A stretch of DNA of 64,000 nucleotides, from assembly GCA_964020085.1 (NCBI GenBank), contig OZ026599.1, forward strand, positions 28,587,033 to 28,651,032. Direction: 5' to 3'. Position 1 is the first letter of the stretch, and each line of letters starts with the position of its first letter. Below, in pieces: positions 1-64,000 of the stretch. The position numbers and the translations under genes are program-made. Under the pieces are notes generated by a model. That model was not told where the DNA came from and ran no database searches. It was given only the letters and a program-made list of their open reading frames with translations. The stretch comes from Micromussa lordhowensis (Eukaryota > Cnidaria > Anthozoa > Scleractinia > Lobophylliidae).

Positions 1-375
1 ACAGGTGGGGAGGATGTTAGAACTTGTACGTGTGACATTGCGAGTGTACTGGATGTGACAAAAGCGTGCATAGCCTTATGGGCTATGCGAGACCTTGTGC
101 TTCTGTCTTAGAAAGAAATCCCTGCTTGTGTTTTTCAATTACAGTCCTGCGTTGTAAAATTAAATGTTAATATTGAGTCATTGAGTGAGTCTTAACTACT
201 TTTCCAACACTCGATGTTACTGAAACCAGGGATCAGAACCCACCTGATGCATGCCCCTCAAAAGAGGGAGAGGGGAGGGTAACTGAATACTTGAACTGTT
301 GATAATTTGAGCCGTAGTCCGTACATAGTGGAGAAATATATACAGAGGAAGTTCTTGTTAGCAATCACCTTTTGG
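1..375. other. Intergenic, nothing recognised
   Basis: No convincing coding exon, RNA gene or structured repeat was seen here on either strand. A short GA-rich patch lies near 262-280. Confidence 0.5.
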
Positions 376-670
376 ACCGCCGACCGGTTACCCCCTTAGG
401 TAGAGTTCCGGACTAGTGTGCGGGAGGTCGCAAGTTCAAAGCCCAGCCAGATCAACACTCGGGGTCTTGAAATAACTGAGGAGAATGTGCTGCCTTTGTA
501 ATGACATCTGCAAATGGTTAGACTTTCTAGTCTTCTCGGATAAGGACAACTCTTCATAAATAATTCTGTGGGACGTAAAAGAACCCACACACTGTTCGAA
601 AAAAGTAGGGGACGTAGTTCCCGGTGTGGTGGTCTATCTCTCATCTGATGGTTAAATGCTCGGAACTATT
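376..670 (+). mobile_element. tRNA-derived SINE
   Basis: The left end reads like a decayed tRNA. An A-box-like stretch (TTAGGTAGAG) near 396 is followed about 35 nt later by a B-box-like stretch (GCAAGTTCAAAGCCC) near 430. A body of roughly 200 bp follows and ends in an A-rich tail with ATGT repeats (near 688-720). The element is diverged, with no poly-A long enough to suggest recent activity. The exact family was not identified. Confidence 0.55.
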
Positions 671-1820
671 AGCTGCATAAGCTACTCTAAAATAAAATAA
701 AGTAATGTATGTATGTATTTGGGGCATGAAAAACATGTCTGTATTACTGGAGCTGGCTGCTTACAAGGATGTTTCTCATAAGCTGCCACTAGAGTGTAAG
801 GTGCAGATGGCTGCTTTCGGAAGCTTGCCGAGCTAACAATAAACATTGGGAATGCAAAAAATACCACCATTTCAAATTTCAAGTCACAGTCCACAATAAA
901 GAAACTTGCCATTGACATTCGCTTCACAGATGCTAATGAAGACATCAAAGTCGGAGAGAGAGTTTTTAAAAATATTCAATCCTTCAGTGTGTGAAGTGAC
1001 CCTGTGCAACATATTCCAGAAAGGTTAGCCAAAAGAATCTCAACTTTGAAGGCTGTATTTCCTTAACAAACTTTCAGAATTTGATTGTTGAAGACTAGAA
1101 ATATGAAATGTGGACATAACTTGAGTCTTGTTCATAAAATAAACTAAGGCCAAATCAGGGTTTAGCTTATTTTAAGCTTAGCCTGAGGTAGTCGTACTTA
1201 GGGTTTCCAGAGTTGTCGATAAGCGCCGGCTGCCGGCGGAATTTGTCCGGCTGAGGAAGATGTGATCGCCAGCTGGCTTTTGTCATGCGATCACTCGGTA
1301 AAGAACAACCAACGGTTTTTCAGTTACGCACATACAATCAGTTGATATCTGAACCATATCCGTTATCAAACCGTCTAAATCGACCCAGTGAAAAGTTTGG
1401 GTTCAAGTATCAGCGCCACTATAACGAGTAAAGCAATTGAAAAAAGTATTGTTTTAAACACTTGTTTAGCATGTTCTCTTTCCATGTACTGCCTCCGCCA
1501 TCTTTAACACGTGAAGCTTGGTAGCCCCGCATTACGTGTACACGCGCGCTGTGATTGGTCAATTTAGAGGGCCATGTTCTGCTGTACAGCCCGCTAAAAT
1601 TTGAAGCTGCTTTTGTTGCCAAGATGTTTCTTGATTTATCGCCAAGCGTTCTTAACTTTTCTAGCAAGTAAAAGTTTAAAACTTCCTTTTACTTCTGAAA
1701 TTGTGTATAAAACCTGCTAACGACTTAAGCGTCAATTAACGATTTTTTAAATTGACTTGTTTTGCTTTTGTGGTGCGTCATAAATTTGAAGCCGTTCCAC
1801 ATGAATAGAAATTGTTCCCG

Positions 1821-1976
1821 TTACTAACCTTGTTTTCTCAGTCCGTACTGTAAGTTACGGATCCCCGTTTTTCCCCTTCGATTTATGGCCCGCACGCTTC
1901 GCGTTTGGGCCATAAATCGATGGGGAAAAAACTCGGTCCATAACTTACAGTACAGCCCTCGAACTCGGTTAGTAAG
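1821..1976. mobile_element. Palindromic MITE
   Basis: Long near-perfect inverted repeat. The left arm, around 1845-1892 (CTGTAAGTTACGGATCC then CGATTTATGGCC), pairs with 1909-1953 (GGCCATAAATCG then CATAACTTACAG). The outer ends TTACTAACC and GGTTAGTAA extend the inverted repeat. The loop holds an ACGCTTCGCGTTT core. No coding capacity, so a non-autonomous DNA transposon. Confidence 0.7.
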
Positions 1977-1989
1977 AGGTACATATAAG

Positions 1990-2102
1990 AATTATTAGAT
2001 TCAGTTTTTGTGATATCTGGAATAATCAAGGTCTCAGTACACTGTAAGTGTTATCAGCCGAAACCGAAGACCGGATATGATAAAAACCTCATATAATAAT
2101 TG
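1990..2102. mobile_element. Degenerate copy of the 3620-3762 MITE
   Basis: The left half (ATTATTAGATTCAGTTTTTG, then GTGATATCTGGAATAATCAAGG) matches the arm of the intact palindrome at 3620-3762. The right half has decayed. It is followed by two direct copies of a segment containing AAAATTACTTCATTGTGAT, near 2120 and near 2310. Confidence 0.55.
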
Positions 2103-2109
2103 GTTACTA

Positions 2110-2400
2110 TTATATAACTGGGAAAATTACTTCATTGTGATTAGCTGAGAGCAGGACAATTCATCGTTAATATATAATTTAATTTGCACTGCGCACTTTA
2201 ACATGCCTGAGTGCAATCTGAAAGAATTTTCAAGTATCACAAGTAGTGTAAATCCTTAATTACTCAAACCTTCATATAATTATTACTTAAACTTATTATT
2301 TCACTGTGAAAATTACTTCATTGTGATTGGCTGAGAGCAGGCCAATTTATTGTTAATTCTTAATTTGCACTGGAGTGAGAATTAATATGCACATGTTCGC
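2110..2400. repeat. Direct repeat, two diverged copies
   Basis: A segment around 2122-2185 (AAAATTACTTCATTGTGATT, AGCTGAGAGCAGG, then a gap and TAATTTGCACTG) recurs around 2308-2375 with the same order of blocks. The ends of the repeat are not sharply defined. No ORF of note lies inside. Confidence 0.5.
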
Positions 2401-3619
2401 AATTTTCTCAGTCATACCATAAATGAGCAATCGCATGAAAGCTTGAGCAATTAAGGATTTAGGCATGGGTCACATTTGGGCAAAGTTTTCGTCTTTGCCA
2501 ACGAAAAAAACACAGAAAATTTAAAACCGCAACCGAGAGCAAAAATTTGCGTCAAACTGAGTAGGGTCGCACTGGGGTAGAAAAGTGTCAGTGATGAAAA
2601 CTGAAGTAGACCACTAGAATATATATGTTTATGGGTCTTTACCCAAATGTTGTAGGAAGACAAGTGTGATAAGACATACTTTTAACCGCACTTTGAAAAT
2701 GATGGACCACCATTTAGTACGACAACAATCGCTTTTTAGAGATCCATTACCACCAGAACAAATACTTGCAGTAGGACCCTTCTGCCTGGGTCATGGAAAC
2801 TCGTATGTAAGCATTGGGCCATCAAAAAAAGTGGGGAACTGCAACGGATTGTAATGGTTGTAAAATCCAAATCCGTCCATGGCAAAGAAGAAGCGCGAAC
2901 TGAAGCAATACCGCACGCTATTTTTAATTTTATCCCCAAATGTCCAGTTAAATTTTCATTCACTGGCAAGTGTTGACCGTCACCACTGTGATTCCTATTG
3001 TTCAGCTACAGTTTTCTGAAATCTGCCTGCCCCACCCAAGCACTACAGTGTCTTTGATATTTTTGCCCATTTTCGAAGCTTTTGCCAACCGGAAAAGTCA
3101 GGGTTCGCACTTGGCACTGTCCCCCCGATGACAGATTTTGGCCACAAAGTAAACAAATTCTGGCAAAAATTTGCAAAGTGCAACCCAAGCCTTACACTAC
3201 TTGTGATATTTGACAATATTTTCAAATTGCATGAGCCTTTAGGCAAGTGTTTTCAAATATCATTTGTAGTGTAAATCCTTAATTGCACGCGCATTCATAC
3301 GATTACCTATACATAAGTACTTCAGCAGGAGGGGGTGCAGATATTTAATGGACTGGCCCACTCCCACTGCAAATTACCACATACTTAAAATATTTTTCGT
3401 TTTTAATATGTAATCTAATTAACTTTCCATGTACCTTTCAACTTTTCTTTCACTGTGTCAGATATTTGTTTACACCATGAAGTGGCCTCTTCTGAACTGT
3501 ATTTCTTTCCAGACAACTCTTCGTTTAAAACATCATGAATTAATGCTTTTACAACAGCGGGACGAAATCTAATTTCACCAAAACACATAGAAAATCTCAG
3601 GCTTAATCATAATTATAAA

Positions 3620-3762
3620 CAATTATTGGATGAGGTTTTTGTGATATCCAGAATAATCAAGGTCGAGGTAAGAGTTATCAGCCGAAGCCGAAGGCTGAGG
3701 CTGATAACCCTTACCGAGACCTAGATTATTCTGGATATCACAAAAACCGAATCTAATAATTG
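3620..3762. mobile_element. Intact palindromic MITE
   Basis: Starts with CAATTATTGGATGAGG and ends with its reverse complement form, CCGAATCTAATAATTG. The arms hold TTTTTGTGATATCCAGAATA on the left and its complement on the right, and the centre is a GC-rich GCCGAAGGCTGAGGC loop. The arms are about 65 nt. A decayed relative lies at 1990-2102. Confidence 0.75.
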
Positions 3763-3883
3763 TTTTATTATACATTGAACGAATGCAAAAACTTGGAAGT
3801 CATGTTTCTGCTTCTTCACTGACAGCAAGCAACACGAATCGCGCGAAGTTGACATGATTACCCTTGGAATTCATGCATTGCGC

Positions 3884-3947
3884 GCGCAACCTACAGATTA
3901 TTCACTAATCTGTAGGTACAGATTAGTGAATAATCTGTAGGTTGCGC
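3884..3947. repeat. Perfect 31-bp inverted repeat hairpin
   Basis: The left arm 3884-3914 and right arm 3917-3947 are exact reverse complements separated by GG. Each arm itself contains an imperfect smaller palindrome (CTACAGATTA and TAATCTGTAG). It may be a young MITE or foldback. No mismatch was found when the arms were compared base by base. Confidence 0.8.
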
Positions 3948-6619
3948 TGTTCCCCAGAATTAACAGTAGGCTTTTAGCCAATGAGAAGACAGATGGTAAC
4001 TACAATGTATAATAATAAGGTTAAAATGTACGAGAAACCCACTTCAAAGCTTAAATGAAAGCTAATGAACGTAAATGGTCCTAGCTATTTCGGTAACAAT
4101 GTAAATCGACTTACTTGTGCTTGAAGTTGGGTCGTATATTATACGAATTCGACAAGTCCTCGGGCATTTTGATCTGTCAGAAAACTTGAAAAATGCAAGA
4201 GATCGAGCGGCTTCAAATATGGCGGCGACTAGGTTTCATCTCCATGACGACGAAGATAAAGGTAAACTTGTACCCAGGGCTAATGTGCCAAAAGGGCGTC
4301 AAAGTCAACGTAAAGAAAATTCTAGGCCACATTTTTATCCACCTTTAGCAGTTTACCCAGTTGTGATCCCTAAGGTTTTAAAGTCCCCCTAACATAGGGC
4401 CTGTTGCCCAGAAGTGAAAGTAAACAAGTAAGCCAAGTGTAGGATAGGAATATTTTAGTGCCAAGTCTAGAATGAAGTAACAAGCTGCAACTGAACGTGG
4501 TCTGGTGATTTCAGTCCCAGCGACGTTTTGCTTGCTGACATAAAATATGCCCCAAAAAAGTAGATCAGTAGCTATTCCAAAACTGACTAACATCATACAT
4601 TGTACCGGGGCGATTGATATCATTGTTGGTGATCTTACAGTTTCCGGGGAGGTCCTAAAGAACACAAGTTGAATTACGGGCAGAAGTATGTGAAAAATAT
4701 TTTTTTTTATAATTTGGAAGAAATTTGAAAGTGGAATGAAGGCGCGTATGAAATTGACAATTTTCAGAACATGTTATATTTCGCCGGTATTTTTTGGAGT
4801 GAGCTCTGTTGCAGATGCTTGAGGGTTGGTATAGGGTTTGGGGGTTCTGAGTTATCCACATGGATATTTTGTTGTTATTGCCAGCCCTAGGCATGTGAAA
4901 TAAACACAAACTGATACCGCTCGTAAGTACAACGATCCGTACAATTTGAGAACTTTTTCAGTTACCAGGTGCAGGGGGAGGGGGAATAAGGGGAGGGAGG
5001 GGGAGTAAGGGGAGGGAATAAGTGTTGAACCACACCTACCAGGTTCCATTTTCTCTTCGAGTACATTCTGTGTACCTGGTAATTATACCCGACTGCAATA
5101 GCTACTGGCTAAGGAATAAAGTCTCTCCGTCATTCTTGTGTTTTCTTAAGGAATTTCCTCGCATGCTAGAAATTCTCGTCAGTTTCCAATCTGTTTCGTT
5201 CATGTTATGGTTTTAAACCCAGGCCCGGATTGTTGCAGATAGTATAGCTCCCGTTGAAGATTAAATGTTTCTGAGGCTGTTCTATGAACCTAGTTGATTC
5301 CCTCAAAATACTGAATTGCTTTCATGTTCATCATTTTTCAGAGCCTTACCATCTTTCTTGATAAAATGAGACTTTTTGGAGCATTAAATGGCAACAATTC
5401 AAAGCATTAGAACATATGGACTTCCAAGGATGACAATAGACGAAGCCTGTTTATTATACTAGAATTCTATCCTTTTCAACTTCTGGTGCCAGCATATTGA
5501 ATCATGTTTCATATATTATTTACAGTATTTCATCCTTATTTAATTTAACAACCGTTGCATTCATTGGTCACCTTGTCCATCGTTCTTGTGAACTGCCTCT
5601 CCGGGGTTTTGATTGTACCTCTTGTGATTTTCAATTCCCTTTTCAAAAATCGTAAGGTCCTAACTAACCACATCAAAAAGCAATGTTCTAGAACCAATCA
5701 TTGGTCCAAAAAACCATGACCGTCAATTAGTTCGCAAGCGTTGTCCCGCGCTTTGCACGAGTCACGTTTTTGCTTTTTCTTTTGATGGGTTCATTGGGCT
5801 TGCTCGTTGCACGTGATTGGCCAGAGCGCTATAAAGGAGAAATAACTAGTTTGCCTTAACTTCCGGAAAGTCCGCATTAGAACCAAAACAGATGATAATA
5901 AAAAATGCCTTCTGTGAGCAAAAAGACCAAAGCAGAAAGTCGCTGTAAGAACTCGAGAAACTTGTCTAAATTGTTTATACATAGTAAGGATGTTATCCTC
6001 TTGACCAATCATCTGCAGAAAAGGAACCAGAGTTGTTCGCGCTTCTCAATGCATGAACGCAATTTCGTCTTTCAAAACTTGCGTAAGCTAAACATTTTAA
6101 TACTTTGAATGTGTAGTTAATGTATCATCGATTATTACACTGTTGCGGTTAGCTATATAGCTTTACTTCGTCTTATCTTTCAGAATTTTTTGACAACCTA
6201 TAACTTAACTGTAGTTTTTAGACAACCATTCAGTAGCAAGCCGCTCAAGAGCTTAATCAATCGCCGTGTCTCAGATTCATTCCGCTCGCCCTATCTCAAT
6301 TAATTCATTGCGCTTTGATAGCTAGCAATCCTATGATAGAAAATCGTTTAGTTTGGATTCTATTTTCTATTGAGAGTGACCAACATCCCAAGGACCATTT
6401 CGTTTGGAAAAGAAGTGATGGGGCCTCTATAACGAGTATTTTTGCGAAAATGTCGAAGCGGCAAAAACAACAAAAAGTTCTCGAAAGGTAGGTAACATGA
6501 TTCTTTTAATTTTTGCTATGAAACTATCAACACATAAAGCTTAAAGCGGCACAGTCTCGTTTATCTTGTCGCTCGTTAAACTGCGAAAATTTTCATTACC
6601 TTGGAATTTTACCCAAAGG
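3948..6619. other. Intergenic, no firm gene; G-rich tract inside
   Basis: No exon chain could be supported. A possible start-plus-donor pattern at 4219 (ATGGCGGCGACTAGG followed by GTAAAC at about 4262) and another near 6450 are too weak to call. A strongly G-rich run lies at about 4972-5015. Confidence 0.4.
4972..5015 (+). repeat. G-rich tract with G-quadruplex potential
   Basis: Six or more runs of three to five G occur within about 45 nt (GGGGGAGGGGG, GGGGAGGGAGGGGG, GGGGAGGG), separated by one to five A/T-rich bases. This meets the usual four-run quadruplex pattern with short loops. No gene start lies nearby, so no regulatory role can be assigned. Confidence 0.7.
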
Positions 6620-6627
6620 GTCTCTAT

Positions 6628-7085
6628 TCCGGGGGGGGCGTACTCTCATAAGTGGACTATATAGGCATGTGCTGCGGGATAGGGTAGGGTTTTTGAGGTT
6701 CTTTATCCTTAAATAGAGTATCATTTTTGCCCCTGTTGGCACAGTGTTCCCGGTGTAATCCCTAAATAGGGAGCCTAAATTGTATCAGCTAAAACTGCAG
6801 TGCATAAATACCCAGTTAAACGGAAAACAAATGATCTGTTAAAGTTAAAGTATTAGCCAAGCGATTTCATAAAGATTTTGTTTTTCCGTGGCGGTTAGTC
6901 GTTGTTTGGATCGTCACGCAACGCTTGTCTCGCCTCCCTTGAACAGGGTGTCATTTTTCGGGTTTGGGCCTTAAAAAGGGTATCAATTTTCGATTGCTTC
7001 ATCCTTAAATAGGGTCAGGGTTTAAGACCCTTCGCAGCACACACCTATCCGAAATGTATGGGAGCACTCCCCCGGGGGGGGGGGG
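6628..7085. mobile_element. hAT-like MITE with 8-bp target duplication
   Basis: The element is flanked by identical 8-bp copies of GTCTCTAT at 6620-6627 and 7086-7093. The ends are diverged inverted repeats: the left end has CGTACTCTCATAAGTGGAC then GCATGTGCTGCGGGATAGGG, and the complement of the right end has AGTGCTCCCATACATTTCGG then GTGTGTGCTGCGAAGGG. The ends run into long G tracts. There is no transposase, so it is non-autonomous. 8-bp duplications are the hallmark of hAT transposition. Confidence 0.75.
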
Positions 7086-7126
7086 GTCTCTATAACAAAT
7101 ATGACGTTGAAGACTACACCACTAAA

Positions 7127-9019
7127 CTATACTGTCTTCTCTTCACTTTCAGTTTTGGCTCGTGGTAGGTTAATATTGCTTGCGTCCATGATAACCAAGT
7201 CCAAGTAGTCCTGATAGTCCATATTAGCTGTACCGTTTAAAGTACTACCGCCGTTCATCCTCGGCTCAGGCAGGTATTGATCCCACTTTGTTGGGTCGTT
7301 TAGGCTTCTTCCACTGAGGGGAAAGACATGTGGGTTCACGATGACAGTTTCACTGTTCCTACTATGGAGGTCCTGTTGCGCTCTGTAAAGAACAAGGTCA
7401 AAAATGAATTGGATATACACTGCACAAGTTAGCAAGAACTGAGAGGCGACGCGGCTTTAGTGATGATAGGGTTCAGTAACAGAGCTGCCTGGAGTTGTTT
7501 TCTGTTATTTACTCTTACAGTGCCTCTCTCTCTCTATGACATCCGGGAGGATAAATTGAAACCGCAAGATCAAAGCTGTTGGGATACTTGAAAACGAAAG
7601 TTTTTGAGAGGGAGAACTGTGATCAGACAACAACAGGAGTGATGGGCTCCTGTCAACAACCAATTCACTTACAAGTTGCTCAGAATTGCTGACTTCAAAA
7701 ACAGGCTTCAAAATGATGTTATAGGAAAGTGAGTTGTCATGTAAATCAGGCGCCAGTTTTTCAAAGAGTGGATAACGCTAACCACATTTATTCACTGGAG
7801 AGTGATTTATGCCGATAGGAGAGCGTCATCCACCCTTATATAGCCCCTGGCTTCGCACAGATGGTCCCTGAGATTTAAATCAGTGCTGCAGGGGTCGTTT
7901 AAGCATGCTATTTCAGAAACTTGCGTCATTAAACTCGAGGAAATACGAAGGAAACAAGTCAGTTCACATTAAACTTGGAATTTAAGGAGAAATACGAGCC
8001 CACGTCCACGGCAAATACGATGGTGTCCGAAGTAGAAGTTTCTTTTTAATAGGTAATTATATATAGTGCGACTTACTCTTTTATCTTTTGTATCTTGATG
8101 GTGACAATAGAAATCATCAGAATCACAGTAAACAGGAACAGCACAGAAAAACAAAGAAATCCAATGGCTATGTAAAGAACTGGAGAGAGAAAAAGAACTT
8201 GTTATTGACAAGATCGACTACAGCAATATGGGAGTTCCCCCCAAACCAATTCATCATCGCAGGTTTCCTCTCTGCAACGTTTTGATTTTGGGAATAGCAC
8301 ATTCTTAACCCGTTTTAGAATAACCCGGTGACCTGAGGCTGTCGGAGAACTAGATGCGAGGAGAAAGGTACATGGAGCATTAGAACAGTTTGGTGCAGGT
8401 GATGTTGGGGCCAGTCACGTGACGGTTCTGAGCTAAACAGAACAAAGAAAGAGCATATTGACAAAATGAATGTTTTGTTTGAAGAGAGCTGCACACTTTT
8501 CTGTGGCCACTTTGTCTCAAATGAGCCTGTCCTCATTGTCAGGTTAATTCTGTTCAGTAATTAGGTACAACAAAAACTTACGAAGCTCGTTATCGTCCAG
8601 GATTTCGTCCACCTTGTTGCAACTTGCCAGCCCTGTAAAAAGAACGCAATTAAGAAAACGACGTTGCCAACGAGATCAAACAATAAGGAAAGAAGACACT
8701 GAATTGTTTCATCGAGGAAATAGCTGACTTGAATTCAAAGTAGCTGTTATTTGCTCAAGATAGGTTGAAAATGAAGAGTGAAATAAATAAATTATATTCA
8801 AGTTAGTGTGGTTTCTTAATCACCGGCAGCCGTGCACAATTACTTTTGTATATCACGATGCTCATTGAATTGAACCTAAATAATTGTCCTAGTAAATCTC
8901 TAAAGCTTTAATTTTTTTCAATCAGCGCTCTCCCTCGTCCCAAATGGTAAATCTTGATGGCTTTTTATGGAAAAGAACGCTCCCAAAATATAGAAAACTA
9001 AATTAAAATAAATTAATTC

Positions 9020-9051
<32 letters not shown>

Positions 9052-9899
9052 GACACTTTCTTACAGTAGAAGTAAGATCGACCCAAGCTCTGAGGATTTA
9101 TCTGAGCTTTCAAATGTGTTTATTCATCCTTCAATAAGAGTTTCGATGTGACTTCAAGCCCGATCCTTTGCCCTCCCCATTGGATCTTTGGAGCCAAGTT
9201 AGAATGTTAATATCATTATTGAAGAACTCTTATCACACATTATTCTATTTCTGAGTATACAGCACTGATTCAAGGGCAGGAGTTACTTTTTTTGCTGAAT
9301 ATCTTCTTCAAAGTCAAATCGAGCAATCTGAAATATTTTCGTCATAGCAACGGACTATATATTTTGGTTCGTTTTGTTGCTAAATGTGGGGCCTATATGC
9401 TAAATAGCTTCTTATGACGCAATGAGCAAATAATTGCACTGTTCTAGAGTGTGAGATCTTTTGAAATCGTTTTCGGTGTTTTACAAATGAATTATCGAGA
9501 ACGTTCTTTTGTTTTTTGACGCAGTTTTAGCAGCTGTAGCTGCAATGGAGCTTTAGTCTAAGCAATAATGAAACCTTTAAAGTTGTTTGGAGACTACGTT
9601 GACGATATTGAGCGTATTTTATAATTATGTTACTTCTATGATAAAGTATTAACATTTACACAAATAGTAACAGAAATAACAATTGACTGCACAGTTTATC
9701 AGGTGTTAAACATTGAAAAGCCAAGCTCCTGGTTTTTTTTTTGGGATCTTGCCTTCTTCATATCTCGGAAAAGACAACTCAGCTTGACTTTCTTAATATC
9801 TTTTAAAAACACTTCAGAGGAATGGATCGGATTCTTACCTGCTGACGCCAATATGAGAAATGTTATGCAAAGGAAGCGATTTTTCCCCGCTTCAGCCAT
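7127..9899 (-). CDS. Gene A: small single-pass membrane protein, 4 exons, 156 aa
   Basis: Reconstructed by hand from exons 9839-9899, 8582-8632, 8077-8179 and 7127-7382, all with GT-AG borders and intron phases 1, 1, 2. Residues 1-20 form a signal peptide (MAEAGKNRFLC then ITFLILASA). Residues 21-37 are a short acidic stub with one Cys. Residues 38-63 are one hydrophobic span, followed by a basic KIQKIK stop-transfer. Residues 72-156 are a polar cytoplasmic tail holding NPHVF, WDQYLPEP and DYQDYLDLV; Tyr131 sits in a YxxL motif. The phase pattern and architecture match genes B-F. Function is unknown; a receptor, adaptor or trafficking role is inference. No clear AATAAA was seen just downstream, so the 3' end is unresolved. 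Confidence 0.75.
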
Positions 9900-10809
9900 T
9901 TAGAGCTCGCTCAGATGTCCAACGATTCGTCACGATTAAAATTACCTTCGGTAAATTCCTTCACAGTCCGAACAGTCGTTCTTACTTTATCCTGATATAT
10001 ACTGTAGGTTACAAAGCAGACCGTTCTTGGCTATATTGTTGTTCCGAAGCTGTTCAGTTGTCTTCTCTCATTGTGAAATTTTGTTTATCCAGTCTGGATG
10101 AAAGTTCTGTGTACGGCTCAAAAAGTGGCACGGTTCTTCGACAGTTTCTTTGAGTAAAAACCCGTCTTGTTCAAAACCCTGTCCCCTAGCAACCGCCTTG
10201 ACTCCGTGCAAGTTTCTTAACAGTGGAAAGCAAATGAACCTGTCGAAAACTTTTCCTGTATCAACTCAACAACCGTACCGACGTAGAAAACAGTTCAAGC
10301 ATATCGCTTTTTAATATATTCCAGTTTCTCACATATTTGTGCGGTCATTCCAATACGCAAATGGGCAATGGTGCGGTTTAGGCACATTCTTTATCAATTG
10401 TATTATACCTTTTTCATCCAGAAATATTTGCCACCTAGTAATGACAGGGAAAAAGAATCTCCAAGCTTTAAAATCAACAGGTATTAAACGTATTTCCTTA
10501 TTTTGTAGCCACTGCGATGATATCGAGTGAGCGCGCTAGTGCATGAGAAAACAAATGGAATCTGTATATATTATTCAGGAGTGACAAGGTTTATAAATTA
10601 CCCTCTACAAATTCCTTTTGAACTTTAATTTTTCGATAAACAAACACCCAGCACCCCCGTTTTTGTCCCTCATTTCTCAAGATAATAAGAAAAGACAATT
10701 TGAAAACAGGAATGAAAACGTTTATTCGGATCTAACTATGAGTTGAGGCTTATCTATACAGTGCGTAACATTTATCTTTTATTCTCAATTTGTTTCAAAT
10801 CATTATTAA

Positions 10810-10992
10810 AGTGCGTTCCTTTGGGGTGATCTGGATCGGGATCAGTTATCCAAGATCACACGGATCATGGTACATCAAAGGAGCCGATAAATCCACTCTG
10901 GTCACGGATTCATCGGCTTCTTTGATGTACCACTGCTCCGAGTGATCTTGGATCACTGATACGGATCCAGATCACCACAAAGGAAGGCACCC
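10810..10992. mobile_element. MITE with long terminal inverted repeats
   Basis: The left end AAGTGCGTTCCTTTGGGGTG, then ATCTGGATC, is mirrored by the right end, GGATCCAGATCACC then CAAAGGAAGGCAC. Inside, GATGTACC and GGTACATC arms flank a TCATCGGCTTC loop region. There is no ORF, so it is a non-autonomous DNA transposon, subfamily not assigned. Confidence 0.7.
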
Positions 10993-11164
10993 TTAATTTA
11001 CAGAAATAAACATTATACAGCCTGCCACGTGAACTCCGATCTACAGTGTTAAACGTGAACTACGTCATTACAGCTTTGAATGAGACACGATATCCTTGAA
11101 AACAACTTTAGTGATATTTATAATACTTTTTATGAACATGACGACACATTTGAAACTTAATTTG

Positions 11165-11206
11165 TAAGACATGTTTCGGTCGCTCAACGACCATCTTCAG
11201 TTGAAA
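11165..11206 (-). ncRNA. Hammerhead-ribozyme-like motif, minus strand
   Basis: Mirror copy of the motif at 11321-11375. On the minus strand CTGAAGA occupies 11200-11194 and GAAA occupies 11177-11174, with the same 5-bp stem and loop between. Because it faces the plus-strand copy, a transcript through both would form a long hairpin that competes with ribozyme folding. Confidence 0.4.
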
Positions 11207-11320
11207 GTAGAATTAAATTGAAGTTACATTTGAATTTATACTATAATACTAAACAAAGATAATATATAACTTATTTATTACGAATTTGTTTAGATTCAAA
11301 TGTAACTTCAATTTAATTCT

Positions 11321-11375
11321 ACTTTCAACTGAAGATGGTCGTTGAGCGACCGAAACATGTCTTACAAATAAAGTT
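11321..11375 (+). ncRNA. Hammerhead-ribozyme-like motif, plus strand
   Basis: Core CTGAAGA at 11329-11335 is followed by a 5-bp stem (11337-11341 with 11347-11351) and GAAA at 11352-11355. Next come ACATGT (self-complementary, suited to the very short or dimeric stem III of Penelope-type hammerheads) and the candidate cleavage C at 11361. Stem I could form from AA/TT plus CTTT/AAAG. The unpaired T at 11336 departs from the consensus, so self-cleavage is uncertain. Confidence 0.45.
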
Positions 11376-12013
11376 TCAAATGTGTCGTCATTTTCATAAA
11401 AATTGTTGTCAGTCAGTTTGCTTCTTTCCAGATCTTTTGGAAATTTATAATACTATATTAATGAATAGTTATTTTAGCTAGGCATACTTTTAAATTGTGC
11501 TGAAGGAATTTCTACCCTGTATAAATAAAGTTATCAATCAATCAATCAATTTTATACGCGCTAATACTGATGCTCTTCAGCCCCCCCCCCCCCCCTTCAA
11601 AATTATCTCCTCCATGAAAAATTCTTGACGAGGAGTACTCTCAGAAAACGTAAATAGAGGTTTTCCTTATACATCAAATACAGACTGGGGTAAGGAAAAG
11701 AACAGGTGTCAACAGGACAATATACAGTATTTACTCATTTTTTTTACATAGCAGTTGAAATGAAGCTTAATTTGAACAGAATGGTGGAGCAAACATACTT
11801 GATATTGGTGATACTTGAATATTTCGCTTTTCTTACATTCGTGAAACGTAATTAACGTTGTCATTTCACTTGACTAGGAGCAGTGCACGGCTCCTGAGAG
11901 CTCTTTGCCTCTTGATTGCGCACTGGGAACTTGGTAAATTTAAACTTTGTTTCTTCTTCTTTTCGTGGGCTCTGCAAATGATGGATGCATTTAATATATC
12001 AGTGTAATAATTA

Positions 12014-12175
12014 GCTCTTATTAACCGAGCTGGAGGTCTGTATGGGAGAATCTTGACCGAGGTCGTGAGTACTGACCGAACGCAGTGAGGTCTGTACACA
12101 ACGACCGAGGTCAAGATTCTCCCATACAGACCGACTAAGCTCGGTTAATAAGATGTTTATTATATGGCGTAAACA
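12014..12175. mobile_element. Palindromic MITE with TTAACCGAGC arms
   Basis: CTTATTAACCGAGC (12017-12030) pairs with GCTCGGTTAATAAG (12139-12152). Between them the arms CTGTATGGGAGAATCTTGAC and its complement surround a GAACGCAGTGAGG loop. The right flank TTTATTATATGG recurs beside other palindromes in this window (60.8 kb and 63.2 kb), which suggests one superfamily. Confidence 0.7.
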
Positions 12176-12439
12176 AGAACAATTTAATCCGTTCAATGTA
12201 ACTGGTTTGTACTAACTGACATTTTGCTTGCAAACGGCGATGAGCTGAATTTAATTCTGCCAAAGTTTGCTCTTTCTCTTTACTTTTTTTTTTCATCAGG
12301 CTTTTGAATTTTAGTTTGCAACATTTTCACTGCAAACATTACCGGTCTAGATGCCGGTCTAGATGGGAAAATCTAGACCGCTTTCAATATCGATTTCAGC
12401 CAATCAAATTCGTGAATTTGGTAGTTCCCAGTCCTTGTG

Positions 12440-13000
12440 AGACAGAGCCGTATAATAAAGTACGTTATTAAAAACTGGATCATTGGATGACGCAATTCAA
12501 GAATTTTCATTGACTTAGCCATCATGCTATATTAAACAATTATTCCACTCGCGCTTGTTGTATATGATATGATTTTATTATTCATACTTTCACACACTAT
12601 ACGAATCCGGATTTTCTGATTGGCTGATTTGTACCACGTGATACTTGTGACGAAACAACCTCCTTGGCATTATCGCGGTGTAATAGCCGTGGTGTAAATT
12701 CAACACACCATTGCCATTAGGCCATAAAGTCATTCAGCATTCATTTAATTACCATGTTCATGTATTTTCGGATATATTTTGTAAAAAATATGATTAATTT
12801 TGTACATGATCAACTTTGAAACGTATTAAATTTAAAATCAACGTCTGGTTTACCTCATATATAGTGGTTTCAATGCAGCGTTTCTTTGTGCAGTGTATTC
12901 AATTTGAATATTATTAATGTGAACACACTCAACTCGAAATTTTCAATACCGCACTCGGTTAAGTCTCTTTCGGTATTGAAATTTCTCGTTCATTGTTAGT
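12440..13000. mobile_element. Decayed MITE related to 61240-61560
   Basis: AAAACTGGATCATTGGAT near 12470 and CAATTATTCCACTCGCGCTT near 12537 match blocks in the element at 61240-61560. A separate small foldback at about 12936-12988 has GAAATTTTCAATACCG facing CGGTATTGAAATTTC. No coding exon was seen. Confidence 0.5.
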
Positions 13001-13959
13001 GAACTGGTGCAGGTAAATCCCGATAATTCACTCGCTGACTGCGTTAACATGTAAATAGCCAACTCGGCGCTGCGCACACGTCAGTGACTAAGAACCACTG
13101 TCTATCGTCATCGATCAAACTTCCACAGTTTTGAACCTGATTTCATAACAATTGAAGTTGATTGTAACTGTTGCTGGATACTTATTTATCTGCCTCGATC
13201 AAAAATTGCTTCCCGGGTGTTAATACGATCCAGGGTAGATGGAAGTCCCATTTATTTCTTTAATTATGTTAAACAGGGAGACAATGTTTTTAAATGGGTA
13301 AATTAACATATAATTTTCACATTTAGAAAGCTAAACTGATGATAAAACAGCAAAAAAGCCTATGATAAAAGTACCGCAGTTTTCATTGCTTCTTGCCGCC
13401 TCGCTTTGGTGTCGCTCGTGGGACTCGACCCAGGAACAGGCTCATGATCTTCGGATAAGTTGACTTCATACACCGCACGACTGTGGCTAATCCTGGGAAT
13501 AGATGAGATTATTCACCTCCCGTCATGTAAATAACGTACGTATTTCAGGATGAGCACATATATGATACTATTCCAACTAATTGCTACTGATGGCCCTTTA
13601 AAGTGCACATTACAGTTGTTGAATTGCTCAAATTATTTCTGTTTGTAGAAAGTGGACTCCTGTTGGACGATGGGATGTAAATAAAAGAGTACCTTTAGAG
13701 ATATTTATAAAATAAATCAAACGATTAAGGATGTGAGTTGGGCGATGTTGGGCTCTTTGTAGTATTATCAGGCAAAGCAGACCAGCGTGAGAGTAAACGA
13801 GAGAATTAATTGAAGCAAGGTACTGGATAAGGATGTTGATGACAGTAATGATGGTAATAACGCCATATCAAGTATGTCTGACCTGCTCTCGTTTTCAGCT
13901 GACGAGTTCAACAAAAGAAAACCTTTTCTCGATCTAAGCGGACGCCCTCGGCCGGGAAT

Positions 13960-14410
13960 TGGCAAAAAGTGTCCGTTAGTAGAGCTGTCCGCTTACGAGA
14001 ATAGGCCATTTCCGAGTTACCTAAAGCCTCTCTTTCAAAGTGAGGCCTGGTGCACAACCATTCATAGGAAAATGAGTTTAATTTGCATGCGAATGAAATC
14101 TCATTTTCATATGAAAGGATGAGCACCAAGACTCGCTTTGAGAAAGAGGCTGAAGGCAATTCGGAAATGGCCTATTACTCCCATAGCGGACACCCCAGAA
14201 AAATATGGCGAATGTGCGCTTACCGGAGAGTTACATTAGCGGGAGTTAATTACATGTTTTATTGGGTATCCAAAAATAGCAACTTAAACTCTTAGTTGAT
14301 GTCAAATTTAAAACACGAAAAAAAAAAAGAGAACTGGGAGGTAAAAGGAGGAATTGAAAACAGCGTCCGTAAGTAGAGCTGTCCGCTTACGAGAGTGTCC
14401 GTTAGCGGAG
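13960..14410. mobile_element. Nested palindromic MITE
   Basis: AATAGGCCATTTCCGAGT near 13999 is mirrored by GAAATGGCCTATT near 14165. Inner arms AAAGCCTCTCTTTCAAAG and CTTTGAGAAAGAGGCTGAAG surround an AAATGAGATTTC-type centre. GTGTCCGTTAGTAGAGCTGT-type ends occur at 13968 and again near 14370, so an outer element seems to enclose the inner one. A half copy of the inner element lies at 49225-49325. Confidence 0.6.
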
Positions 14411-15770
14411 AGTTTACTGTGAAGGGAAAGTATGGAGTTAATATTATCTGTCTGTCAATAGCCTGTGTAGCAGGCGTTAGAGTAATATTAGGGAGTTTAT
14501 GAAAAGCGCAACGGCAACGGTTACCGAAGTCACTAAACAAAAGATCTAACGAGGAGAACTGCGCACGTGCGTTTTCCGTTCTCTGCCAAACAACAATTCA
14601 ACGTGAAATGACCAAATTCTGCTAAGGCTATAAGTAGTGTTCTGTTGAGTTATTAGAACATTTATAATGTTACAATGACTTTTAAGCTGGACTTACTTTT
14701 TCATCATTTTGTAAAAGGCTTGCTTCCAGTTTTGTCGTTGGTACTTGACGACTCACCGTGAAGGTATGTATGAAGTATGCAATGTATGGTGAGTATTTGC
14801 ACGGTTTCGCGGTCAATATCACTTTGATGCCGCACTTGCTGGTTTCCACTGTCAGTGGCACAGTAATTGAACTACAGGTATTTCCTTTGCACTGAAATAA
14901 AAGTGAGCGACACGGTCAAGAACATCTCTGTGGTACAGCTTCCATGAAGCGACAGCACCGTTGCTCTGAGCACCCGGCCCACGAACTCTAACGTTTTATC
15001 CCCCGGGTAAAAAGGATAAAAAGCACTTGAAGAAGCGCCTGTATGTTTTTATACAACCAATTCAGAATAACTTATTCCGCGTTGTCTGATTCGCTTTAGC
15101 TTGGAGTTTTCTCTTTATCATTCCTAGCTGAAGAGAAAATATCGCACTCAGAATTGCAGTTTCATTCGAATTCCTCTGTAGTCAAAACCGGGACAAAGTT
15201 TACGGTTTAAGTTTCACTGCAGCCTATAGAAGAACTTTTTACCTAGAACACAGTCAAATAAACAAACTTACCTTTACCAAAGGTTTAAGAACACCGTAAG
15301 CGCAAACTGTACGTATTGATCGATGAACAGTTCAACCATTAATACAAAATTATGAATGTATTACTTATCAAGTTGGATTAATTTAAGTTACAGTTGTTTT
15401 GTTTGCTTTGGTTTTGAAATGTTTGATTAGGCAAATGCTGTGACAAAATTATAACAAACTCAGCTTACGTATCTAACAACTAGATTAACTGTAGCTTGCG
15501 TAGGACACGTTTCCTTTCTGTTTCCCAGGCGGGGAGATCGAGCAAGCGAGCAACTTGCCCCACCCCCTCCCCCTGTTCCTTCATATGTTTTCGCACTCGC
15601 TTACGGTTTCGTTCGCTTCGCGTGCGTTTGAAAATGAACGCCTGCTACGCAGTTTAACTGGGCTAGTGAGCATCCACTAAGTTTTTCACGTGCTCAAGAT
15701 TAGCTCGAGACTGATTAGTTCCCCTGCCCCATCCCCCACAAAAGGCAGTCAAGATCGGTATTCCAGTTGT
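14411..15770. other. Intergenic, nothing recognised
   Basis: No exon with matching splice signals and a plausible product was found on either strand. The sequence is ordinary AT-rich non-coding DNA with a C-rich patch near 15555-15585. Confidence 0.4.
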
Positions 15771-15774
15771 GGTG

Positions 15775-15865
15775 ACAGCATCAACAGCCTCCTGTGCAGA
15801 CGTTCGTCACGCAATCTTCCTTTGGAAGAAAGATTACGTGACGAACCATAAGGACGCCTGCGTGC
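15775..15865. mobile_element. Small foldback around GTTCGTCACGCAATCTT
   Basis: GTTCGTCACGCAATCTTCC (near 15804) faces GGAAGAAAGATTACGTGACG (near 15824), with outer AGGCGTCC-like ends. The motif CGTCACGCAA also ends the foldback at 55595-55690 and lies inside the MITE at 6628-7085, so these may share a terminal sequence. Confidence 0.5.
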
Positions 15866-15988
15866 GCTTAGGAAGCTATGCTTGCACCTCCTGATCAAAA
15901 GATTGATAGAGAAGGTCATTCGTCCAGACCGTTATTACAACTCCTATGTTCTTCCAGCCTTCAACCCAGACCGTAGCCAGAAAACATA

Positions 15989-16110
15989 ATGACTGAGGCA
16001 TAATTTCCATGGTTAAATCCAGAAAAAATTATGACTGAGGCATAATTTCCATGGCTAAATCCAGAAAAACATATGACTGAGGGGACAGCGTCCATGTTTA
16101 ATTATTTGGT
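15989..16110 (+). repeat. Three-copy tandem repeat, period about 42 bp
   Basis: ATGACTGAGGCATAATTTCC, then ATGGTTAAATCCAGAAAA, begins at about 15989, recurs at 16031, and recurs again with changes at 16073. The first two copies are nearly identical. The frame is not maintained as protein. Confidence 0.7.
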
Positions 16111-16565
16111 GTGTTCATGATGACTACATTTAAACGCAACACTGAGATGACGCAAAAAAAAAATGACCTATTAGGCAAGTGCCTCAGTTCGACTGTCACT
16201 GGCTACAGCCCTGCATCCTTTCCTCGACTCCTAATTTCATCAAGTGTCTTGATATTCAATTTCGTTCCCTCTTACTGTGAGAAGAAAAAAGATAAGGCCT
16301 CATTTACACGAATAGTGATTAATCCGTAGACTTTGTGCTGATTGAATGGGAATGATGACAAATCCAGAAAAAGAAAACTTCCGAAAGAAAATAGATGCTA
16401 GGAGTTATCGGACACAAAATATTTCTTTTGGCTAGAAGAAATATTAATTACTGTGTTGTCTCTTTAAAAGAGTTGTATGAAACGCTGACAAATGAAAATA
16501 TCGAAAGTTAATAAAATACTACAAATCATCTCTCGTTGACGAAATCTGAGTACAGAACAGTATTG

Positions 16566-16955
16566 CAGGGGGGAGGGTTCTCCCCGAAGTGTTTATGGGG
16601 GCTTACGTCACGTTCCTTGAATAAACTATGTCAGACAAAGATGAGCAATTTTCGAAATCCTGTTTTCAGACCTAACCCAAAAATCGATAGCCCATTTCAG
16701 ACCTCAAACTAGTATATACTTCCCTGATACATGACAAACATCATACATAACCTTAGTTAATTAAAACGCGAATGAGGCGCGTAAACATGAAGGGCTCGAA
16801 ATTACTCGATTTTAATGGAAAATCTAGTTTCATTTAATAAATAAGTAATTTTTATACCTTATTTCAGTCTAAAACAACTCAAAGCTATTCCCTTTCGGGG
16901 GGTGCCGAAGAGACCGATCTATCTTCTTTAAGGGAGTACCCTCCCCTCCCCCGTA
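16566..16955. mobile_element. Decayed G-rich-ended MITE
   Basis: The left end GGGGGGAGGGTTCTCCC and the complement of the right end (GGGGGAGGGGAGGGTACTCCC region, about 16930-16955) form diverged inverted repeats. They resemble the ends of the hAT-like element at 6628-7085 (GGGGGAGTGCTCCC). No target duplication was identified and no transposase is present. Confidence 0.4.
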
Positions 16956-17059
16956 ATCTGTAGCTCCTTTATCAGGTGACAAATTCTTGTGAGGAATGTT
17001 ATGTTGTCCTAGCCTCAGCGCGTAGAACAAAACAACAAAGTTAATAATCCTAGCGAATT

Positions 17060-17374
17060 ATGGATTGGAAAACCATTGCTCTTGTAGCTCTGATCATAGG
17101 AACTGAACTCGTTCAGGGACAGGACAACGATGGAATATTTGTAGCCGAATATTCTTTGGTAAGCGTGCTGATAATCGTGTTATTCTGCCTGGGCGGTGTT
17201 TACCTGTGTCTGTATTTTACTTGCTGCCATGAATATCTGTGCACCTCTGATGACAACGCTGGATGTTGTGGAGATCTTACAAATAGGGAATTGAAGTCAC
17301 TTGGCAAGGAAAATGGAAATGTAAAAGTGGACTCTTCACAGATAGTTCAAGTTGGAAGAAGCGCGGACGACTAA
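17060..17374 (+). CDS. Gene G: intronless small single-pass membrane protein, 104 aa
   Basis: One uninterrupted frame encodes a complete protein. Residues 1-20 form a signal peptide (MDWKTIALVALIIGTELVQG). Residues 21-32 are a short stub with acidic residues. Residues 33-56 are a hydrophobic span ending in CC. The polar tail that follows has CTSDDNAGCCGDL and runs to the C-terminus RSADD. The architecture matches genes A-F, but there are no introns, so it may be a retrocopy of a family member. AATAAA lies at 17894-17899, followed closely by a nine-A tract that could be a poly-A tail remnant. The start is the first ATG after an in-frame stop region. Function unknown. Confidence 0.65.
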   Translation: MDWKTIALVALIIGTELVQGQDNDGIFVAEYSLVSVLIIVLFCLGGVYLCLYFTCCHEYLCTSDDNAGCCGDLTNRELKSLGKENGNVKVDSSQIVQVGRSADD

Positions 17375-17893
17375 TATAACACAAAATAATAACAACGAAT
17401 AATTCTTCTCTAAAACTCAAGCCGCCGGCTATACAGGTCCAGAACTCAGAGCTGAGATTGTCATTCAGCTGAGGCAGAAGGAAGATCGAGAGCCTTCATA
17501 CGCCTTGTCAAGCGAGACTGTTTTTGTTTCATACGATTTTAACTTTTATTATAAACTCCACTCACCTTGGAGCGCGCCATATGAAACGCTCAAATGGCTT
17601 TTAGAGAACAAACCAAATGTAACCGTGCCCAGAGTAATTTATAAAATGTACCGCTGCGTCAATTTAAAAACCTTCTGCAGCGTCAAGATACGAATGAAGA
17701 AGCTAAAGAACTCTCAGTAATCTGTGAAACATTTACATGGAACGATGGAACAAGAGAGCAGATGTTTATATTTTTCACAAACTCGATGAAGGAGGGCATT
17801 TTGGCGGCGCAAGGTCAACACTAATTGAATTGATTTGTTACTTACAAATTGGTCTTGGTCACGTCGGGTAAAACGGCAACTAATTAATTGATT

Positions 17894-17899
17894 AATAAA
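17894..17899 (+). terminator. Polyadenylation signal for gene G
   Basis: AATAAA followed by CTGT and nine A. It is about 520 nt past the stop codon, a plausible 3' UTR length. Confidence 0.4.
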
Positions 17900-17919
17900 G
17901 CTGTAAAAAAAAACAATTA

Positions 17920-18537
17920 GAAAAGATCAGGAGTCCATTACCCTTAAATAACATTAGTAATGGACTTCTGAAAGGTTCCAAATTTGACTGTCAAAAGGAC
18001 AGAAAAGTAAATAATAGATATTTGTAATTTGTATGAAAAGGTCATGATCTTCGGAGTCTGACTCATCTACATTCGTTTTGTTGGCCGAGGCAGTATCAGC
18101 AAATGGATACTTCATGTCATATTTTTAAGTTGAAGCTCAAATTGAAGAATTAAAGAACACAAAAAAGTTACGCAATAAAATTGCCAAACATGGAGAGACT
18201 TAACCTTGAAGTTACCACTGAAAAGTCGCTCTTGCTAATGAAATCTCAGCTGCTACGAGGGAATGAGCAAAAAGTGACTTTTGGAACATTTATTAGTACA
18301 ATTCAAGTCGATCACTATGGTGCCCTGTTCATCCGATCTGATATTCTCGTTGGCCAAGACGCTTAACTCCATAGTGCTTCTTGTCACCTACAATCCCTGG
18401 AGCTGGATCACGTCTCCCGTCCCATCTTCTTTAATCAATGTTGAAAAACGTCGCGTTTCTTAACTTAAAGGGAAAAAAGAAACCGATTTTCAAAATTGTA
18501 AGTGGAGGAGGGAGACAACATTCTTGGTTCTCAATTT
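17920..18537. other. Intergenic, nothing recognised
   Basis: Short open frames at 18181-18463 lack recognisable domains, splice context or a good composition. They are treated as chance. Confidence 0.4.
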
Positions 18538-18538
18538 A

Positions 18539-18650
18539 ACAAATGGTAAACGCCATGGCGTACAGTGCGAGTCTAGCTTCTTGAGTGCCTAGCAAACCTC
18601 CCAAGTGCATCCATAACTCGATAGTGTACGCCATGGCGTTTACTATTTGT
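18539..18650. mobile_element. Short MITE with ACAAATGGTAAACGCC ends
   Basis: The left terminus ACAAATGGTAAACGCCATGG, then CGTACA, is mirrored by TGTACGCCATGGCGTTTACT, then ATTTGT, at the right. The terminal inverted repeat is about 26 bp with few mismatches around an 60-bp interior. Confidence 0.75.
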
Positions 18651-19370
18651 TTTATAACATAACACTGAGATATTGAAACAAAAGAAGTCCTTTTGTTGAG
18701 CTACATCACAAAAAATGTTCGTGTAGTCTTACATGACAAGAGAAAACAAGCCCGCGAAAATTCACTCATGACAACCGAATGCACACCAGCAACTCGATAA
18801 AGTTTGTTCACGTTTCAAAGGATGGACTTTGTTTCATCTTCAGACAACTGTGAAGACAGTTGCGCATTTCTGGCAAAAGGCCATTACTTTGGAAACAATG
18901 TCTGTCAAAATGTGGACATTAGCACACACGTCAGCAGCGTAAACCCATGGGCAAATAGCAGACGCTGAATTAACCAATCAGAGCGCGCGCTTTGCTTTAG
19001 TTATGTTATAATACAGGTTTGTAAATGATATTTCTGGGTACCAGCGAGCTATCAGTGTTGGGAAAATTAAACTTAACATAAATGTGGGAATATCACTTGC
19101 ATTGCATTAGCATCCAACCTGTTAGTAGAGCAATTGTCAATGCTCATGTTTCCAATTTCCAGACCTAATAATATACATGCAAAAATTTCATCATGCCGAT
19201 TGGCTGAGAGCACGTCCGATTAATCCCAAACAGTGCAGAAAGTTGAAATTGAGTGCAAAACGTTGAAATTAAATTGCGGATTGACAGGAAAGTCGTGAAA
19301 GCCCAACAAAACAAAATGGCGGGCAGCTCATAGGAAAGTGACAATTTTTTAATACAGAGTTTGAAGTGCA

Positions 19371-19688
19371 GTGGGCAAGAACACCTTACAAAGCACAAAT
19401 AACTGGGTGAAAGTCTGGACGTCTTGGGCTTCTCAAAAGGGATATGACGAAAGCATTGAAAAGTACGAACCAGAGGCCCTGAACAAAATCCTCGAGCAGT
19501 TTTACGCAACTGTTCGTGTGAAAGGCGGGGATGATTACGAACCTGATAGCCTTCGTGTGATGGTTACTGTTATCGACCGAGACCTAGCAGATAACGAGTA
19601 CAAACACTCGATCATTCGCGACAGAGAGTTTAAAAGCTCGAAGCAAGTTCTTGAGTTCTGCTCAAGTTCTGCTCAACTGTGCAGCTGA
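19371..19688 (+). pseudogene. Crypton-like tyrosine recombinase fragment, N-terminal region
   Basis: The translated frame contains NWVKVWTSWASQKGYD, YEPEALNKILEQFYATVR, DYEPDSLRVMV and SIIRDREFKSSKQVLE. This series is typical of the N-terminal DNA-binding half of Crypton-derived recombinases and of the related KIAA1958/QRICH/ZMYM-type proteins. An in-frame stop lies just upstream, the frame ends soon after the SSKQVLE motif, and the catalytic C-terminal half (the R-H-R-Y residues) is absent. It is a dead insertion rather than a host gene. The family call rests on recalled motifs, without a search. Confidence 0.65.
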
Positions 19689-19830
19689 CTGGATGAGAAA
19701 ATTATGCGACGTTTTTAGCCACGGTAACGAAAACCAAACCAACCTGACGAGTTACTTTCGGCGACATTCAAGTGAAAGCGTCATTGCAAAGTAAATAAAA
19801 GTGAATGCTTTCTCTACTTCAATCTTCGTT

Positions 19831-19836
19831 TTTATT
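19831..19836 (-). terminator. Polyadenylation signal for gene B
   Basis: AATAAA on the minus strand. It lies about 90 nt past the stop of the alternative last-exon frame (19927-19929) and 215 nt past the WGLY stop. Confidence 0.45.
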
Positions 19837-20050
19837 TAGTTGAAAAAATACATACATGGTTATATCAAATTATTATTCAGTGTATTGCTAATGCTTCAAA
19901 AGCTTGTTAAAATCTTGATCTAAATTTTACAAACAGTCTCTTTGACTTTCTGCGTTCTCAGTGAACTTTGCATCGCGGTACGGCTGTTCTCTGAGTGAAT
20001 CTGCTATTTGCCCTAAATCGAGGAAATTCTGAAATGCGAGGTACATCGTC

Positions 20051-23000
20051 TTAGTACAATCCCCTACAGACAAACAACACAGTGGGTTAAGCTCAGCTAT
20101 AGCTTACAAATAGAGAAGGGTTAGTAGAGGAAGGCTGGCAAGCAGCTCGAGGGGGGAGGTGTTCCCTACAATGGCCTATACTTGGAGGCCTCTCCCGAGA
20201 GGCTTACTTCTCTCAGGCTTTAGGGGTAGGGATTTCACAAGTTGAGGTATTTGAAAGGGTAGGGAAATCGGAGTATGAAATGAACAAATAATACTTGTGA
20301 TTTTTGGTTAACATTTCTTCTGGTAATGCTTGATGTTTTCCCGTAATATTGTTCGTTAACTTCATTCGAAGGATTTTTGGAAATGATGCAGTGTTGTTAA
20401 GTAGGTATGTGAAAGGGGTACCTTTTTTCAATGAGAGGGATACGAAAGGAGCAAACCATTTCTGTCAAAATGGTTTTCAACAGAGTAAGGGGTTGGACCG
20501 CAGGGTGAAGCCTCCACGTAAAACAACTTTCTAGAGAATCTCCTCCCGGGAGGGAAAACAAGAAAACAAGTAATAACTTGAAACTTACCAAATCTCCTTG
20601 TCGTTGCCATTTGCATCATCAAACATCGCTACTGGGTTGGACTTGCCTGGCACTTTATCGGAAGGGTCGCGAGTTCCATAAACATTGCGTGCACGAGGGT
20701 TTCTCTACAAAGAGAAATATTAGAAAAGTAAGAATTGTACGAGACCCAGGCGTTTGTTCTTTAACATTGGGATTGATCCCGTCCGCATTGCGCCTGAGAA
20801 ATTTGAAAAATTGAGAAATTTGAGTTAGGCCAACTCGGTCACACTAATTCGTCACGAAAACGGAGCTTTTCGAAAATGCTAATCACACCGGAGGAATTTG
20901 AAAACGCCGGCTTTTCGTTTTGTTGTGGACAGAAACCATGACGTCACGATAATCGCGTGATTTCCCTGCTCGAGTCTTCCTCAAAAACAAATCCAGAACA
21001 ACAGGTGATTAATTGTTGTGTTTTCAAATTCCTCCGGCGGAGTATGGGCGGAAAACATTTGATGCGTTTTTCAAATTGTCAAATTTTTCCGGCCTAGTGT
21101 GAACGGGCCTTAATGTGCTTGTATGTCATTTTTCGCTTCAAGTTTTGCCCTTCGCTTTTGCGCATTTGCGCGTTTAGCTTTGCTTATCTACTTTCGTCCT
21201 AAATAAAGATAATTTTTTGAATATTAGAAAAGATAAAGTGATATATGTATCAATATATTTAGAATAAATTGTTCTGCCGATGAGAGTATTTTAATTCGTT
21301 TAGTCGCAGATATTTCAAAAGGTAGTACTTTGTGTACATAAGCCTTAAAAGCTTCCCTAGGTTTCCTTGCCTCATAGATTTTATATTTTTAAACTATTTA
21401 AATTAATGTGTGGCAAAATAATAATAAACTCAACCTTGAAAATGGCGAACTACGTTTTTAAATATTGTCAGTTTTTTTTTGTCAATTAGAAACCTCAGTA
21501 GGTGAAGTCTGCATACGACCCAAGTGGCCCATCAGGCCTTAGCTTATCTCGGTTTCCGTAGCGTGAAGCAACTAGGAATATTTCTACTCCCCCCTAGATG
21601 AGATGCTGGTCCATCGCAGAATTACCCCCAGCATTACGTTCGCTGGTGCCCATCTATAGACCTGGGTGGAGAGAGGCATTGTGAGAGTAAAGTGTCTTGC
21701 CCAAGAACACAACACAATGTCCCCGGGTAGGGCTCGAACCAGGACCGCTCGATCCGGAGACGAGCGCACTAACCACGAGGCCACCTCACCTCCGGAAACT
21801 TCAGCGCCAATGAAATAAAACTGGAAAATGATTGTACGATTTTAATTCGCAATCGAACATGTGTACCTTCAAAGCAGACCGATCTTTCGTTTCTATAAAA
21901 TGAAGAAGTGATGTTGTCTTCTCCTTTCAAGACTGTTTTGAGTTTAAAGTTTTGAGGCTACCAGGTAGAAGTCTTCCACTGTTCCGATCAGTTCACTGGG
22001 ACTGTATAACTAATTTTAGAGCGGTTAAAAAGAAAAAAAGGGTAGGTTTACCTTATTCGACTCCTCTCTCTCTTCTAGTGCTCTCTCGTGTATAGATTGT
22101 CCGGGGTAAGTGGCATACAACGTGTACGATGACCCTCTAGTGTGTAAATATACTATGTGCAGTCTGAAGAAACAAACAAGCAAACAAGCAAACAAACAAA
22201 AACATCTTGGTTAGACTAGATTATCCCTCTGGTAGACGTGTGGGGTATGGGAGAGGAACTTCTTACATGGCGCTAACTGGGATGAACGCCCGGGGGAAAC
22301 AAATGCCGGGTATTTTGTTGGCACTTAGGGTGTCAAATTTCAACCCCCCCCCCCTCCTTTTTCGATCATGATGATTGCATGGTATTTATCTCCGTAAGTG
22401 GCTTAAGTAAAATGATTTTATAATCCACTGCATTCATCAGAAGACAGGGATTCATAGAACTAAACTTGAACAAGTACAAGAGGCTTGATGTCCTTGAAAA
22501 CCTGATGGCTCAAGTGACTACTCAAATGGTTCAAGTGACTTGATTTTATAATCCACCGCATTCAACAGCAGACAGGGATACGTAGAACTAACAAGTAGGC
22601 CTGGCCACAACCTCGTTCCCAGAGCCGTTTCCCTGACTTGGGGCCCCGCCCCCGAGCCAGGGAAACGGCTCGAGAACGAGGTTGGCCCGGCCAGAGGGGT
22701 TAGTAGAACACCAATAAACCCGAACCCCCCTTAGGTACCAATATTCCTCAAACCCTTAATGACCTGTAGACGGCTCTCTCAGTTCAGCTGAGAAAATGAA
22801 ATAACAGCCTCACCTTTTTTGTACCTTGTGAAGCCTTTGTGCCAAACAGACAATGATAATACACTGAATCAAGAAAACCACGCACAGTGCGATGAGTACA
22901 GCGATGACGACTGCAAAGAAAGCAGTTCGTGCTGTTAACATCAATTACATTCAAGTACTGTGGTGTCAAGCTGAAAACAATCGTCAAACTCACTTATTTC

Positions 23001-25185
23001 GATTGTCCGACTACAGCATATCAATGAACCGCCAGAACAACATTCAGCTGAAACTACAAAATAAAATAAAATAAATAATAAACTAAATTTTGTTTTGAAA
23101 TGAATAATATCAAATGCGTTCTTATTCCAGTGGAAACAAAACAATACCAATGGATCTTTGTTCACGTGATTTATCCTTATACGCATAAACCCTACTAGGC
23201 GTATACTAATGAAAATGTTGCAATCTGATTGGCTGAGCTTTTGTACATTATCAGCACTTGATGTGCCCTCATGGCAGTGGCCGCGTTTTCTTGTTTCTTC
23301 GGTTTTTCGGAGGAAAATCTAAAAGTATTATGCAATGACTGAATTTCTTGCAAAACTAAGGAAAGGAAAATTGATCGTGATGCGACTTTAAAACCTGAAA
23401 AATTGCTCAATGAAGTAATAAACGCGTGCCAACTGCTGCTAGTGTCAAACAGCTGTTGAACTCACGTGCGATTTTGCTAAAGTGTTAAGTTAATATTACT
23501 TTATAAGGTAAAAAAGGGAAAACGTTATTTAGCGGAAATTTGGTTAGAATCCTGCTCTCTTCGGCTTCCGGATCAATTATCTCCCCATAGAAATGTCAAG
23601 CTCGGAATACAATGATCTATATTGCTTAAAGGAGTTTCGTCACATATGATACATGTTGAAAAAAAATTACCTAATCTTTTTACCTCTGTTAATTTCAATC
23701 CATCTTAAATTCTATATCGGACACCCCCGCGTCCCAAAATTTCCGGCGGGAGAGAACTGCTAACAATTGCTAAAATCTCTCGCTACTTTACATAGTCGCT
23801 TGAATTTAGTTGTATAGCCTGGTTTTCATTAGGATGTAAGAATTAGAATAACGTAAAGCTCGCGGTAGTGAGGATACGCAAAGTCTAGAAAGGAAAAGGA
23901 AACGTCTAGAGAACAGTTTATTGCACGCACAACACAAGCATATGCACACACACAAGCAGCTAGACAAAAATTTGTGTTCTTTTGCTTGTGCGCATGCTAA
24001 TGTCAAGTGAGAACGCTCTATAAGCCTAAGTCCGCCATCTTGATTTACTTTATCGAGGAGGTATGGAACTAAAAATGGAACTGAAAAAGGCAATTATCCA
24101 TTCTACGCATGCCTAGGTGCTTGTACTTGTGTGCCTCTGCTTATGTCAAAGTGAAAACCAGGCTTAAAACATTCACACATGTCTTTTTTGTCAAGAACAT
24201 TCCATGGCTACCTATAGAATATAGAAACAAACAGTGTTTACGTAACCGGGCCGCAGGCGAGGTGTAAGGTTCTAAGACAACTTTGTTTTACAACCAGAGT
24301 CAAGCCTGTTTTGGAAGTAAGTCGCTAGGATACAAAATTATAATAACTGTTCATTGTACCACAAGAACTCAGTACACAACAGATCTTTTCTTGCGATGCA
24401 TTGATACTTGGTAGTTTCTTTGGCATTAAATAACCAAATTTAAAGTTAACGACAAATTGGCCCACTCTCAGTCACTCACAATGAAGTAATTTTCTGAGTT
24501 ATCTAATAAATTTGCTTATAAAAATATTTACATTATTTCTCGTTTACGGTGGAACAGCTTTCAATGGAGTGACACATATACCGTCCAGTTTTTGTCGAAA
24601 AATTTAGAAGACCCATTAATTGTGATGGACCCTGGAAGCGCTTTAGCCCAGGCATATCACGAAGTAATCCAAGCCACCCGACATAACTTGAAGATAACTG
24701 CTTTTTCGAAGCTATCCGACAAGAGTCCGAATCATTTGCGAACATCTCCGAAAATTAACGATTGTAACGTTTTTGAAATGAATACGCTCCGTTCACCTAT
24801 CTAGATTTGTAATTTGCTGCTGAGTTTAACTCTTGAGTATATCTTAACATTTTCAGGTTTGGTAGAGTCAAAGTCAGAGAATATGGATAAATATGAACAT
24901 GACGCCATTATGTATCAATGCAGCAACAAGCGACTACATATCAAATTGACTGGTAATAAACAACGTTATAAAGCTGTTTGTAAGAGATTCACTGCTAGAG
25001 TAACTACACCAGTGAAAAATACTTCCAGAATGATGCATAAGTTCATGTTGAAACTCTTCTCTTTCGATAAAAGCTGTCCGTGGCATGCACATTTGCATTT
25101 ACTTGGAAATAATTAACTTACCTTCGCTGCATAAACTCACGAGCATCAAGTAAGCGACAAAAATTGCTTTTGAGTTCAGCTGCAT
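20051..25185 (-). CDS. Gene B: single-pass membrane protein with CC-x5-CC stub, 6 exons, 142 aa
   Basis: Exons are 25122-25185, 22994-23047, 22814-22910, 22052-22136, 20589-20704 and 20051-20063 (coding part), with phases 1, 1, 2, 0, 2. Residues 1-21 are a signal peptide (MQLNSKAIFVAYLMLVSLCS). The stub, residues 22-39, holds ECCSGGSLICCSR with four Cys, likely disulfide-bonded within itself or in a dimer. The span is residues 40-63 (VIAVLIALCVVFLIQC and on). The tail has SSYTLYATYP, RNPRARNVYG and NPVAMFDD. The membrane exon is 97 nt, exactly as in C and D. The last exon is doubtful: spliced as drawn the protein ends WGLY, but another frame of that exon looks coding (see findings). AATAAA lies at 19831-19836, minus strand. 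Function unknown. Confidence 0.7.
20150..20560. mobile_element. G-rich-ended MITE inside gene B last intron
   Basis: The left end GGGGGGAGGTGTTCCC and the right end CTCCTCCCGGGAGGG suggest diverged inverted termini. Inner blocks such as GTAGGGATTTCACAAGTTGA and GTGAAAGGGGTACCTTTT resemble blocks of the tandem unit at 32.6-37.6 kb (GTAGGGTTTTCACGAGTTGA). The same element probably contributed part of that unit. Confidence 0.45.
20825..21115. mobile_element. hAT-like MITE in gene B intron 4
   Basis: The left end TTAGGCCAACTCGGTCACAC, then TA, and the complement of the right end (TAAGGCCCGTTCACACTAGG) form diverged terminal inverted repeats. CGGAGGAATTTGAAAACG and TTTTCAAATTCCTCCGGCG are inner inverted blocks. 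No transposase. Confidence 0.55.
21505..21797 (-). mobile_element. tRNA-derived SINE in gene B intron 4
   Basis: On the minus strand the head is tRNA-like: GGTGGCCTCGTGGTTAGTGC (A-box region), then GGTTCGAGCCC (perfect B box) about 40 nt later. A body follows, with TCTTGGGCAAGACACTTTAC and CCAGGTCTATAGATGGG. A second copy at 37915-38212 shares order and length, which defines the family. Confidence 0.75.
22600..22695. mobile_element. Foldback with CCTCGTTCCCAGAGCCG arms
   Basis: AACCTCGTTCCCAGAGCCG, then TTTCCCTG, faces CAGGGAAACGGCTCGAGAAC, then GAGGTT, around a GGGGCCCCGCCCCC loop. The 41780-41860 foldback has the same CCTCGTTCC ends. Confidence 0.65.
23815..24168. mobile_element. MITE with TAGCCTGGTTTTCA ends, gene B intron 1
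   Basis: TAGCCTGGTTTTCATTAGG (23815) is mirrored by GTGAAAACCAGGCTTA (24153-24168). Inner arms CACACAAGCAGC and GCACAAGTACAAG-type blocks also face each other. Non-coding. Confidence 0.6.
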
Positions 25186-26704
25186 CTTTCTTGTGAGTTC
25201 AGAAATCCTGATTGTATGCCACAACGTCGAGAAATTTCAATTGAAGGCTCTCAAATGTACAATATGTGCTCAAACATGAACTTACACCAACGACATTTGG
25301 CATTTAGAGTTTCACTTTTGGACATGAGGTGTAAAACCGTTCAGCATGGCTTTTCAAGCATGTAATTTTCCTCCCTGATGGATTAAAATTAGCACAATAG
25401 ACATCAGGGAAGCGTGGAAAAAACAGAAAGAACTAGAAAGAGTGAAAGACAATCTCTCTGTTGCTAAGGGTTTGTGAGCGACACAGCAAACTTTAGTTTT
25501 TTTTATCCGAAACTGATTTAGACATGTTTAGGAGCAGTTTCAGAACAGCGTCAATTCATACGTGGAATCACGAATGAAAGAAAATTGACGGATTAATTTT
25601 GAATAGAAACAATGCAATTTCAATAAAGCAATGTATTGTCCAAATGCTTTTTAAGTGTAGACCCGGAGGTGGATAATTTTTTATCACTCTCATCGTTACT
25701 CCAGTTTTGACTATTTAATCAATCGCTTCGAACGCTCTAAAATTAAATGAAAATCAACATCTATATTTGTTCAAGAACTGGATACCAATTATCAATGCTC
25801 ATCTACCGCCTTCACTTTACAATGGTATTTACATAAATATTCTATGCTGCCTTTATCTGACAATGGCGTTTCGAGTCTGCTGTCTGCATACCATAAAACC
25901 AATGAACTATTTCTAATCTAATCTCTCATGCAAGAATGCACGATCTAATGGGGAACTGGGCGTGATCTCGAGCGAACAAACCAATTGTCGTTTATTTTTC
26001 GCTGTCTAAATACGCAGTGCAGGCCTATTTTTAACTGCACCAAAAGACTACTGCACGTCTAGTTAAATCCTCACTGTAAGTTGTAAAACGACTACCACGG
26101 TATTTAAGAAACCCTAATCAACAGAAAGGTTACGAGAGATAAACGACGGATCATGTCAGGAGCACGAACACAATTGTTGTTTTTAGATAAATAAACGATT
26201 TGGGAACAGACAACTCTTTCGCTCTCTTTTACTTCATAATGAAGTTTAGTTGTGTTATGTTGAAAGTACTTAAAATCAAAGCCAACGTTTCTGAGAGATG
26301 ACGTTTTACTTAACTAAATTAAGTATTCCCACGTCAATTTTTTATAGCGCGATGGACAAATATTTGCAGAAGTTCGGTCTTTTCAAATCCATCTCAATCA
26401 CTCCTCTCTCACCACGCCTTGATCTTTGTCCCATCTAACTATTACTGTTCTCTTTTTGGTTTACTAAGGTCTTTATCAATGTCAAACGAAAAGCAAGTAT
26501 GTCTGATGGCTTAAATTCTAAAGGAGCTATGTATGGCGTAAAAAGTTGCATGTAACATATCATGGCGATGGTTTTATGGCGGCATGATGCCATAGTAATG
26601 AACGGTTTTCGAAGAAATAGTATGCAAATTTTGCTCGAAAAACCAAACGAGAAGGGAGAAGGGGCAACCTTTCGGTTGAACCTTAAGCGTGCGGTTATTT
26701 TATC

Positions 26705-27000
26705 TTTAAGGCGGGGGTAAACATGAAAGCCGTATTTTGGCTGGGTATTATGTTTTTAATGCAAATATCTCGTTTACGTTTCAAGCAATCAAGAATCTCT
26801 CTGCTCACCTCACATATCTATGTTTTGGGTTGTTTTGTAAATTTTTTGGTGATTTTTAGGTATATTTGGAGAGAAATAGTTTTTCTCAAAGGATTAGTAA
26901 AATTGATGGAAATAGGAAATTTGAAGATTTGTTGTTGTTTTAAAATTAGAGTTTGAAATTAAAAATTGGTACATACACTCTGTTGAATTTCGGAACGGCC
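26705..27000. mobile_element. One-ended copy of the TTAA-flanked transposon family
   Basis: It begins TTTAAGGCGGGGGTAAACAT and then follows the element at 36353-36763 closely for about 270 bp (GAAAGCCGTATTTTGGCTGG, GTTTACGTTTCAAGCAATC, GGTGATTTTTAGGTATATTT). The other terminus is missing or decayed. See the two complete copies downstream. Confidence 0.65.
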
Positions 27001-27357
27001 TATAATGTTCTTTACGACGCACAGTAAATGTCTGAGCATAACTCTTGTGTTAAAATTTCCTGATTCTTTTATTTGTTGTTATTGTCCTCAATAAGCTCAC
27101 TTGTAACTGAAGTACTTGTAAAGATTTGATACTGCGCTACGTAGCCCGAGTAAACGCTCTTAGAGCGCCTTGTTTTTTGTTTGTAATTCGACATCACCGT
27201 CTGCATATAACTTCGTTAATGGTATGTTCACACTTCTCGGGTCTCCTCCACAAGGTTGGTTCGCTTGACTTTGTGGGTACGTTCTCCAAGGGACATAGTC
27301 ACACTGGAAACTGTCCAAGAACTGATGATTGTAGAACTCCATCATAGAGTACGCTGC

Positions 27358-29451
27358 TTAGTTGTTGATTGTTCGCACTCCAACAAATGTTTCTCTAAAA
27401 TTATCTTGAGGATTGTCTTGTATGGCGTTGACGCTCTGTTGAGTTGCATGCATTTCGTCCACTGCCATATCATAAGAAGGCAGAAAAGAAAATTGGTAAG
27501 GCCAGGGCGAATCGGGTTCCTCTGTGACTTGACGAGATCTGCAAGGCGAAAGGAAAAAATCTTCTAGATAGGGAGTTACAAGATTCCTGCTAAGAGAGTA
27601 TAAAAACTAAGAGTAAAACTGGTAACTGATACCCGTAAGTGTGGACAGTAACCACCGCTTGATTAGAAATACACGTAAATCCATGGTAATTGGCAGGCAC
27701 ATTTTGCGAATTGGTATATGGGCTAGCCTGCGTGGCAGGCCGTACAAGGGGTAGGAAAGGCTGCAGAGAGGCTTCCTTCACGCTCACCCTCTTCGCGCGC
27801 TCGTTTTTTTTTTCCCTTCTCCCTACCCTTCGACGCCTGCCACGCAGGCTATATATGGACAAAATATCAGCACTTATTTTATATTAAGCCATCGAATAAC
27901 AACTTCGAGTAAGTACAGGTAATCAAATGGCGACGAGTGAAATTAGGAAATAATTGCACGCGCGTTTTGACAAAATTTCGAATCTCGTCTTACATTTCCC
28001 GCTCTTTCATTTCAATGGCATGTCATGTCATGTGACGTTATCTCATTCTCGTCTCCTCTCGTCTAATCTGTTGTGACTTTAGTGCAATATACACACGATA
28101 TGATAATACAACGACGTATTTATTTAAGACATGGAGCGCGATGAGAAAAATGGATGTGCGTTACATTGGATGCACATGCGCATGCTCGGATGTGTTAGTA
28201 CCACGTGGCAAGCTACGACATCTTCCTGTTTAAGTCACGGTCTGCGCAAGTTCTTTCAAGTTCGTTGTTTGATCAGTGTCAATTTTCTCCATCCTTGTTT
28301 TATGGTTTATTGGTAAACTATTATTTTCAGGTTTCCTTCAGTTTAAAGCTAATTTTGTACGTTGCCAAAATGACTTAAAATACCGTTACTGGCCTTCCCT
28401 AATCCACTGTAGGAAAAAAGATGGCGGCTGTGCAATTCGCCACAATACCGTGCGAACCTACACAGCGTATAAGGCACAAGGAAAGCCAACTTTTTACAAT
28501 ATTTGTCCCTGTACTAAGGAAATTGTGTATTGTAGGTTTGAAGATTTTAAAACTCTTCTGTACGTTTTATGAACGTTGTTAAGGTTTTCGTGTGCTAAGT
28601 ACTATGAGTAAATGTATCAGGGGGCCATCTTTTTTTCAACGGAAGATTTATATCTTGACTTCTATACACTACTTCATGGAATGACATCTCAACTGAACAA
28701 AAATAGAAAAAAAAAACAATACTCACCCAAACACGACACTCCATCCTTTACATGCAAACAGAATGAATACTATGAACTGAATGACAAAGAAAAGTCCTAG
28801 CACAACCAAAAGAGTGAAGCCAACTGAAAAAAAATAAAATAAAATAAAAATTTCCTTTTATATATCAGGCACGTTTACAACCAGTTAACAAAGAAAGACA
28901 CACTCTATAAGGTGTAAACGCGTTAGTTCTCATTGTCACGACTTGACTACAATTGTAGAGTGATTGGAGAAAAAAGCAATGGGACATATTTTCAGTTGGT
29001 TGCTGTATTTTCGGTGATAGTCTATGATCCCAAGCTTCCCCTTTCAGTGATGCACAAAGGATTGGTCAGCACCCCTAAGAGATTTAGGCTTGGCCGGTTC
29101 AGTCCATCGTCTTGCCATTCCCCTACAGACAAGTTACACCCCTAATCTACTCTGGCCTGCACGAACGACTTCGGGCGACTTAACGCTATCTAATTTAGGC
29201 TCTTTATCGATATTTAGGGCGACTTAAGTTCCCAGAGCAGGCTTTAGTAATGTGGGAATTGAAAATTCTACATCATAAAGAGTACCAAAAGGTCCTTGGA
29301 ATTGGAGGCTCATCTGATCATATATTTAAAGCAATTTTTACCATAAAGGAATCATACAGGAGTTTCCTGTGATATAATCATGACACATCAGTTCATTGTA
29401 AGACTTACGAGTTCCTTTGCTTTCTTCCTTGTTGAAATACACATCTTTTGC
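27358..29451 (-). CDS. Gene C: paralog of gene D, first exon not resolved
   Basis: Exons seen are 29409-29444 (or to 29451), 28727-28823 and 27358-27538. The stub exon encodes DVYFNKEESKGT if preceded by a phase-1 exon. The 97-nt membrane exon encodes LGFTLLVVLGLFFVIQFIVF, then ILFACKGWSVVF. The last exon (phase 2 entry) encodes a 60-residue tail with QFSFLPSYDMAVDEMHATQQ. The CKGW after the span and the PSYDMA block match gene D closely. No signal-peptide exon in the right phase was found; a start at 29973 (MPFTFCTIQ, phase 0) could splice to the longer form of exon 2 but would lack a signal peptide. AATAAA (minus) lies at 27068-27073. Either exon 1 is distant or the gene has lost it. Confidence 0.6.
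27722..27855. mobile_element. Foldback MITE with TAGCCTGCGTGGCAGGC ends
   Basis: TAGCCTGCGTGGCAGGC is mirrored by GCCTGCCACGCAGGCTA, a perfect 17-bp terminal inverted repeat around a roughly 95-bp interior that includes a T-rich run. It lies just 3' of gene C on the far side of its acceptor, within the last intron. Confidence 0.75.
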
Positions 29452-29999
29452 CTAAGACATAAAAAACATCCAGTTATGGAATGACTTCAGTGGTGTAATA
29501 ACCATCAGATTAAAGGGATTCATTAGAGCGGGTTTTATTTTCAATTAAGTGTCGAAAGTAACTAGGCAATTACTTATGGTTTTGAATTTGCTTAAATATT
29601 ACCAGTAAAGATTAATAATCTACTATTTGATAAGCGATTGCAACTTCAGTATATGTAGGACCCCTTGCGTTAATCCAATAAGAAATCGAGAGAGTTTTTT
29701 CTTCTGTGACTAAAAAGAACACTTCAGAAGTAAACGAAAGTAGACTCAAGCCAAATACACGACATAAGGTATTTCTTAATTATTATGGAAATTTCTCTGC
29801 CTATGACGCAATTGCTGCAAGAAGACGCAAGTTACTTGTAATAAAAACATAAATAAATAAAAAAATAACAAAAAAAAATAAAGAAAGAAAGTTAACGTTT
29901 GTATTTCGACTTCAGACATTTTTTTAATAACAATAAACTAAACTCACCTGAATTGTACAGAAAGTAAAAGGCATTTCACCATTAAAATAGAATAACAGA

Positions 30000-32060
30000 C
30001 GGCAAGGAAACGCGCTGATAGATCGACCACTGTGGAGCCCCTCATAATCATATATAAATAAGATTTGAACAAAGCTCAATTGATCTGTCTAGCACGCGGT
30101 CCTAGCGAATGTTACAAGGCTCATTTAAATAACACTTTAATCTACGTTGAAGTTTGCCGAAGCACGCCGCCGCTCAAGGAAATTTTATATTTAAGTAGGA
30201 AAAAGGTATTCGATGGGCAAACGATTTAAAAACTAAAAGAACGAGATTCACGCTGGCAGAGTGAAGGAATCCTCCAATAACATGATGTCATCGTGTTTTT
30301 CAATCATTGAATGTTAAATTTTTGTTTTAATTTTATTTAGTTGAGAGCGTATTGCAATACACCTCCATCACAAAAAATGATGTACCTTGTAAGCAACCAA
30401 AGGCGACTTTGAAACTCGAGAAATTATTTCATCTGTTCTAAAATATGGACCCAGTGAATTTTTAAGTGTCTCAATATTGATATTTGAGCCGAAACTGGGA
30501 CTAACTCGTCGCTAGCGATAAAAGTTATACAACGAGCTGTCAAACGTACACACCCCCAATAATTTTTGTTACCATTCGCCAGCAAATTTTCGGAGTAACT
30601 GTAAAAAAGGAGCAAAGTGACCACATATTTTCAGAATATCCCACTGTTATAGACCATAGTGAAATGACACCATAATATTTGACCAACGCGTTGCAATTCC
30701 ATTGTCTTGCGACTCGTTGCGACTCGTTGCGACTCGTCTTGAGTTGGGATTTCCCCATTGATGAAGTAATGTTTTTTAAATGCTTCATATGAAAAACATT
30801 TCATGGTCAAAAGTCTTCTAAAACTATGATCTTGCAGCTTTGCAGGTTGCAGCCTATTTGGAATGATGGTTAAAACGCTGCAACTTTTTCTTTCTACAAA
30901 TATTTTTTCTTTCAGTTTAAGTGATATGTCTTCGGAACTGGCTGGATGCCGCAAAGCGCATCGATCACAATGAACATTAATTCAACATTTAACGTTTTTA
31001 ATATTGTAACCGGGTAACTGAAAACTTCGTACAAAGCTTAACAAAATTATGACAAGAAAACGCTTTCTTACCCTTTTTAACATAATAACTTTAACACTGG
31101 TTGCTTGTCCTTTCTTTGGTCAATTTGCTAATTTTAAAAATTGTTCATTGAAGTAATATGTAATTTCAAGAATTAAATCCTCTTCTGGCATTCAAAACTT
31201 TAAGGAAAACTGCTTAGTTGTCGGTCCCAGGTAACGTTCAAAACATTTCCTCAACGGAAAATATTTTTAGTTTAACTTCACTTTTTGCCATAGCCCCCTC
31301 GGGTTATTGGGCAGGATATTTGTAGGATATAAACATCACCCCTCAAAATAAAAAATTAAAATTCATGGATACCTCATCATCCATTTTAAAGCGGAGGTTT
31401 CCTTCTTTTTCTTAGCAAGCGGCGGGTTTCTCTTCAGTTCGGAAGAAAAGTTGCAATGTCTAGGCACTTGGTAGCTACTTGGTTTTTGAGCAATTGTGTT
31501 AAACCAAACCGCGTATAAAAAAACATACGAAAATCGTATGACCAGCATACGAGGTTTTAGAATATAATATCGAATTTTGTGTCACAGAAATGAACCTTAT
31601 TCACATCTTTGTCATATGTTTGACCTTTCTAAATTATTTTTAAATGCACAGTCTTGGAATGTTTTAATAATTATTTCTAGTCACGTTCTATGTTGCTCCG
31701 GGGGAAATACTAAAGCAGTGCTGGAACCATACGTTTCTTGAAAGTTCTACCCATTTCAGACCAAAATGTGTGATTAGAAACCTAACGGAAAAAAACCTGG
31801 GTTAAGCCATAGTTAACAGGGGAAATGGTTATGAAACTTGTTGTTGTTTGTTTTTATTGGCTTTTTTCCAACATAAGTCTAGCCATCTTTGTTTGCTCCC
31901 TTTGCCCTTTTCCCATATATTGCCTAAGTTTAAAATCTTTAAAATTAATACACGTCTCTTGTCTCTTGCATGACTGAACTAATCAAGAATGGCTGACATT
32001 AGCGCAAAAGAAAAGTTGGACCCCAAATTCCTCAATTTTAAGGGGTAAAAACGTAATTTT
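30000..32060. other. Intergenic, nothing recognised
   Basis: This stretch was searched for the missing first exon of gene C without success. The only regularity is a triple GTTGCGACTC at about 30708-30740. Short open frames here have no domain or splice support. Confidence 0.4.
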
Positions 32061-33462
32061 CATGAAGTAAAACACTATAGACAATTTCAGGCCAGAAGCA
32101 AAATTCAAAACATGGCCAAAATCGATCAAAGCTAATGGCTTAAGCTATGTGCATAGGTTTCTACACCGCTCACACCTATCCCATATGGCTTAAATAAGGA
32201 ATTTCCCCCTTCAATTCAATTCCTACCGTGAAGTTGCCTGACATTTCAGACAAGTGACGAAGTCGATTATATAAATAGAAAGTGACAACAGAAGTACACA
32301 AGGAATTCGATTGTGTTTGTTTCGTTGGTGTTTGATTCGCTGCAGCATTGTCCCAGGGCGCAGAGGAAATCTCAGTCAAGCTAAAACCACAGAGCAGTTG
32401 CAGCTTAAATCGATCCAGTTGACTCAAATTAACTTCGCGTCATGTGTTCGGTGTTTCGGATAGTGATCCAGAGAGACCAGTTTGATTATTTCGAAAATTC
32501 AAAGAAGTCTCGGAAGGTGCTCTCTCTAATGGACTATCGGGTGACGCTTCACCCGAAAGGCGACACTTATATATCCCCCAATCGTAAAGGAGGTAGGGTT
32601 TTCACGAGTTGAAGTATAGAAAGGTGTAGGGAAAAGTACAATTTAGAGCCTGTCCAAACATCTTGCAAATGTTTCTCCAATTCCCACTTGACATTGACAC
32701 TTTTGATTGGCGACACACTTAGACGCCAGACTAGAGATTCTTATTGGAGGAACCTTTTAACACATCAGGGCAGTGTTTCTACTGTAATTATGTAATAGGG
32801 ATACAATTTTTCTTTTGGAGGTATATAAAAGAGTGACCTTTTGTGTTAAAAATGGTATTTAATAGCGTGAGGGTTTCCTAGATCCCGCATAAACCTTTGT
32901 TGAGTATCTCCCCGTGAAAGAAGTACAATTACTCCTGACACCACAGGCGGTCCTGACTCAGACGTGTCCTGAATGTGTAAAAGAATTGAAAAATAGCCAG
33001 CTTACAAACTCACCTTATGTAGTCGCATGGTCGTCGCATGGTCAATAATAGATCATACTGTGGAGCATGGTTAAGGCAAACAATTGCTAGGAATAGATTA
33101 GAGCCTAGGATTATATTACTGCAATTATCTTTTAATTTACGCTTAACACAACTCTTCGACGAGGCCAGCGGGCAAAATTCAAAACATCACGGTCAAAATT
33201 GAAGCCCTATTTTTGACCGAAATGACTTAAGTTACAGGTTTATACTCTACTCATATTTATATGGTTTAAATAAAGAATTCTCCCCCTTCAATTCCCACCG
33301 TGAAGACGTCTGACATTTCAGACAAGTGACGACTTCTATTTATATATAAACAGAAACGACAACACAACTACAGGATGAATTCGATAGTGTTTGTAAAACA
33401 CTGCAGTACATTAGTATTGTTCCAGGGTGTAGAGGAAGTCTTAGTCAAGCTAAATCTAGCCT

Positions 33463-33800
33463 GCAGTGCGGGAGGTTTTCCGTGTGTTCATGAGTCAGGA
33501 AAAGTGGGCGGGGAGGGGGTGGGGGCGTAAGGAGGAAACGCATATTTTTCCTCCCCCTGCATCTCCGCCTCCCATTCTCCTCTCCTTCCCGCCCTATTCC
33601 CCCTCCCATTCCTCCAACTCTCCCCCTCCTATTCCCCTCCCCCTCCTCTTCAATTCCCCTTCCTCTCCCCCTCCCCTGTTACTCCTTTTTTGGCCTCACC
33701 CCTACTCCCTAGGACCCCTTTTCGTCTCTTGCGAGTTTTAATCCAAGATCGCTTCATCAAAATGCGTGCGTTCGCTCGCCAAAATACGCCTGCATTGAAG
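33463..33800. mobile_element. Insertion with long polypyrimidine tract
   Basis: This block interrupts the second tandem unit between AAGCTAAATC and ACTAAATCCACAG; the flanking CTAAATC looks like a target duplication. The ends TAGCCTGCAGTGCGGG and CGCCTGCATTGAAGGCTA are inverted and resemble the TAGCCTGC family at 27722-27855. The interior at about 33545-33690 is almost purely C and T on the plus strand. Confidence 0.6.
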
Positions 33801-34784
33801 GCTAAACTAAATCCACAGAGCATTTGCAGCTTAAATTGATCCAGTTGACTCAAATTGACTTTCGCGTCATGCGTTTCGGATAGTGATCCAGAGAGACCAG
33901 TGTGATCATTTCGAAAATTCGAAGGGTCTCATAGGGTGCTTCCTGTAATGGACTATCCCGTGCCACTCCACCCGAAAGGCGACACTTCTATATCCTTCCA
34001 TCGTAAAGGAGGTAGGGTTTCCACGAGTTGAAGTATAAGTGTAGGGGTATACAATTTAGATATTTAAAGAATTCTCCAATTCCCACTTGACATTGACACT
34101 CTTGAAAGCCTTTTATAGCGACACATCTTATCACGATTTAGACGCCAGACTACAGATTCTTATTGGAGGAACGTTTTCAGTGTTTCTACTGCAATTATGT
34201 AATAGGGATACAATTTTCCTTTTGGAGGTATATGAAAGGATGACCTTTTGTGCTAAAAATGGTATTTAATAGCGTGAGGGTTTCCTAGATCGATCCCGCA
34301 TAAACCTTCGCTGAGTATCTCCCCGTGAAAGAAGTACAATTACTCCTGACACCACAGGCGGTCCTGGCTCAGACGTGTCCTGAATGTGTAAAAGAATTGA
34401 AAAAAAAAAGCCAGCTTGCTAACTCACCTTATGTAGTCGCATGGTCAATAATGGACGATATTATCGAGCATGCTAAAGTCAAGCAATTGCTAGGAATAGA
34501 TTAGAGCTTAGGATTATATTACTGCAAATATGTTAACACAACACTTCGATAAAGTTGCATTATTGAACATGGAACATGATATGCAATTTCAGGCCAGAGG
34601 GCAAAATTCAGAACATCATGGTCAAAATCAATGCCCTATTTTCGACCACAACGGCTTATGTTATGCACATGGGTTGGTAATCCGGTCACATCTAAATGGT
34701 TTAAATAAGGAATTCTCCGTCTTCAATTCCCACCTTCATATAGGAAGAGAAGAGGTCTGACATTTCAGACAAGCGACGACTTCT

Positions 34785-35007
34785 ATGTTCAAAGCCCGAT
34801 TAAACTAACCCAGGATTAGCGAGAATTTTGATTTCGATTTTGCAACTTTTCTGTGAGGTTTTCTGTTTATATTATTTGTTTAGTACTGCAGTAATCTCAA
34901 ACTGCACCAAAATTAACCAGTCAAAAACATTTTTATAGAAGAGAAATTAATACTTCGGTTAGCTTTTAATGCTGGGTTAGTGTAACTCGCTTTTCAACAA
35001 CCCGACC
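34785..35007. mobile_element. Insertion in third tandem unit
   Basis: The unit's GACTTCTAT is followed by sequence absent from sister copies, which resumes at GAAGTACACGAGCAATTCG. Ends AAACTAACCCAGGATTAG and GCTGGGTTAGTGTAA are inverted. It is probably a small MITE. Confidence 0.5.
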
Positions 35008-35261
35008 TAGAAGTACACGAGCAATTCGATAGTGTTTGTAATGTAATCAAGTATGCTGCAGTACATTTTCACTAGCATTGTCCCAGACTCCCAGGGCGTA
35101 GAGGAAATCTTAGTCAAGCTAAAACCACAGAGCATTTGCAGCTGAAATCGATCGACCAATATAATCATTTCGAAAATTCGAAGAAGTCCGGGGTGTACTT
35201 CATGTAATGGAGTATGCGGGCAGGCTCCGCCTGAAAGGGGAGCCCTTTATATACCTCCAAC

Positions 35262-35683
35262 TTAAGGCAGGGGTAAACATGAATAGGTGTGAAATTTGAA
35301 GTGATATAAAAAAGGAAATTGTTAGGATTAAGATGGGTTGGAAACACTACCAGACAGTTGACCCCCGCAAAAGAGAGCCCCAGGTTGCTAGGGGACTGTT
35401 GGGTATCCGTCTACTAATTCTTCACTTCAAATTTCAATTTTCCAAATCCATCAAATCTTCAACATTTCATATTTTCCTCAATTTAACCTATCCTTTGAGA
35501 AAAAATATCTCTTTCCCAAAATGCCCAAAAATCACCCAAAAATTTACACAAAACTGCCAAACAGTGGTTAATGAGATAAGCAGAGGGATTTAGTGTCGCT
35601 TGAAGCGTGACCGAGATATTGGCAGAAAGGCCGTGTTAAGCGACCTCAAAACAGCCTTCACGTTTACCCCCGCCTTAAAGAAG
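35262..35683. mobile_element. TTAA-flanked non-autonomous transposon, copy 1
   Basis: Starts TTAAGGCAGGGGTAAACATG and ends TTCACGTTTACCCCCGCCTT, then AA, so the terminal inverted repeats are about 20 bp with TTAA at both ends. TTAA duplication is the hallmark of piggyBac-type elements. The interior is the reverse complement of copy 2 (36353-36763) at modest identity, for example GGTGATTTTTGGGCATTTTG read on the minus strand. No transposase. Confidence 0.7.
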
Positions 35684-36352
35684 GTATGGTTTTCATGAGT
35701 TGAACAGTAGAAAACGGCAGGACAACTATCATTTAGGTATTTAAAATGGCTTTCCAAAACGTCTTTAAAAAGTTTCACCACTTTCCACTTAAAAAATTGA
35801 CATTGTTGTCGGTCTTTAGCGGAGGATGTTATTACGATTTCGATGGAAAAGAGCTTCTTACTTTTAGGAGCTTTTTAACTCATTATGGCAGCGTTTCTAC
35901 TGTAAGTATGTGATAGAGATACTATTTTCCTCTGGAAGGTATATGAAAGGGTTACCTTTTGTGACGAAAATGGTGTATAATAGCATAAGAGTTTGGATTC
36001 GGGTTGGAGCCTAGCCGAGCCTCCTCGCCATAGACTTTTGTTCAGTGTCCCCCCGGAGAAGAAGTATATGTACTGACACCACAGGCGGCCCTGGCTCACA
36101 AAACGGTCTACGTGACTTGAATATAAATGTCTGAAAGAACTGGAAAAAAGCAAGCTAGTATAGCTTACCAACTCACGTAATGTTTGTCCTGTATAATTTT
36201 AATGTCTCTGTGTTTCAAAATGACAGTTATACTCTCGGAATACATGGCTTTCACTGCCGGATTTCAGAAACTATGGACATTAAAATAACACTAAACAAAC
36301 GTAGATTACCACTTTTATTCAATTCGATTCCACACGTAGTATTAGAGCATGT

Positions 36353-36763
36353 TAAGGCGGGGGTAAACATGAAAGCCGTATTTTGGCTGGGTATTATGTT
36401 TTTAATGCAAATATCTTGTTTACGTTTCAAGCAATCAAGAATCTCTCTGCTCATCTCACATATCTATGTTTTGGGTTGTTTTGTAAATTTTTTGGTGATT
36501 TTTAGGTATATTTGTATAGTTTTCTCAAAGGATTAGTAAAATTGATGGAAATAGGAAACTTGGAAGATTTGTTGTTGTTTTAAAATTAGAGTTTGAAATT
36601 AAAAAATTGGTAGACACACTCCAAACAGTTGCCCAACAACCTGGGGTGCCATTGTGCGGTCGGGCAACTGTCTGGTGGTGTTCCATAACCCTTTTTCCCC
36701 TTTCAACCTCTCTTTAAACTTACCAAAATTTCACTTAAATTCACGTTTACCCCCGCCTTAAGT
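36353..36763. mobile_element. TTAA-flanked non-autonomous transposon, copy 2
   Basis: Starts TTAAGGCGGGGGTAAACATG and ends CACGTTTACCCCCGCCTTAA. It lies in the same tandem array as copy 1 but in the opposite orientation. The left 270 bp is nearly identical to the one-ended copy at 26705-27000, so activity was fairly recent. Confidence 0.75.
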
Positions 36764-37914
36764 GGTTTCCCATACATTACGTCTGAACGGCTCAAAACTA
36801 GAGTCGCATGGACAATAATAGACGATTCTATGGAGCCTGCTAAACTCCAGATCAAACAATTGCTAGGAATAAATTAGAGCTTACGATTATATTACTGTAA
36901 TTCTATTTTTTTAATTTACTCTTAACGCAAAACTTCGGTAAAGCTGCATTAATATGGATTACTTTATGGTAAGGGAATAAAATTCGTACCAGCGAACCAA
37001 CCAATGAAGTTAATTATTATATTGGTGCTGAGGTGTTACAAATGTTTGTAACTTTAAATCACAGTCAATTGACCACAAAAGATAAAGACTATGCTGTCAA
37101 GACGCCTATAAATACTAAATTCGAATATGCTTACAAAGGCGAAACTACACCGTTTTTAAAATAATTCATTTCACGAAAATAGATAATTATGACAAGCCGT
37201 TTGGAGCAAAATTGAATCCTTGCTATATATGTGCAATCCATTAAATAGTGGTTTCATTTACGTATTGAAAAGTGTAGGGAAAAGCACAATTTAGATGTTT
37301 AAAGAACCTCTCAAAATTCTCCAATTCCCACTTAACATTGACACCCTTGATAGCGTTTGGCGACACATCTTCTCACGATTTAGACGCAAGACTATCCAGA
37401 GATTCTTATTGGAGGAACGTTTTAACACATCACGGTGGTGTTTTTACTGTAATTATGTAATAGGGATACTATTTTCCTTTGGGAGGTGTATGAAAGGGTG
37501 ACCTTTCGCGTTAAAAATGGTATTTAATAGCGTGAGGGTCTCCTAGCTTCCGCAAAACCCTTTTTGAGTATCTCCCCGTGAAAGAGGTACAATTACTTCT
37601 GACACCACAGGCGGTCCTGACTCAGACGTGTCCTGAATGTGTAAAAGAATTGAAAACAAGCCAGCTTACAAACTCACCTTATGTAGTCGCATGGTCAATG
37701 ACTGCATTATTGAACATGGAACATGATATGTAATTTCAGCCCAGAGGGCAAAATTCAGAACATCATGGTCAAAATCAATGCCCTATTTTCGACCACAACG
37801 GCTTATGTTATGCACATGGGTTGGTAATCCGCTCACATCTAAATGGCTTAAATAAGGAATTCTCCGTCTTCAATTCGCACCGTGATATAGGAAGAGAAGA
37901 TGTTCGACCGCTCT

Positions 37915-38212
37915 TAAAGTCTGCATACGAGCCTAGTGGCTCATCAGGCCGGAGCTTATCCCGGTTTCAGTAGCATGGAGCGACTAGGAGTATTTCTACT
38001 CCCCCCTGGATGGGATGCTAGTCCATCGCAGGGTTACCCCCAGCATCAAATTCGCAGGTACTCATTTATAGACCTGGGTGGAGAGAGGCACTGTGAGACT
38101 GAAGTGTCTTGCCCAAGAACACAACAAAATGTCCCCGGCCAGGGCTCGATCGCGGAGCGCTCGCTCCGGAGTCGAGCGCACTAACCATGAGGCCACCGCG
38201 CCCCCACTCGAC
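37915..38212 (-). mobile_element. tRNA-derived SINE, second copy
   Basis: Same family as 21505-21797. On the minus strand the head is GGTGGCCTCATGGTTAGTGC, with a diverged B box (GCGATCGAGCCCTGG region). The body shares TCTTGGGCAAGACACTTCAG, CCCAGGTCTATAAATGAG and GGGTAACCCTGCGATGGAC. It truncates the last tandem unit and abuts the DIRS-like remnant. Confidence 0.75.
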
Positions 38213-38219
38213 CGCTCTT

Positions 38220-38805
38220 AAGTGTTTGTTTAAAACCACCTTGAACCTTAACATTGACCTGCACGTCCATTATGTTCCTGGTCATGAGAACCCCGCGGAT
38301 TCTCGTTCTCGTGTCTAAGCTTTCAGGACTCTAAACTAAGTTCAGCAACGTGGGCTTTGGTCCAAAACCTGTATGGCCGACCCAAGGGTCACTCCATTGT
38401 GATCTTATGGCGCGAGCTTTCAATGTCCAAACTGACTTGTCTGGTAATCCACTACCGTTTTTTCCTGAGTCCGTTAGTAAATGCATTGCCGGGGAGACAA
38501 TGTGTTTGCACAATTCCCTTGGGTTTTTTTCGAATCCTTACGTTTTCTCGCCCATGTGCCTTATTCCTCGCATCTTTAAATATCTTAACAGCCTAAAGTT
38601 GCCTTACACCCTTGTAGTTCCAGACGTATTCCCGCGTCGTTTTTGGTGGCCTTTGCTTTTGTCTGCATGCTCTTCTAGCTGCTTGTTAGCTTCAAAAGGG
38701 GCAAGTGAAATTCTTCTCAATCCTCTCCCCCCCAAGGATGCTTTCTTGGGCGACGGGTCGATTTTTTGGGACCTTTGGGCTTTCAGGATTTCAAATAATT
38801 AGATT
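38220..38805 (+). mobile_element. DIRS-like retrotransposon remnant (RNase H end and beyond)
   Basis: Translation gives LHVHYVPGHENPADSRSR, the typical end of a retroelement RNase H domain. Then, in a shifted frame, HCDLMARAFNVQTD, LPFFPESVSKCIAG, YVFSPMCLIPRIFKYLN and TLVVPDVFPRRFWWPLL. The last blocks resemble the region after RNase H in DIRS/Ngaro elements (PF-LI-R, LVVP, WWP-L). At least one frameshift is present and there are no ends. The family call is from memory of the motif order. It is dead. Confidence 0.5.
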
Positions 38806-38989
38806 AACAGTGTCTCCTCTTGTTTAGCGGTAACTAAGCTAGCAAATTCCACTGTTACTGATACATCAAAAGTTAATGCATTTCACAATGCTGTATTTTC
38901 AATAAAGTCGTTGAGTCTTGCACACTTCATTCTCCTTGATTTTTCGCATATCTTTATTTTGACAATATCAGGTATCCATTTCTCATTCA

Positions 38990-40330
38990 ATTTTTCGTTT
39001 ATCTTCACAAAAAAGTGGGCCGACTTTAGGGGCTTCAAAAACACCACGCCGCAAATCGCCTCATCTCCTACTAGTATGCACTTAAAGTGCAATCACAGGA
39101 AAAAAATTTGCTGCAAACGGCATCTCCAGAAGTGCCCGCAAAGACGAGTTATGACAAATTTAGCAAGGACACCTAAAATGCGTATTTTCATAGATTTGCA
39201 AAAGAGTGGACCAAGGAAAACTTCTCTAAAAAGTGGGCTGAATTTAGGGGCTTCAAACACACGACGGCGCAAATCGAGTCATCTGCTAATTAGTATGCAC
39301 TTAAAGTGCAATCACAGGAAAGCATTTTGCTGCAAACGGCAGCCTCAAAAGAGCCCGGAAAGCCGAGTTATGACAAAATTGGCAAGGACACCTAAAAAGC
39401 GCATTTTCTGAGATTTTGCAAAGGGGGGGCCAAGGTAAACTTCTCAAAAAAGTAGGCCGAAATTAAGGGCCTTAAAAACACAACGGTGCAAATCGCGTCA
39501 TCTCTTTATTAGCATGCACTTAAAGTGCAAGGGCAATAAAACATTTTGCTGCAAACGGCAGCTCCAAAAGTGCCCGCAAAGCCGAGTTATGACAAATTTG
39601 GCTAGGACACCTAAAAAGCCCATTTTCTGAGATTTTGCAAAGGGGCGACTAAGGTAAACTTCTGAAAAAAGTAGTTCGAGTTTAGGGGCATCAAAAACAC
39701 CACAGCGCAAATCGCGTCATCTCGTAATTAGTATGCACTTAAAGTGCAATCACAGGAAAACATTTTGCTGCAAACGGCAGCTCCAAAAGTGTTCGCAAAG
39801 GCGAGTTATGATAAATTTGGCAAGGACACCTAAAACGCGCGTTTTCTGAGATTTTGCAAAGAGGGACCAAGGGAAACTTCTTAAAAAAGTAGGCCGAATT
39901 TAGGGTCTTCAGAAACACGACGGCGCAAATCGCGTAATCTTCGATTAATTAGTATGCACTTAAAGTGCAATTACACGTAGCCATTTTGCTGCGAATGGCA
40001 GCTCCAAAAGTGCCGCAAAGCCGGGTTATGAGAAATTTGGCAAGGACACTTTAAACGCGCATTTTCTGAGCTTTTGCACAGGGGAGACCAAGGGAAACTT
40101 CTCAAAAAAGTGAGCCGAATTTCGAGGCTTTAGAAACACGACGGCGCAAATCGCGTCATTTTCTAATTAGTATGCACTTAAAGTGTAATTACAGGAAAAC
40201 ATTTTGCTGCAAACGACAGGTCCAAAAGTGCGCGCAAAGCCAAGTTATGACAAATTTGGCAAGGACACCTAAAACGCGCATTTTCTGAGGTTTTGCAAAG
40301 GGGGACCAAGGGAAACTTCTTAGGATGAGC
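38990..40330. repeat. Satellite, six copies, period about 219 bp
   Basis: The landmark TATGCACTTAAAGTGCAA starts at 39075, 39294, 39513 (with C for T), 39732, 39953 and 40171: spacings 219, 219, 219, 221, 218. Each unit also has CATTTTGCTGCAAACGGCAG, GCAAAGCCGAGTTATGACAA, GGCAAGGACACCTAAAA and GGGACCAAGGGAAACTTCT. CACTTAAAGTG is itself a palindrome. Copies are roughly 85-90 percent alike by eye. A long open frame in the first two units is a by-product. Confidence 0.9.
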
Positions 40331-40799
40331 TTTTTAGTTTGGGGTTGTCGCTTTTAGGATGGGCATTTTTTGCGCGGATTTTGTGGTCTCCGCAGTATTT
40401 TAGGGTTATTTTCAACACGAGACTGTTGGTGCCCATACTCAGCAATATGTGTGAGGGATACGGATGAGAATAGACAACTGTTTATACATCTCTACAGGTT
40501 GTTTCATGCAGGTCAGTTAAAAAAATGCGAAAAGGTTGTAATTTTAATTGAATACGAGCCCTAAAAATAAAAAAAAATTAGTACCCAGCAGGAAAATTCA
40601 ATCTTATACAATCGCAAAAATTTGTTCCCGCAAAATGAAAAAAATTGCCGATTCGCAAAAATAAACTCCCGCAAAAATTTAGTGCCACACGGTAAAAGTG
40701 AAAAGCGTTGTCTTTTTTTTTTAAATAAATGGTAGCTTTAAACAAAGCAAAGTTTTGATTATATTCGATGTTTAAGAAATAGAAAACATATGCCGTGTT

Positions 40800-41245
40800 T
40801 CTATCGAGTTTTAGTATAAATCTACTAGCGTTCTATCACGAATGACGTCCTCTGATTGGCTACGCTACTCACGTTCTATTCTGTGATAGATAGTGAGTAG
40901 CGTAACAGTGTGCACTTGTTAACAAAATGACGGCCGTTTCTTGGCGTTTTCAGTGTTGAGAAGAGGATTTAGATTAAGTTTTGAACGACTAGTAGATTTA
41001 TACTAAAACAATTAGATTATTCGCTCTCGATTTCTATCGCGCGATAGTTGACTCGGGCTGCGCCCTCGTCAACTATCACGCGATAGAAATCGAGAGCGAA
41101 TAATCTAATTGTTAAATAGAAACACAAGTGAAAGTTTGGGAGAACGAGAAATGCTGTGAGAACACGAGCCGCGGGCGAGTGTTTCCACAGCTGTCTCGAG
41201 TTCTCCCAAACTTTCACGAGTGTTTCTATAAATCGATAGGAACAC
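40800..41245. mobile_element. Two adjacent foldback MITEs
   Basis: First foldback: CAATTAGATTATTCGCTCTC, then GATTTCTATCGCGCGATAG, faces its complement at 41070-41115 around GGGCTGCGCCC. Second: AATAGAAACACAAGTGAAAG then TTTGGGAGAAC faces GTTCTCCCAAACTTTCACG then AGTGTTTCTAT (41105-41235). Upstream, AGTTTTAGTATAAATCTACT and AGTAGATTTATACTAAAAC (40809 and 40990) enclose a third, wider inverted pair. Confidence 0.7.
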
Positions 41246-41524
41246 GGAGAACATGTTTTCTATTCTTTTAGAAAATACCGCGACGAAGAAAAAGAAAAAC
41301 AACTTGTTTACTTTGATCATCAAAATGTAAATTCTCTTTGTACGCGCCCTCATTACGTCAACGGAAGTTTCAATGAAAATCATGCCCTCTCCTTCTGAAT
41401 TTAAGCTCCAGACTGTTTCCGTATGAAGTATTTTATTTCGCCAAGTCTACTCAATGATGGCTTTTATTTTCTATGTTTTTTTATCCTTTTGAACCTTTAA
41501 AAGTGCACTACAGTATACAATTGA

Positions 41525-41596
41525 TTATTACTATTAGTATTATTATCATCATCATCATCATCATCATTATTATTGTTATTATTATTATTATTATAA
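41525..41596 (+). repeat. Trinucleotide microsatellite (TTA/ATC)n
   Basis: TATTATTATCATCATCATC continuing as CATTATTATTGTTATTATT, an interrupted ATT/ATC repeat of about 70 bp. It produces a poly-Ile open frame that is not a gene. Confidence 0.9.
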
Positions 41597-41779
41597 AGCG
41601 TCACAACTTCGAAAGTCTGGTCAACACGAGCAATTTTTATGTGATAATTCTTATTTGCTCGTGCAGACAAAGAAAATTGGCAAATTTTTAGGTGATAATT
41701 ATCATCGCTGAAAAGGCGCTGTGTTAGCTTTTTCGTGCAGACGACTCGTCACATAAAATGTGGCAAGTATGTTCGCAAG

Positions 41780-41860
41780 CGCCATATCAACCTCGTTCCA
41801 AGGACCAAGGGAGGTAGAGAAGAGAGACCCTGGGAACGAGGTTGGCGCCATATTTTTGGG
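41780..41860. mobile_element. Small foldback with CAACCTCGTTCC ends
   Basis: CAACCTCGTTCCAAGG and CCTGGGAACGAGGTTGG are inverted ends of a roughly 60-bp element. Same termini as 22600-22695. Confidence 0.6.
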
Positions 41861-42154
41861 GTGTTACTAAGCAGCCCCGCCTTGTTTCTGCGTATCTCTG
41901 CCGTCCAAAGTCATTACTGGCGTACTAAATCGTTTGAACTGTTGACAGAAAAAAATTTCCTGTGTCATTTACGCGATCAAAATGTCACATAACAATTGTC
42001 ACATTAAAACTGCTCCGGTAGACCAGGTTCTACTTGTATTTATGTTATATTTGATTACATGTACGTACACTTAAAATTTACAAAATGTTAAATTCTTGTT
42101 CACTTTTAATCAGTCAGCATGGTTAACAGTTTATGTTACATGATCGATTTAACC

Positions 42155-42160
42155 TTTATT
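42155..42160 (-). terminator. Polyadenylation signal for gene D
   Basis: AATAAA on the minus strand about 110 nt past the stop codon. Confidence 0.5.
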
Positions 42161-42269
42161 TATCTATTTTTTTTTTCATGAGAGTAAACATCTTATGCAA
42201 ATTTGTTCAAAATTTCTTTTCTTGAGTTCTTTTTTTACGCCTGCTCCAAGTGTGCGAAAATACCAATCT

Positions 42270-45200
42270 TCATTCTTCTGAACTTGTATGTACGCCAGAC
42301 AGACCTATACTTAAATCAACGTCATCGTCACTATTACAGTTCCCCGAATTTGAAGGTGACGTCACATCTGCTTCCGTTTGCACCTCAACACTGCCATGAC
42401 TGTCTTGCACTACTGGGTTTACACTGGAATTTCCTATCTCTGAGACATCTTCATCATCCAGGCTGTAATTTTGTGGTGTGTTCACACTAGCGTTTGCTTC
42501 AATAATATGACTTGGACTTTCTGTTGAGGTGGTTACTCTGGTATTTCTTATTTCCAGTATAACACCGCTATCAATAACCAAACCTTCTGTAGTTGCATTA
42601 ATGTTCTGTTGACTTTCACGTACTTCATTCATCGCCATCTCGTAAGAAGGTAAGAAAGGAAACTGGTTGGACAACTGCGATTCTGGATCACCGCGCACAG
42701 ACCGGGAGCTGAGAAGCAAGAAGTCAGAAAATTTATTGAAGCGCGACTAAGATATCAATTAAGCTCAACATTTTTAAGATTCTAATTTCTTCTCGTTTAA
42801 CTATGCACTTCTGGAATAATGTATAGTAAAACACGACACTGGTATTCTCAGGTTGATCTCTAGTGCTTTGTAATAGAGGCTTATAATAAAGGACCTATTT
42901 TAACTCCCGTTTGAACAAAATGGGATTATGGACAGATGAAGTAGCCTCCGCTACCAAAAAAGGGATGCTTCCCATATCTAATTTTTTATGAAGTTGGCCG
43001 TAATTTTAATCGGAACTCATTAACATTGGTTTCCAGAGAACTCTGGAAATCTAGTGTTCTGGTTTTCATCAGATTCTTTTTAACCGTTTCTTATTCCTTA
43101 TGACATGGCTAGCTCCCAAGTCTAATTCCACCGACAACAACAACTACCTGAACACCAATAAGAGTGAGAAATACCTACCCGAACACTGCATCCCATCCTT
43201 TGCATGAAAAAAACACAAATACGAGAAACTGAATAGCGAAGACAATCCCGAGCACAATTACAATGGTGAAAGCAGCTGAAATATAGAAAAACGTCTTCCT
43301 TAAAAATGATAAAATAACGTAACAGCTCAGTGGTCAGCAAACTGCTGACATGTCATGCAAAAGGAGACTTTAATCAATCAATCATCTTCATTGGCCCACA
43401 AATGAGTTTCTTTTAGGATACTACTTTAAATACATTGATTAATAAAAGTGAGAAGGAAGGTTATTGTTAAACGAAAGGGCCTAGAGGCTAAAGGAACCGT
43501 AAGGTTTTCGAGTTAGCCCCTATAACCATTAAGAGTTATTTTAATAAACATATTCTTTCAATGTTGTTTGTCGATTGTACGCAATCACTTTTTGACAGCA
43601 AAGGAGTCGTGGCAATCATGTAAGCTCGCCGTCGCTACCAGCGTTGATGTTTATGTAAATTCTTCCTACTGGTCTCCACCAATACTACAATAAGTTGGAG
43701 AATTTCATTTTATTTCAAGAATAAACAACATTCTTTTGTGACTTTTTTCGTTTCTATTTATGATTTTCGTGTTGACTTTAAATTGATATTTTAGGTAAAG
43801 TAAGATATTCAGGACTGGCAGGCTGCACCCTTGCCTATAAATAACAGATTAGTATCAGTGGTTAAATACAAAACTTTAGGTCTAATTCATGACTTACTGA
43901 CGTTGTGGTGTTCTTCCTTGCCATCTGAATGACTAACGTAATCTTAAAGAAAAGGAAACACATGGAACTTTATTGATGTATAAAAGGAATAAAAAGCGTC
44001 AAGCACTCCATCACTGGTCCTGTAAATTAGTTTACGGCACATGCTGACATATATTTAAGTGCAATGGCGTCGTGGCATCGTCATATTAATAGGGAGCTTA
44101 AGCAAAGGCGTTTTTGAGCGACCTAGGGCAACCGGAAATGAGACGTTTTCTCTTTTTACTCGCCTTGATCGCCACTCACAAACCTGGGAACCCGGTATTA
44201 CTATAAAGCCAGCCAAACAGCCTAGGTTTTAGATTATCAGATCCAGCAGCACAGGTGCCAGCCATCGAAGGACACGGTCCCAACTGAGACCACACACAAC
44301 TGCAGTAAGTGACCCACAACATTAAGGGATGGAAGCCCCAGTGAACCAAGGTTCAGCTGGCAACTAGCCCCGTCCCAGTTATCCTCCCGCCGACATTACA
44401 AAAGGACAGTCCGGCAGCCAGATCGCGATCTGACGTTTACGGCAAACAACGCTCCGGGAAGGACCTCAGGCACAGCTGGGGGATATGTGACCAGATCTGG
44501 GAGAACTGTGACACCCACTCAAAGGCTAGACTTCATTGAGGAATAGGCTTATTAGCATTAGTACATTGAGGAGTTTCCTTTTCAACCAGCACTATGTTCT
44601 GGGGATAGACGTTCTATTTCCTTGCTTTTGTTATATTTAAAGGAAGAGAGATGTATTATTACGTCACACCACGTGCTCCCATCGGTCCTTGGGAGCTCGT
44701 AAAGAGGACTACTGTAGCGTATGAGGGTACTACGAGCGTATTGTCCGCTCGTGTTGTCATGTAGTACTCTTTGCGTTGTTAAATAAAGAACTTGGAAGGA
44801 AATATTGTGACAATGGTAGTGGTGGATTTTATAATTAACGCGCTATATATGCGGTTGCAAATCAAAATACCGCGTTTTTCGTTAGTTCTCAGTTATCTGT
44901 CCCGGACCAAAGTATTGATAACATGTCGTTTTTATTGACCCAGTCCCACAGAGATTAAATTAAGCTAGCGCCATAGATTGCGTTGTCAGGTCATCTATTG
45001 TTTGTACGCTAGAAACCGAGATAGTTACCTAAGGCAGTCATTCACAAGCGAAAGCTCTAATTAGCATACAGTCGATGAAATTATAAATTCGGTTTCTCAG
45101 GCTCGACACAATGCCGGCTAGTTAATGCCCCCAGGAGGAGAAGAATTCAGCACTCAGATAACGGGGGACCCATGGAACAAACACGAAATGGCAAGAGAAT

Positions 45201-45609
45201 GTTTCTCAGCCCTCGAGCACCGTACAAACTTAAGAATAAACGTGAGTTAAGGTTTAGCCGTTTTGCAAGTTGTAGGTTGGCAAAGAAATTGAAGGAAACA
45301 TTGTGTAATCGATCACGCAGCGAGCATGACTTATATCACATGACTGAAACAAAAGTTTTTAGTTAAGAGGTTTTCTTAAGGATTTTCATGTGATATTTGT
45401 TTTTATAAAAAGTTGAAAAATAACTCCCGAAAATACAAATTTCAAATAATACATTATTTGAAATTCAATTTAAGTTATTTGCGAACAAATTATATTTGTT
45501 CGCAAATAACTTAAATTGTGTTGTGATTTTCTGACTTACCTCCATGGGCCGTGGAACAGAATACCGTAAAAAACACCAATGTCCAACTTACAATAACACC
45601 GAAGTTCAT
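42270..45609 (-). CDS. Gene D: small single-pass membrane protein, long acidic tail, 4 exons, 216 aa
   Basis: Exons 45540-45609, 43898-43942, 43179-43275 and 42270-42708; phases 1, 1, 2. Residues 1-23 are a signal peptide (MNFGVIVSWTLVFFTVFC then STAHG). The stub, residues 24-39, is DYVSHSDGKEEHHNV. The span is about residues 40-63 (AFTIVIVLGIVFAIQFLVFV and on), followed by SCKGW. The 145-residue tail opens with QFPFLPSYEMAMNEVRESQQ, shared with gene C, and then becomes Ser/Thr/Asn/Asp-rich and acidic (SLDDEDVSEIG, NSDDDVDLSIG) with several serines in acidic context, candidate CK2-type sites. Tyr93 is in YEMA. AATAAA (minus) is at 42155-42160. No enzyme domain. Function unknown. Confidence 0.75.
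44190..44525. other. GC-richer block in gene D intron 1, unidentified
   Basis: This stretch is noticeably richer in G and C than its AT-rich surroundings and has no long frame or clear inverted ends. Motifs include GGCAACTAGCCCCGTCCCAG, CCGGCAGCCAGATCGCGATC and CACAGCTGGGGGATATGTGA. It could be an RNA-derived SINE or a structured non-coding element; I do not recognise it. Confidence 0.4.
45466..45518. repeat. Perfect 25-bp inverted repeat in gene D intron 1
   Basis: CAATTTAAGTTATTTGCGAA, then CAAAT, faces its exact complement across a TAT loop. An adjacent smaller hairpin (ATTTCAAATAAT and ATTATTTGAAAT, about 45449-45475) precedes it. It sits immediately 3' of the exon 1 donor. Confidence 0.8.
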
Positions 45610-47050
45610 ACTGAGCTCTTACCAAGAGAAAATGGTAGCAGAAACACTGCTAGCTACTGATATTAACGTAACATAAATACTCTCAAGAGCAAAAAGTTTG
45701 TATAGCACATTTGAAGTCTTTGGAGGACTCTTTTTGCCGCAGAAATGAATCAATATTACGGCTCGGTGCCTAGTCATACAATATCGTCTGTTAAATGTAA
45801 ATTTGAAAACATCGTTCGGAGTTGCCGGTTGTTATGGCTATTGTGAAGCCCCTCTTAAAAACACGCCAATAATGTTCAACATTATTTCAACACGTGCCGC
45901 GAGTCGCGGCACGTGTTTTACTTGCACGTGTTTTGAAGCCTTTTTGTGTGATGTATTTCAAGCTTGAATAGCTGTCAGAATTTACTAAAACTACTTGTCG
46001 GCTTAGAAACATTTCACATTAGCATAGTTGCTGTCTTCGAATTCTTCGGTGCTGTAGGTCCCAATTTTCCTGAGTCATAGTTCTACGTACGCGCTCATTT
46101 CATCAGCCAATCAGAAGTCGAAATATAGGAAACGGTTTTTCTTGAAGTACTATAACAAGTCATTGTCATCCATTATAATATTCCCTTTTCGTTTTTAGCA
46201 ATCTTGCTTTAGACTAAATACATGCAGTGTGGACTTGTTCGGGTTAACTGACACATTCTCTGATCTCATTCTTGTCTTCCAATTCTACATACAGTGAAAA
46301 TGACCGATAATAAGCCGAAAGAGCTGATTGATGTTTCCAAACATTGACGTCAATTTGTTTTGTTATTCAAATATACCTACAGATACAAAACCTCTTCATT
46401 TCAGTAGCTGCGTGGCTGGTCATTCATGCAAAAACGCCTCGTTAACATGCAATATCACTTTAAGAAGTACTTTTCACATTCTGTGCGTGAGTCGGTCATG
46501 ATTATAGGAGGTCAAGTTTCAGAAGGCTGGCAGACATTTTATATTGTTTTGTCTGTAAATGTGATGGTGTTTTTTCAACTACTGTAAGCACCTTTTGTTT
46601 GTCACTGTTGTTAGTGATGTTGATGGTTTTGAGTATCATCCGATGACGTTGTCATTTTGCTCTGAACTGCTTCACGCATCAAATGGTACAAGTATAATTT
46701 CAGCTGTGAAGTGGAGTAGGATATTAAGTGCGACGCCTCAAAGTATCTCACTATTCTTTTCCATAGCCATATGTCGTAACAAATGTCTGCTTTTTAACAT
46801 GTAGTTTATAATACTGATGCGAGTATAAGTATAAATCTTCATGTTGCTAACGTTCACTCGAAAAAGTCGACAGACACTGATTCAATGCTATACTAACTGG
46901 TAACTTATTGGCCTATAAAGTCTCCATCGAAAGAAAAGATGTGACATAGGAATGTAAAGAAAGAAGTTCAAATGTCAAGTTAACATAACAATTATTATCC
47001 AGCTGCAGCAAATATCGTCCAAATAGCGCGCGAAACGAGTACAAATATAC
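45610..47050. other. Intergenic, nothing firm
   Basis: Apart from a short hairpin at about 45890-45930 (ACACGTGCCGCGA facing TCGCGGCACGTGT) no feature was supported. No promoter motif such as a TATA box was clear upstream of gene D. Confidence 0.4.
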
Positions 47051-47066
47051 AGCGATATTGTACACT

Positions 47067-47290
47067 AGTATATACTAAAATAGTGGATAGCGTTGATGGC
47101 GCGCGCTGATTGGCTCGTCAAACTCTGGATATCCTGTGTTATTTACCTCCGAGCAACTCGAGAGAAAATGGCGTCCGGTTTGCATCCGTGAAAAGTGAAG
47201 AAATCATCAAAATTAATTTGTTTTTGGTGTTTATTATCTCACTGTTTTAGTATACTAAAACAGCTATTCACCTCAGTGTCGGTGGCTAGC
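47067..47290. mobile_element. MITE with TAGTATATACTAAAATAG ends
   Basis: Left ACTAAAATAGTGGATAGCG and right CTGTTTTAGTATACTAAAAC then AGCTATTCACC are inverted, with a GGCGCGCGCTGATTGGCT interior typical of non-coding palindromic MITEs. No transposase. Confidence 0.5.
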
Positions 47291-48540
47291 GGTGGATATT
47301 TACCTCGCCGAGTTATTTGTACAGTAGAAAACCTGTTTGACAAGTCGGCGCGCGCACAGTCTGCCTCTTTCACTGATAAAATTATTGACTGTAGCAGTTG
47401 CATAATAAATCACTTATTAGATGTTTTGGTGTGTACTACACACACCCCAAAACATATAGATATATATCTTTGCTACCAGATGCAACGAATGGTCAGTTCT
47501 CAGTGGCAAAGGAATATTTCTGAAATAATCTCTAAGCAGCCAATGTAATATTTACCGGCAACCCCAGTCAGAAAATCATTTTTTAAACGGCGAGGCTTGG
47601 GTTTCCAGGTATTTAAGAACATTTTTGGTACAATCCTGCTTCAGGTCACATAACTGTAGTCATCTCCAGCCCTTTGCCTGATCCCCAGGCACAATAGGCA
47701 TCTCTCGCGCGGGAATTAGGCTGATCAGGGGGTAGCGGAGGGGAGGGGGAGAATACAGACATTTCAGGCTATCAGGTCACAATGTCTGTTCATTATGAAT
47801 GGTAGGTGTGTTGTGAATCGATGAAAACGATCCCTGGTCTAACCAACCGGAGCAAAACTAGTTTAATCCTTAAAAGAAAATTATTTTTGACATTGCAAAG
47901 TTAGAACTAATTCACCAGGGCTGGTCTCTTTTTTCCCAGACTTGCACATGTACATCGTCTCTAGGAGTGGAGTCTCTCATGTGAAAGGCGTATAAATCAA
48001 GGATTTCGGTCTTACTTGGGATGCCCAGGACAAAGCGTCACTATTTTTAGTCGTCAAAGTGTCTTTTAGGGTTGAACACGAAAAAAATAATGAAAACCGC
48101 TGTCTTTTTTGTTGTGTGTGGCATAATTTAGGATGAAATAACTCGAACATTGACTGGTCTCGTTTGCGGGTTTATATACTGGTCACATAAAAGTTAATTG
48201 CAGATGAATGCCAGTTAAGTGGCACCCTTTTACCAAAGAGCAGAGAGAAAACTATTTCGTTGTATACTTTATTGTGCAAAACAATGACTTGCACACGTAA
48301 AACATAACTTAAGGAAGGTCACACATTACAATGAAAACTGAAGAAAACTATGCTCTTAAAAAACTTACCAAAAAAAATTATGCATCAAATGTTGGAAATT
48401 AACATAGTCTATCAATTGTTCTTGGGTTGACCCACCAGAATTTTTCATTTTATTTTGTCTAAAAGCAACTTGTGTTGTATTAAATGAAATACGTAAACAT
48501 CCTTCATGTCAATGCAAAAGGAAACCCCTGCAAATAAAAT

Positions 48541-48706
48541 AATAAATATAAGTGCATCAATCAATGAATCAATCGATCAATCAATGAATGAATGAATCAA
48601 TGAATGAATGAATCAGTCAATCAATCAATAAATCAATCGATCCATCCATCCATCCATCCATGTATCCATCCATCCATCCATCAATGAATCAATGGTCTGT
48701 CTTTTG

Positions 48707-48741
<35 letters not shown>

Positions 48742-48745
48742 ATTC
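48541..48745 (+). repeat. Compound simple repeat (AATC/AATG)n (ATCC)n (GTCT)n
   Basis: ATCAATCAATGAATCAATCG grades into ATCCATCCATCCATCC and then CTGTCTGTCTGTCTGTCTG. It lies just 3' of gene E. Confidence 0.95.
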
Positions 48746-48905
48746 AGTCAGTTTATAGTCAGCTGACTAGTACACAGACGTTATCTTCAGTTATTTGTCA
48801 CAGCGTTTTAAAAACTTCAAACCTTACAATGACCACGACCGTTCTTAAATGTTACACTATATACTTTGGCTGTAACGTACATCAGACAATCCACTCTTCC
48901 GCCTC

Positions 48906-48911
48906 TTTATT
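48906..48911 (-). terminator. Polyadenylation signal for gene E
   Basis: AATAAA on the minus strand 46 nt past the stop codon of gene E. Confidence 0.6.
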
Positions 48912-48956
48912 AGCAAAAAACTAGAAATGCAATAAGTATACCTTGCGAGAACCACT

Positions 48957-51900
48957 CTACAACGGAGTTTCGCTGTCTTCTGCAACATCCAGCCCAGATC
49001 GCATGCTGGTACTTTGGTAAGCTGGATTCTGGAAGGAACTCAGGGGCCGGTTTTTGCTTTCTGTCTCGCTAGCGTCCTCGTGACCGTTTTCCTTACCCTG
49101 GGGGGTACCCTGTTTGTCCTTGTTGTTGTTTTTTTGCCCACTTTCCTTGATGTCGTCCAAAGATTGATAATATCCATTGCTTGGCTCAGTAAGCTGTGGA
49201 AGTTAAGTTTAATTAAGTTAAGTTAAATTTGCACGTGAATGAAATCTCATTTCATATGAAAGGGTGGGCACCAAGACTTGCTTTGAGAAAGAGGCTAAAG
49301 GAAATTCGGAACTGGCCTATTTTGTGAACTAGGTTTACGGGGAATGTTTGCTGAGCATAGCTTCTGACCGCATGTTCACATTTTGCTTCACCAGCATACG
49401 AATTGGTATAGGGAATGCATTATGCCAGGCCATTATGCCTGGCTACAAATTAACTCCGCAGAAATGAAAAGCTTGTAAAATTTAGTTTTCGGTCAAATTT
49501 GTAGCTTTCTCGGTGTAATATTGAAGGAAACGTCGACTTCCAAAAACGGCAAGGCAAAAGTGCTGATGAGCCCATATATTCTTTTTCATTTTTAGCTTTA
49601 AAACCTAATTAATATTTTAGCCTCAAAATTCTTAGGATAGAAAATTGGATGCCTTTTCAACATTGAGAGCTAATAATTTTTGTTCCTGGATATGAAGTTA
49701 AGTTGAAATGCTCATGCTGAGGAGACAAATATATTCCTATTTTGCGAAATTATTACGTTAACGTTCTTCCCAAGAATGACGGTAATCTGGGAAACATTGG
49801 TGAACGGTCAACGTTAACCGAGCGTTTTCTTTTGAGTTTCTATAATTCTAGATTAGCCTAACGTGAGGCCGTGGGTGAAGAGAAACACTTGTTTAAGACC
49901 ATGCCTAACGCTCGAACGAGATTTCGGTTTCAGATTACTCACTAACGTTTCAAATTTTGAGCAAACTCATGAATGAAGCAAGGCGGACAAGTTTATGAAT
50001 GAAGTGAGTCCACCGAAACTTTATTTCAGTTTTGCTTAAGGTATTACTGATCGATGGCATTCTTAGAACTTATCGTATTTACTCGAATAAATTTAATTTC
50101 TCGCGTCACAAGTGCGGCGCTTATTCGAGGGCGGCGCTTACTTAAATTGTACCAGACTGTTAATTTTCCTATGGACTGATACTAAACTGATACTGGACTG
50201 ATACTAAACTGATACTGGACTGATACTAAACTGATACGAAACTGATAGTAAATCTAGAGAGAAATTCACGCGGTGAAAAACCCCGAGAGTTTCATGACGA
50301 AAATATTAGCGGTGAGAAAGAACTCCTTTGTCGTTGTGGAACAATTTACAACGTTCAGTCAATTTCGATGTCACTGTCTCCTTCTTTATCAGAATCTACG
50401 AGCTCCAACGTTGGAGGGTAAACGGGGGTGCGGCGCTTATTCGAGGGCGGCGCTTATTAACTTTTTTGTTCAAGATGCGGCGCTTACTCGAGGGCGGCGC
50501 TTTTTCGAGTAAATACGGTATGCAAAAATTGCTTCCGTTGACCTCTGTTAGCTGGTCAAGTTTCTTCAACCAAGTATGGTACAGCATCAAAAGAAATAAA
50601 TAATAAACTGTCCTGAAACATTACTTGTTTTTGGGTTAAAGATGGCAAAGTTCTAACCATTTAAATTTAAGACATTAGTGTGAAAAACAATACCCCGCCC
50701 TGACTTGCCTCGTTTTCATGTTTTTTTCATAACATTTGTCCCTGCAATTTCCAGTCAGATAGGAATATGGCTTTAAAACAAAATTATTCATTCTGTTGAT
50801 AAACACTTCTTCACAATGACAAAAATTAATGGCAGCCATTTTTGCACTGGGTCTATTCCAGAGAATTAATTGCTCGATATATGCGCCACATCTTATAAGC
50901 CAGGTATCTCACCTTGAGCTGTTCGTACTGTGATGGCGGCATGTTCTCTGCATTCTGCTTGCCAGAGTACATGCTCTGGTACCTGACATCCATGTCCTCT
51001 AAAGAATAGTCCGTTCTAATCCTGAAGACAGAAAAACGTTTCTGTCATTCAGGCTCTTGATAAAAAAGGTATATAACACACGTCACTGGTTAAATGATAG
51101 TTTAACTATTGGGTGTACAAGTAAATTCATATCCCCCATATATTGTGATACAGAAAGGAGGAGGGGTTGGGGGTGGATGAAACCCCTCCCCTGGGTTATG
51201 AAATTACGCTAAATGAGTTGGTCACTAAATATAACTTTATCTCATTCATAGAAAGGGGACAGCAAATATTAATTCAGTAAGAGGCAAAGAGCAAAAAAAA
51301 AGGGCAGTGTTTTGCTGTACCCATTCCTGCCAGGAACTGCATTTTCACAACACCAAAATAACGAGTAATGCGGCCAGAAAAGGAATAAAAGTACAATAGT
51401 ACAGTGAATAGTACAGTGAGAAAAATATCAGTTGGTATAAAATTTTCACTGGACTTTTTCTGAGGTGAATAGTCGTGTATAGTTTGGGATGATCAACTTA
51501 GCATTAACTTCCAAATTGTTTGGGTAGTGATTTATGAGAGATTACAATTTATTTGGAAAAATTGAAATGATCTTATGGTGTGTTATCGGAGCTCTCTATT
51601 TATTTCCTTTATTTTTCTTTAGTATCCAGTCGCCTAGCCATTGGGCGATCTTACGTTTAAACAAATAAAATAAAAAACAAATAAATCTAATTAAGTATCG
51701 AAGTGTTTTAGCACTAGTGTACTAATTGGGCACACTGAAACAAGTAAACATGTATTGTTAATTGAACAGGAACTTGTCAAAAAAACCCAACCGGTGGGAG
51801 GCTGACCAGTTGGCTATTTACAAAGCGTGGAGGAGTTGAATCTGGACCACCAAAATAAAAGCCATCCAGGGTGATTCAAACTCGGAACCTCCAGATCACA

Positions 51901-54592
51901 AATGCAGCGCCTTTAACCACTAGACCACGCTGCCTACGCTTCAAGACACGTCAACCTTTTTTCCACATACCAGGATACGCGTGCACGTCTAAACATCACC
52001 AAGGTTACCACGATGCTGAGCAGCAAAAATAAGCTACAGATCACCACAAATGCAATGCTCATAATCAGCAACGTCTCTGTAAACCAAATATAAAAAATAT
52101 GAAGAGATAGTCATTAGAACAAAACACTGCAGTAAAATAAGAGAAGGAAAGAGTTCGCAGTCGTAGTGGAGAGTACGTTTTAGAAATACAAAGCCTCCTT
52201 GTTCTTTTTGTCTAGTTTTCTTTGAGTCCCACGTAATTGAGGTGTTGGGCGAGTTCTCACGAAGCGTTCCTTTTTACCAATCTTTGAATGTTGATTTCCT
52301 CGATTCTTGGTATACCTCTGGCTTTGGTTCCAGTTTTTCAAAACCGACAACTGAGTCCTTAAAAGAACTAGTCGATCAGACATTGAGATTTTGAGGAAAA
52401 ATCTTTCACTAGTTGCACAGTATGGAGAGCTTGGGAAACAGAATAGATGCTGACTTGTCTTGTTATCCACTGGGGACCACTAGAGAGAAACACAATAAAA
52501 GTTCGAATGAAACCTACCATCTTCTTCTTTTCCGATGATGTACGAACCTTCGGTAAGAAAACAATAATTTGTTGTATTAGCCACTTACAGTATTAGAAAT
52601 ACAAGGGGAGGAGCTTTTTGGAATAGAAGACAACATCAAGGACTAACGAAGTGATAACGTGACAGGCTTACAATCAATTAACATGGTCGCAGAAGCTAGA
52701 ATACAGCTAGAATACATAGACTATACGTCAGTTGCTAGTCTTACTTTTATTATCTTACAGAGAACATGAAAGGACACTGAGCTGGAATTTCAAAGCCAGA
52801 AGGAGTTTTAATTTTGGCACGAACAATGGCCAATTCCCTCTTCGAGATGCGCCTGCAAGCTTCGTCATCTTAGACTGGATATTTGTAGTCTGTTCTCAGA
52901 AAAATAATCCGTAGCAAAAACAATAAACGTCTTGAGTAAGGGCAGTGGTAAAGGATGCCCTTACTCAAGGCGATTTTGGAACGACTTGAATCTTTTTGGT
53001 GCCTTTTATCAAATCAACAGGTTCGTCTTTCACTGCAGTATGTTATATTTGGTATCATATCTAAGCAAAGCCCTTCAACTAAAGTACTAAATTACTTTAT
53101 TATTGTTGGAAAGCTGTTTTTGTGGGACTGCAGAAGAAACCAAATAAAACCTAAAATTAAAGGTTATCAAAACAAAATAGATAAAAAAAATATGAAACTG
53201 AACGTAAAATAAAAAAAAGGATTATTTTGAAAATAAAAAAAATGGATATATAGCCCTGGCCAGAAATCAAATTAATATGTTGATAGATTAAATACGTAAG
53301 TATCCTAAGAATTAATTTAGATTGTTCGCTCTCTGTAATCACGAAGTTATTCATTCATTTTTCTTTTGTGTTCTTTTTGTCTTTTTTTCTTGTGTAGTTT
53401 TCTTTTTTGTTACTTGTAGCATAACGTAAGCTACTGATGTAAACTTAAGAGCCGTTTATTAATTTTTAGCCTTCTTTCACAATTGATGTAATCCTGAATG
53501 AAAATAAAAATGTAAAATAAAAAACAACAACAACAAAACAAAAACATTAAACGTCCATGGACATACCAGGATATTTGTTTTGGTGTATACAGCCACCATG
53601 ATTCCCTGCAGGCGAGTCTCTTAGAGGGAATTGGCCTATGGCTGGCCGGTCAGTATAATGTTAGAGTGACAAAATTGGCGAACATAACTGCCTGTTAGAG
53701 TGTCCTCAGTGTGGGAAATCGCTGCCTTGTACGAGACCTCTTTCATACGAAATACGAACTGCTTTTTCCTTCCAGACAGAGTTTTTTCCAATAAGCTAGT
53801 ATACACAACCACTCAGTGATGTTGGATTTGCTTTGCATGTCAGCCGCTGGAAATCGGATGAAATTTGCTCCTGCTGACAGATATAGCTATTTAAAAAGGT
53901 TAGCTTTGGTGTCGATTTGCATGTTTTGAGCTGACAACTCCTTAAAAAGCGACGAAAGTAACTGTTCATCATTTTAAGAGGAAAAGGTTTTATGAAACTG
54001 AAAACTGGAATCTTTATTTCAGATAATCAATATTGACAGTGGTGGTAACTGATCTGGATGGTTTTGAGTCCAACTGCTCGTGATTGTCACGGAACTCGGA
54101 CCGAATCAACTTGCATCACTGAATTGAATAAGAAAAGCAACAATATTTTTGCCTCGTTCCCTAAGTAGTTGCCTTTCTGTTTAAATCGACGCGGATCTGA
54201 TCTGATCCGGTCCGAGTTTCGTCATTGCTTCACGGAGGGGTTTGAAACGTTTCAAGTGTTATCATAAGATTATTACTATATTATACGCTGATAGTAAGAA
54301 AACGTTCGTTATTTCTAAAGATTTAACTCGCCTCTTGACATTGGTTTTGCCTTATTGCAGCGAAAGAATGATAAATTCGCTATTCTGGTCAGTAATATTT
54401 ATTCATAGATGTCTGTCTGAACAAACTTCTGAATTCCTAAGTTGTTTCATGAGTGAAACTTACTTCTAAAGGCTTGTAAAGCCTTCTTTAGAAGAAAGAA
54501 AACAACAAGAACCAAATACCTGCTGATGGACTTGGAGCAAATGATAAAGCTATCGCGACATAAAGCCCAATAGCTTTAAAGTTGACCTTCAT
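48957..54592 (-). CDS. Gene E: short-ectodomain membrane protein with ITAM-like tail, 5 exons, 184 aa
   Basis: Exons 54520-54592, 52518-52547, 51971-52076, 50913-51021 and 48957-49193; phases 1, 1, 2, 0. Residues 1-24 are a signal peptide (MKVNFKAIGLYVAIALSFA). The ectodomain is about 11 residues (GSYIIGKEEDE). The span is residues 36-63 (TLLIMSIAFVVICSLFLLLS and on), then RRAR. The 120-residue tail has YQSM at Tyr84, YEQL at Tyr102, YQSL at Tyr115 and NPAY ending at Tyr165. YEQL-x9-YQSL fits the extended immunoreceptor tyrosine activation pattern and straddles the last intron. The stub and exon lengths match gene F, its divergent neighbour. It could be a kinase-coupled adaptor; the motifs could also be YxxΦ endocytic signals. 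Function not proven. Confidence 0.8.
49225..49325. mobile_element. Half copy of the 13960-14410 inner MITE
   Basis: GAATGAAATCTCATTTCATA, then GAAAGGGTGGGCACCAAGAC and CTTTGAGAAAGAGGCTAAAG, follow the right half of the element near 14090-14175. The left half is missing. It lies in gene E's last intron, close to the acceptor. Confidence 0.65.
50068..50525. mobile_element. DNA transposon remnant with CGTATTTACTCGA ends and GGCGGCGCTTA repeats
   Basis: Left CGTATTTACTCGAATAAA and right TTTTTCGAGTAAATACG are terminal inverted repeats. Next to each end is the repeated GCGGCGCTTATTCGAGGGC. The interior holds five or six copies of ACTGATACTAA/ACTGATACTGG (about 50175-50250). No transposase frame. 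It sits in gene E's last intron. Confidence 0.65.
51780..51950 (-). mobile_element. tRNA-like SINE head in gene E intron 3
   Basis: On the minus strand: GGCAGCGTGGTCTAGTGGTT, then AAAGGCGCTGC, a loop, then GAGTTTGAATC, the A-box and B-box arrangement of a tRNA. The 3' part (TGGATGGCTTTTATTTTGG then CCTCCACGC) shows it is a SINE rather than a tRNA gene. It ends right beside the donor of the membrane exon. Confidence 0.6.
52550..54480. other. Gene E intron 1, no further gene recognised
   Basis: AT-rich sequence with A-rich runs (about 53215-53245 and 53500-53550). No exon in the correct phase was needed or seen. Open frames here lack support. Confidence 0.5.
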
Positions 54593-56968
54593 TCCGCTTG
54601 ATAACATTTTACTGTTAATCAGTTGTCTTCGACAACGGAATGTCTTAACGGAACAAGAAGCCACGAGGAAATAAATCCAGTTATTCAAAGATGGTGTCGT
54701 CGTCGTTTTCCACAAACGTTTCTTAGGGGGAAAGAAAGCTCAAGGAAAGGAGCGGATTGCTCACAAACATTCAAACATTAGACAATATTTCTTTCTATGA
54801 ATGATATTGCGCCGATGAAACGAGGGTCTTGAAAAAGCGCCAATAAATTTTCTGCACAACTGGTTAAAAAGTGCACATCTATTCCCTTGGGAACAAGCTG
54901 CATAATCCGAAGAATCGAGAATATTTTTACGGGTAAAACTGACAGAAAATTAACTTTTGTTTTGTTTTATCTTTGCTCCTTTTGCCGTGCATTTATGCCA
55001 CGATTACAAATGTGACGTTTGTTAAAACTCAATACTGACACAGTTTGCGGTCAAAACCTTTCAGTTTACTTTTCGTAATTCAACTTCCCATGGTTCAATA
55101 CAACAGGAGTGGACAATAAACGAATAGAAAGCTTTCATATTTCCTGTTCACTCGTAGTAGGATGATCTTTTATACAGTTCGGTTAAATTTGAGTTTATGC
55201 ATGACTTAAATTCGCAATATTGGAAACAGCAGATAAACTGATTGCTGCTATTAGCTTTTCTCCTTTCTACACATGCGCTTAAATTATCTCAAAAGTTATT
55301 TCATCCCACTGAAGGTCTAGTGTATGGAGCTTTTCCACTCACATGGCCAGCAGCCATACAGATTTATTGGAATAAAATAGTGTTTGGTATAGAGTTTCGT
55401 TCTTTTGGTACATCAATATGGCTGCTGTGACGTCATGTAAAAACACTCTATATCTATGGAGTTTCTTGAGGGAGGGGAGGGATAGAACATGTCATATTCG
55501 TCAGCCTGCTAGGACAATCTGAAAGCATCCCTTCCCCACTCCTCTAAAAAAAAATCGCAGGTCAAGAATGGAATTACAAATTTACAAATGTTGTAGTCTC
55601 CTTCGCAGCCGTTATTAGGGTCGTCACGCAACGCTTCTCCCCCGCATTGCGTGACGACGCTAACAACGTCTGCGAATTTGAGAAACGAACAACGATATTG
55701 TATTAATAAAATGTTCTTAAACGGTTGAGGTATTCATTCCTACTATATTTCTGTTAACTCGTTGTTGTAACTGGCGAATATCTCATATTTAATCACTAAA
55801 TTTGTGCATGGCTCATCTGTTTTTCTGTCAACTGTTTACTTTTCTCCCATTCAATGTGGTTCGTCATTGTCAGAAATGTGTCTGCTGTGGTCTGAAATAG
55901 CTGGATAATGATTATATCGTAAAACTATTGTTCGTGAAAATTATTATTTTTTACCTGAATCTACATCAAGGCAACGTTGTTTTAAGTATACTTGCTTTTT
56001 GGAGATATCAATTAATACGATTACATGGGAAATATTTAAAGGATATATATAGGATATATGTAGGTAGTGGAACTCTAACGCAGGCCCATTTTTTTGGTTA
56101 GGAGTTTGTATTAGGGTAACTTGCTCAGGTAACTCCAGCAAGATTTGGAAGAGGCTAACCACCTTTAATTTAAGGTTACAAAATCTGTAACATGTATTTG
56201 TAGGAGGAGTTTTGTGTCGACTAAATCCCTGGTTTCCATAGTGACATACCTGTGCCATCGTCCAAGGAACTGTGTCACGATATTACCTGAAGTCATTTTT
56301 TTTGTGATCGGTATAAAATTCTCTCAAACTGTGAGGGAAATCCACAAAACTGATGCTTACAGGACGTGCTAAAGACTGCAAAATTTAATTGATCTTTGTG
56401 ACAGAATTAGGCACCAAAGGAGTTGTAATGAACCTAACATGAACAATAACGTTTAGGACTAACACAAATCAGACGGTTTATGAACGACAAACTTGAAAAC
56501 ACTCGCCGCCGTTTTCAAAATAGCTCTTTTAATCTTAGCCCGGTTGGGGAGCGGACAGTGATAACACAAAAGAAATCTGCAACTGAACAATTCACAGCGA
56601 GCTCGAACCTTCTCTTTACAAACTCCATTTGAATTCCCGGATTATGACTTAATTATCTGCGCTTCACGGACCGCGAAAAATATGTAAAATCACAGTAATT
56701 TCCTTTCTGTGGCCGACTGAATCTGTTGCCTTTTAGGATTTAATTAACCTTCAAGGTACATGTTATTACAAGAGATTTGTTTGTGTTATTTACTATTTAC
56801 CACACGTATTTGAGCTTGTTTTTCTGTTCATTGGAGTTAACTAAATAGCCATTCCAAGCGTAAGTTTCGAAGCAGCCATCTTTCACGCTGATTTTCGCTT
56901 CCATTCGAACAGTTTCGGTTTTCACACTGCGTGTTTTTCATTCTTTCGATACTTCAGAAGAATTAAGG
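54593..56968. promoter_or_regulatory. Divergent intergenic region between genes E and F
   Basis: About 2.4 kb separates the start codons of two head-to-head paralogs, so both promoters must lie here or in unseen 5' exons. No TATA box or shared operator-like repeat was found by eye. The region contains the foldback at 55595-55690. Confidence 0.4.
55595..55690. mobile_element. Foldback with TTCGCAGACGTT-type ends
   Basis: TTCGCAGCCGTTATTAGGGT then CGTCACGCAACGC faces GCATTGCGTGACGACGCTAA then CAACGTCTGCGAA around TTCTCCCCC. The arms are about 33 bp with a few mismatches. Confidence 0.75.
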
Positions 56969-59900
56969 ATGAAGAAATTGTCCTTCGGAATCATTTGGTT
57001 TGGTTTGTTGTGTAGTTTCTGGTTACCCAGCGTTCAAGGAGCGGGTAAGTCTGTAATCAGTTACTTGTAAAAAACTTTGAGAAAACACACCACAAATGTG
57101 TGGTTTACAAGACAAAGACAAAGTCCTTCCCAACCCCAGAGAATATTTACGTGTCAAAATAAGACGCTGTGTTGACGAATGTTTGTCGCATGTTCGATTA
57201 CAATTTCCATTTGTCCGCACGAAGTTCCATTTTTTGTTTAACTAGTAGCATTTTCTTTGCTTCTGCTTCTTAAATAGCAACGATTGTTCTTATTAGCTAG
57301 TATTTTAAGATTTGTTATTTCTTAACTTTTTGACTTGATAATGATGTTGTGAAAACGTCGAAACGTCGTCTAACTTTTGAGCTTTTTTACCCGATTTTAG
57401 AAGTTCCATTTCTTTGGAAAAAAAAATTATTCAAGAAAGAAATTCCTAGCTAACCTGAATTGCCTTCACTCCAACTGGAAAAAATCGAATCATTGTGCCT
57501 TGATCCATAACACGAAATTTCTAGCAGCTTCGCTGCAATATTATTGAAAAATTATTCCTCTGTAGCGAGTGGTTTCTCGATATTTAATGTGCAATTGTGT
57601 TTTAATATACGATGGTGGGATAGCTTAATCAGTAGAATGGTGAACTAAGCAAATTCAAACACTTTTTAATCATGGGAAGTTACGGTTAAAGTGTATTTAA
57701 AATGTTCCAAACAAGAAGTATTGAAAGCTGCAGCTTTCAATATTTCTCGTTTATATTTTGCAGTTTTGTGTGCATGAATCCTTTAGAAACTATCATTATA
57801 CCCTGACAGCAACTTGAGTCATAGCTGGATGCAGAAATATTGAGCCATGTGTTATGTTCATGAAGAGTCAAGAGTACATACAGTTGCTACTTGGTAAAAT
57901 TTAAGGACCATAACAGAGATTAATTTCCAACTATTTATCAAGTCCTTAGCAGCTTTTTTAAGTTCAAAATTTCCCCCTGTGCGTGATTAACGTTTTTTAT
58001 TGATCTCTTTGCAGGAGAGTACATCATCAACGAAGAATATGATGGTATGTTGAAACAACAGAACAATTCCGTTGAAGTCTGAGTTGTCTCCCTACGTTGA
58101 GCTATCCTAAATTGGCCATGAATTTTTGAGCTTGTTTAATTACGCAAAATTAGATCCACGCGGCTTTGGGGCCTACTATGAAACCAGTTGCAAACTTGAG
58201 CGAGATAGATCTCTTCCACTTCATGTAAAAAAAATGAGGAAAAGTCATAACTTACGATCATTCGAAGATCGTTCATTAGCGAAAACTTGAGTTAAAACTT
58301 AAAGTTTTTACATTTATACCTATAATATTTCCTGTGAACGTGCCAAGTATAAAGTATATACTGTGTGAATCAGCCGCCTTTGATCAAACGCCTGAGCTCC
58401 TGTCAGTGAAGTGGACGAGTACACGTGTAATTTAAACACGTTTCTCGCACTGCAGATCATCTTAAAAATTAGGCCCTGGTTGCATGGAGGCAGGGTGCCC
58501 GGGCTACCCAGCTAGGAGAGTTAAAACATAGCCCGCCTCTATAAGCAAATAACCTAGTTAAGCGGGTAACCCAGTTAGCTGGGGTATCCTCCCTCCATAT
58601 AAACAGGCCCTTAGAACGTGTAACTTCAGGTAAAACCAAGCTGAATCTTCGTTTGGTGAAGTGCGTCTGCTAAGAAATGAATCTTTGCCACTTTTACCTG
58701 GGTGCTAATACTAACCATCCATCTTTCAAATATAAAATATGAAATATCAGTTTTGTATAGGACAGACAGATACATAGTTTATCGAAGTTTTAAAAACACA
58801 GCTCTAGAGCTGAGCTAATAAGATAAAACCTTAGAAAGTAATGAATAGGCCTGTCCGGTAAACTGACTGCAAAACCTGCTCCTAAATGTAAATTCACACC
58901 AAACCAACATTTCTAACACCCTTTATAATTATAAACCTCGAGAAAAGACGACAATTCTAACTAGATTGTTTACATATATAATTTTCAGCCATCCTTGTAA
59001 GGTGCGCCATTGCATTCCTCGTGTTGGCAGTAGTCTTCTTGATTCTCTTGATTATAACGTCGGTGTATGTCTACAAAAGAATCGACGAAGACAGGTATGC
59101 CATCCAGAGTAGAGCTGAACGTACATGAATATGGTCTATATATTATATAGAGGATATTACACGGTGGAGAGAAGATATGAATTTTATGTTCGAGTGGCAA
59201 GAGCAATATCTCACGAGTGAGCGCAGCGAACGAGTGAGATGTTGCTCTTGCCACGAGTAACATAAAATTCATATCTTCGAGCTAACGTGTAATGTTCTTT
59301 TTATTATATAAACGTACTGATAACGGCGTTTTTGATGATTTTCCGAAGATTTCCGACCACTTTCCGAAGATTTCCAAAGATTTTCCAAAATTGTCCCGAA
59401 GACCAGACGAACGTTTCCGAACATTTCCCGAGAATTTCCGAGAATGTCCGAAGATTGCCGAAGATTGCCGAAGACTTTCGAGGAAGACCCGAAGATGTTT
59501 CGATGATGCACCAACGAATTTAAGTACAATTTAAGAGACAAACCTGATGCCACTGAAATCATCGATATCTTCACATGTGAGGATATCGTATCGTTTTTAT
59601 GAATTTGTTACTACTCGCTATACCACTGACTTTTATATAATAAATAGTATTATATCATGTTATATTGTTGGTATTAACCAAGCGCAAAGTCCATATGGAT
59701 GTAGAATACTGAATGTTAATTGCATTTTGCATGCTGCAACTTGCACCTTGTTTGTTGCGTGTTTAATATTGCCCTAGTTTTGCATGGATTATGAATGTTG
59801 ATTGTTCAATGTTGCATTTTGCATGCTGCACCTTGCACCTTGTATGTTGCATGTTGCATGTTTAATCTTGATTTGATTTTGCATAGATCACGAATTTTGA

Positions 59901-61251
59901 ATGTTGATTGTTAATTGCATTTTGCAAGTTGAAGGTCGCGGGTATGTTAAATGTGCATGTTATACATTTGAATTGAATAATTCTGAGGTTTTAAACTCGC
60001 ATAACAGCACATTTTTTTTCTGTCTTCTTAAAAATTGATTCATCCAGAAATGTCTCTAAATCTTCATTCGAAACATCGGCGAAACGAGAAAAACGTTGTG
60101 GACGACCTTGTCTTCTTGGTAACCTGGCCTTTGAAAGGCAGCGAGACTGGAAGTGACCTTGCTTTGATACAGACCTCTCTGCTTTTGTCATGTAAAGGCA
60201 CCTAGTTAGCATTAAAACAACTTGATTTACACAACAAACGCCGTGAGGTCTGTATCAAAACAAGGTCACCTCCAGCCTCGCTACCATTCAAAGGCCAGGT
60301 CACTGAGCAGACAACTGTAAAATGGTCTATAGATATTGTGACTGTGTAGCTGCATTGTTTTTCTGTTTGCCTACAATTTTAGGACGTTACAGAAGACATA
60401 CCGAGTGGCATACCGCGAACGCGAATCCGTTGGTGATATAAACAGTCCATTTTATGGACACAGCATTTACTCTCGCCGCACAACGAACTCTATTTATCTA
60501 CCAGGGCTTCATTCGGCGACAGTGATTGGGACAGACGGCAAGACAGTGAAGGTAAAGACTTAGGCCTGGTTCACACTAGCGACACAACGACCGAGGCGAC
60601 ATATATGGGTTAATTGTTGACCAAGTGTGAGGTCAAGATGGCTGGATATTGACCGAGTTCTTTTTTTGCGTGTTTATGGACCGAGACGGAGTCGAGGTCC
60701 ATAAATACGCAAAAAAAAAAAAAAAACCGAGGCCAATATCAAGCCATCTTGATCGAACAAGCTTGGTCAATAAAGGATTTATTATATGGCTTTTGGGGAA
60801 ATTTTTCTTCCGGGACAAGGCGGGTAGTCTCGAGCGGGCAAGATGGCTCCATCTTGCCCGGTCGGGTAGCCAATCACAGCGCAGGATTTGGCCCGCTCAC
60901 GGAGCAAGTCATATAATAAAACGACATAATAGCTTATACGAGGACATCAATGATCTTCGCAATAACATACACAACTTAAACTGAAATTCAAACCTGAAAA
61001 ACATTCAGGCTTTAACGGGATTAGACCCTATGACCTCTGCGATACCGGTGCAGTGCATCATATACGCTGTGACGATAATTGATGCCACATATTTCTTCGC
61101 AGTTCACTTTGACAATTTTATGACGAAATTCACTGTCGACAACAGGACAGAGGCATGAAAACGGGCGTCCATTTAATTCCTTACTATCAAAAAGGTGTTT
61201 GTAGCGCGTAAATTATTTATTCATGAGTCTGTCTGCCTATTGATAATGAAA

Positions 61252-61285
<34 letters not shown>

Positions 61286-61430
61286 GAGAGTTTTCATTGG
61301 CTTAGCCATCATGGTATATGAGCCATTACACCATGATCTACAAAGATGGCGAGCGTATGCGTGATTTTTTGGGCCTTTTTGTTTTTATTGTAGCCTAGTT
61401 TTCTATTTTTGGGAGGCGTTTTTGATAAAA

Positions 61431-61467
<37 letters not shown>

Positions 61468-61468
61468 T

Positions 61469-61542
<74 letters not shown>

Positions 61543-62313
61543 TTAATTAGCCAATGAGCGCGTGAGGATTTCGCAGTTGTTGTAAAATTGATTATGGTCA
61601 GTTGTGTAATTTTTTCACAACCCCATATAAGGTCTTTGCCTTCGAGACACGTTGCCTTTGGTAATCAGAAAGCGAAAAAATATTAATTCAAGACATTCAA
61701 CGATCATTGGAGCGCGGTGTATAAAGTGATCTCAATTAGCTTTGGTCAGTAGTGCTTTACTACTCATAATGTAGCTATCGACTAAAAAATAACAATAACA
61801 AATTCGCCCTTCTTTCCTTGATCACTGGATTGTCTGTACCGTTTATGACTGATTAAAGTAATGGCATTAGTTTGGTTTTAGTACACTCAATTGAAAACAA
61901 TTCTGATAGATGACAAAACTGAACAGAACTAAACCTCTTTCGAAGGGAACGCGGTTGATGCAGATAGTCTGCAGTAATAAAGACCTTTCTCTCAACACCG
62001 CATCGCAACCTTACCTTATCGACCTACTGCAAATCACACATTTCTATTTTACGCACAAACTGAATAAAGGCATGTTTTTTACACTTAACAGAATGCGGCC
62101 TATGAAAATGAAGCGGCAGTTATGGAAGTCGAGGTAAAAAGAGGTTCACCGCCAACAGAAAAGGGTCAGAAGGATACCATGGTTAGCGAGAAAATGGCCA
62201 AATTGGACTCAACTTTCGACAACGACGCCTTCGAGTCCGCGGACAATAGTGCCCGTCCCAGCCGCCCCAGTCGCTATACCAGTACTACCATGACTACTTT
62301 TAAACAGATGTAG
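56969..62313 (+). CDS. Gene F: short-ectodomain membrane protein, paralog of gene E, 5 exons, 200 aa
   Basis: Exons 56969-57044, 58015-58044, 58989-59094, 60383-60551 and 62092-62313; phases 1, 1, 2, 0. Residues 1-25 are a signal peptide (MKKLSFGIIWFGLLCSFWLP and SVQGA). The stub is GEYIINEEYDA, clearly akin to GSYIIGKEEDE of gene E. The span (residues 37-62) begins ILVRCAIAFLVLAVVFLILL, so Arg40 lies at or inside the membrane edge. The tail has KRIDEDR, INSPFYGHSIYSRR, NSIYLPGL, and NAAYENE at Tyr131, a YxN motif typical of Grb2-type SH2 ligands, then a Ser/Arg-rich C-terminus. There is no YxxL pair. AATAAA is at 62408-62413. Function unknown; signalling is inference. Confidence 0.8.
57330..57390 (+). 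ncRNA. Degenerate hammerhead-like motif in gene F intron 1
   Basis: CTTGATAATGATGTTGTGAA, then AACGTCGAAACGTCGTC: the order TGATAATGA, a GATGTT/AACGTC stem, and GAAACGTC recalls Penelope-type hammerheads with a self-complementary ACGT stem III. The CTGANGA core is broken (CTTGATAATGA). Probably a decayed retroelement terminus. Confidence 0.35.
58478..58622. mobile_element. MITE with TTAGGCCCTGGTTGCATGG ends, gene F intron 2
   Basis: TTAGGCCCTGGTTGCATGGA and the complement of CCTCCATATAAACAGGCCCT then TAA form terminal inverted repeats of about 22 bp. GGGCTACCCAGCTA and TAACCCAGTTAGCTGGGGTA lie inside. hAT-like. Confidence 0.65.
59130..59310. mobile_element. Palindromic MITE, gene F intron 3
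   Basis: AGATATGAATTTTATGTTCG, then AGTGGCAAGAGCAATATCTC, faces its complement (GTTGCTCTTGCCACGAG, AACATAAAATTCATATCTTC) around GTGAGCGCAGCGAACGAGTG. Outer ATATTACACGG and CGTGTAAT are the termini. Confidence 0.75.
59320..59510 (+). repeat. Degenerate TTTCCGAAGAT tandem repeat
   Basis: Variants of TTTCCGAAGA (TTTCCGACCA, TTTCCAAAGA, TTGCCGAAGA, TTCCGAGAAT) recur every 10-12 nt for about 190 bp. All three forward frames and the reverse read open, which makes spurious repetitive proteins (FPKISDHFPKI and similar). It abuts the MITE at 59130-59310. Confidence 0.8.
59700..59950 (+). repeat. Two-copy tandem repeat, period about 110 bp
   Basis: GCATTTTGCATGCTGCA, then CTTGCACCTTGT, then TTTTGCATGGATTATGAATG, recurs about 110 nt later with changes and begins a third time. 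It has internal TTGCA/TGCATG microstructure. Confidence 0.7.
60118..60310. mobile_element. Foldback with GACCTGGCCTTTGAA-type ends, gene F intron 3
   Basis: ACCTGGCCTTTGAAAGGCAG, then GACCTTGCTTTGATACAGAC, faces GTCTGTATCAAAACAAGGTC and CATTCAAAGGCCAGGT. The arms are about 60 bp with mismatches around a GTTAGCATTAAAACAACTTG loop. Confidence 0.7.
60600..60920. mobile_element. Composite palindromic MITE, gene F intron 4
   Basis: GGCTGGATATTGACCGAG then TTTTTTTGCGTGTTTATGGA faces TCCATAAATACGCAAAAAAA and CGAGGCCAATATCAAGCCAT. The right part has GCGGGCAAGATGGC facing GCCATCTTGCCCG-like sequence and ends ATATAATAAA. The A run makes the left arm uneven. Confidence 0.65.
61240..61560. mobile_element. 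Palindromic MITE, gene F intron 4
   Basis: CAATTATTCCACTCGCGCTT, then GTTGGATATGAGATGAT, faces ATCATCTCATATCCAACGCG and CATGGAATAATTG around a CCAACTCGGCGCTACGCGCC centre. Preceded by AAAACTGGATCATTGGATAA, shared with 12440-13000. Confidence 0.7.
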
Positions 62314-62407
62314 AATCAGGCATCAAGAAACTCTGTTGAGCCCTATATTGGCCGTGCATGTCATTTAAAGGCCTATCTTTTGAAGAAACGGTTTTGGGGA
62401 GGGACAC

Positions 62408-62413
62408 AATAAA
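62408..62413 (+). terminator. Polyadenylation signal for gene F
   Basis: AATAAA 95 nt past the stop codon of gene F. Confidence 0.6.
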
Positions 62414-62989
62414 GCTTCAGAAATGGGGGAGGTTATTGCGTATGCGATCCTGTTAGTTAATGTTATTTTACCAACTATATTCCATGTGATTACAAACAAC
62501 AATATGTATTAACATAAGTGCAAACGTAACAAAAAAAAGTAACAGTAAAAATTACGCTTGATGAATAGGTCAGACAAATAACACATAGTCACCTACAGAT
62601 ACATAAAATCATTTACCGGTTCAGAAATAGTCTTGGGTTACCTATTGCATAAGGCGCTTAATAGAGATTTAGTTGTAAAGTGACTTCCTGGCTAGTGAGC
62701 GGAGCGATTTTATTCACTAGTACTAGTTGTACGAACGATTGAGCGCAGCGAAAGAGTTACTGAGTTAACGATTCTTCGGTCAAAAGGATTTTCATGATTT
62801 GTAAATTAATATTCCTTTGAACTGAATGATGCTATTCTACGTCCTTTTGTACTATTGAGTTCTGTTGTATTACTGTATTCTTTTTTTACATGTTAACTTT
62901 TAATAGAGAAGGTTTTTTTATGTTTTTATTGCATATACCCAGTAGTACTCTTTTGGCACGCTTTGGTAGCATCTCAGGCCGAGTTTGAT

Positions 62990-63370
62990 TGAATCATGGT
63001 TTGTATTTTGGCGGGACGTAGTCGAGCTAAAATACCCATGGAGCGACCAAACGAGCCTGATATGGCGCCGATATGGGTATTTATTATATGACTTGGGTTT
63101 GTAGCCGATCTAACACGTGCTCTGATTGGCTAATACTAGGGCATTATTCTCCCGTAATGCCCACGGGCCGATTACGGGCCTTCAAAAGCCAAGCAAAAAG
63201 CCATATAATAAACAACTTATTAACCTCGAACGTTCGGTCTTTACGGGAAAATCTCAAACCTCGGCCTTGCCGTATTGACCTCGCTATCGCTCGGTCAATA
63301 CGGCAAGGTCTTGGTCTGAGATTTTCCCGTAAAGACCTCACTCTCGGTTAATAAGTAGTTATTACTGTAC
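62990..63370. mobile_element. Palindromic MITE cluster 3' of gene F
   Basis: ACTTATTAACCTCGAACGTT, then GGTCTTTACGGGAAAATCTC (63208 on), faces GAGATTTTCCCGTAAAGACC and CGGTTAATAAGTAG around a CCTCGCTATCGCTCGG centre. A second, decayed TATTTTGGCGGG / ATGGGTATTTATTATATGAC unit lies upstream (about 62995-63100). Confidence 0.7.
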
Positions 63371-64000
63371 CCAAATTTGGCCAGTTGACCGTGACATTGT
63401 AACTACATCAGTTCAGTGACTTGATATCTCAGGAACACACGACTTATGATTGGCTAATTGAGAATTTGGGAACGGTAACAGCACCCATACACGTGGCTTA
63501 CAGTAAGCTGTGGCTGAAACAATAGGTTAAAAAATATGGCTGTATATTCCAGATTAAACGTATTGCTTAAAAAGTTGCAAGTCTGAGTGTTTTCATTTTG
63601 GTAAATTGCAGTTACTGTAAGCTAGCTTATTTAAGTGGCACAATGAAGCCTAAAGTAAAACAAGAATTAAAAGCAGCATGCATCGATTGACAGTTGAAAC
63701 ATTTCGAAATTAAATCGACTAACAATGTATAGCATAGTTTAAATGCCCTGAGCGATAAATACAAGAATACGGTTTTAGCATGCATGATAATTATCAGGCA
63801 CACTGCCTCAGTTTTGAAGGAAAAATATTTGGGTCTCGTTACCTAGATAAATAAGCATATACGATCTCATTTCCTATTAAAGCAAGCACTTTCAACAATT
63901 CATTACTTACTACAGTAATATACAGGACCTCCCTAATGATGGCGGCTCGAGAGGAATGGTAACTACTGACATTGGATTGAGGCTGAAAGGAGTCGCTGCG
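63371..64000. other. Intergenic, nothing recognised
   Basis: No exon, RNA gene or repeat boundary could be supported up to the window end. Confidence 0.4.

Follow-up and report, generated by a model that had tools for sequence, protein, structure and literature searches.

Six clustered genes for short single-pass membrane proteins in a stony coral, with candidate docking motifs in their tails

Introduction

The adaptor chains FcR-gamma, DAP12 and CD3-zeta carry an acidic residue within the membrane helix, and the ITAM follows the consensus YxxL/I-x6-8-YxxL/I. Vertebrate TRAPs (LAT, NTAL, LIME, SIT and PAG) are defined by a short ectodomain, one helix and several tail tyrosines (PMC2803307, excerpted text). 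A different kind of tail is found in Commissureless (Comm) and PRRG4, whose motifs read GLPSYDEAL and GLPSYEQAV, respectively, and this LPSY[DE]xA-hydrophobic docking logic is known from insects and vertebrates (PMC5578492). Ubiquitination of Robo1 requires the PY motifs of Comm (PMC12101832, excerpted text).

Here we follow up a sequence-only reading of a 64,000-nucleotide stretch of the Micromussa lordhowensis genome (the window), which had proposed a cluster of tiny single-pass membrane proteins. We describe the gene structures of this cluster, its conservation in other corals and the conserved motifs of its tails, and we weigh what the encoded proteins may do.

Results

Gene models and exon plan

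Genes A to F, at 7127-62313 of the window, were each rebuilt as a complete coding model in which all donors are GT. Gene A (7127..9899, minus strand) encodes 156 aa in a signal exon (9839-9899), a stub exon (8582-8632), a membrane exon of 103 nt (8077-8179) and a tail exon (7127-7382), and its orthologs are P0035-P0037 and P0048. Gene B (20051..25185, minus strand; 153 aa; orthologs P0063-P0067) has a signal exon at 25122-25185, a stub with a CC...CC pattern at 22994-23053, a membrane exon at 22814-22910 and three tail exons (22052-22163, 20589-20704 and 20051-20063). Gene C (27358..31384, minus strand; 110 aa; orthologs P0013 and P0014) has no signal peptide. It begins with MDDE, encoded by a phase 0 exon at 31373-31384; an in-frame stop lies upstream, and both orthologs likewise begin MDDE. 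The stub (29409-29451) and membrane exon (28727-28823) of C are followed by a tail exon with LPSYDMAV (27358-27538). Gene D (42270..45609, minus strand) encodes 216 aa in signal (45540-45609), stub (43898-43942), membrane (43179-43275) and tail exons (42270-42708), the last with LPSYEMAM; P0002, P0003 and P0006 are among its orthologs.

The two remaining models have two tail exons each. Gene E (48957..54592, minus strand; 184 aa; orthologs P0039-P0042, P0046 and P0050) consists of signal exon 54520-54592, stub 52518-52547, membrane exon 51971-52076 and tail exons 50913-51021 and 48957-49193, with an ITAM-like YEQL-x9-YQSL and an NPAY motif. Gene F, on the plus strand (56969..62313; 200 aa; orthologs P0038, P0043-P0045, P0047 and P0049), consists of signal exon 56969-57044, stub 58015-58044, membrane exon 58989-59094 and tail exons 60383-60551 and 62092-62313, with NAAYEN.

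The membrane exon lengths given earlier, 97 nt in B, C and D and 106 nt in E and F, are confirmed, and in A, B, D, E and F the stub exons measure 30-60 nt, which corresponds to a very short ectodomain. The sequence-only reading had also claimed seven genes and a single exon plan with phases 1-1-2 throughout. That plan is present in A, B, D, E and F but not in C, which has phases 0-1-2 and no signal peptide. The reading itself describes six genes, A-F; what it probably counted as the seventh, candidate gene G (17060..17374, plus strand; 104 aa), has a signal peptide, a membrane helix and coding-like codon usage in one uninterrupted exon, and aligns poorly with B. Because C starts in phase 0 without a signal peptide and G is intronless, five genes, not seven, have the full 1-1-2 plan.

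No more family exons were found within 30 kb to each side (60 kb scanned). Searches of the same genome with B, C, D and E gave confident matches at this locus only, so that single-locus occurrence covers four of the six genes. An Rfam search returned no match.

Short homologs and a scan for hidden exons

For each of A-F a homolog contig is available (903-1742 nt) that is shorter than the genomic gene: 1429 nt (P0035) vs 2.8 kb for A, 903 nt (P0065) vs 5.1 kb for B, 1309 nt (P0013) vs 4.0 kb for C, 1742 nt (P0002) vs 3.3 kb for D, 1078 nt (P0039) vs 5.6 kb for E, and 986 nt (P0038) vs 5.3 kb for F. Judged by their size, these contigs appear to be spliced transcripts.

Among the findings that would overturn it, the first reading had named large ectodomain exons that had been missed. 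The introns scanned revealed no plausible Ig or other large exon between signal and membrane exons. The long open exons of B extend the stub upstream and are absent from orthologs, whereas the ones of E (55955-56269) precede its signal exon; the same scan gave none in A, C, D or F.

Conservation and common descent

The genes had been taken for a possible uncharacterised anthozoan family. They are conserved, uncharacterised and short single-pass, with no Pfam match above cut-off, but the label "anthozoan" is established for robust corals (Vacatina) only. Most matches are not labelled by species; the 11 that are belong, without exception, to three robust corals, and no relatives outside that group were seen among species-labelled matches in protein searches that depend on shared five-residue words. 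Pfam gave nothing above cut-off for the window proteins or for family alignments A4, A5 and A7, gene A being represented by its window sequence rather than by alignment A6. Searches of solved structures with D, an E/F alignment and a B alignment yielded weak matches only (E 0.041 or worse). In the literature within scope, which takes in few subscription journals, we found no mention of six coral gene identifiers and no paper uniting coral, lineage-specific, transmembrane, tandem duplication and ITAM.

Common descent, inferred in the earlier reading, is supported by profile comparison: four of six profile pairs (E/F-A, E/F-B, E/F-C/D and B-C/D) scored above all 40 segment-preserving shuffles, and clusters also occur in other corals. 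The A-B link is marginal (2 of 40 shuffles equally high), and A shows no profile similarity to C/D (16 of 40). When membrane exons were shuffled pair by pair, the links C-D (z 7.5) and E-F (z 4.0) were secure, B-C, A-F and C-E were borderline (p about 0.01-0.03) and A-B, A-D, A-E, B-F, D-E and D-F stood at chance level. Broad common descent therefore stands on profile comparison, exon plan and adjacency. In 25 of 27 pairs of window gene and ortholog, identity is higher across the membrane exon than across the pooled tail; stub conservation in E and F often equals or exceeds that of the membrane exon.

A single extended PY motif in C and D

LPSY is present in 21 of 34 C/D-type matches, or in 20 of 33 when P0004, the window's own D tail, is set aside. 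The 13 matches that lack it are partial pieces, nine beginning past the motif and four ending ahead of it. At least one copy of the extended form LPSY[DE]xA-hydrophobic occurs in every LPSY-bearing match (21/21). A search for [LP]PxY found no PY motif besides LPSY in window C and D or in the 34 C/D-type matches, and none at all in the 35 A-, B-, E- and F-type matches P0035-P0069. P0001 carries two copies of the extended motif, with V in place of A in the first.

C and D resemble Commissureless of insects and PRRG4/PRRG2 of vertebrates in being short and single-pass with LPSY[DE]xA-hydrophobic in the tail, and gene C, like Comm and two PRRGs, has no signal peptide. Unlike Comm, which has two PY motifs, C and D have one (CYYR1 has three); unlike PRRG proteins, they have no Gla domain; their stub counts about 15-19 residues; and A, B, E and F differ from Commissureless/PRRG in lacking the LPSY motif. 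No Pfam match at E<=1 indicated a Gla domain or overall homology of C/D to Commissureless/PRRG. At three places in the genome, exons for WW and HECT domains are near neighbours on the same strand, with WW ahead of HECT: C12 6.79-6.84 Mb (four WW), C3 14.35-14.37 Mb (two WW) and C7 32.88-32.90 Mb (one WW). We consider it fairly probable that C and D are PY adaptors acting through NEDD4-type ligases, by predicted binding, and Commissureless/PRRG4, unnamed in the first reading, appears to be their closest functional likeness.

Conserved tyrosines in A, E and F

Strongly divergent tails with differing tyrosine motifs had been described. The divergence is real, but orthologs keep the tyrosines more often than the other tail residues (20/26 vs 196/474 with the six genes pooled, p = 3.6e-4). 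Per gene, the effect is significant in E (p 0.016) and F (p 0.004) and not significant in A, B, C or D taken singly. YEQL of gene E is kept in 7/7 sequences, and its second motif ends in L or I in 5/7, with V in P0039 and P in P0041. This YxxL-x9-YxxL pair is the only ITAM-like pair in the cluster, and YxxL is short enough to arise by chance. Gene F has an invariant NxAYEN. In window F the distal NxAY reads NDAF, its tyrosine having been lost.

With their short ectodomain, single helix and multi-tyrosine tail, A, E and F resemble vertebrate TRAPs in layout, unlike which they have a signal peptide. The juxtamembrane CxxC of raft TRAPs is absent from the juxtamembrane stretches of A-F, and the SIT Pfam model weakly matches 2 of 11 E/F-type proteins (best E 0.14). 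That A, E and F are tyrosine-docking adaptors, read through predicted phosphotyrosines, is a serious possibility to which we give slightly less than even weight.

Discussion

Whether A-F are stony-coral membrane adaptors, short and single-pass, that make up one tandem family and recruit effectors by their tails is in our judgment an even call, and several other accounts were weighed against it. The sequence-only reading had likened the proteins to FcR-gamma, DAP12 and CD3-zeta, a comparison that holds for the tiny ectodomain and fails for the helix. In its full form, the chains would pair with ligand-binding receptors by membrane charges and signal via ITAMs. Such an account is consistent with the ectodomains of 10-20 residues, with YEQL-x9-YQSL in E, with an Asp near the outer helix end in four of five aligned F orthologs and with ITAM/ITIM motifs reported in the alr genes of Hydractinia, also a cnidarian (PMC12065747, excerpted text). 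However, the helices of window A-F contain no acidic residue, and window F has Arg where its orthologs have Asp. The spacing of 9 in E exceeds the strict 6-8, P0041 has a broken second motif, no such tyrosine pair is present in C or D, and no homology to these chains was found; we regard the account as quite unlikely. It is unlikely, too, that A-F are auxiliary subunits tuning a channel, pump or receptor via the helix, with tails mainly for trafficking. FXYD, KCNE and Shisa proteins, which are helix-based auxiliary subunits, provide the model, and the higher identity of the membrane exon in 25 of 27 pairs suits it, as does the ability of YxxL and NPxY motifs to act in endocytosis as well; yet conservation reaches helix level in the LPSY block and in several tail tyrosines, and no known auxiliary family appears above Pfam cut-offs.

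Another account would make gene B, and the whole family along with it, a degenerate offshoot of the STMC6 superfamily (Shisa/CYYR1/WBP1). B shares with CYYR1/WBP1 a signal peptide, a cysteine-bearing stub and one helix, and 3 of 6 B-type proteins match CYYR1 (best E 0.0016, along almost the full length), as 3 of 6 match WBP-1 (best E 0.0079). These scores fall below the curated cut-offs (19.3 vs 31 bits for CYYR1, 17.3 vs 28.1 bits for WBP-1), while the unrelated DUF4446 matches all six. B and its orthologs have CC...CC rather than C*C*CC*CC, the B-type proteins P0063-P0069 have no [LP]PxY and so no PPxY, and the stubs of C, D, E and F lack cysteine; we find this placement very doubtful. Extremely improbable, finally, is an artefact in which A-F are exon pieces from larger receptors or open frames that arose by chance. 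In its favour are the shortness of the exons and the several alternatives that relaxed splice scans offer, but full-length homologs exist for each of A-F and clusters are present in other corals; because of those homologs, both the truncated-receptor and the artefact readings were rejected.

Returning to membrane adaptors with recruiting tails, a mechanism can be outlined. The signal peptide would insert the protein, a step that the helix itself may perform in C, so that a stub of 10-20 residues faces outward and the tail faces the cytosol; contact with partner membrane proteins would be made by the conserved helix. The tails are expected to be disordered and each protein to form a single helix. 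In C and D, LPSY[DE]xA-hydrophobic would engage the WW domains of NEDD4-type HECT ubiquitin ligases, and ligase recruitment may steer the partner to endosomes or lysosomes, in the way that Robo is handled by Commissureless. A, E and F would offer conserved tyrosines to SH2/PTB proteins, with an ITAM-like pair and NPxY as candidate docking elements in E, NxAYEN in F and paired tyrosines in A; B may represent a CC...CC member with weak resemblance to CYYR1/WBP1. More tentatively, and on the unlikely side, an ancestral coral cassette of signal peptide, stub and helix may have been duplicated in tandem, with tails then specialised for NEDD4-type ligases (C, D), Syk-like kinases (E) and Grb2/PTB-type readers (F, A). 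This would give a lineage-specific toolkit acting on common membrane partners, with degradation and activation outputs at one locus.

What the locus adds is a conserved family of coral genes, as yet without a name, for which complete models, named orthologs and short motifs suited to testing are available. Its proteins probably couple partners in the membrane to the machinery of protein disposal and signalling. If E has an activating tail, a leader-stub-helix adaptor would exist in reef corals, members of a phylum whose allorecognition genes have been reported to contain ITAM/ITIM motifs (PMC12065747, excerpted text). Should C and D act as Commissureless does, the LPSY[DE]xA-hydrophobic docking logic would extend to cnidarians, through descent or convergence.

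A Conserved Family of Small Membrane Proteins in Corals

Genes A–F, six small single-pass membrane protein genes between 7127 and 62313, are a real, conserved, unnamed coral family. Our scan for membrane exons with phase-1 entry and phase-2 exit listed 20 rows for the window, among them those of A (8077–8179), B (22814–22910), C (28727–28823), D (43179–43275) and E (51971–52076) on the minus strand and F (58989–59094) on the plus strand. A strict signal-exon scan of the whole window returned four rows only, belonging to A, B, D and F; the E signal exon was recovered by a relaxed scan, alongside many other rows. Once exons were joined, frames closed at 156 (A), 216 (D), 184 (E) and 200 (F) residues, with GT donors in all introns. 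B closes at 153 residues, and its 13-nt final exon encodes GLY-stop, in agreement with the ends of most B orthologs. The closed frame of C (110 residues) starts with MDDE, is preceded by an in-frame stop and lacks a signal peptide. Stubs, the short exons between signal and membrane exons, encode 10–20 residues; B, E and F have phase 0 at the end of their first tail exon.

Protein searches gave 34, 28 and 7 matches (69 in total, including the window's own P0004). The 11 that carry species names all come from Orbicella faveolata, Oculina patagonica and Desmophyllum pertusum, stony corals of suborder Vacatina. Each of A–F has homologs on contigs of 903–1742 nt, below genomic gene size, with alignment running along the gene, as expected of spliced transcripts. 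In Oculina, F, E and D have consecutive gene numbers (27818–27820) and B is 27828; these genes, like A, C and two E copies in Orbicella, and D and F in Desmophyllum, are on contigs of equal size within each species, from which we infer one contig per species. One predicted protein, P0001 (Desmophyllum OS493_022429), holds two membrane-plus-LPSY-tail units, through either fusion of a tandem copy or merging of gene models.

These gene models and conserved homologs bear out the sequence-only reading in proposing an unnamed family and in its outline. The common plan that it described, with phases 1-1-2, stands in outline and fails for C, where the signal peptide is missing and the phase plan broken. 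Its seventh gene sharing that plan was not borne out: candidate G (17060–17374, plus strand, 104 residues) is intronless and has no demonstrated relative. G codon usage is coding-like (0.169 in frame, negative off frame), its score being the highest after the D tail among ATG-initiated frames of at least 80 codons.

Queries of the 580.8-Mb genome with D, E, B and C found this locus only, apart from C–D cross-matches and weak matches elsewhere: C8 for gene E (E-value 0.014), and C1 (0.089) and C11 (0.67) for B. No further family exons were found within 30 kb on either side.

Other features of the window include a 92-codon open frame at 41105–41383 (minus strand) with family-like codon usage (0.113), and an open frame at 19365–19688 with a QRICH1 domain (32 bits; Pfam cut-off 30.8), which may be what is left of a mobile element or may belong to a different gene as an exon. 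Between C and D lie about six 219-nt units in tandem (39003–40320) and, at 32351–38205, dispersed direct repeats, several pairs of which are about 1.4 kb or 3.1 kb apart and up to 96% identical. A 168-nt pair (26706–26873 and 36352–36519; 98% identity) has one copy shortly downstream of the C tail. The D tail (42270–42708) and its orthologs contain internal repeats such as IDNGVILEI and LDDGVVLEI.

Relationships among the Six Genes

By sequence, C and D (46% identity; membrane exon z 7.5) are clearly paralogs, as are E and F (stubs SYIIGKEED and EYIINEEYD; membrane exon z 4.0). Profiles were compared against 40 shuffles in which signal, stub, membrane and tail columns were kept separate. E/F against A, B and C/D, and B against C/D, exceeded all 40; A against B was marginal (2 of 40 as high), and A against C/D showed no excess (16 of 40). 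From these comparisons we read A–F as one family, with E/F as the link between members. B is weakly like CYYR1 (best E-value 0.0016) and WBP1 (0.0079), both under curated cut-offs, but lacks their six-cysteine pattern and PPxY.

Membrane Helices and Tails

With so few residues, the stubs could not accommodate a folded ligand-binding domain. Of 27 window–ortholog pairs, 25 showed higher identity in the membrane exon than in the pooled tail, and this conservation points to specific helix contacts. The stub of E and F often equals or exceeds the membrane exon in identity. FcR-gamma, CD3-zeta and DAP12, to which the family had been likened, are defined by an acidic residue inside the helix. That residue is missing from all six window proteins, and the likeness fails on this point. 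At a helix position where window F has Arg, Asp is found in four of the five F orthologs aligned.

The E tail carries YEQL and YQSL, separated by nine residues; all 7 sequences retain the first YxxL, and 5 of 7 the second, with L or I. NxAYEN is shared by window F and each of the six full-length-type F orthologs checked. YxN favours the Grb2 SH2 domain, and NxxY favours PTB domains. With the six genes pooled, 20 of 26 tail tyrosines were identical in all aligned orthologs, vs 196 of 474 other residues (p = 3.6e-4); gene by gene, significance was reached by E (p = 0.016) and F (p = 0.004) only. Vertebrate-like Syk homologs are described in invertebrates (PMC5978004).

C and D tails carry LPSY[DE]xA with a hydrophobic residue next, the same extended motif as described for Commissureless (GLPSYDEAL) and PRRG4 (GLPSYEQAV) (PMC5578492). 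LPSY occurs in 21 of the 34 C/D-type matches, the other 13 being pieces without that stretch. Commissureless is described as promoting Robo1 ubiquitination through its PY motifs (PMC12101832), and CYYR1 as binding the WWP1 ligase through PPxY (PMC11399591). In the coral's own genome, WW and HECT exons occur together on one strand at three places. We searched C/D for a second PY motif and for overall homology to Commissureless or PRRG and found neither, so we do not file them as members of those families; the resemblance would be one of mode of working. Judged from their sequences, A–F are most likely short membrane adaptors, and the C/D branch most likely ubiquitin-ligase adaptors that, by analogy, would act through their LPSY-containing tails.
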